Virus record (IMG/VR): IMGVR_UViG_3300046467_001894
Coordinates: 1-28,394 of that record
Length of the DNA: 28,394 nt
Source: a virus
Strand: one strand, 5' to 3'
Shown: positions 1 through 28,394 of the stretch, one piece after another
How positions within the stretch are numbered: the stretch's first letter is position 1
Layout: each line of letters starts with the position of its first letter
Notes under the pieces: generated by a model
The model's database searches: none
Told to the model about the DNA's origin: nothing
What the model saw: only the letters and a program-made list of their open reading frames with translations
Program-made: the position numbers and the translations under genes

Positions 1-1051
1 GGACTTCTGCAGGATCTAGATGAATTCTAGCTAATAAATCTTCAATTTGAGCCTGTTTAGTCGCTCCAAAAGTAGTGTAACTAGCGTTACTTAATCGTAA
101 TGGAATAGCCGGCAGTGCTTCAATAGTAGTACCATCCTGATCAATAGCATTTTCTACTGTATCTAAATCTGTATAGACTCCGGTCCCTACTTTATAAATA
201 AATAAATATATTCTAGAAGGGGCACTGTCTCTATAATAGTTAGAAACATAATGCAATTGAGTTGGTTTGGTAGGTGCTGTATAGGGAAGAGTTCTAGTTA
301 TACTTCCAACAGTTGGTGCATTGTATACTTGAATTGTGTAAGTATCAGGAATTGCATTATAAACAATAGTATCAAGATTAACTTGCCATCGTTCATCAGC
401 AAATACTTCATCTGCAGTAGCTATTCCACTTGTAATACTAATATCAAAATGATTAGTAGATGGGGTTACATTAACCGTATCTGCAGCAACACTAGCTGGA
501 CTAGTACTCGTTGTAGAGTGATCTACCCCTATGGTATTAGTTCCTACGTTGTATTCTTTATTTTCTTGAAGCCAATACTTAACCCAATCTGATTTAGATA
601 ATGCTCTTAAATAAGAACCTTCGGGTGTACATGGAACACTATTAAGGGTATTCAATGCAGCTGTTAATTCAGTATAGTCTATTGTTAAGATGTAGGATTC
701 TACAGTAGGGAAATTTTCAAAATAATTTCCATTATCAATAAAATCCATAAATTCTTTAACATTCCCTTTGAGACTACGAAATGTAAGATGATAAATTAAA
801 TTAGAAGCGACATCTTGTCCGGCAAGAATAGATGAAAGAATTGAATTTAGGAGGGGGTTTTTCTTATCTACATCATCAAATAGCGGAATATTATGAACTT
901 CGTAGTACTCGATAATTTGAGTACTACCGGTATCTAAACCAAAAAGCACCATAATAAGCTGTACAATCATTTCAACTACTTGTACAACAGCTTCAACTAT
1001 AAATACAACAACATCTACAACAGCTTCAAGAACATCAAGAACAAAACTCAT
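1..1051 (-). CDS. probable virion protein, C-terminus beyond the window
   Basis: An open frame runs without a stop from an ATG at 1051 to the left edge (about 350 residues visible). The start has a strong ribosome site (AGGAGG) 5-11 bases upstream, in the 10-bp gap after the preceding gene. Residues about 2-40 are a very hydrophobic, valine-rich stretch in which VEAVV recurs every 11 residues, followed by a mostly soluble region with beta-rich, Thr/Ser-rich segments. I do not recognise the family. Its place as third gene after the major capsid protein suggests a virion component, and the hydrophobic start would suit an internal or membrane-penetrating protein; that role is inference. Confidence 0.75.
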   Translation of the reverse strand, partial: MSFVLDVLEAVVDVVVFIVEAVVQVVEMIVQLIMVLFGLDTGSTQIIEYYEVHNIPLFDDVDKKNPLLNSILSSILAGQDVASNLIYHLTFRSLKGNVKEFMDFIDNGNYFENFPTVESYILTIDYTELTAALNTLNSVPCTPEGSYLRALSKSDWVKYWLQENKEYNVGTNTIGVDHSTTSTSPASVAADTVNVTPSTNHFDISITSGIATADEVFADERWQVNLDTIVYNAIPDTYTIQVYNAPTVGSITRTLPYTAPTKPTQLHYVSNYYRDSAPSRIYLFIYKVGTGVYTDLDTVENAIDQDGTTIEALPAIPLRLSNASYTTFGATKQAQIEDLLARIHLDPAEV

Positions 1052-1061
1052 TAAACGCCTC

Positions 1062-1586
1062 CTATCCTGTAGGTTCGGCGTTAGTTATCTGTGTATTAAT
1101 ATTACCTGTACCACTTGTATTAATGGCAGTTACTCCTGTAGATGCTATACCTGCTGTAGAAACATTGATACTCCAAGCATCTAAAAGAGTTTTAAGATAC
1201 TTCTGATCTGCATTCCATTTAAATCCTTTAGCTTGTTCACCTGCTAAAGCAGCTTGACGTCCCATAATACTAGTAGCACTTGGAGCTGTTTTAGTTGCTT
1301 GATCAGTTTGCGCAAATTCAGTAACTTCTTTTTGCAATAACAGAGACTCTTCAGCATTACCTTTTTGCATTCCTATTGTGTAGGCTACTGCTTGTTGTAC
1401 AGTAGCCTGCATTGCTGTTAAATACACTGTTGCATAATCGCTACCAGTAATTCGACCTAGGTTGAACTGGGCAGCCATATGAGCATTAACAGTTTCCATC
1501 ATGTCATCGAATACACCGGTACCTGTTACTACATTGTCTCCATCTGTGGAAACACCAGCAGTTAAATTAGCAATAGTAATGGCCAT
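1062..1586 (-). CDS. putative virion structural protein (174 aa)
   Basis: Helix-rich protein of 174 residues. The N-terminus (about 1-25) is Thr/Val/Gly-rich. The centre (about 27-125) looks alpha-helical, with many Ala and Gln, and the C-terminus is Ser/Thr/Gly/Asn-rich. There are no signal peptide, membrane segments or catalytic motifs. The ATG overlaps the stop of the preceding gene by one base (TAATG), so translation is probably coupled. Its composition resembles short structural proteins found next to capsid genes in marine podophages. I cannot name a family; structural role is inferred from position between capsid and further virion genes. Confidence 0.7.
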   Translation of the reverse strand: MAITIANLTAGVSTDGDNVVTGTGVFDDMMETVNAHMAAQFNLGRITGSDYATVYLTAMQATVQQAVAYTIGMQKGNAEESLLLQKEVTEFAQTDQATKTAPSATSIMGRQAALAGEQAKGFKWNADQKYLKTLLDAWSINVSTAGIASTGVTAINTSGTGNINTQITNAEPTG

Positions 1587-2218
1587 TAGTTATCTACTCC
1601 TGCGCCAAATCCTGCTGCACCTTGTCTAGCAGCAAGTTTTTCTAATTCTTCGTGAGTAAGAGGATCTAAAATACGTACATTAAATTTCTTAGTTACATAT
1701 GGTTCTAATACTTTTTCACCATTATGGCGGGTAATAGTCTTAAATTTTTGCATTTCAGCATGCTCAATTTGACGAAGAATAATTGTTGGAACATGCCATC
1801 CTTCTTCATTATTAAAAGGTACAAACTTTTTAACCATTCGTCCTTTATTAATACTTGTCATTCCTACAGTAAAGATAAGTCCTGGGTAATTAACCATATT
1901 AGGATCGTTAGGAGTAACTACTATACGAACAAGTTTCATAGCTTGTTGTGTTGGTGTCAAGGTATCCCTAGCTGCTATATGTTTTGCTCTTGCAGCTCTG
2001 GCTGCATCACTAGCACCAGGAAGAGAACCAGAAGGAAAATCAGAAGTAGATTCTTTAGAATCTATTTTGTACTCTTTAGTTCTAACTTCAGCAAGAGTAG
2101 AAGCAAGCTTTTTTGTTCCAGTTTTATGATGTAATGTAACCCCGTTATCTGTTAATTCCTGTCGAATTTCATCATCTGTCATTGAGTTAATGGGAACTGC
2201 TGCTATGGTATCTTCCAT
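1586..2218 (-). CDS. putative virion protein with HeH/LEM-like N-terminal fold
   Basis: 210 residues. Residues about 12-45 (MTDDEIRQELTDNG, then LHHKTGTKKLASTLAEVR) look like a short helix-extended-helix HeH/LEM/SAP-type module, which often occurs at the start of phage head-associated proteins. The middle (about 90-190) is mixed alpha/beta with several prolines, and the end is Gly/Ala-rich. A GGAGGA ribosome site precedes the ATG at 2218. It is the first gene after the terminator downstream of the major capsid gene, so it may be expressed at lower level than capsid. Head-completion or decoration role is inference. Confidence 0.7.
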   Translation of the reverse strand: MEDTIAAVPINSMTDDEIRQELTDNGVTLHHKTGTKKLASTLAEVRTKEYKIDSKESTSDFPSGSLPGASDAARAARAKHIAARDTLTPTQQAMKLVRIVVTPNDPNMVNYPGLIFTVGMTSINKGRMVKKFVPFNNEEGWHVPTIILRQIEHAEMQKFKTITRHNGEKVLEPYVTKKFNVRILDPLTHEELEKLAARQGAAGFGAGVDN

Positions 2219-2239
2219 GCTTCCTCCAAATTATAATTT

Positions 2240-2277
2240 AAAAAGTGTCCCCCGAGCCCTAAAGGGCTCGGAGGGAC
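2240..2277 (-). terminator. intrinsic terminator after the capsid gene
   Basis: Read on the minus strand, a GC-rich stem of about 13 bp with one bulged base (arms 2264-2277 and 2247-2259, loop 2260-2263) is followed by five U residues (A run at 2240-2244 on the plus strand). It lies in the 75-bp gap between the major capsid gene and the next gene, both leftward. It should end or attenuate capsid transcripts. Confidence 0.85.
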
Positions 2278-2293
2278 GGTTAAACAATGTTAA

Positions 2294-3664
2294 TTATACT
2301 GCTTCTAGAGCGGTCCAAATAATACCAAGACGCTCTGGACGAAGTGCCATAAAACCGTAATACCATTTGATGGAGTAGAACCCTACCTCACCATATGGAT
2401 CATCCAAAGAAGCTATTTCTTTACCAGGCTTCTTATGGTTAACGGAAAATTTAACACTCTTTCCATCAGTCTGAAAACCGATAGTTGTGAAAGCACCATC
2501 ACCAACAACGAGCATTGGGTAGATGTCTGCACCTTGTTTACCGGTACCTGCAGTATTAGCAGCAGATGCACCACCTTTTCGATCATGCTGCATTTCTGGA
2601 ACTACAACAATACGGAATTGATCAACAGAACCAATTTCGCCGTGTACGGTATTACTAGCGTCAGCATATTTTTCTACGCTAATAAAACCGGAACCTACAC
2701 CTGAGCCTGTAATATCAGTCATTTTTCGTACTACAGGAATCAATTCAGATCCTATATACATGATACGTCCACCATTAACGGTTTTAGTATCAATCATACG
2801 AGAACCACTGATAACTTTCGTTTGCTTAGGAGTCTTATTATCATCCAAAGCAATAGAAAGATTCATTAAATCTTCATACACAACAACTTCATCAACAGCT
2901 AATTTTAATGCTGTTCGAGTAGCACCTGCTGCAACTGTTGAACCTGCAAGAGCAGGAACTGCTGCTGAAGCAGTACCAGAACAGAAGTAAGCAGTACCAT
3001 CAGAAGTTGCAGTAGTAATTAGATCTTTCTGAAGCTCAGCTTCAGTGATCTCATTAGCACCAACAAGGGCTTCCTCAACAATATGTGATAACAATTCTGA
3101 ATCTGAATCGAAATCCATTGATTCTTGAGTGTACTCAGTGAAAAAACCACGTTTAAGAAGTTCACCTTCAACTTGAGTACGTGTGAAACCAACTCGGTTA
3201 ACCCGACCACCGTGTTCACGAAGGAGCGGGATTTTATTTAAAATAGCACCAGTATCTTTAGATGAACCATAAAGATTCTGGTCATTCAATGCAACATCGC
3301 CATTAGCACCTGCTTCAGTTATAGCATCTGCTTCAGTAGCGTCATTGGCTTCTTGTAATACACCAGAAGAATTCCAAGAAGACCATGTACCTGCTACAAG
3401 AACAGCTTCAGCAGCATCGATTCCTTGGTCACCGGTGTTTAATGCATCAATCATAGGAACGTAAACGTCCTGTTTGATTTTTTTACCCATATGCTTAGGC
3501 ATCGCACGTACATCAGCCAAAGGCATGAAGTACTGGTGATCCCGAACAGCAATAAGGGCTTTCTTAAAATAATAATCAGAGATGGCTTGTAAGCCTACCC
3601 CTGATGCTGTCCCACCATCAGTCTTAGTGGGAGCGTTATACGCATTTGCGGTTGATACGGGCAT
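2294..3664 (-). CDS. major capsid protein, N4 gp56 family
   Basis: 456 residues, a normal length for an HK97-fold capsid protein of the N4 gp56 type. The N-terminal region (about 25-75, with KKALIAVRDHQYFMPLADVR) and the C-terminal block (about 405-450, with DPYGEVGFYSIKWYYGFMAL then RPERLGII) are the family signals I recognise. The protein self-assembles into the icosahedral shell around the scaffold. The ATG at 3664 has an AGGA ribosome site about 8 bases upstream. It follows the scaffold-like gene and is followed at once by an intrinsic terminator, as expected for the most highly made virion protein. Confidence 0.9.
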   Translation of the reverse strand: MPVSTANAYNAPTKTDGGTASGVGLQAISDYYFKKALIAVRDHQYFMPLADVRAMPKHMGKKIKQDVYVPMIDALNTGDQGIDAAEAVLVAGTWSSWNSSGVLQEANDATEADAITEAGANGDVALNDQNLYGSSKDTGAILNKIPLLREHGGRVNRVGFTRTQVEGELLKRGFFTEYTQESMDFDSDSELLSHIVEEALVGANEITEAELQKDLITTATSDGTAYFCSGTASAAVPALAGSTVAAGATRTALKLAVDEVVVYEDLMNLSIALDDNKTPKQTKVISGSRMIDTKTVNGGRIMYIGSELIPVVRKMTDITGSGVGSGFISVEKYADASNTVHGEIGSVDQFRIVVVPEMQHDRKGGASAANTAGTGKQGADIYPMLVVGDGAFTTIGFQTDGKSVKFSVNHKKPGKEIASLDDPYGEVGFYSIKWYYGFMALRPERLGIIWTALEAV

Positions 3665-3691
3665 AATCTTGTCCTAGTTAATAGTGATTAA

Positions 3692-4831
3692 TTACCGGAC
3701 AGCGTACTTCTTCATAAATTCATCATCTGACAGACCTAAAAAGTTCTCATCAGCTGAGGCCTTTTGTGTAGTAGTCTGCTTGACCGGCGCTATTGCTTTT
3801 CGTTTTTTATTACGATCAGCATTAGCTATTTCGTCAGTTTTACTTGATACCTTAGATGTTCCTTTGTTATTACCATTTTTATCTTCAAGATCACCAGTTT
3901 TATGTAAGTGTTCAGCGATTTCTTTATAAGCTTCTACATCAGAAATACCATTTAGTTTACCTAATGATTTTTCCTGTTGTAATACCGCATTAACTTTATC
4001 AAACACACCATTACCCATATGAGTATTAATGATACCAATAATTTCAGGATAATCTGTAATAGTGGATTTACTCTTAGAATCCCACTCTTTAGTTAAAACA
4101 TTAATTGTTTTACTAAAAGTTTCAGTATCCTTAATTTCATCAAGTATTTGATCTAAATGGTATTCCTTATCAGTAACAGAATAATTTGTTGGCTGATAAT
4201 CCGTAGGTACATCCTTGTCAATATCTAAAGGGTCTATATCACTTTCTTCAATAAGCTTAGCAATAGCTTTAGGGTCCTTCTTGGATAAATCAATTAGATT
4301 ATGTAATTTCACTTCATTAAGAAGCTCATTTTTTTCTAACATCTTAATTAACTTCAGATTAGGCTTTAATTGCGCCATCTTCTTCTGATAATTAGCGCCC
4401 ATCTGCATTAGACGGACCATATCCTCAGGATCTTTAACCTGCATGTCTACACCATTGGCTTTGAAAGGTTCAGACACCTTTTTATAAGCACTTTCGTAAT
4501 CAAACTCTGTAGTTTCCGGAGTATCCTCCTTTGTATCAGTTGAGTCTTTCTTACTAGTATCAAGAGATTCTGTCGTATCACTATCAGTGGAATTTTCAGG
4601 CTCCGTCTGGGTATCCCCTTCAGGTTGGCTTACTTCTTCAATAACAGTTTCATCTTCAGTTTGCTCTTGTGCTTCACTTACCTCTTCTTCGGAGGTAGCA
4701 ACCTTATCCTCATCGGTTTGATCCGATGATTCAATTTCTTGTTCAGCTGACTTTTCTTCTTCAGCTAAAAGCTCAGCAGGATCTTTTTCTAAAAATTCTG
4801 CATCAGATAAGCCTAAAGAAGTTTGAGTCAT
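3692..4831 (-). CDS. acidic capsid scaffolding-like protein
   Basis: 379 residues. Residues about 10-110 are extremely rich in Glu, Asp, Ser and Thr and probably disordered; about 115-330 is helical and charged; the last 50 residues are basic then end in a short motif. The family is not recognised by sequence, but acidic, helical, low-complexity proteins placed between portal and major capsid are typical of scaffolds. The N-terminus (LGLSDAEF at about 6-13) and the C-terminus (LGLSDDEF near residue 368) carry the same motif, a possible capsid-binding hook present twice. The ATG overlaps the upstream stop (ATGA) and its ribosome site GAGGAGG lies inside the upstream gene. Confidence 0.75.
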   Translation of the reverse strand: MTQTSLGLSDAEFLEKDPAELLAEEEKSAEQEIESSDQTDEDKVATSEEEVSEAQEQTEDETVIEEVSQPEGDTQTEPENSTDSDTTESLDTSKKDSTDTKEDTPETTEFDYESAYKKVSEPFKANGVDMQVKDPEDMVRLMQMGANYQKKMAQLKPNLKLIKMLEKNELLNEVKLHNLIDLSKKDPKAIAKLIEESDIDPLDIDKDVPTDYQPTNYSVTDKEYHLDQILDEIKDTETFSKTINVLTKEWDSKSKSTITDYPEIIGIINTHMGNGVFDKVNAVLQQEKSLGKLNGISDVEAYKEIAEHLHKTGDLEDKNGNNKGTSKVSSKTDEIANADRNKKRKAIAPVKQTTTQKASADENFLGLSDDEFMKKYAVR

Positions 4832-5160
4832 ACAGTTACCTCCTCAGCTAAAATTTCTTCACGAGTTTCTTCATGTTCATTTAAAGCTTGATCCATTTCA
4901 GCACCACGTCTCATAACAGATTCAATAAAATTAGCTAAAGCTCCAATACCATATTGCATGTTGTCAATTATTTTCATTTGTTCAGGAGTAAGAGAAGCAC
5001 TCTTAGCCATAACTAATCTAGCTGCTTCTTCTTTAAAATACCCGTCATTAATAATATCTTTCCATGGTGCACTAGCTGTTAATTTAACACAAGTATCTCT
5101 CATTGTTCGTAATCTTTGAGCCATGTCAATTTGGATTTCAACTTGTTCTAAATCTGTCAT
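4828..5160 (-). CDS. small helical protein between portal and scaffold
   Basis: 110 residues, predicted almost entirely helical, with an acidic C-terminus (NEHEETREEILAEE). No cysteines beyond one, no membrane segment, no known motif. It overlaps the portal stop and the scaffold start by ATGA junctions on both sides, so it is translated together with them. The position suggests a head-assembly accessory protein. I do not recognise a family with certainty. Confidence 0.75.
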   Translation of the reverse strand: MTDLEQVEIQIDMAQRLRTMRDTCVKLTASAPWKDIINDGYFKEEAARLVMAKSASLTPEQMKIIDNMQYGIGALANFIESVMRRGAEMDQALNEHEETREEILAEEVTV

Positions 5161-7250
5161 ACTCCCCCTTTTGTTTTAGTTAATGAATCAAAAGCACTTT
5201 TATCAAGATTAGATAATCTATCGTGTTCTTTTCCTTCCATATTAGCTTGTCTATCATATTCTTTACTTTCCATAGCATCATTATGTTTTCTAGATTCTAA
5301 ATCCATATCTCGCATATCTTTAACTCCAGATTCTTTTTCAACAAAATCAAGATCAGATAAGTCAGAACCACTATGCATACTTCGTGCTTTAGCACGTTCT
5401 GTTTCAGTCTTAGCAGTTTTAAGTTCAACATCAACTGCATTCTCTTGACCCTTAGCAGTTTCGTTTTGAACTTGAGCTTGCAGTAATGCCATTTCAAGTT
5501 GCATTTTCTGTTCTGCCATAGGATCTGGTTGAGGTTGGTATTCACTAATACGTTTAGCTAAATCAGGCATTTTACGTAATTTAGCTATATCAGCTAAAAT
5601 CATAAAACTCATTTCTGGAGGCATAGTATTACCCATAGTCTGTAACATAAAAGCTAATTCACTGGCTTTTTGTTCATCAGCTTCAGCAGTAGAAATATTA
5701 AGCTTGATATCATACTTCCCTCCTAAATCATTTCGATTAATAGCGACAAACTCTTCATTAGTTATACGAATAATTTCTTCATCTTCTAAAAATTCAGCAT
5801 TCATTGAAATAACTTTACGACCAATTTGATTTAATCCATTAGACAGTCTACGTAAAATACCTAATTCACGTTTAGATGTAGCATCAAGTGCTGACCTAAT
5901 ACCAGTAGCTGTAACACCTAATGCTTGTCCTGAAATACCTTGAGTAAAAGCTTTAACACCTGTTAGTGCTTCAGCATCATTATTCTGCATATTTAATACT
6001 TCAAGAGCAGAACGGGGAATCTCAGGATACACTTCCATATGAAATGCTTGTTTAGGATCTACATTAGCATTGAATTTATAATCTTCACCTCGTTCAAACT
6101 TGCGAGCGTTAGTTACATCAAGGGCATCTTTTCTAATACCTTGTTGCCCACTAGCGCTACGGCCAATAATGTCGATAATGCCACGAGTAACAGCACCCAC
6201 GATCTTTTGGTTATCTTCGATAAGAGCTGCATCTGGTTCTCCATATATATTTTTACGTCTAGGTAAGTATTGAACTAATACAAAAGGAAGTTTTTTATCT
6301 GGATAAGGATTCTCTTCTAATCTAATAAAAGTACTACCTACCCAGGTAGCAACGAAAGGTTTAACCTCTCCAGTATCATCAATATCCCAATATCCCCAAT
6401 ATTCTCTAGCAATGACTTTCTTACGAGCTTTATCTTGAAATGTAAAAGAATTATCATCTGTGTTAACAGCATGATCAGGTTCAGCTAATACTGAAGCACT
6501 TTCAAAATTGATATCGTCAAGATTTTTATATCGTCCATCTTTTTTAAGATCTGATAAAGAAGTTTCAAAACTATAAATAGCAAAATTAGCTTTTTCTATA
6601 TCCCCTTCACAAGTAGGATCTAATATTAAATTATTATAATCACATACTGTTAATACTGGTTGATTTTTAGTAGTAATAGTTTTTGTTGTTGCCTTTTCCC
6701 CAGTTTTAACTTCTTGTTGTACAGGTTGCCCATCCGGGCCCGCAACTACTTGTACTTCCATTATATCTTCATAAACTTTACGTTTATCTTCTTCAAATTC
6801 CCAATCAACACGTACAATAGCAGTTCCTTCATCAACAGCTGTACGAACATAGTTATCAATAAAAGTTACTTTATCCATACGACAATTAAGTTGGTAATTT
6901 AATAACATGCCATTTTGTACAGCTGCTTCTTTGTCTTCAAATGTTTGGGGAGAGGTATTAAATAAATCGTCTGTGGATAAAAAGGGTTCTGATAAAGCGG
7001 CGTATCGCCATTCTGCTTGTCTACGTGCTAATCTAGGTACTAGTTTAGAGCGTCCTCTTTTAGCATTAATAGTTTGATCTCCATCAAGTACTCTAATCCA
7101 AGCATCAACTTCATCAACATGAACTTGATGAGCTACTTGAGCAGAATCAAGATCTTTTTTAAGATCAGCAAGACTAGGTGGATTTTTCCAATCTACTAGT
7201 TTGATTGGATCTGTTTCGACTATATCTAAGTCTTCAGTAGTTTCACTCAT
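5157..7250 (-). CDS. portal protein, N4/P22 type
   Basis: 697 residues, the size range of large podophage portals (the P22 portal is about 725). It forms the dodecameric ring at one capsid vertex through which DNA is packaged and ejected. The N-terminal half contains the clip/wing region, with conserved-looking blocks such as RLARRQAEWRYAALSEPF (about 73-90) and the DYNNLILDPTC segment. The central segment with ALEVLNMQNNDAEALTGV and the following Gly-rich TATGIRSALDATSKRE resembles the portal stem and crown-linked helices. The last 150 residues are a charged coiled coil, as in P22 barrels. It is joined by ATGA overlaps to genes on both sides. Confidence 0.88.
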   Translation of the reverse strand: MSETTEDLDIVETDPIKLVDWKNPPSLADLKKDLDSAQVAHQVHVDEVDAWIRVLDGDQTINAKRGRSKLVPRLARRQAEWRYAALSEPFLSTDDLFNTSPQTFEDKEAAVQNGMLLNYQLNCRMDKVTFIDNYVRTAVDEGTAIVRVDWEFEEDKRKVYEDIMEVQVVAGPDGQPVQQEVKTGEKATTKTITTKNQPVLTVCDYNNLILDPTCEGDIEKANFAIYSFETSLSDLKKDGRYKNLDDINFESASVLAEPDHAVNTDDNSFTFQDKARKKVIAREYWGYWDIDDTGEVKPFVATWVGSTFIRLEENPYPDKKLPFVLVQYLPRRKNIYGEPDAALIEDNQKIVGAVTRGIIDIIGRSASGQQGIRKDALDVTNARKFERGEDYKFNANVDPKQAFHMEVYPEIPRSALEVLNMQNNDAEALTGVKAFTQGISGQALGVTATGIRSALDATSKRELGILRRLSNGLNQIGRKVISMNAEFLEDEEIIRITNEEFVAINRNDLGGKYDIKLNISTAEADEQKASELAFMLQTMGNTMPPEMSFMILADIAKLRKMPDLAKRISEYQPQPDPMAEQKMQLEMALLQAQVQNETAKGQENAVDVELKTAKTETERAKARSMHSGSDLSDLDFVEKESGVKDMRDMDLESRKHNDAMESKEYDRQANMEGKEHDRLSNLDKSAFDSLTKTKGGV

Positions 7251-7591
7251 GTATCACTCCCGGCTCTTTCTTTATGTTTATCATATTCACTGTATTTCTT
7301 TTTAAGAAACTTATCAACCTTATATATCTTAAATCCATTTATTGTATCATGATGAGTCATATAATTCTCAAACATAGAACTTGTTACTCCTAAAGGAATA
7401 GAAGCGTATATATCATCTGCTTGTACTATTTCAGATACAAAGTATTTCCATACCTTAACAAAATTTAACTTAGCTGTTATATTAGGGGCAATAAATACTC
7501 CTGATATCATATAACCATTTAAAGAACGATCAAATCTATAAAATAAAGCGGATTCCCCTTCTTGTATCATACTAGCATGTGTAAATATCAT
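7247..7591 (-). CDS. unknown 114-aa protein between ketoacyl synthase and portal
   Basis: 114 residues, aromatic-rich and mixed alpha/beta. The C-terminal part (GFKIYKVDKFLKKKY) is vaguely like the end of small phage GNAT acetyltransferases, but I see no acetyl-CoA-binding R/Q-x-x-G-x-G/A motif. It is locked by ATGA overlaps to the ketoacyl synthase gene upstream and the portal gene downstream, so it is made with both. It could be a head protein, an acyl-transfer partner or neither; function is not assigned. Confidence 0.7.
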   Translation of the reverse strand: MIFTHASMIQEGESALFYRFDRSLNGYMISGVFIAPNITAKLNFVKVWKYFVSEIVQADDIYASIPLGVTSSMFENYMTHHDTINGFKIYKVDKFLKKKYSEYDKHKERAGSDT

Positions 7592-8610
7592 AATATCTCC
7601 ACAACTGCAGATGAATATACGTTACCCATTCCTGCCCCTAAACTAAGAAATGTACCCGATTCTTCCTGTACTGCTAATGCTGTTTCTATAGCAGTTGATA
7701 CTCCCATAGTATGACCAATACGTAATTTATAGTTAACTGTTCTAATATCCCCAAATATATCTTTAATTAACTTACTCTCTATATCATTATCAGTTGAAAA
7801 AGTACTATGAGTTTTAATAAAATCAATCTTACTGGTGGTATGTGTGCTAACTCTATTCATAACTTTCTTATACCCAGTACCATTACATGAGATACCTAAT
7901 GGAGACACATGATATTCAGCCGCTATATGTATATCTTTAATTACCGCTAATATCTTATTGTTTGTATTGCGATTACATACTTCATTTTCAAATACTGATA
8001 TATTACATGCTTGTCCTAAGTGAAATTTAGTAATCTCTGGATTATCTTCTTCATCAACTAATTTACTTAATTTATGTTCGCCAAATACATGTAAGTATTC
8101 TTCTGCAAGCCCGTTATCTACTGAAACAACTACAACCGCATCAAGACGTTCTAACTGCAATAAAGTATAAGCAGTATACCAAGCAGAATGCCCACTAATA
8201 CAGCTTACACTATCTGTTGATATATAATCAAAAGATCCTAATTGACTAGCTAGATACCCAGCATATACTTGAGTAACTGCCATAGGTGCTAATCTATATA
8301 CCGGATACTGATCAGTCTTAGGAATACATGTTGTGTATCCCATCCAGCAAGTACTGCCTGAAGCTAATATTAACCCTACTTTACGAGTAGGAGTAGCTAA
8401 TAATTTTTTAATATAATTCCGAGTTCCAGAGACAGCTCCATGTTTACCTGTAAGAACATATCGTACTAATTCGCTAGTTACTAGTTTAATTCCTTTTGTA
8501 ACTAGCTCACCTCCTCCATTTCCGACTTGATGAACATATTGAGGATATGGAATATGGTCTAATAAAGTCAACTCTTCTGAGTAAACAGAATTAGTATGAG
8601 TCAGTAGCAT
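7588..8610 (-). CDS. beta-ketoacyl synthase-like condensing enzyme
   Basis: 340 residues, thiolase-fold condensing enzyme that would join an acyl thioester to a malonyl-ACP-type extender. The Cys-His-His triad is intact: Cys137 in SVSCISG, His268 in THSTFSTDND (FabF NAHGTST position) and His300 in GHTMGVSTAIE, with the Lys five residues before the last His (Lys295) as in FabF. FabF proteins are about 410 residues, so this one is short, mainly in the N-terminal half and dimer-contact loops. I chose the ATG at 8610: an AAAGG site lies just upstream and the ACP stop is one base away; an earlier in-frame ATG at 8694 would run through the ACP gene. It ends in an ATGA overlap with the next gene. 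Confidence 0.85.
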   Translation of the reverse strand: MLLTHTNSVYSEELTLLDHIPYPQYVHQVGNGGGELVTKGIKLVTSELVRYVLTGKHGAVSGTRNYIKKLLATPTRKVGLILASGSTCWMGYTTCIPKTDQYPVYRLAPMAVTQVYAGYLASQLGSFDYISTDSVSCISGHSAWYTAYTLLQLERLDAVVVVSVDNGLAEEYLHVFGEHKLSKLVDEEDNPEITKFHLGQACNISVFENEVCNRNTNNKILAVIKDIHIAAEYHVSPLGISCNGTGYKKVMNRVSTHTTSKIDFIKTHSTFSTDNDIESKLIKDIFGDIRTVNYKLRIGHTMGVSTAIETALAVQEESGTFLSLGAGMGNVYSSAVVEIL

Positions 8611-8611
8611 A

Positions 8612-8986
8612 TTAGACCTTTGGATTACCCGTTTTAGATCGTATAGCGTCATCATCATTATTAAATGAATGTTTAGAATACGCCATAGCATCATTATACG
8701 TAAAAGTTTGAGTAGCTTCTCTACTTATAAAATCTTTTAAAGTTCTAATAGTAAAATCCTTTTCTTTTGCAAGTTCTTGAAATGTATCTTCAGGAATGCC
8801 AAAAAAATCAGATACCCAAATAAAAAACATCATAACACTTAGGCTATCTAACCCATGAAGGTTAAAACTATCATCCATACTCGTTATTGGTTCGTATTCC
8901 TCATCTTCATCATGATCTTCTTTTAAAATTATATTAACAATGTATAAAAATTCTGTATCATCGAATGTAAATTTAGTTTTTTCCAT
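8612..8986 (-). CDS. acyl carrier protein with C-terminal extension
   Basis: 124 residues. Residues about 10-90 are an acidic four-helix ACP domain with the phosphopantetheine site GLDSLS; Ser48 is the predicted attachment residue. The holo-protein would carry acyl chains as thioesters. Ordinary ACPs are about 80 residues; this one has about 35 extra residues at the C-terminus that are polar and possibly disordered. No Shine-Dalgarno sequence is visible before the ATG at 8986. It is the first gene of the leftward capsid operon and is followed after one base by the ketoacyl synthase, its natural partner. No phosphopantetheinyl transferase is visible here, so the host enzyme is presumably used. 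Confidence 0.85.
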   Translation of the reverse strand: MEKTKFTFDDTEFLYIVNIILKEDHDEDEEYEPITSMDDSFNLHGLDSLSVMMFFIWVSDFFGIPEDTFQELAKEKDFTIRTLKDFISREATQTFTYNDAMAYSKHSFNNDDDAIRSKTGNPKV

Positions 8987-9075
8987 AGTATTAAATATAT
9001 TATCATTAAAAAGGGCGATAAATACGCATTAATAGTATATAACAAAAATCTATATCTAATACAAAGGAAATTAAT
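8987..9075. promoter_or_regulatory. divergent promoter region between capsid operon and plus-strand island
   Basis: This 89-bp, very AT-rich gap separates two divergent operons, so promoters for both directions must lie in or near it. On the minus strand TTGTAT followed by TATATA/TATACT at 17-19 bases resembles a sigma-70 pattern, but the match is loose. On the plus strand a clear AAAGGA ribosome site precedes the ATG at 9076. Exact promoters are not assigned. Confidence 0.45.
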
Positions 9076-9441
9076 ATGTTATCGGAAATTAAAATATATA
9101 GGCCTAGTAAAAAAACTAATAAACTCGAACATCATAAAACAATTTCAAAGAAAAATGTAAAACTAATATTTGATCAAAAATTAGAAACAAGTCGATCGCA
9201 TTATAATACTCGTAAACCTCAGTTTAAAGCTTCAGGAAAGAAACCTCACCCTAATTATACAGGCAATACAGTTCCAGATAAATACACTCCTGGAGCTGTA
9301 AAAAAAATATGCATGATGTGTAATAAAAAATACTATGCAACAAACGCGAGAAATACTAAATTTTGTAGTCAAAAATGTGGAAGAAATATGTCAAATGAAT
9401 ATAAAAAGGAGAGAGATCGTGTCAAAAGAAACAAACCCTAA
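9076..9441 (+). CDS. small basic zinc-finger protein
   Basis: 121 residues, strongly basic. The C-terminal third has a four-cysteine cluster, Cys79-x2-Cys82 and Cys97-x3-Cys101 (KICMMCNKKYY then KFCSQKCGR), followed by a Lys/Arg-rich helix, which fits a structural zinc finger binding nucleic acid. The N-terminal 70 residues are low-complexity and basic. A good AAAGGA site precedes the ATG. It is the first gene of a five-gene rightward island between two leftward late regions. Transcription-factor or DNA-binding role is inference. Confidence 0.75.
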   Translation: MLSEIKIYRPSKKTNKLEHHKTISKKNVKLIFDQKLETSRSHYNTRKPQFKASGKKPHPNYTGNTVPDKYTPGAVKKICMMCNKKYYATNARNTKFCSQKCGRNMSNEYKKERDRVKRNKP

Positions 9442-9823
9442 AGATGAAATAGGGACTAAAAAACCTAGATTTTATTCAGGATTACCTGCTAATGTAACTA
9501 AAGAAGTTAGTATCGGAATGATGGAAGGAGCTATGAAGTATGGACGTCATAACTATCGTATAGCAGGAGTTCGTGCTAGTGTATATATTGATGCAACTAT
9601 AGGCCATCTATTTGATTACTGGGAAGGTCAAGACATTGACCCAGATAGTAACCTTCATCATATAACTAAAGCTATAGCGTCTTTATATGTATTAAGAGAT
9701 GCTCAGTTACGAGGTATGTGTGAAGATGACCGTCCACCTAAATCAGATGTTGAAGGACATAAGGCTTATCTACAAGTTATTGTAGATGAGTTATTTAAAA
9801 AATATCCTAAGGAGACCCAATGA
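9419..9823 (+). CDS. dATP/dGTP pyrophosphohydrolase-like (DUF5664) protein
   Basis: 134 residues when started at the GTG at 9419, which has an AAAGGAGAG site at good spacing; the in-frame ATG at 9335 lies inside the upstream gene without such a site. The sequence has the DUF5664-type pattern: MMEGAMKYGRHNYR (about 34-47), an alpha-helical block with GHLFDYWEGQDIDPDSNLHH (62-81) and ITKAIASLYVL. The family belongs to the all-alpha NTP pyrophosphohydrolases (MazG-like) and would hydrolyse deoxynucleotides to monophosphates, altering nucleotide pools. It overlaps the upstream gene by 23 bases and the HU gene by four. Confidence 0.75.
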   Translation: MSKETNPKDEIGTKKPRFYSGLPANVTKEVSIGMMEGAMKYGRHNYRIAGVRASVYIDATIGHLFDYWEGQDIDPDSNLHHITKAIASLYVLRDAQLRGMCEDDRPPKSDVEGHKAYLQVIVDELFKKYPKETQ

Positions 9824-10095
9824 CTAAAGAAGACATAGCAACTATAGTAGCTAAAACAGTAAAAATCAGAAAAGGAGTAGCAGAAGAAAGTATCAATGCA
9901 ATTTTAAATTGTATGAAACAAGGCTTAAATAAAGATGGATATGTAACTATTCGAAAATTTGGTCACTTTCACACTAAAAATAAGAAAGCACGAGTAGGAC
10001 GCAATCCTAGAACAGGTGAATCAGCAGTTATTACAGCTAGAAGAGTTGCTACTTTTAGAGCATATAAACCATTAAAACAACAAGTAAATCAATAA
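9820..10095 (+). CDS. HU/IHF-like DNA-bending protein
   Basis: 91 residues, the usual HU length. The family signature is clear: two N-terminal helices, then GYVTIRKFGHFHTKNKKARV, the arm motif GRNPRTGE, and the terminal VATFRAYKPLK. HU dimers bend and compact DNA; in phages they are used in DNA condensation, packaging or gene control. It starts with an ATGA overlap after the pyrophosphohydrolase gene and an AAGGAG site is present. Confidence 0.92.
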   Translation: MTKEDIATIVAKTVKIRKGVAEESINAILNCMKQGLNKDGYVTIRKFGHFHTKNKKARVGRNPRTGESAVITARRVATFRAYKPLKQQVNQ

Positions 10096-10110
10096 ATTAA
10101 AGGAGATACT

Positions 10111-10473
10111 ATGGGAGACTTAACAGCTAATTTTAATCGATCTGAATACGCCTGTAAATGCGGGTGTGGGAAAGATGATATTAAAGAAGAACTAGCTATA
10201 AAAGTACAACAAGTTAGAGACACCTTAAATAGGTCAATAACGATAAATAGTGGAATTAGATGCAGCAATCATAATAGTACAATTAATGCTACTCCTACAT
10301 CTAGCCATATAGGTGGCTGGGCAGCTGATTTAAAGTATACAGGCTCTGCAGAACGATATGCATTGCTATATGCTATTTTACCTATCTTCGATAGAGTCGG
10401 TATTGCTAAGACTTTTATACATGTAGATGTAGATGCTAATAAGACTGCTGGTGTAGTTTGGCTTTATTCTTAA
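10111..10473 (+). CDS. M15 family zinc peptidase, probable endolysin
   Basis: 120 residues, a Peptidase_M15_3-type domain alone. The N-terminus has the usual cysteine-rich CKCGCG (15-20). Zinc ligands are His66 and Asp73 (SHIGGWAADL) and His104 in HVDVD, with Asp106 nearby. Members cut peptide cross-links in peptidoglycan. There is no signal peptide, so release probably depends on a holin. An AAAGGAGATACT site precedes the ATG. The next gene is a small membrane protein, making a plausible endolysin-holin pair. Confidence 0.85.
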   Translation: MGDLTANFNRSEYACKCGCGKDDIKEELAIKVQQVRDTLNRSITINSGIRCSNHNSTINATPTSSHIGGWAADLKYTGSAERYALLYAILPIFDRVGIAKTFIHVDVDANKTAGVVWLYS

Positions 10474-10482
10474 GGAGACGAT

Positions 10483-10611
10483 ATGATTGGAGAACTATCT
10501 GGAGATACAGCAGATTTCTTAAATGAAATCCCCTGGTTTGACGGTATTATCTACATATTACTAATAATGGGTGCGTATGTATTCTACAAATGGGTAAACA
10601 GTAAATTTTAA
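10483..10611 (+). CDS. 42-aa single-span membrane protein, holin candidate
   Basis: 42 residues with a strong AAGGAGACGAT site before the ATG. The N-terminal 20 residues are acidic, followed by one membrane span (GIIYILLIMGAYVFY) and a short tail ending KWVNSKF, so N-outside/C-inside topology is likely. It directly follows the M15 peptidase on the same strand. The position and topology suggest a pinholin or holin, but there is no recognisable family signature. Its stop overlaps the end of the convergent minus-strand gene by four bases. Confidence 0.6.
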   Translation: MIGELSGDTADFLNEIPWFDGIIYILLIMGAYVFYKWVNSKF

Positions 10612-10700
10612 TGTATTCTAGCCATTGCTACAACATACACAATACCTAATGTAACACAAATAGCTACTGCACCTCCTATAATCCAGAGAAAGATCTTCAT
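10608..10700 (-). CDS. 30-aa single-span membrane peptide
   Basis: MKIFLWIIGGAVAICVTLGI leads a 30-residue peptide that is almost wholly one membrane span, ending MARIH. It begins by an ATGA overlap with the small basic gene upstream, which supports real translation. It is the last gene of the leftward lysis/tail-adjacent operon and meets the rightward island tail to tail. No family is known to me. Confidence 0.45.
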   Translation of the reverse strand: MKIFLWIIGGAVAICVTLGIVYVVAMARIH

Positions 10701-10771
10701 TTCTTTTTCTTCTTTTTAGGTTTAGGAGGCCTGCCTCTTTTAGTACCGTAAGTTCCTTTTCCTCTAGGCAT
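10697..10771 (-). CDS. 24-aa Arg/Lys-rich microprotein
   Basis: A 24-residue peptide, MPRGKGTYGTKRGRPP followed by a lysine run. Short proteins beginning with this Gly/Lys/Arg-rich pattern recur in marine phage genomes, often beside the small KKYGKKKF protein that precedes it here. A GGA-containing weak ribosome site lies at the end of the upstream gene; the ATG starts two bases beyond that stop. DNA or RNA binding is suggested by charge only. Confidence 0.55.
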   Translation of the reverse strand: MPRGKGTYGTKRGRPPKPKKKKKK

Positions 10772-10772
10772 A

Positions 10773-10946
10773 TTATCCTTTCTTCCTTTTTTTACCTGCT
10801 GCACCTAATGCAGCAAATTTTTTCTTACCATATTTTTTTCTACCAATATGAGCAGCTAATGCTGCACTTCCAACTTTTTTCTTTAATGCTTTAAAGCGCT
10901 CTCCACTACCTAATGGAGGTTTTGGTTTATTAGTAGATGTAGCCAC
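10773..10946 (-). CDS. 57-aa basic protein with GSGERFKAL / GRKKYGKKKF motif
   Basis: Starts at a GTG with a strong AAGGAG seven bases upstream. The 57 residues contain PPLGSGERFKALKKK (about 10-24) and AAHIGRKKYGKKKFAAL (about 31-47), a pattern I recognise from small conserved proteins in many phages (usually annotated hypothetical or virion-associated). It is highly basic, so nucleic-acid contact is likely. No function is established that I can cite. Confidence 0.65.
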   Translation of the reverse strand: MATSTNKPKPPLGSGERFKALKKKVGSAALAAHIGRKKYGKKKFAALGAAGKKRKKG

Positions 10947-10979
10947 TTTAAACTCCTTTTTATTACTCCTTGGTTGCCA

Positions 10980-11390
10980 TCAAAGTTTAATTCGTTTTGA
11001 TATTTTAATTCTATTTTTTAAATGCTCTTTTTCAATACTTTCTTTACTTTGTCCAAAGTATTCAACAGCTAAATGCTCTTTAATCATTTGCTTATTTAAA
11101 TTAATTCCATCAACTACTATCTCACCAAGTATTCTCCCAAATTTACCCTTCTTATCTAAATAAGTCTTGAGCGTAATGTAAGAGCCCTTCTTGCACCTAT
11201 CTTTTAAGAACTGAGCTGATAGCTTACCGTAAAATTTCTCTTCCTTATCGCGTGTTCGTGACTCCGGAGTATCTATACCAAATAGTCTTATTCTTTGCTT
11301 AGCTAAAATAATACTAAATCCTAGGTCTATATCAACATCTATAGTATCGCCATCAATAACTTTAACTACTTTTGCTTTGTATTCGTTCAC
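10980..11390 (-). CDS. staphylococcal nuclease-like (SNase) protein
   Basis: 136 residues, one SNase OB-fold domain. The residues matching the active site are all present: Arg35, Asp40, Thr41 and Glu43 in RLFGIDTPE and Arg86 in KFGRILGE, with VIDGDTIDV at 11-19. The family cleaves DNA and RNA using calcium. No signal peptide is seen, so the protein acts inside the cell or is packaged. It starts at a GTG that overlaps the stop of a 25-aa peptide gene (GTGA). The role could be host DNA degradation or lysis-time nucleic-acid clearance. Confidence 0.85.
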   Translation of the reverse strand: MNEYKAKVVKVIDGDTIDVDIDLGFSIILAKQRIRLFGIDTPESRTRDKEEKFYGKLSAQFLKDRCKKGSYITLKTYLDKKGKFGRILGEIVVDGINLNKQMIKEHLAVEYFGQSKESIEKEHLKNRIKISKRIKL

Positions 11391-11464
11391 TTGTTTTTCT
11401 TTTCAAGTAAGAATTGTATTATTTTGAACGCTAAATCAAAAGCTTTATCAAATAAGTAAGCCAT
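11387..11464 (-). CDS. 25-aa amphipathic peptide
   Basis: A 25-residue reading frame, MAYLFDKAFDLAFKIIQFLL and a basic end, that would form one amphipathic helix. It fills the gap between the lipoprotein-like gene and the nuclease and is joined to the nuclease by a GTGA overlap. The upstream ribosome site is poor (AAAG). It is either a coupling or leader peptide or a small membrane-active protein; evidence is mainly positional. Confidence 0.35.
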   Translation of the reverse strand: MAYLFDKAFDLAFKIIQFLLEKKNK

Positions 11465-11467
11465 GCA

Positions 11468-11827
11468 TTACTTTACTATTCTATCTACTTTATCTGTTAG
11501 TTTATCAGTTATACCTTTATCTGTTTTACACACTTCTTTATATAAGTCATTGTTTCTACTTACTTGAGCTAAATCCTGAGATACAATCTCTGGAGGATTA
11601 TTCTCAAGCAACCACTTCTTAGTATCATCGTTTAGCCTAACTTCGTCATACCATAAACACTCTTTAGAATAGTAATCATTATGGTCATAAAACCCCAAAG
11701 CAAAATTAAAGACAGGAGGTATTAATTCGACTAAAGGCAAACCACTACATCCCATCGAGAACATCAGGCATACCACTACGAGTCCTAATTTTTGCTTTAG
11801 CTTCGTCAATCTCTTTCTCCACATCAT
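11468..11827 (-). CDS. lipoprotein-like lysis protein, outer-spanin candidate
   Basis: 119 residues from the ATG at 11827 (an upstream in-frame ATG at 11872 gives a less natural signal). A basic start and a hydrophobic segment lead to Cys27 in MFSMGCSG, a weak lipobox because position -3 is Ser. The mature part has a paired-cysteine block, ECLWYDEVRLNDDTKKWL to LYKEVC, typical of small Rz/Rz1-like phage lysis proteins. The gene overlaps the end of the upstream membrane protein gene by 83 bases, an arrangement common for lysis genes. An outer-membrane role is inferred. Confidence 0.6.
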   Translation of the reverse strand: MMWRKRLTKLKQKLGLVVVCLMFSMGCSGLPLVELIPPVFNFALGFYDHNDYYSKECLWYDEVRLNDDTKKWLLENNPPEIVSQDLAQVSRNNDLYKEVCKTDKGITDKLTDKVDRIVK

Positions 11828-12032
11828 TTTGAGCGGCCATTCCTTTAGGATGATTAATGTTATTAAATACATTACCCGCTAACCAGTTAAAAATAGGCCA
11901 TATAGTTCCAAGCACTGGGATCTTTTGTACAAACTTATCAGGTAAAGAACCTGTGATTGCTGTAAATACTAATACTATTTGTCCTACTATTGCAAACCAT
12001 CCTTGTCCTTCGAACATTGCAGCTATATCCAT
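11745..12032 (-). CDS. membrane protein, holin- or spanin-like
   Basis: 95 residues with two hydrophobic segments, about 10-28 (WFAIVGQIVLVFTAITG) and 38-55 (IPVLGTIWPIFNWLAGNVF), and a charged helical C-terminus. An AGGAGAATAGT ribosome site precedes the ATG at 12032. The gene overlaps the following lipoprotein-like gene in another frame. With the other small membrane proteins nearby it forms a lysis-type cluster, but which one is the holin cannot be told from sequence. Confidence 0.6.
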   Translation of the reverse strand: MDIAAMFEGQGWFAIVGQIVLVFTAITGSLPDKFVQKIPVLGTIWPIFNWLAGNVFNNINHPKGMAAQNDVEKEIDEAKAKIRTRSGMPDVLDGM

Positions 12033-12052
12033 ACTATTCTCCTAATGGTGTT

Positions 12053-12334
12053 TTATTGAGGTAGCTCAATTTTATACCAATGATCTGGGTGTCTAACAAA
12101 CCTCGGGCTACTCAAATCGTATACAGAATAGCAACGATTGTTTGGTGATCTAAATACCATCTCTTTAGCATGTTTAGGTCTAGCTGAGCAAGATACTGGA
12201 ATTGCGCTGTAGCTCACTTCTAAACCTGACTTATGGATAATCTGTATTTGTGTAGGAATTTGATTCACAGACCAATTAACCAATTTATGTGGAGATGGAA
12301 TTACGAGCATGATCGTTATGATCAACTCATTCAT
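12053..12334 (-). CDS. unknown 93-aa protein, possibly exported
   Basis: 93 residues. The first 13 residues are hydrophobic (ELIITIMLVIP) and could be a short signal or anchor. The rest is polar with two cysteines (in PVSCSARP and NNRCYSVYD) that could form a disulfide in the periplasm. The start is an ATGA overlap with the upstream membrane protein gene. No family is recognised. Confidence 0.6.
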   Translation of the reverse strand: MNELIITIMLVIPSPHKLVNWSVNQIPTQIQIIHKSGLEVSYSAIPVSCSARPKHAKEMVFRSPNNRCYSVYDLSSPRFVRHPDHWYKIELPQ

Positions 12335-12537
12335 TTTTTCTTAGCAGTTGCATCCCGATCAGTTCCCATTTTCCAAGTAGCAGCACCACCTATACCGAGT
12401 AGACCCCATGCTTCTTGTGAAAAATTATGCCAACCACCCATCTGACAAACTGTCATTAATACGCCTAAACCCATTAATGCATAAGTTTTACCACCTGGCA
12501 TTAATTTATCTATCATAGTAATTATAGTAGGTACCAT
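12331..12537 (-). CDS. 68-aa two-span membrane protein, holin-like
   Basis: 68 residues with two short hydrophobic segments (about 20-35, ALMGLGVLMTVCQMGG, and 42-56, AWGLLGIGGAATWKMG) and a basic C-terminus DRDATAKKK. A strong AAAGGAGAATACAA site precedes the ATG. This pattern is common among small phage membrane proteins annotated as holins. It lies in a run of five small membrane protein genes; holin function is plausible but not proven. Confidence 0.65.
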   Translation of the reverse strand: MVPTIITMIDKLMPGGKTYALMGLGVLMTVCQMGGWHNFSQEAWGLLGIGGAATWKMGTDRDATAKKK

Positions 12538-12549
12538 TTGTATTCTCCT

Positions 12550-12621
12550 TTATAAGTTATGAACTATTAACCATACAGCTAAAGTTATTGCACTAGCTAC
12601 AAAAAACCAAACTCTAGTCAT
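12550..12621 (-). CDS. 23-aa single-span membrane microprotein
   Basis: MTRVWFFVASAITLAVWLIV plus three residues: a single membrane span with one Arg at the start. An AAAGG site is well placed in the end of the upstream gene; its ATG overlaps that gene's stop region by eight bases, and its own stop overlaps the next ribosome site (TTATAAAGGAG). This tight packing supports translation. Function unknown. Confidence 0.45.
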   Translation of the reverse strand: MTRVWFFVASAITLAVWLIVHNL

Positions 12622-12829
12622 TTTTTCCTTTAGAAGTAATAAGATGGGCAACAACCATTTCCATATTACGTTCTAATGAATTTAAATCTTCTTTAGTTAG
12701 CACTACTTTTTCGAGAGCACTAACCCGGTCACTTAACGTATCATGATTTCTAAAAATTCTTTTTGTTGTAAACCCGCCTACTAGAACAAAAAAACCAATT
12801 ACCATTTCATGAAATTTATCCGTTATCAT
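12614..12829 (-). CDS. 71-aa membrane-anchored coiled-coil protein
   Basis: 71 residues: one N-terminal hydrophobic span (MVIGFFVLVGGF, about 9-20), a basic step KRIFRNH, then an amphipathic coiled coil (LSDRVSALEKVV, LNSLERNMEMVVAHL). This is the topology of an inner-membrane spanin or an XhlA-like lysis accessory. It is followed by a 23-aa membrane peptide and preceded by a longer membrane coiled-coil protein. No enzyme motif is seen. Confidence 0.65.
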   Translation of the reverse strand: MITDKFHEMVIGFFVLVGGFTTKRIFRNHDTLSDRVSALEKVVLTKEDLNSLERNMEMVVAHLITSKGKND

Positions 12830-12839
12830 TACGGGCCCT

Positions 12840-13415
12840 TTATTTTGTTTTACTCATTGCTGCTAATGGATTTTCAAGTGCTTTAGTTATCTTCTTATCT
12901 AGTTTATTCTCTAATGCTTCTATTTGAGTATCTACTCTTTGAAGTTTGTTATCTACTTTTTGTAATTTATCATCCCAACGCTTTGATGTGTCAGCTATTA
13001 ATTCCCTTACTTCATTCTCAGCATTTCTCATTGCTGTTCTTGTTTCTAGACCATCTGCTCTAGAACGTTTATCTATTGCAGCTATTTGATCTGAAAAGCC
13101 ATTAATATCTGTTTTCATAGTTGTTCGTATATCTCTTGTAGTATCCTGAGCTTCTCCTACAATTTCTTTTATAGAATTAATTTCACTACTAATTAGTTCT
13201 TTTGTAGTAGTAACTTCAATATCTAAAACTCCTAACTTTTTATCAAACCCTGAAAGGTCAGGTGCTACATATGAAGTTATTTGTTTCTTCATATCCTGGT
13301 AATCTTTGTAGAATTCGAACCCACCCCAAAGTCCAGCCCCAATAGTACCTAGTAAAGATATGATGACAAATAATTTACCACCAGTTGCTTTTATTCCTCC
13401 GTATTCGACTTCCAT
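12840..13415 (-). CDS. membrane-anchored long coiled-coil protein
   Basis: 191 residues. A conserved-looking start MEVEYGGIKATGGKLFVIIS leads into one membrane span (about 14-33, LFVIISLLGTIGAGLWGG), then FEFYKDYQDMKKQITSYVAP and about 130 residues of alternating charged coiled coil. Proteins with this same opening recur in marine phages (my recollection) and are annotated as structural or unknown. The topology would suit an inner-membrane spanin or an envelope-contact protein. No strong ribosome site is seen before the ATG; the upstream stop is 9 bases away. Confidence 0.65.
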   Translation of the reverse strand: MEVEYGGIKATGGKLFVIISLLGTIGAGLWGGFEFYKDYQDMKKQITSYVAPDLSGFDKKLGVLDIEVTTTKELISSEINSIKEIVGEAQDTTRDIRTTMKTDINGFSDQIAAIDKRSRADGLETRTAMRNAENEVRELIADTSKRWDDKLQKVDNKLQRVDTQIEALENKLDKKITKALENPLAAMSKTK

Positions 13416-13424
13416 AGTTACTTA

Positions 13425-14621
13425 CTATTTATACTGTGAATTAATCATCTTATCCATTAGTGTATCACTACCTAATGCATAAATGGAACCTAAAGGATCA
13501 ATAAGGGCTGTCTCATAAGGAACTTCACTAGTATAAAATGCAACATCTGGTATTTCTTGTTGTTGGTAATCACGAAACCCTGGTGTTCCAAGAATACTCA
13601 TTAGTGCTAATTTAGTACTATCTGTATCCCCGCCTGCCATGGAGACTGCTTGTAGTACTCTTGTAACTATAGCTTGTACAGCTTTAGCTTTATCTGCTTT
13701 AGTTTGCTTTGACTCCTGTTTCTGCTCTTTTTTTGCGTCAGATTTCGATGCACTTACTGCTGATTTAACTTTAGCTACAGCAGTAGCAACTTTAGGTGCA
13801 ACTGGTGTTGGAGCACTAGGAGCAGACATACCAGTATTAATCTTTATTTGTTGTATTGCGCCTCCTACAGAAGGAACCGACATGCTTATAGCACCTGGGC
13901 TTGCTGTTACAGGAATATTAAGAGATTGTGTTCCACTTGGAGTAACAACGTTAATTTGCATATTTGCCATATTCATATTCATGCTATCCGCAAGAATATC
14001 ATCAACAGCATTAGTTACTAGATCCAGAACCGTCTCTTCTGCTTGATTGATAAGATTATAAGTAGAAGTTAAGTTAATTGCATTTGTTTGAGGTCCGTTA
14101 TACCCGCTAGTTAAACTAGTGCCCTCAAGTATTAATCCAAATGTAGCAAGTGAATACGCTAATGTATTTTCAGGAACTATTAATTGACTCGTTATTGTTT
14201 CATATGATTGTCCTGCATGAGTAGTAAATTCCTGAGTATCTGAATAGGTAGTAGTACCATCTGTTACTTTAATTTGTACTGTAAATGCATCACCACCTAC
14301 ATAATTTCTATCTCTTAAGCCAATAGAACTATCCATAGTAAAACCTTGAAGCATCTGGGCTTCAGTCATAAATGTACTGATATTATTAGTGATATTCCAT
14401 TCACCACCATGCCTATCCCAATAAACTACATCATCATCAGAACCACCATCAGAGTAAATATTAGATCGTGGGTCCCAGGAACAAGCTGCATTATTCCTAC
14501 CACAAACGTGAGTAGCTCCTGAGCTCTTCTCTGTTACATCAGCAGTAGTTGCTGTATCTGCAAATACAGGAGTACAAAATAACAAAATAATTAAAACTAT
14601 ATGTAAGTAAACCTTATTCAT
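13425..14621 (-). CDS. secreted or virion-associated protein with signal peptide (398 aa)
   Basis: 398 residues from the ATG at 14621, chosen because it opens directly on a signal peptide (MNKVYLHIVLIILLFCTPVFA) and overlaps the upstream stop as ATGAATAA. Residues about 25-210 are beta-rich with aromatic and Gly residues and two early cysteines. Residues about 260-320 are an Ala/Lys/Ser/Pro-rich linker, and the last 70 are helical then polar. Similar exported proteins sit beside the following type of gene in marine phages. An export pathway for a phage product suggests a periplasmic or outer-surface role. Function unknown. Confidence 0.65.
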   Translation of the reverse strand: MNKVYLHIVLIILLFCTPVFADTATTADVTEKSSGATHVCGRNNAACSWDPRSNIYSDGGSDDDVVYWDRHGGEWNITNNISTFMTEAQMLQGFTMDSSIGLRDRNYVGGDAFTVQIKVTDGTTTYSDTQEFTTHAGQSYETITSQLIVPENTLAYSLATFGLILEGTSLTSGYNGPQTNAINLTSTYNLINQAEETVLDLVTNAVDDILADSMNMNMANMQINVVTPSGTQSLNIPVTASPGAISMSVPSVGGAIQQIKINTGMSAPSAPTPVAPKVATAVAKVKSAVSASKSDAKKEQKQESKQTKADKAKAVQAIVTRVLQAVSMAGGDTDSTKLALMSILGTPGFRDYQQQEIPDVAFYTSEVPYETALIDPLGSIYALGSDTLMDKMINSQYK

Positions 14622-15180
14622 AAGGATTCCAACCTTCATTATATGGTTTATCGTCATCTTCTGAACTAAATGTATCTAACTTAACAACTTTATCGTGGTT
14701 TTCTTTCTTGTTTCTCCACTCATGATAATCAGGTCTTCGGTATGGCTCCTTATCCCATATTACTTTTGCAGCTTCTCCAATCTTTCCATCTATAGGACAT
14801 GGAGTACCTGCCATTTCCATAGCTTGAAACACTCTAGTGTCTTGACATAACAAAGATACAGAGGCTACTTTCATCCCCATACCATATAAAGAACGTGCAA
14901 GCTTTAGTCTTTCACAATTCTTATCTTCAACTGTTCTACCAAAAGAAAGACCAAACCATGCAGATTGAGCTGCACCACTTAAACCAGTAGTGCATACATC
15001 TTGATTATTTATAATTACATTAGGAGATACAGCTGTACTTGGTGTCCTGTCTACTGTAGTTGTACCACTAACAGTTGAACTAACAGTGCCACTACTAGTT
15101 ACTGTTGTATTAGTATCAACAGCGTATGCGGAAGGTACCCAAAATATTGAACATATAATGAATAAAATAAAGTAATACAT
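14614..15180 (-). CDS. exported protein with cysteine-rich helical domain (188 aa)
   Basis: 188 residues from the ATG at 15180, which opens a signal peptide (MYYFILFIICSIFWVPSAYA). A Thr/Ser-rich linker (about 23-60) follows, then a conserved-looking block with VSPNVIINNQDVCTTGLSG, NCERLKLARSLYGMGMKVAS and AGTPCPIDGKIG, containing four cysteines. I recall this block in many marine phage genomes, without known function. The C-terminus is acidic and charged. It would act outside the cytoplasmic membrane. No Shine-Dalgarno sequence is seen, so coupling to the upstream peptide gene is likely. Confidence 0.65.
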   Translation of the reverse strand: MYYFILFIICSIFWVPSAYAVDTNTTVTSSGTVSSTVSGTTTVDRTPSTAVSPNVIINNQDVCTTGLSGAAQSAWFGLSFGRTVEDKNCERLKLARSLYGMGMKVASVSLLCQDTRVFQAMEMAGTPCPIDGKIGEAAKVIWDKEPYRRPDYHEWRNKKENHDKVVKLDTFSSEDDDKPYNEGWNPYE

Positions 15181-15185
15181 ATGGA

Positions 15186-15284
15186 TTATTGCGTTGGTGC
15201 AACTACTGGTAGCCATCGATACAATCCGTAAAACACGCCAAGCATAATCGAAATGTATATCAGTAGTTTCACTACCACACCCAT
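15186..15284 (-). CDS. 32-aa single-span membrane peptide
   Basis: MGVVVKLLIYISIMLGVFYG and twelve more residues form one membrane span flanked by basic residues. Its ATG lies in the end of the oxygenase gene (13-base overlap) and its stop is five bases before the next start, so it fills the gap exactly. No separate ribosome site is visible. Function unknown. Confidence 0.45.
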   Translation of the reverse strand: MGVVVKLLIYISIMLGVFYGLYRWLPVVAPTQ

Positions 15285-15856
15285 GATACATATGAATATC
15301 TAACCCCTTTTGTGACAGGAGCAATTTGATGTGGGTATAAAAAATTTGAAGGAAATATCAAAATATCTCCTGCCTTTGTCTCTATTGTTTTATCCTCAAA
15401 CATAATCAATTCGCCTCCATCATAATCATCATTCAATATTCCTATGATTGAAAGTATCGGCACACCTTTTCTTTTACCATCAAACAAACTATGAATATGG
15501 TCACAATGATTTTTCATTGTTTGATCTGGGTAGTATCGTATAAACTTTAAAGCAGAGTAGCCATTCCACCCATTATACCAATCAAATTTTAAATACTTTG
15601 CATAATCTAGTATTGTTGCATGTAACTTTTTTATTATGGCTTTATTTATTTTTTCTACTTTATCAGAATATAAACTCTCCCCAGTTACTTCTGGTTCATT
15701 GTTTCCCGAAGGTTTACCCAGTGTGCCACAAAGAGGATAATACCAATCGTGTTTTTCCCAAGCATTAACATTCAATTCTTTTATACAATTGGTACATTCT
15801 TTTTTATCTAAAAAATTCTTTTTGTGAAAAACATAATGTTCTATGTTCTTATTCAT
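15272..15856 (-). CDS. 2-oxoglutarate/Fe(II) oxygenase, prolyl 4-hydroxylase-like
   Basis: 194 residues from the ATG at 15856, which has an AAGGAG site and overlaps the upstream stop (ATGAATAA). The double-stranded beta-helix motif is complete: His117-x-Asp119 (NHCDHIH), distal His176 (YPHQIAP) and Arg186 (GVRYSYVSW) for 2-oxoglutarate. Blocks YDGGELIMFE and KAGDILIFPS are typical of P4H-type enzymes. Members hydroxylate proline or other side chains in proteins. It lies next to tail-fibre genes and a small fibre-associated protein, so a virion protein may be the substrate; that is inference. Confidence 0.85.
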   Translation of the reverse strand: MNKNIEHYVFHKKNFLDKKECTNCIKELNVNAWEKHDWYYPLCGTLGKPSGNNEPEVTGESLYSDKVEKINKAIIKKLHATILDYAKYLKFDWYNGWNGYSALKFIRYYPDQTMKNHCDHIHSLFDGKRKGVPILSIIGILNDDYDGGELIMFEDKTIETKAGDILIFPSNFLYPHQIAPVTKGVRYSYVSWVW

Positions 15857-16163
15857 TCTCCTTCCATTCTGTATTATCTTCATCCCACATATAAACCACA
15901 CCTTCCACTGTAGGTTTTGGTACTAGAGGTTTCCAATCACAAGTTTCCTCAACAAATATACACGAAGGGAAAATTTTAGCAGGAATAAAAGCATCACGAA
16001 CTGAGTCGTAACTACCACCTATGGTGGCAGGGTTTTTTCTAAATTCCCCAGTCAAACTATATTTGACCCAAGAACTTGCATCTTCTAAGCTATCAATGAA
16101 ATCTTGATCGGCAATAATAATGTCTGTAACAATGTTATTTGAATCTATTTTTGCAAAGCTCAT
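15849..16163 (-). CDS. small tail-fibre-associated protein
   Basis: 104 residues. The pattern MSFAKIDSNNIVTDIIIADQ, FRKNPATIGGSYDSVRDAFI, PAKIFPSCIFVEETCDWKPL and YMWDEDNTEW is the one I recognise from a short protein common in cyanophages and other marine phages, commonly next to tail fibres and 2OG oxygenases. It is beta-rich with no export signal. The ribosome site is AAGGAGAAAAT before the ATG at 16163. It follows the glycine-rich fibre gene; a chaperone or fibre-tip role is inferred. Confidence 0.7.
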   Translation of the reverse strand: MSFAKIDSNNIVTDIIIADQDFIDSLEDASSWVKYSLTGEFRKNPATIGGSYDSVRDAFIPAKIFPSCIFVEETCDWKPLVPKPTVEGVVYMWDEDNTEWKENE

Positions 16164-16178
16164 CTATTTATTTTCTCC

Positions 16179-17189
16179 TTATTGTCTAAATTGATAGCGA
16201 ACAATCACAATCCCAGACCCACCATATCCTTGCCAAGCTGATGGAGAGCCCGTCGGACCCATCGTGCCTGCGCCTCCCCCGCCACCAGTATTGTCATCGC
16301 CTCTAGCACTATCAAAATTATAAGTACCACCTGTATACCAGCCACCGTCACCGCCTCCTCCAACACCTCCGGGGGCATGTCTAGTAGAATTTTGTCCGAA
16401 ACCTCCACCACCACCAGCGTATGCAACACTAGCTCCCGATATTGTAGAATATTGTCCCGGCCCACCATCTCCACCAGATGTAGAGTTACCGCCAGTTGTT
16501 CCCATCCCACCGGCGCCTCCCCCGCCACCACCAAAGTAATAAGCTCCATCACCACCACCCGTGTAGCCCTGACCAGCAGTTGCCGAACCGTGGGTAGCAT
16601 GACCAAGACTAGCAGGATACTGGGAGGCGTGTCCCCCACTTGACCCACCACCACTGGGTGCTGCATTATAGGCTGGATTATGTTGATGTCCTCCACCACC
16701 ATGTCCTCCACCATTAGAAGTAATTGAACCAAAAACGCTAGCACCTCCGACACCGGGGAGAGGATGACTACCCTGCCCACCCTGTCCAATTGTAACAGTA
16801 TAGGTTGTTGCTGAAGCTGTCAGTCCAGTTTCTGAAGAAGCACCACCTCCAGATGTTTCATTATTCCAAGAAGACCTGTAACCGCCAGCTCCACCGCCTC
16901 CATCTTGGCCTCCACCTCCCATTGCTCCTGCCCCTCCACCAGCTACTACTAAATAATCTAGAGTGGAATGTCCACCCACTGTGGTGACTATAAAATATCC
17001 AGAGGCAGTAAATGTGTGTATTTTATAATCTCCAGAGGTAGTTACTGAGTTTCCACCAGTAGCCACCATACCGACATAATGAACCCAAGTAGCGCCACCA
17101 CAAATTGATGTTACATTCGCAGCAGTAGTCCCATTAAATGTCGCTATGTTATCTTCTGCGATTCCGTTAATTGTTGCTAGATTTGGCAT
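16179..17189 (-). CDS. glycine-rich tail fibre/adhesin
   Basis: 336 residues. After a short N-terminal part (about 1-75, beta-rich, with FTASGYFIVTTVGG), the sequence HSTLDYLVVAGGGAGAMGGG starts a very glycine-rich domain reaching the C-terminus, with many GGGG runs and aromatic/His interruptions, ending SGIVIVRYQFRQ. This organisation is known from receptor-recognising phage adhesins with polyglycine-II sandwiches and from many marine phage tail proteins. The domain makes local base composition much more GC-rich than the neighbours. An AAGGAACAAT site precedes the ATG. Confidence 0.8.
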   Translation of the reverse strand: MPNLATINGIAEDNIATFNGTTAANVTSICGGATWVHYVGMVATGGNSVTTSGDYKIHTFTASGYFIVTTVGGHSTLDYLVVAGGGAGAMGGGGQDGGGGAGGYRSSWNNETSGGGASSETGLTASATTYTVTIGQGGQGSHPLPGVGGASVFGSITSNGGGHGGGGHQHNPAYNAAPSGGGSSGGHASQYPASLGHATHGSATAGQGYTGGGDGAYYFGGGGGGAGGMGTTGGNSTSGGDGGPGQYSTISGASVAYAGGGGGFGQNSTRHAPGGVGGGGDGGWYTGGTYNFDSARGDDNTGGGGGAGTMGPTGSPSAWQGYGGSGIVIVRYQFRQ

Positions 17190-17198
17190 AATTGTTCC

Positions 17199-18566
17199 TT
17201 AAGCTAAAGTGACGTAGTCAGATGAAGGATTAAAAAATATCATATCAGCGTGAACTGCAAATCCAACTGTTCTAACAGTATCACCGCTACCACTAGGTTT
17301 AGTATGTGTAATTTCACCATCGGTAGTACCCATATAAACAGGTTGTCCCGGTGTAAAATTCCAAAGACTAGCATCCTGAATAAAACTACCTGGTAAGGCT
17401 ACATTCATAAGTTCCCCATCGTTTTTCACTTCCAATGCAACGCCTAATAAATTAATAGCTGCAGCTGAAGTAACATCTGCGTCAGCTTCTTCCCACCTAC
17501 CAGCACTAGAAAGATAAACTAAATCCATTAATGTTGTAGTATATCCTGCAGCAAAAGTAGTTGTTTGTGGGCCGTTAGCTGTATGATCTACTGGCGCACC
17601 ACTAAGAGATAAAGCACCATCCTTCCCAACAGCAAGATGTTCTCCATCAATACTGGCTGCTGCGTAATGCTCCGAATCTATAGCATCATCTGCTATATGG
17701 GCATTATCTATAGAGCCGTCAACGTAGTGTTCTGAATCTATAGCATCATCAGCTATATGCTCATTATCAATACTTCCATCCACATAGTGAACACTATCAA
17801 CGCCATCTTCTATAAGAGTTAGTATTTCCCCAGCAGTTTGATCTGCGGTAGCACTAGCTTCAATAGCATCTAATTTAGTTTGATCAGCAGTTAAGAATGT
17901 ACCCGTAGTCGCTTTGACTGCTACAATACCAGCCAATTCACTATCCATTAATGCACCTGCTGCGGTTACAGTAGTGGCATCAACTGTAGTACCAACAACA
18001 GCCGTACCATCAGCCTTAGTGTAATTTACACATTGAACCGTATCAGCACCAGTTGAAAAAAATTCCGCAACATCTCCAGCTGCAGTTGTGATATCTGCTC
18101 CACCCGGCAAATCCAAATTGGTAGCATGGTGAGTCATTGTTAACACCCCATCAAACTGAAGGAAGAAGTGGCGGTTAGCGGCAACAGTAAAAGCTGTAAA
18201 GCTAGTCGTCCCAGTTACATCAAAATAATCTCCATCAGTATCTATAACAGTAGGCGAAGCGGAAGCTATATCGCCACCCTTATGTCCAGCCTCAAGATCT
18301 TCAGCAAAAGCATTTAATAGTTCTGCTGTCATTCTAAGTTCAATAGCAATACCAGCAGAGTGCCCACCTGATACAGCAACACATGTACAAGTAACCCCCG
18401 AAATAGCAGTAACTTTAACTACTTCATCGGTTAGGGATACATATGTCCAGTCTCCTGCAGCTAGTACAGGAAAAGTTGCAGCTGAAGCTAGATCAAAACT
18501 AGTGGCCCCACCTGATATTGTTGAAGCTAATGTTGTATATGCATTATTCGTAAACTTTACGCCCAT
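17199..18566 (-). CDS. tail fibre protein with ten-residue histidine repeat
   Basis: 455 residues. The N-terminal 110 residues look like an attachment domain for the tail, followed by beta-rich stretches. Residues 227-250 (TADQTKLDAIEASATADQTA) are a common fibre coil motif. Residues 260-312 are a repeat of ten residues, HYVDGSIDNE/HIADDAIDSE, with His at 260, 270, 280, 290, 300 and 310. The C-terminal 140 residues are beta-rich. The ribosome site AAAGGAGTACAGTT precedes the ATG. It is probably a trimeric receptor-binding or shaft fibre. Confidence 0.8.
   Translation of the reverse strand: MGVKFTNNAYTTLASTISGGATSFDLASAATFPVLAAGDWTYVSLTDEVVKVTAISGVTCTCVAVSGGHSAGIAIELRMTAELLNAFAEDLEAGHKGGDIASASPTVIDTDGDYFDVTGTTSFTAFTVAANRHFFLQFDGVLTMTHHATNLDLPGGADITTAAGDVAEFFSTGADTVQCVNYTKADGTAVVGTTVDATTVTAAGALMDSELAGIVAVKATTGTFLTADQTKLDAIEASATADQTAGEILTLIEDGVDSVHYVDGSIDNEHIADDAIDSEHYVDGSIDNAHIADDAIDSEHYAAASIDGEHLAVGKDGALSLSGAPVDHTANGPQTTTFAAGYTTTLMDLVYLSSAGRWEEADADVTSAAAINLLGVALEVKNDGELMNVALPGSFIQDASLWNFTPGQPVYMGTTDGEITHTKPSGSGDTVRTVGFAVHADMIFFNPSSDYVTLA
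17637..17789 (-). repeat. 30/60-bp coding tandem repeat in tail fibre
   Basis: Two near-identical 60-bp units plus a diverged third encode the ten-residue histidine-spaced repeat of the tail fibre gene (residues 260-310). Because the units are in frame and encode conserved residues, this is protein-level repetition rather than a CRISPR or regulatory repeat. Such units can expand or contract by slippage and change fibre length. Confidence 0.8.
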
Positions 18567-18595
18567 AACTGTACTCCTTTAAATAATGGGGATTA

Positions 18596-19018
18596 TTAAG
18601 ATATGGTGATAGTCCACGTAATAGTAATTGAGTCTGATGCAGCTTTATTAACTACTGAGAATACAGTACGCGCAAGCATATCGCCAGTTGTAGCATGATC
18701 AAAAATACCGGCTTCAGTAATAGCACCTGTACCATCACCAGCTGCCCAAGTACATGCATATGCAATTGTATTAGTTGAAACAGTAGTACTTGTTAAAGGA
18801 TTTCTGTCAAGTTCAGCCGTTAAAGTAGTATCTCCTGCAGCTGCTGCAGTAGCGCTAGTACCTAATGCCATATGTGTCATTACTGTGTTCGCATTGTTCA
18901 TTCTATCAGCTACCCAGTTTTTACCGGCCGTTACTACTAAATTATTTGTTTCTTGAACTACTACGTCATTTAGTGAAATAGTTAGTGCACCTGTTAATCG
19001 TAAATCATCGTTGATCAT
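18596..19018 (-). CDS. conserved phage tail/fibre-associated protein (140 aa)
   Basis: 140 residues, beta-rich. The order of blocks (NNLVVTAGKNWVADRMN, MTHMALGTSATAAAAGDTTL, ELDRNPL, GTGAITEAGIFDHATTGDML and a final TITWTITIS) is the pattern I recognise from a widely distributed phage and prophage protein near tail fibre genes. An AGGAG site lies before the ATG at 19018. It probably forms part of the tail tip or fibre base. No catalytic motif is present. Confidence 0.75.
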   Translation of the reverse strand: MINDDLRLTGALTISLNDVVVQETNNLVVTAGKNWVADRMNNANTVMTHMALGTSATAAAAGDTTLTAELDRNPLTSTTVSTNTIAYACTWAAGDGTGAITEAGIFDHATTGDMLARTVFSVVNKAASDSITITWTITIS

Positions 19019-19030
19019 TTTTTTAAACTC

Positions 19031-19882
19031 CTAGTTTAATTTAACTGTGTTTAACGGAATCGCATTCAGAACCCCGCCTGTAACATAACTTAAGTTTATT
19101 GTATCAGAGACAGTCGCTGTATCGCTACTGTTTTTGGAAAAATGGTCGGCCAGTACTTCTGACAGACTTAGTGAATCATAATAAGTAGCTAATGACATAA
19201 AAATTGAATCCGTACAACCAATTGAGTCAGACGCGCCTTTACCTAAACTATAGTTATCAGTATCACTGAATGTAAAAGCGTCTGTAAAATTTTTACCTGG
19301 TGTCAGTGCTGTTATGTCTGAGATACCAAAAAAATCAACCTGATCATTACCTTTAGTTAACGCAAACTGGGAGTCGCTCGCATTTAATATACTTGTATTA
19401 AGTACAAACGTACCCAGTGGATTAGTTTCACTATCTGTTAATACAATAGGGTCATTAAAGTTTCTGACGTAGCCCCAAGCTTGGGCAACTACGTCACTCA
19501 TACTATAACTATCAGCTACAGGATGTTCATACAACAGCCCGAGAATATCCGACATTGTAGCAACATTACCTTTAGTTCCAGTGTAATCTTTATCTATTAA
19601 TACTCCATCATCTACAGCGAAACCATCTGCTAGATATTTAGCTAATACTTTAGCGGCCGTATCTGAAACAGTGACGCTATCTGAAGGTACTTTAGATGGA
19701 TGTACTGCTGCAACATCCAGTAGTGCAAAGACGTCACTTAATGCTGGTTTTACTATTGCAAATTCATGCGAATCAGCTAAAGGAATTGAAAAATAAAATT
19801 CCCTATTTTTACTATCGTACTCTAGTACGATCTCTACATCAGCATTAACATAACTAATATCTGCAGAAATTTTAGAACTCAT
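19031..19882 (-). CDS. repetitive tail protein with SDS/SDT-type repeats
   Basis: 283 residues with a loose repeat of about 25-30 residues marked by VSDTA, MSDILGLLYEHPVADSYSMSD, LTDSETN, FSDTDNYSLG, CTDSIF and VSDTINLSY. Each unit pairs a Ser-Asp step with hydrophobic positions, suggesting a stack of small beta elements. Proteins of this kind occur among marine phage tail genes. The ATG overlaps the upstream stop as TAATG. Structural role inferred. Confidence 0.7.
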   Translation of the reverse strand: MSSKISADISYVNADVEIVLEYDSKNREFYFSIPLADSHEFAIVKPALSDVFALLDVAAVHPSKVPSDSVTVSDTAAKVLAKYLADGFAVDDGVLIDKDYTGTKGNVATMSDILGLLYEHPVADSYSMSDVVAQAWGYVRNFNDPIVLTDSETNPLGTFVLNTSILNASDSQFALTKGNDQVDFFGISDITALTPGKNFTDAFTFSDTDNYSLGKGASDSIGCTDSIFMSLATYYDSLSLSEVLADHFSKNSSDTATVSDTINLSYVTGGVLNAIPLNTVKLN

Positions 19883-20259
19883 TAGAAGTCCGCCCTTACT
19901 TTAAATTTCATTCTATCAAATAAAGTTAAGACGCCTCCAGCAGTATAATTTAATGAAATTTCGCCTTCATAAGTACCCGCAGCAACATCCAAAGTCGTAG
20001 CACCCCATGGCATATAACATTTTCCATTTGTATACGGAGCAACTTTTACACAAGTCATCGTATCTAAAACGGTTGTAGCACCTAAAGCACGGAATTTTAC
20101 TGTAACTGTGGGATCGGAAATATCAATGACAGCCCATGTAGTTGAGTCGTCAGGGTCTAGAGTAAGACCGGATGCGGCGGTGGTGTTGTCTTTTAATGTT
20201 AAATTGATCTCTGGCTTAGTATCACTAGCCACGAGATTAATAGTTTCATAGTATGCCAT
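19882..20259 (-). CDS. small beta-sandwich tail protein (125 aa)
   Basis: 125 residues, predicted beta-sandwich. The blocks KPEINLTLKDNTTAA, ISDPTVTVKFRALGATTVLD and GTYEGEISLNYTAGGVLTLF then MKFKVRAD resemble short baseplate-upper or Ig-like phage proteins. An AGGAGTTAAC site precedes the ATG. It begins the run of tail-tip genes after an 83-bp gap. Confidence 0.7.
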   Translation of the reverse strand: MAYYETINLVASDTKPEINLTLKDNTTAASGLTLDPDDSTTWAVIDISDPTVTVKFRALGATTVLDTMTCVKVAPYTNGKCYMPWGATTLDVAAGTYEGEISLNYTAGGVLTLFDRMKFKVRADF

Positions 20260-20309
20260 TGTTAACTCCTTAGGAGGTTGTTCTCAGCATTGGCAATGTT
20301 TGCAGGTGT

Positions 20310-20337
20310 AGAATACTCTAATACTTTATAAAGTCAA
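20310..20337 (-). promoter_or_regulatory. candidate leftward sigma-70-like promoter
   Basis: On the minus strand TTGACT is followed after 16 bases by TATTCT, in the 83-bp gap before the small beta-sandwich gene. A perfect 12-bp palindrome, ACTTTATAAAGT (20323-20334), covers the spacer next to the -35 box and could be an operator. The -10 match is 4 of 6, so this is tentative. Confidence 0.3.
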
Positions 20338-20342
20338 ATTAA

Positions 20343-21023
20343 TTACACAAATCCATTATCCTCTAATTTAGTATTAACTTCTATTTCGTTATTACCCCAC
20401 ATGCCAGAATTAATAAGTTGCTTACAGCTAGCTTCATACCGCAAATAATAAGTGTTATTTTCGTCTTTCATATCTCCACTAGTAGTAACATGTGCTTTAT
20501 ACGCAGAGTAATTTAGTAGTGCTTCTGTGTATACTTCATTTATTTTTAAATCTACGTAAGTTGTTTTAGCTTTTTTTGGAGCTGCTGCATATTTTAAAAG
20601 AATTTGAGTACGCTTCGGTAATTCCGCGTCTGTGCCTTTAATAACTGCTTTGAATGGCTCAGGTATAAGAATAGACACATGCTGATCTACTTTTTGTACT
20701 AGCTTTACTGAGTCATCTTTAATAGCTACCTCTACAAAATCTGAAGCATAGTATGCATAAATAGGAACAAGAAAATCCGAAGGTAAAGTAAACTCTTCTC
20801 CGTCTAATGGGTTGTCCATTTCATATGTTTTTACCATTAAATGAAATCGTTTGTGTAAAGCTAAGTTAGCTAAATTTACATAATTAATAAATTTGTTTTG
20901 GTTAACTACCTGTACTGCAGAAGGCGATGGGCTTGGGTTAGAAGACATGTCTCCAACACTAGCAATAGCAAGCTTACTGCATTCTCCAGTAGTTAAGTAA
21001 TCAACATATTCAGAAACTTTCAT
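20343..21023 (-). CDS. head-tail adaptor/connector candidate
   Basis: 226 residues from the ATG at 21023 with an AAAGGA site eight bases upstream; a TTG ten codons earlier lies in the leader. The protein is helical at the start (KVSEYVDYLTTGE, VNLANLALHKRFHLMVKTYEM), then has FTLPSDFLVPIYAYY and a beta segment, then two C-terminal helices. This layout resembles podophage adaptor proteins (T7 gp11 class; N4 gp67 holds the same relative place next to TerL). The assignment rests on pattern and position. Confidence 0.55.
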   Translation of the reverse strand: MKVSEYVDYLTTGECSKLAIASVGDMSSNPSPSPSAVQVVNQNKFINYVNLANLALHKRFHLMVKTYEMDNPLDGEEFTLPSDFLVPIYAYYASDFVEVAIKDDSVKLVQKVDQHVSILIPEPFKAVIKGTDAELPKRTQILLKYAAAPKKAKTTYVDLKINEVYTEALLNYSAYKAHVTTSGDMKDENNTYYLRYEASCKQLINSGMWGNNEIEVNTKLEDNGFV

Positions 21024-21044
21024 ACTAATATCCTTTAAGAAGGA

Positions 21045-21111
21045 GGTAGGCAAGAGTACCGAAACCCTTACCTACCCGGGAGGAAGCACAACTCGTTGAG
21101 AGGACGAGTTG
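21045..21111 (-). promoter_or_regulatory. two hairpins in the TerL 3' untranslated gap
   Basis: The gap after TerL holds two inverted repeats. One pairs 21089-21096 with 21104-21111 (8 bp, 7-nt loop), and the same 7-base arm recurs at 21114-21120, allowing alternative pairing. The other pairs 21045-21054 with 21067-21076 (10 bp, 12-nt loop); its only mismatch is a G-U wobble in the leftward RNA but C-A in the opposite RNA. No U-run follows either, so they look like RNA processing, stability or attenuation structures rather than simple terminators. Confidence 0.55.
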
Positions 21112-21121
21112 GCACGAGTTA

Positions 21122-22723
21122 CTAAACAAAATAAGAACTATCTCCTGCTTTCTTGGTACTACCATCATCACCCCACATAACTGAGTTTTCTAATTCGTCA
21201 TCTTCCGGTGCTTGTGGTCCTACTTCACTTGGTTTCCACGCATTTAATTCTGCCAACATTGTGATCGTATCTATGTGATCATCGTGTTTACTTTTAAACC
21301 CCTTAAGAGTAGCTAAAGATAACTCAAAAAGCAACTCTACAAGTTCTTCACTATCTTTTAATTCTTCAGGCAACCATATTTTTTTAGATTTAAATAGCGG
21401 AACAGCATTCTGCTGAAACCTACTCATTTTATCTTTAGTAGGCCTAATACCTATTGTATTACTATTTCTTCCCTTGGACAAAGTAAAGTAATTATTACGT
21501 TGTCCCATTTCATTTTGAATCCAACTGATAAAACCGCCTTGTTGCCCAGTAACTTCAATACCTACTTCTTGTGGTCTGTATTCTTGAACTAACCGAAATA
21601 GCTCATCTATTGTATGATCCATCAGGGCCCGCTTACAATATCCATCCACCCAAAGCCAATCCCCGTTATTATTGTACGCCCATACATTGATTACACTAAA
21701 GTCAGCATGCTGTTTATCACTAGTTGCAAAATCAGTAGTTATATAAAAATTATAGGCACCCATATTTTTCAATACGTTACTGCGTTTATACCAAATTATA
21801 TCTGAATCTTTAATTAACCGGTCTTCTTCTGATGTAATACGTAACATTAACTCCTGGTTAAATGAGTCTAGTTGTCCGGCGCCCTTAGACTTAGTATATT
21901 GGTTATTTACATAATCATAACTAAACCTATCTTCCCAAGCCCCTTTAAACTCTTCACGAGAGCACGGGAATGTCTCACAAACCGGATATACATTAACGTA
22001 CCAGACGCCCGATTCAATTGCTTTATATAGAGGATCTTTAGCATTAAACGGAGTTCCAGACCAAATAATTTTCCTCTTATTAGGATGTAACGCATAGTCA
22101 ATGGCCGAGTAAACAGTATTTTCAACATTTTCAATAATTGTCGCGGACCTAGCATCTTCATCTCCTAATAAATCATCAAGTACTGCAAGTTGTGGTCTCG
22201 TGTTCAATTCCACTGTACCACGAACACCTGTCTTTGCTCCATGTCCTGTAACAACAAATTCTTTGCCTTCAGCATTTTTAAAATACCATCTGATATCAGT
22301 AAATCTAGTAGTTGAAACATATCGTTTTAAAAACTCACTTTGCTCACATCGGCGCTCTAGACGAAGTCGCATTTTCTTAACACCATTCTCAATACTATCT
22401 GAAAGATACAAAGCATAATCTACTGTGCCAAATCCCGGAATAGACCCATAAACAGCTATATACAAGAATAAATACTCAGCAAATATAGTTGTTTTAGCCA
22501 AACCACGCGCGCACATGTTGGCCGTGTTTTCTTTTTTACCTGCTATTTTATCCAACATTTTATAATGGATTATAGGAGTTTTATTTTCTTCTCCTTTTTC
22601 TCCATTAACTAACTTAATAAAAGACACGAATTCTAAAGCAAACTCACTAGGTACGTAAGTAGGATCATCATCGTAATCAATGTCATTAAGCCATTCATCT
22701 ACTGTTTTTTTAACTAGGGACAT
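21122..22723 (-). CDS. terL: terminase large subunit
   Basis: 533 residues, packaging motor ATPase-nuclease. The Walker A-like P-loop is CARGLAKTT (71-79), Walker B VLDD (181-184), and the coupling motif SGTP (222-225). The C-terminal RNase H-like nuclease has Asp331 (ITTDFATSD), Glu390 (VGIEVTG) and Asp481/Asp482/Asp485 (KHDDHID). Length and motifs fit N4-like and related podophage terminases. The ribosome site GAGGTG precedes the ATG. It binds the portal during packaging. A 40-aa membrane peptide gene and FabZ come before it in the operon. Confidence 0.92.
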   Translation of the reverse strand: MSLVKKTVDEWLNDIDYDDDPTYVPSEFALEFVSFIKLVNGEKGEENKTPIIHYKMLDKIAGKKENTANMCARGLAKTTIFAEYLFLYIAVYGSIPGFGTVDYALYLSDSIENGVKKMRLRLERRCEQSEFLKRYVSTTRFTDIRWYFKNAEGKEFVVTGHGAKTGVRGTVELNTRPQLAVLDDLLGDEDARSATIIENVENTVYSAIDYALHPNKRKIIWSGTPFNAKDPLYKAIESGVWYVNVYPVCETFPCSREEFKGAWEDRFSYDYVNNQYTKSKGAGQLDSFNQELMLRITSEEDRLIKDSDIIWYKRSNVLKNMGAYNFYITTDFATSDKQHADFSVINVWAYNNNGDWLWVDGYCKRALMDHTIDELFRLVQEYRPQEVGIEVTGQQGGFISWIQNEMGQRNNYFTLSKGRNSNTIGIRPTKDKMSRFQQNAVPLFKSKKIWLPEELKDSEELVELLFELSLATLKGFKSKHDDHIDTITMLAELNAWKPSEVGPQAPEDDELENSVMWGDDGSTKKAGDSSYFV

Positions 22724-22737
22724 TATTCACCTCACGT

Positions 22738-22860
22738 TTACCCAAATGGGCTATCGAACCAACCCATCATTATTGTAATAAGAAAGTTATTGGTTAGCAG
22801 AGTTAATGTATTAATTGCTATCATCCAAATTAACCATTTAAAAATTACTGGCTTAATCAT
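22738..22860 (-). CDS. 40-aa membrane peptide before terL
   Basis: 40 residues with one or two hydrophobic stretches (VIFKWLIWMIAINTLTLL, NFLITIMMGWF). A good AAAGGA ribosome site sits at the end of FabZ, and the ATG begins one base after the FabZ stop. It fills the gap between FabZ and terL almost completely. No family is known; a membrane location for a neighbour of FabZ is notable but proves no link. Confidence 0.5.
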   Translation of the reverse strand: MIKPVIFKWLIWMIAINTLTLLTNNFLITIMMGWFDSPFG

Positions 22861-22861
22861 A

Positions 22862-23299
22862 TTATTCCTTTATGTTATTTATTATAACGGATGTCCATGT
22901 AGCTTGAGTTATTAATACGTCATCAACATATGCTTTACCAGAAAATTTAGCATATTTGGATAAGTTAGTAGTGATATTTATATCAAATTTTATTTGATCT
23001 CCAGGAAGTGCAGGTTTAATAAATTTAACCTTATCTACCGTGGCTACATAAACTAATTGTCCTTTATCTAGATTGGCACAACCAAATAGTAGCCCTCCAG
23101 ATTGAAACATCCCCTCTAATATAAGTACTCCTGGCATAATAGGAAAATCGGGGAAATGCCCACTAAAATAAGGCTCGTTATGTGATACATTTTTTAAAGT
23201 AACTATATTTGTATCAGTTTTACTTATAACTTTGTCTACCATAAGAAACGGGTATTTATGCGGAAGTGTTTTAAGTATGTCTGAAACGTTATTTTTCAT
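22862..23299 (-). CDS. fabZ: FabZ-type 3-hydroxyacyl-ACP dehydratase
   Basis: 145 residues, a single hot-dog domain of the usual FabZ length (about 150). It would dehydrate 3-hydroxyacyl-ACP to trans-2-enoyl-ACP. The active site is intact: His48 in FSGHFPDFPIMPGVLILEG and Glu62, fourteen residues apart as in E. coli FabZ (54 and 68). The start LPHKYPFLMVDKV is also typical. I use the ATG at 23299 with GAGGT upstream; the codon before it is a TTG. It overlaps the end of the candidate small terminase gene and lies just upstream of terL, far from the ACP-ketoacyl synthase pair. Confidence 0.92.
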   Translation of the reverse strand: MKNNVSDILKTLPHKYPFLMVDKVISKTDTNIVTLKNVSHNEPYFSGHFPDFPIMPGVLILEGMFQSGGLLFGCANLDKGQLVYVATVDKVKFIKPALPGDQIKFDINITTNLSKYAKFSGKAYVDDVLITQATWTSVIINNIKE

Positions 23300-24062
23300 C
23301 AATTACCTCATAAGTTGTTTCAACAGGTGGCGGTGGGGGAGGGTTAACCTTTCGGGCTAATATTTCACTATGCGCTATTTCTTTAGCACTAGATTGCCCA
23401 TTTAAGATCATTTTTAACTGCTGTTGTGCAAGTGCTTTTGTAGTTGCACGTAGATCCTCTACTAAGTCATTACTATAACCAATATCAATTTCTAATTTCG
23501 CAGCAGTTGGAGCTGTTAGATTACTCATTAAACTTTCAGCTGCTTTTTGTCTTACTAGTTCTGATTTAGCTGTGTGCATTAAATTTGCTTGTACATTAAT
23601 AGCTTCCTGATAGATGCCTGCATTTAGTATATGCGTTGGCACCATAGTTTGTTCTATAATCTTAGTTATTAAACTGTTTTTACTATAGTTATCAGCAAAA
23701 CTTGCTATATATGAGGCTGACGCCCCTTTATCTATTAGATTTTGATATCGATCTGGAAACACTTTACTATAAGCAACAGAAGACTTGTCCCCCATTAATT
23801 TAAGAGACACAAATTTAATAGCATTCACATAAGCTGCTAATGAGTGCTTACCAGTTGCTAGTACTGACGAGTAAGTTAGTACATTATCCCTAAATACCCT
23901 TCTTAGTTCAGAATCGGGCTCTGAGTTAATAACAGCAACAATCTCATCAGTTATGTGTTTTCTAAAGCGTTTATCGGGTACTACTCCGGATAACTGCTCC
24001 TTAGTTAAATGATCTGTTGTTTCTAATTCCGTATCAGTATCTTTTAAGTTAGTTAATTGCAT
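23289..24062 (-). CDS. candidate terminase small subunit / DNA packaging protein
   Basis: 257 residues, mostly helical, with a proline run (PPPPPP) near the C-terminus. Conserved-looking blocks are HSLAAYVNAIKFVSLKLMGD (about 73-92), KVFPDRYQNLIDKG, MVPTHILNAGIYQEAINVQA and HTAKSELVRQKAAESLMSNL. I recall this pattern in phage proteins encoded just upstream of terL and sometimes annotated as small terminase. There is no clear HTH. It overlaps the upstream winged-helix gene by 14 bases. Role inferred from location. Confidence 0.5.
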   Translation of the reverse strand: MQLTNLKDTDTELETTDHLTKEQLSGVVPDKRFRKHITDEIVAVINSEPDSELRRVFRDNVLTYSSVLATGKHSLAAYVNAIKFVSLKLMGDKSSVAYSKVFPDRYQNLIDKGASASYIASFADNYSKNSLITKIIEQTMVPTHILNAGIYQEAINVQANLMHTAKSELVRQKAAESLMSNLTAPTAAKLEIDIGYSNDLVEDLRATTKALAQQQLKMILNGQSSAKEIAHSEILARKVNPPPPPPVETTYEVIDEK

Positions 24063-24363
24063 TGTTAGCCTCGTTCCATTTAATGATTAACGCATTATGT
24101 GATGTATCCTCCGCGTAACACTCATGCGGAGATACCATCCATTTGTGGTCATCTAGCTGTACTAAAAACTTTTTTTTCACTAATTCAGTCCAGTACTTAT
24201 CCCAAGTACGATAATCAGTTATCCACTTTATTGTCTTAATAAACTGGTGCTTGTCTATCTCATTATTTTTATTAGCTAAAAGCATAAGTGGGAGAACTAA
24301 CGCCTGGGCTTTACGTGATAACTCACTAGTAATCGCTATATCTGTATTAATGTATTTACTCAT
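24049..24363 (-). CDS. small winged-helix protein, RepL-like
   Basis: 104 residues. Helices (RKAQALVLPLMLLANKN, KHQFIKTIKWITDYR, WDKYWTELVKKKFLVQ) followed by a beta hairpin and the phrase KWMVSPHECYAED match the winged-helix layout of RepL-type replication proteins, whose wing ends in an YxxNP-x-x-x-x-G segment. The similarity is structural pattern only. It begins by a TAATG overlap with the AlkB-like gene. It may be a DNA-binding regulator, a replication factor or a partner of packaging. Confidence 0.5.
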   Translation of the reverse strand: MSKYINTDIAITSELSRKAQALVLPLMLLANKNNEIDKHQFIKTIKWITDYRTWDKYWTELVKKKFLVQLDDHKWMVSPHECYAEDTSHNALIIKWNEANNAIN

Positions 24364-25133
24364 TAAGGTATATGTCTGAATGTTAAACTTATCCTACGTC
24401 CTAATGGCGCACTTACTGAATGTTTGTACTTATTCTGGAAGTCACCTGCAGGCATCACGTAACAACTTCTATCTGTTAGTTTAATCTTAAAATATTTACT
24501 ACGATCATTCCTAGCTATAGTAGCAACTGTTGTTTCTCCTAAGCTGATAGTTGCTACAGCACCTACGATTCCGTCATTTTCCGTGAAGACAGCTTCATCA
24601 TCTGAGTGAAGTTCTAGACCCTTATTAGTATATAAATTAACTAATAAACTATTGAAATAGTTATTAGGAAACACTAACTGGTCTTCTATATCTCTAGCAA
24701 TGTTTTGAAATAAGACAGGCATTTGCTGAGCTTCGTGCCTTAAATCTGTATACGCGTATTCAACACAACCAAATGCTTGTTCTTCATTTAGATTAGTTGA
24801 TACATCTACAGGACCATACCAAGTAGCTATGTGGTTACGATTGGTATGAAAAATATACCCAAGTTCCTGATCTTTTCCTCCCCAATCAGCTTTTTCTTCC
24901 CCTTTACCCGTTAATTTTTGCCAGGTTTCAGGAGCATACTTTTGTAACCATGCTGCTTTTTGTTTTCTAGTCATACTGCCTGCTGCTTTGGTATTACCTC
25001 GGCTGATTTTTTCCTGTTTTACAACTGAGTCCCAAAGACTATTAAAGTCTCGTAAAACAGGATGTTCTTCGTTATCAATAAATCCTAAGATTATTTCCTG
25101 GTCATCTATAAGTATGATCTTATCATTAAGCAT
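24363..25133 (-). CDS. AlkB-like 2-oxoglutarate/Fe(II) dioxygenase
   Basis: 256 residues. The C-terminal catalytic domain (about 120-256) has the AlkB pattern NLYTNKGLELHSDDE with His176-x-Asp178, distal His238 (NKYKHSVSAP) and the arginines Arg247/Arg253 in RRISLTFR. AlkB enzymes remove alkyl groups from DNA or RNA bases by oxidation. The N-terminal 100 residues are extra: a helical stretch with KAAGSMTRKQKAAWLQKYAP and a Trp/Lys-rich segment, possibly nucleic-acid contact. The gene starts right after a 59-aa membrane peptide gene, within the leftward packaging operon. Confidence 0.85.
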   Translation of the reverse strand: MLNDKIILIDDQEIILGFIDNEEHPVLRDFNSLWDSVVKQEKISRGNTKAAGSMTRKQKAAWLQKYAPETWQKLTGKGEEKADWGGKDQELGYIFHTNRNHIATWYGPVDVSTNLNEEQAFGCVEYAYTDLRHEAQQMPVLFQNIARDIEDQLVFPNNYFNSLLVNLYTNKGLELHSDDEAVFTENDGIVGAVATISLGETTVATIARNDRSKYFKIKLTDRSCYVMPAGDFQNKYKHSVSAPLGRRISLTFRHIP

Positions 25134-25134
25134 T

Positions 25135-25314
25135 TTATTTCTTCTCTTTTTTCCATCGCGTAAGCTGAAGGTACATTAAATGATTTTTTCTTTTTTGCGT
25201 TTTCCGTAACTTAGCTTGATAAACGTGATGCGCTGAAGGAGATCTAATAACACTTGTTACTAGTGACATAACAAACAAAGGCCACAATCCAGTTAGATAT
25301 GTCTTAAGAGTCAT
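25135..25314 (-). CDS. 59-aa membrane peptide with basic tail
   Basis: 59 residues. MTLKTYLTGLWPLFVMSLVT and a few more residues form one membrane span, and the C-terminal 30 residues are strongly basic (KLRKTQKRKNH, RWKKEKK). The ATG lies 11 bases inside the radical SAM gene end, and the stop is one base before the AlkB-like ATG, so the frame exactly fills the gap between the two. A cytoplasmic basic tail could bind nucleic acid or acidic phospholipid. No family is known. Confidence 0.5.
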   Translation of the reverse strand: MTLKTYLTGLWPLFVMSLVTSVIRSPSAHHVYQAKLRKTQKRKNHLMYLQLTRWKKEKK

Positions 25315-26917
25315 TTAACACTTTTTTACTAAGTAAGCGCATTCTTATAACAATTATAGCCCAACGACAAAGTTTCCAAATAGTTTCAAAAAAATATTTT
25401 GGGTAGAAAACAAGAGGCGATTCCATCGGTAAAGTAGGTCGCCTATCTTTACGTGATTTACGGCGGAAAACCCCACCTTTAGTAGGATGAATTTTTTCAA
25501 TACCAATACAACCTTTAAACATAGTAATTAGGGTAACTAGATCTAGTGCTTTACTGGAACTTGTACCAGTTGCCATCATACGTTTTAAAGTAGTTTTGGT
25601 ATGCTCATATGTGTAATAAGCATCCCAAGCTTTATAATAAGTTTCTTCCCAATTTATTTTTGACATTTTAGGATGTGCAGTAACTGCATGATTTAAATCA
25701 TACATGTTTAAATCTTCATCCATAGCAACTCCAGCAGTATGTAGCTTTTCATGATCTTTTGAACCAGGAAGAGGCGTAAGACAAAGAAACGATATTAGAT
25801 CCATAGGAAGTTCTTTCTTAATAATTTCAATGTCGCGCAAGATTGATTCTTGAGTATCATTAGGAAAACCTAAAATATACCCGCAAGAGGTTATAATCCC
25901 AGCCTCATCTAAAGCAAGTAACATTTTGCGGTAATCAGAAATTTTATTCTGCCGCTTATCGACACTTAAAAGAGCATCAGAATTAATATTTTCTAAACCG
26001 ATAAAAACCTGTGTAACACCTGCACGTCTTGATTTTTCAATAAACCCTGGCAATTTATAGGCAAGAGTATCAATCATAAAGGAAAACTCGATTTTTAATT
26101 TATGAACTTCACGCAACTCAATAAACTTATCTAAAATACTTTCCCAATTCTTATTTCGTGCAAAGTCATCATCAGAGATAAAAAATAAATTTAAGCCCTG
26201 TTTGACGTTAAAGCGAATTATGCGCTCAATACTTTCAACTGACCTGTTTCTTGATGCGTGTCCTTGGACATTTATAATCGTGCAGAACGAACAAGTAAAA
26301 GGGCAACCTCGTCCAGCATCAAAACTAGCTGTTAAACCTGCCGTCAGACGAACTCTATCTGCTGGAATGAATGGCATTGCAGTATTACTAATATCAGGCA
26401 AATCATCTAAAAAGTTGTAAATTGGTTCAAGTTTATCATTAGACGCATCAATTAAAACTTGTCCAAGTCTGTCTTCAACTTCTCCTGAAAACATTGAAAC
26501 ACCAATGTCTAAAGCCTTTTGCATGTAAGCATCGGGCTCTTTAATCATTGCCAACACTCCTGATATATGAAAACCTCCCATAGCAACTTTAATACCCATT
26601 GCTCGTAATGGCGTAGCAATATCTAATGCACGGGGAAATTGACTTGATTGTACACCAACAAGCATGAGCATTCCGTCATCTGCACTTTTTATTAAAGAAG
26701 CAATTTTATCCGTATTAATGTGTGTATTTGTTTCGTCAAATACATGAAGGTCTATCTTGACATTTTTACCCAATACTCTAGTTTTTTTACATTCAGTAGC
26801 TAAACCATAAAGACAAGCCAGTGAATTTGCTGGTAACCAAGACCTAAACCACTGAATCACATAGCCGTTATCATCATAATGCGAGGGCGCCACCAAAACA
26901 AGGCTGAATGTTTTCAT
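25304..26917 (-). CDS. B12-binding-domain radical SAM protein
   Basis: 537 residues, class B-type architecture. Residues about 55-165 form a Rossmann-like cobalamin-binding domain (LVGVQSSQFP, KVAMGGFHISG); the strict DxHxxG base-off motif is not seen. The radical SAM core starts with Cys205-x3-Cys209-x2-Cys212 (GRGCPFTCSFC), the 4Fe-4S site, and continues with FFISDDDF, TQVFIGLENIN and CGYILGFPNDT. The C-terminus is hydrophobic and basic (WKLCRWAIIVIRMRLL), possibly membrane associated. Relatives methylate or rearrange unactivated carbons, including lipids and tetrapyrroles; the substrate is unknown. It starts with ATGA after the RepL-like gene. Confidence 0.85.
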   Translation of the reverse strand: MKTFSLVLVAPSHYDDNGYVIQWFRSWLPANSLACLYGLATECKKTRVLGKNVKIDLHVFDETNTHINTDKIASLIKSADDGMLMLVGVQSSQFPRALDIATPLRAMGIKVAMGGFHISGVLAMIKEPDAYMQKALDIGVSMFSGEVEDRLGQVLIDASNDKLEPIYNFLDDLPDISNTAMPFIPADRVRLTAGLTASFDAGRGCPFTCSFCTIINVQGHASRNRSVESIERIIRFNVKQGLNLFFISDDDFARNKNWESILDKFIELREVHKLKIEFSFMIDTLAYKLPGFIEKSRRAGVTQVFIGLENINSDALLSVDKRQNKISDYRKMLLALDEAGIITSCGYILGFPNDTQESILRDIEIIKKELPMDLISFLCLTPLPGSKDHEKLHTAGVAMDEDLNMYDLNHAVTAHPKMSKINWEETYYKAWDAYYTYEHTKTTLKRMMATGTSSSKALDLVTLITMFKGCIGIEKIHPTKGGVFRRKSRKDRRPTLPMESPLVFYPKYFFETIWKLCRWAIIVIRMRLLSKKVLNDS

Positions 26918-27255
26918 TTATTTCTAAGTCCCTTAGTAGTTTGTGTATCCCACATGTGCTTAACTATAAAATACTGACGATCGTCTCCATTAAACATAAT
27001 ATCTGGATTAAGCATATACTCTTTTTTAGTGTATTTCCTAATTAAATCACATTTTTTCAAGGCTCTAACTCCCACCGTAAAGTCCCCGATAGTAATCTCA
27101 GCTGCTTTAGCTATCTCTTGAGGGGTCCCTACTACCATATTCACTCTATTAATCTGGTACATAATTTTCAGCAGTACCAGGGCCGACACGCCACTTAGCT
27201 TATTTTTAGCTAAAAAAGTCGCGGGCGCAGTGCCCAATTGAAATTTGTTAAACAT
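26914..27255 (-). CDS. RepL-like winged-helix DNA-binding protein
   Basis: 113 residues. The sequence runs KLSGVSALVLLKIMYQI, GTPQEIAKAAEITIGDFTVG (helix-turn-helix), VRALKKCDLIRKYTKKEYML, then NPDIMFNGDDRQYF: the winged helix plus YMxNPxxxxxG ending seen in RepL plasmid/phage replication proteins. A GGAGG site precedes the ATG at 27255. It is near the start of the leftward operon and could be a replication initiator-like protein or an autoregulator binding the repeats upstream. A second, weaker relative lies at 24049-24363. Confidence 0.65.
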   Translation of the reverse strand: MFNKFQLGTAPATFLAKNKLSGVSALVLLKIMYQINRVNMVVGTPQEIAKAAEITIGDFTVGVRALKKCDLIRKYTKKEYMLNPDIMFNGDDRQYFIVKHMWDTQTTKGLRNK

Positions 27256-27323
27256 TGACGTCCTCCTTTTCTTGGTGTACTCTTTTCATGTTTGGTCTCT
27301 GTAGTACTGGACTGCCCGTTCAT
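27210..27323 (-). CDS. possible 37-aa leader peptide overlapping the RepL-like gene
   Basis: A short frame begins at an ATG with a very strong ribosome site (AAGGAGGAG) and runs 37 codons (MNGQSSTTETKHEKSTPRKG and 17 more) into the RepL-like gene in another frame. The RepL-like ribosome site lies inside it. The strong initiation signal with nothing else to serve suggests real initiation; the peptide itself is polar and has no known family. It could be a leader for translational coupling. Confidence 0.4.
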   Translation of the reverse strand: MNGQSSTTETKHEKSTPRKGGRQCLTNFNWALRPRLF

Positions 27324-27355
27324 CTTTGCTCCTCCTTAGGTGAATGGGCTTTCCT

Positions 27356-27568
27356 TTATTCTTGGGGATGCTCGCTTATATACATAACCAACCTATAATC
27401 CTTCGGGTGCTTTACATACTTCTCACGTTCTTTCATAGACATCTCAGCCACCTCATAACTCGAGAAACATCCACAATCCCATTCTAGTCCCCACTTACCT
27501 TTTGTCTTCTTTTCTATAATATATACATAATTTTTATGCTTGAAGTTGTTTTGTCTCTTAGTATTCAT
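27356..27568 (-). CDS. first gene of the leftward operon, unknown 70-aa protein
   Basis: 70 residues from the ATG at 27568; a GTG at 27625 would put the start inside a direct repeat. The sequence is charged and aromatic (NYVYIIEKKTKGKWGLEWDC then YEVAEMSMKEREKYVKHP and YRLVMYISEH), an alpha/beta miniprotein with one Cys pair (DCGC). Short proteins of this style, ending YRVV-like, are frequent in phages and have no known role. The ribosome site is weak (AGGT, 12 bases away) and lies in a near-palindrome AGGTAATATACCT. Confidence 0.55.
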   Translation of the reverse strand: MNTKRQNNFKHKNYVYIIEKKTKGKWGLEWDCGCFSSYEVAEMSMKEREKYVKHPKDYRLVMYISEHPQE

Positions 27569-27619
27569 AATAGGTATATTACCTAAAAAACTACAAATAG
27601 CAATACTTAACTTCTGTTT

Positions 27620-27674
27620 AACCACGTATACAACGTTTAACTGCCCAGTTAAACCACGTATACAACGTTTAACT
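27620..27674. repeat. pair of 23-bp direct repeats flanking an inverted repeat
   Basis: The same 23 bases (starting AACCACGTATAC and ending AACGTTTAACT) occur at 27620-27642 and 27652-27674, a period of 32. The end of the first and the spacer form a perfect 8-bp inverted repeat GTTTAACT-GCCC-AGTTAAAC (27635-27654 region). The pair sits about 52 bases upstream of the first leftward gene. Repeat spacing of three helical turns fits a binding site for a dimeric regulator or a tandem promoter. Confidence 0.75.
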
Positions 27675-27744
27675 TTTTGTAACTTGTTCTATCTAAAGGT
27701 CTTCAGGTCCCTTAAGAAGGAAGAAGAGGTCCTCCAGACTTCTC

Positions 27745-27757
27745 GCCCCTTCGGGGC
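27745..27757 (+). promoter_or_regulatory. 3-nt-loop hairpin, possible N4-type early promoter
   Basis: GCCCC-TTC-GGGGC is a perfect 5-bp stem with a 3-nt loop; further out, AGACT (27736-27740) pairs with AGTCT (27761-27765). N4 virion RNA polymerase promoters are 5-7 bp template-strand hairpins with 3-nt loops, a purine at the loop centre (-11) and G as first transcribed base. Read rightward, the template centre here is A and the predicted +1 (27762) is G. There is no U-run, arguing against a terminator. Tentative. Confidence 0.35.
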
Positions 27758-27870
27758 TTCAGTCTGTCGTCCCTAGCTACCGCATATTATATTATATAAA
27801 TAGAGTAAAAAAGTAAGATGGTCTAGCGCCATTAGCATTTTTTTCATTCTAGGTAGAAGTGCAGTACTAA

Positions 27871-27887
27871 CTAGCGTCAAACGCTAG
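27871..27887. promoter_or_regulatory. 7-bp hairpin with 3-nt loop and competing long-range arm
   Basis: CTAGCGT-CAA-ACGCTAG is a perfect 7-bp stem with a 3-nt loop. The right arm is also part of CGCTAGACC (27882-27890), which pairs perfectly over 9 bases with GGTCTAGCG at 27820-27828, so two pairings exclude each other. Only leftward transcription would put a purine at the loop centre of the template, and the +1 base would then not be G, so its fit to an N4-type promoter is poor. Confidence 0.4.
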
Positions 27888-27933
27888 ACCCAAACCCACC
27901 CCCCCTCCTTTAAAAGAAAACTATCTTTTTTCA

Positions 27934-27944
27934 ACACACAAGAT
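27934..27944 (+). repeat. ACACACAAGAT motif, copy 1
   Basis: This 11-base motif, preceded by a T-run, lies before the rightward gene at 28017. The same 11 bases, again after a T-run, recur at 28331-28341 after that gene's terminator. The positions suggest a shared element at the head of successive rightward transcription units. Confidence 0.55.
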
Positions 27945-27956
27945 GGCTTCCAGCCA
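27944..27956 (+). promoter_or_regulatory. 3-nt-loop hairpin upstream of the rightward gene, candidate early promoter
   Basis: TGGCT-TCC-AGCCA is a perfect 5-bp stem with a 3-nt loop; the template strand loop reads GGA. With the loop centre as -11, the predicted +1 is G at 27961, giving a leader of 56 bases before the ATG at 28017. This matches the geometry reported for N4 virion RNA polymerase promoters. It directly abuts the ACACACAAGAT motif. No polymerase gene is visible in the window, so this is a hypothesis. Confidence 0.4.
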
Positions 27957-28016
27957 GCAGGCGCAATTCCGCGTCTATACAGTGTTTATTAATCCTCTAC
28001 TCATAGGAGGTATCTC

Positions 28017-28274
28017 ATGACAGCTCGAGCATTCTATCGAGAAACAATGAGTACTGGTGTAGACCTGGCTCAAAGTGCACGTACCACAATTCGTGGTGTA
28101 ACCGCACTTAGTTCAGCCTTAGGAAGAGAAGCCGTTAAAATCGACTTCCGATCCGAACTGAGCTACGAGTCAGACTTGTCCTCAGAATGCTTATCTGCAT
28201 TAAAGGACAAGAAAATCTCCAAAGCTCGAATCCCGTACTTCGAAAAGAAATACGGATTCAAGCTCTCGGCTTAA
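28017..28274 (+). CDS. rightward 85-aa protein, probable first early gene
   Basis: 85 residues with a strong TAGGAGGTATCTC ribosome site before the ATG. The sequence is helical and polar (MTARAFYRETMSTGVDLAQS, ALGREAVKIDFRSELSYESD, ALKDKKISKARIPYFEKKYG), with no known motif; the C-terminal half could be a small DNA- or protein-binding helix pair. Its codon use is visibly more GC-rich than the leftward genes. It is alone between a structured leader and an intrinsic terminator, the way early N4-type genes for small host-directed proteins are placed. Function unknown. Confidence 0.75.
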   Translation: MTARAFYRETMSTGVDLAQSARTTIRGVTALSSALGREAVKIDFRSELSYESDLSSECLSALKDKKISKARIPYFEKKYGFKLSA

Positions 28275-28289
28275 ACTCCTCGCTTCACC

Positions 28290-28330
28290 GTTCCGGGTCC
28301 GCTATTACAGGGGCTCGGAACCCCCTTTTT
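28290..28330 (+). terminator. intrinsic terminator after the rightward gene
   Basis: An 11-bp stem (28290-28300 with 28311-28321, two G-U pairs in RNA, 10-nt loop) is followed by four C and a run of five T (28326-28330). It lies 16 bases after the stop of the 85-aa gene and should make that gene a monocistronic transcript. Confidence 0.85.
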
Positions 28331-28341
28331 ACACACAAGAT
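28331..28341 (+). repeat. ACACACAAGAT motif, copy 2
   Basis: Second exact copy of the 11-base motif, directly after the terminator T-run and before 53 bases that contain no start with a ribosome site and leave the window. It may head the next rightward unit. Unlike copy 1 it is not followed by a 3-nt-loop hairpin. Confidence 0.5.
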
Positions 28342-28394
28342 AACACAATAAGAGAGTGCGTTAGAGAGATACTAAAGTATACCAATGGGTAGGC

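What the first reader, a model, noticed from the sequence alone, without database searches (positions are those of the whole stretch)
7588..26917. A dispersed acyl-chain module (ACP, ketoacyl synthase, FabZ, B12-radical SAM) in a phage late region
Four proteins that fit one chemistry are encoded among capsid and packaging genes: an ACP with GLDSLS serine, a condensing enzyme with intact Cys-His-His, a FabZ dehydratase with intact His/Glu, and a B12-type radical SAM enzyme. Condensation and dehydration on a carrier are exactly two of the four fatty-acid or polyketide steps; the reductases are missing and could be taken from the host. The outcome could be altered membrane lipids at lysis, a lipid-modified virion, or a small polyketide-like product. 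I know of no described phage system of this make-up, but cannot search. Joint function is inference from co-occurrence.
Basis: partly seen in the sequence, partly recalled or inferred. Interest (0 to 1): 0.88.

Follow-up and report, generated by a model that had tools for sequence, protein, structure and literature searches.

The report
Phage acyl-carrier cassette beside injection genes
Many uncultured bacterial viruses carry a small gene set (an acyl carrier protein, usually a fatty-acid-type synthase, and a third small protein) beside their head and injection genes, and the viruses examined that have the third gene also have an injected protein with a greasy front end, which hints that they attach a lipid to a protein they inject into bacteria.

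Summary
The four proteins are real and look catalytically intact, but they are not one four-gene module. The window is a fragment of an N4-like (Schitoviridae-type) phage. The conserved unit is ACP-[KS]-small ORF (7247-7591) at the head of the portal/capsid operon. Relatives keep ACP and that ORF, usually KS, and only some keep FabZ (terminase locus); FabZ was seen only with KS (7 contigs vs 0, small sample). The rSAM is an accessory gene. No FabG or phosphopantetheinyl transferase was found, even in ~74-kb relatives.

A second, distant phage group carries ACP-KS-third ORF at the head of its ejection-protein operon (73 of 79 inspected contigs; 565 hits reported). There the third ORF has a confident GNAT acyltransferase fold. 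In both groups a downstream internal/ejection protein starts M-[G/S/A] plus a hydrophobic or valine-rich amphipathic segment; relatives without the third ORF lack it (group 2: 0 of 55; N4-like: 0 of 5).

Best explanation, inferred: an acyl-ACP system that acylates an ejected protein, working like HlyC/RTX toxin activation without belonging to that family. Host-lipid remodelling remains a serious rival.

The parts
8612..8986 (-). acyl carrier protein (DSL serine = residue 48)
   Evidence: phrog_28189 1e-14; serine invariant in relatives, also in those without KS
7588..8610 (-). beta-ketoacyl synthase, phage-type, Cys137/His268/Lys295/His300
   Evidence: phrog_35856 5e-111; FabF-type models; start at 8610 one base after the ACP stop
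7247..7591 (-). ORF7247, 114 aa, third gene of the cassette; putative acyltransferase (inferred from position only)
   Evidence: present with ACP in relatives with or without KS; overlaps KS and portal genes by ATGA; fold not established
5157..7250 (-). portal protein, N4 gp59-like
   Evidence: phrog_1216 1e-228; 50-58% to Schitoviridae portals
2..1051 (-). internal/ejection-type virion protein, cut by the window edge; N-terminus MSFVLDVLEAVVDVVVFIVEAVVQVVEMIVQLIMVLFG (about 932-1051) is the hydrophobic amphipathic segment, proposed acylation target
   Evidence: segment present in 14 of 14 aligned relatives with ORF7247, absent in 5 of 5 without; full copy matches phrog_2220, unknown function
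22862..23302 (-). FabZ dehydratase, optional member
   Evidence: NCBIfam over cut-off; His/Glu kept in the copies aligned, Asp for Glu in G043; polymorphic between gp67-like gene and terminase
25304..26917 (-). radical SAM protein, accessory, probably not part of the cassette
   Evidence: Pfam over cut-off; absent from many relatives
21122..22723 (-). terminase large subunit, anchor for the FabZ locus
   Evidence: phrog_38 6.5e-93
23289..24062 (-). gp67-like gene, other flank of the FabZ locus
   Evidence: phrog_2109 1e-70

Best explanation
The cassette is a phage acyl-ACP system whose product is attached to a phage protein. The phage makes its own ACP with its late proteins (primed by a host phosphopantetheinyl transferase). 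Host enzymes load it; where present, the phage KS, and FabZ in some phages, extend and tailor the acyl chain, host reductases completing the cycle. The gene after KS is a GNAT-fold acyltransferase (confident in phage group 2, inferred for ORF7247) that moves the chain to an internal/ejection protein, most likely at or near its M-[G/S/A] amphipathic N-terminus, which then acts as a lipid-assisted membrane anchor or channel when DNA enters the next host. Shown: gene order, catalytic residues, GNAT fold in group 2, co-occurrence with the amphipathic N-terminus in two phage groups. Inferred: loading, transfer, target, and role in DNA entry.
For: ACP directly precedes KS in all 37 loci of one scan and in 78 of 79 further ones, the exception being cut; catalytic residues invariant. 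Third ORF follows in 73 of 79; its group-2 form has a GNAT fold (pLDDT 88; PDB matches probability 1.00, E 5.6e-5). In N4-like relatives ACP and ORF7247 stay when KS is lost, as expected if carrier and transferase are the core and chain-building enzymes optional. The next gene after the group-2 GNAT encodes a protein starting M[G/S/A] in 82 of 86 cases with a Val-rich amphipathic segment; 55 distinct cassette-less relatives lack it. In N4-like phages a ~40-residue hydrophobic extension of an internal protein is present in 14 of 14 with ORF7247 and absent in 5 of 5 without. Precedent: HlyC, GNAT-related, uses acyl-ACP to acylate a membrane-inserting protein (PMC8339906).
Against: No acyl transfer is shown. 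ORF7247 could not be shown to be a GNAT (model pLDDT 54, no match) nor a homolog of the group-2 GNAT. GNAT-fold proteins also occur as ordinary podophage internal proteins ('internal virion protein A', DUF2824), so the group-2 ORF may be an assembly protein. L225/L228 carry ACP+KS without ORF7247 or the segment. Related sequences are not independent; each group may represent one or a few events.
Confidence: 0.42

Rival explanations
1. Auxiliary metabolism: phage ACP, KS and FabZ boost or redirect host fatty-acid synthesis and so change membrane lipids during infection; host FabG/FabI and AcpS complete the cycle. The third ORF and the ejection-protein segment are coincidental neighbours.
For: All enzymes fit type II fatty-acid synthesis; FabZ is bona fide and was seen only with KS; phage ACP/fabF genes have been proposed to do this.
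Against: ACP is kept without KS and FabZ; the cassette sits with structural and ejection genes in two phage groups; does not explain the linked third ORF or the N-terminal segment.
Confidence: 0.28
2. A small molecule (N-acyl amide or short polyketide) is made by ACP, KS and the GNAT-type protein and released or packaged.
For: GNAT plus ACP plus KS could make N-acyl amides. The nearest cellular KS found lie beside ACP genes, and in one contig beside SDR- and dehydratase-looking ORFs, in Sulfurovum/Campylobacteraceae clusters that look aryl-polyene-like by eye.
Against: Those cellular KS are only 25-29% identical. Phages without KS keep ACP and ORF7247. The link to one phage protein's N-terminus is unexplained.
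Confidence: 0.1
3. The third ORF is an assembly factor or chaperone for the hydrophobic ejection-protein segment, and ACP(-KS) serves another end, for example binding a host ACP partner.
For: The group-2 third ORF resembles GNAT-fold podophage internal virion proteins; the segment tracks the third ORF rather than ACP+KS (L228).
Against: ACP, KS and third ORF are adjacent and often overlapping in both groups; Ser, Cys, His and Lys are all kept, which a non-catalytic role would not demand.
Confidence: 0.2

Closest known systems
RtxC/HlyC acyltransferase + acyl-ACP + RTX protoxin
   Same: Acyl-ACP donor, GNAT-related transferase, membrane-inserting protein target (PMC8339906)
   Different: There the host's ACP is used, target is internal lysines of a secreted toxin, and the enzyme has a conserved His; here ACP and KS are phage-encoded, no His is invariant in the third ORF, target only inferred
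MW202545.1 (Caudoviricetes sp. isolate ctpbd312, Manatee Spring)
   Different: Not N4-like; KS only 28.5% identical to the window's; ACP and third ORF annotated hypothetical
Phage fatty-acid auxiliary genes (ACP of Alteromonas phage R22Y; fabG-acpP-fabF in Rhodobacteraceae prophages; fabF in pelagimyophages)
   Same: Phage-borne ACP or KS
   Different: R22Y has no match to this ACP or KS family; the Rhodobacteraceae set has the normal bacterial fabG-acpP-fabF order; none described with a transferase next to ejection genes
FabF / FabZ of type II fatty-acid synthesis
   Same: Catalytic residues; FabZ over curated cut-off
   Different: KS far below curated cut-offs and about 340 aa; no reductase or malonyl transferase next to it

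Membership tests
Beta-ketoacyl-ACP synthase (FabF/KAS) | Cys-His-His triad and Lys | tested here: met
   invariant in 31 and in 80 sequences
Beta-ketoacyl-ACP synthase (FabF/KAS) | score over curated family cut-off | tested here: not met
   window KS: PF02801 16.7 vs 20.8; fabF TIGR03150 42 vs 494; the group-2 KS is over the Pfam cut-offs. Filed as a divergent phage KS, not as FabF
Acyl carrier protein | D-S-[LM] phosphopantetheine serine in an ACP-like four-helix context | tested here: met
   Ser invariant in alignments; helix context read from sequence only
Acyl carrier protein | PP-binding Pfam cut-off | tested here: not met
   16.5 vs 20.8 bits
Acyl carrier protein | holo form made by a phosphopantetheinyl transferase | not testable with these tools
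   no PPTase found in 13 records; host enzyme would be needed
FabZ | curated model and His/Glu pair | tested here: met
   149.7 bits vs 113; alignment
Complete type II fatty-acid module | ketoreductase in the same genome | tested here: not met
   no PF13561 match in 13 records including two of about 74 kb; enoyl reductase not searched separately
GNAT acyltransferase superfamily (group-2 third ORF) | GNAT fold | tested here: met
   pLDDT 88, PDB GNAT matches probability 1.00
GNAT acyltransferase superfamily (ORF7247 of the window) | GNAT fold | tested here: inconclusive
   pLDDT 54, no match; no profile similarity to the group-2 ORF
RtxC/HlyC toxin acyltransferase | sequence family match | tested here: not met
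   no RtxC-type Pfam hit for either ORF
RtxC/HlyC toxin acyltransferase | conserved catalytic His | tested here: not met
   no invariant His in A8 or A9
Schitoviridae (N4-like phages) | N4-like portal, capsid, terminase | tested here: met
Schitoviridae (N4-like phages) | giant virion RNA polymerase | not tested
   not in the window; relative G038 has a 4208-aa ORF in the expected place, not tested by profile
B12-dependent radical SAM enzyme | CxxxCxxC radical SAM domain plus cobalamin-binding domain | tested here: inconclusive
   radical SAM domain met; one B12-type model spans residues 64-253, no Pfam B12-binding hit at E<0.01

The most novel reading that the evidence does not exclude
A widespread, undescribed phage system in which a phage-encoded ACP, KS (sometimes FabZ) and a small GNAT-type transferase lipidate the N-terminal region of a DNA-ejection protein, so that the virion carries a lipid-armed, membrane-penetrating protein.
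Probability: 0.4. Interest if true: 0.92.

Novelty: categorically new. Interest (0 to 1): 0.8.

Why it matters
How short-tailed phages build a path through the host envelope with ejected proteins is a long-standing open question; a lipidated ejection protein would be a new answer and a new kind of virion chemistry. The cassette is common (79 group-2 contigs inspected of 565 reported, plus the N4-like clade) and has been annotated as hypothetical or as a stray fatty-acid gene, so some phage 'fabF/ACP auxiliary metabolism' may need re-reading. It makes a direct test possible: mass spectrometry of the N-terminus of one named protein.

Tried and rejected
Four-gene module including the rSAM: rejected; rSAM is missing from many FabZ+ relatives. 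FabZ as core: rejected, polymorphic. Homology of ORF7247 to the group-2 GNAT by profile-profile comparison: not supported, twice. Foldseek of the ORF7247 model: no match. R22Y's ACP as the same family: no match. Cellular source of the KS: first scan of species genomes found none; the second found one phage-like Balneolaceae contig (56%) and remote KS of Sulfurovum/Campylobacteraceae (25-29%) and one Bdellovibrionota contig (24%). Many INPHARED FabZ/KS hits (Listeria, Enterococcus 'phage' records, mostly unannotated) look like host DNA and were not used. Strict glycine-2 (myristoylation-type) requirement: rejected, Ser and Ala are frequent. KS-FabZ association: contigs 7 (both), 2 (KS only), 0 (FabZ only), 3 (neither); too few and too related for a firm claim. 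Papers: no phage ejection-protein acylation found.
Full report
WHAT IS THERE. The window is a 28.4-kb IMG/VR fragment. Its portal, major capsid and terminase proteins are N4-like: portal 50-58% identical to Schitoviridae phages in the best rows, 471 records hit; capsid about 49%; terminase phrog_38. All four proteins of the finding exist and look intact. KS starts at 8610, one base after the ACP stop. KS overlaps ORF7247, and ORF7247 overlaps the portal gene, by ATGA junctions. So ACP-KS-ORF7247-portal is one tightly packed operon head. In Escherichia phage Pollock, a typical N4-like phage, the portal gene stands next to the divergent lysis genes with none of these three genes.

WHICH GENES BELONG TOGETHER. 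The KS scan gave relatives with ACP-KS-ORF7247-portal. FabZ relatives sit between a gp67-like gene and terminase. In the close relatives the rSAM and the AlkB-like gene come and go together; in the wider set each also occurs alone. I removed the search bias by fetching relatives through terminase and portal. By terminase (77 loci): FabZ is a close ortholog (86-96%), a divergent copy (36-56%), or missing, in several cases with a gap of only 5-8 bases. By portal (80 loci): 45 ACP-KS-ORF7247; 12 KS-ORF7247 where the contig start cuts off ACP; 13 ACP-ORF7247 with KS absent and the two genes adjoining; 2 ACP-KS without ORF7247; 1 with ORF7247 only, cut; 7 with none, of which 2 are cut. The ACP serine is kept without KS. 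Twelve contigs span both loci: seven KS+FabZ+ (window, G001, G002, G003, G031, G038, G043), two KS+FabZ- (G041, G046), three KS-FabZ- (G028, G045, G047), none KS-FabZ+. In G031 only the last 59 residues of FabZ are on the contig and the Pfam search missed it. G001 and G002 are nearly the same phage. The association is suggestive only. No FabG-like gene and no phosphopantetheinyl transferase were found in 13 records, two of them of about 74 kb.

A SECOND PHAGE GROUP. A KS profile reaches distant viral contigs; the one annotated record is MW202545.1. In all 37 loci of that scan an ACP ORF lies directly before KS, and Cys/His/Lys/His and the ACP serine are kept where covered. Of these 79 viral loci 73 hold ACP-KS-third ORF, five lack a detected third ORF (three of them because the contig ends in KS), one lacks ACP at the contig start. 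The other 485 were not checked. The third ORF folds with confidence (pLDDT 88) and matches GNAT acyltransferases in PDB with probability 1.00; among viral models it also matches 'internal virion protein A' and DUF2824. ORF7247 of the window holds the same place, but I could not show the same fold.

THE LINK TO AN EJECTION PROTEIN. In group 2 the gene straight after the GNAT encodes a large protein in the ejection/tape-measure place, starting M[G/S/A]AVV with valine-rich amphipathic repeats; residue 2 is G in 41, S in 33, A in 8 of 86. Cultured Caulobacter phages such as GB2A have the same hub and small gene but no cassette; the next gene follows at once. GB2A's first ejection protein shares the C-terminal part (51% over 65 aa) but not the amphipathic start. 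A scan with the hub, ranked by similarity to GB2A, found 80 relatives, all without the cassette; of 55 distinct first downstream proteins none has a valine-rich start (median Val fraction 0.03 against 0.29 in 74 cassette phages; GRAVY -0.40 against 0.74). The Mann-Whitney p of 1e-19 ignores relatedness and should not be read as strength of evidence. In the N4-like clade the protein after orf_1062 has, in all 14 aligned phages with ORF7247, an extra segment of about 40 residues such as MGFIASVISAIVDVIVYIVEAVVQIVEMVVQLIMVLLG (GRAVY 0.99-2.54). L221, L222, L227 without ORF7247, L228 with ACP+KS but no ORF7247, and Pollock start without it. For Pollock I used an internal ATG (MGLFSRKK); the annotated start shows no such segment either. 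This ties the segment to the third ORF more than to ACP or KS.

HOW IT MOST LIKELY WORKS. ACP is primed by the host and loaded by host enzymes; KS and FabZ adjust the chain where present; the third ORF transfers the acyl group to the ejection protein, most likely near its N-terminus, helping it insert in the host envelope. This works like HlyC with acyl-ACP and RTX protoxins (PMC8339906), but RtxC features are not met, so it is not filed there. Transfer, target and role are inference.

KNOWN OR NEW. Phage fatty-acid genes have been reported as auxiliary metabolism, including an ACP in the Schitoviridae phage R22Y that does not match this family. The KS and ACP already have unnamed PHROG families, so the genes themselves have been seen. 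I found no paper in the held library on this cassette or on acylated ejection proteins; that library lacks most subscription journals. I rate it categorically new as a system; if the fatty-acid-supply rival is right it drops to a new variant of a known kind.

Noticed in passing
window 15272-15901 (-) and 24363-25133 (-): Two 2OG-Fe(II) oxygenases, the second AlkB-like and next to the rSAM; the AlkB-like gene and rSAM form a variable insert.
   Followed up: partly
L222/L224 compared with L225/L228, upstream of portal: Phages with near-identical portals carry either tail-fibre-type genes plus a 238-aa ORF or an ACP-KS set at the same place: a swap locus.
   Followed up: partly
G008 (L076-L078), about 44.4-53.4 kb: N4-like late genes are followed by what looks like replication genes of another phage type; possibly a misassembly or a mosaic.
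   Followed up: no
L247 (JAGYJQ010000016.1, Balneolaceae MAG): A phage-like contig with a group-2 cassette (KS 56%) binned with a bacterium: a possible host hint or a binning error.
   Followed up: no
L248, L251, L253: Sulfurovum/Campylobacteraceae clusters with ACP, KS and further lipid- or polyene-looking ORFs hold the nearest cellular KS found.
   Followed up: no
window 26914-27255 (-): RepL-like (Firmicute plasmid replication protein family) winged-helix-type ORF conserved upstream of the terminase region in the clade.
   Followed up: no
INPHARED records such as OR846916.1, OR846615.1, MT835927.1: 'Phage' records, mostly unannotated, hit by both FabZ and KS; they look like host fatty-acid operons, i.e. 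probable contamination.
   Followed up: no
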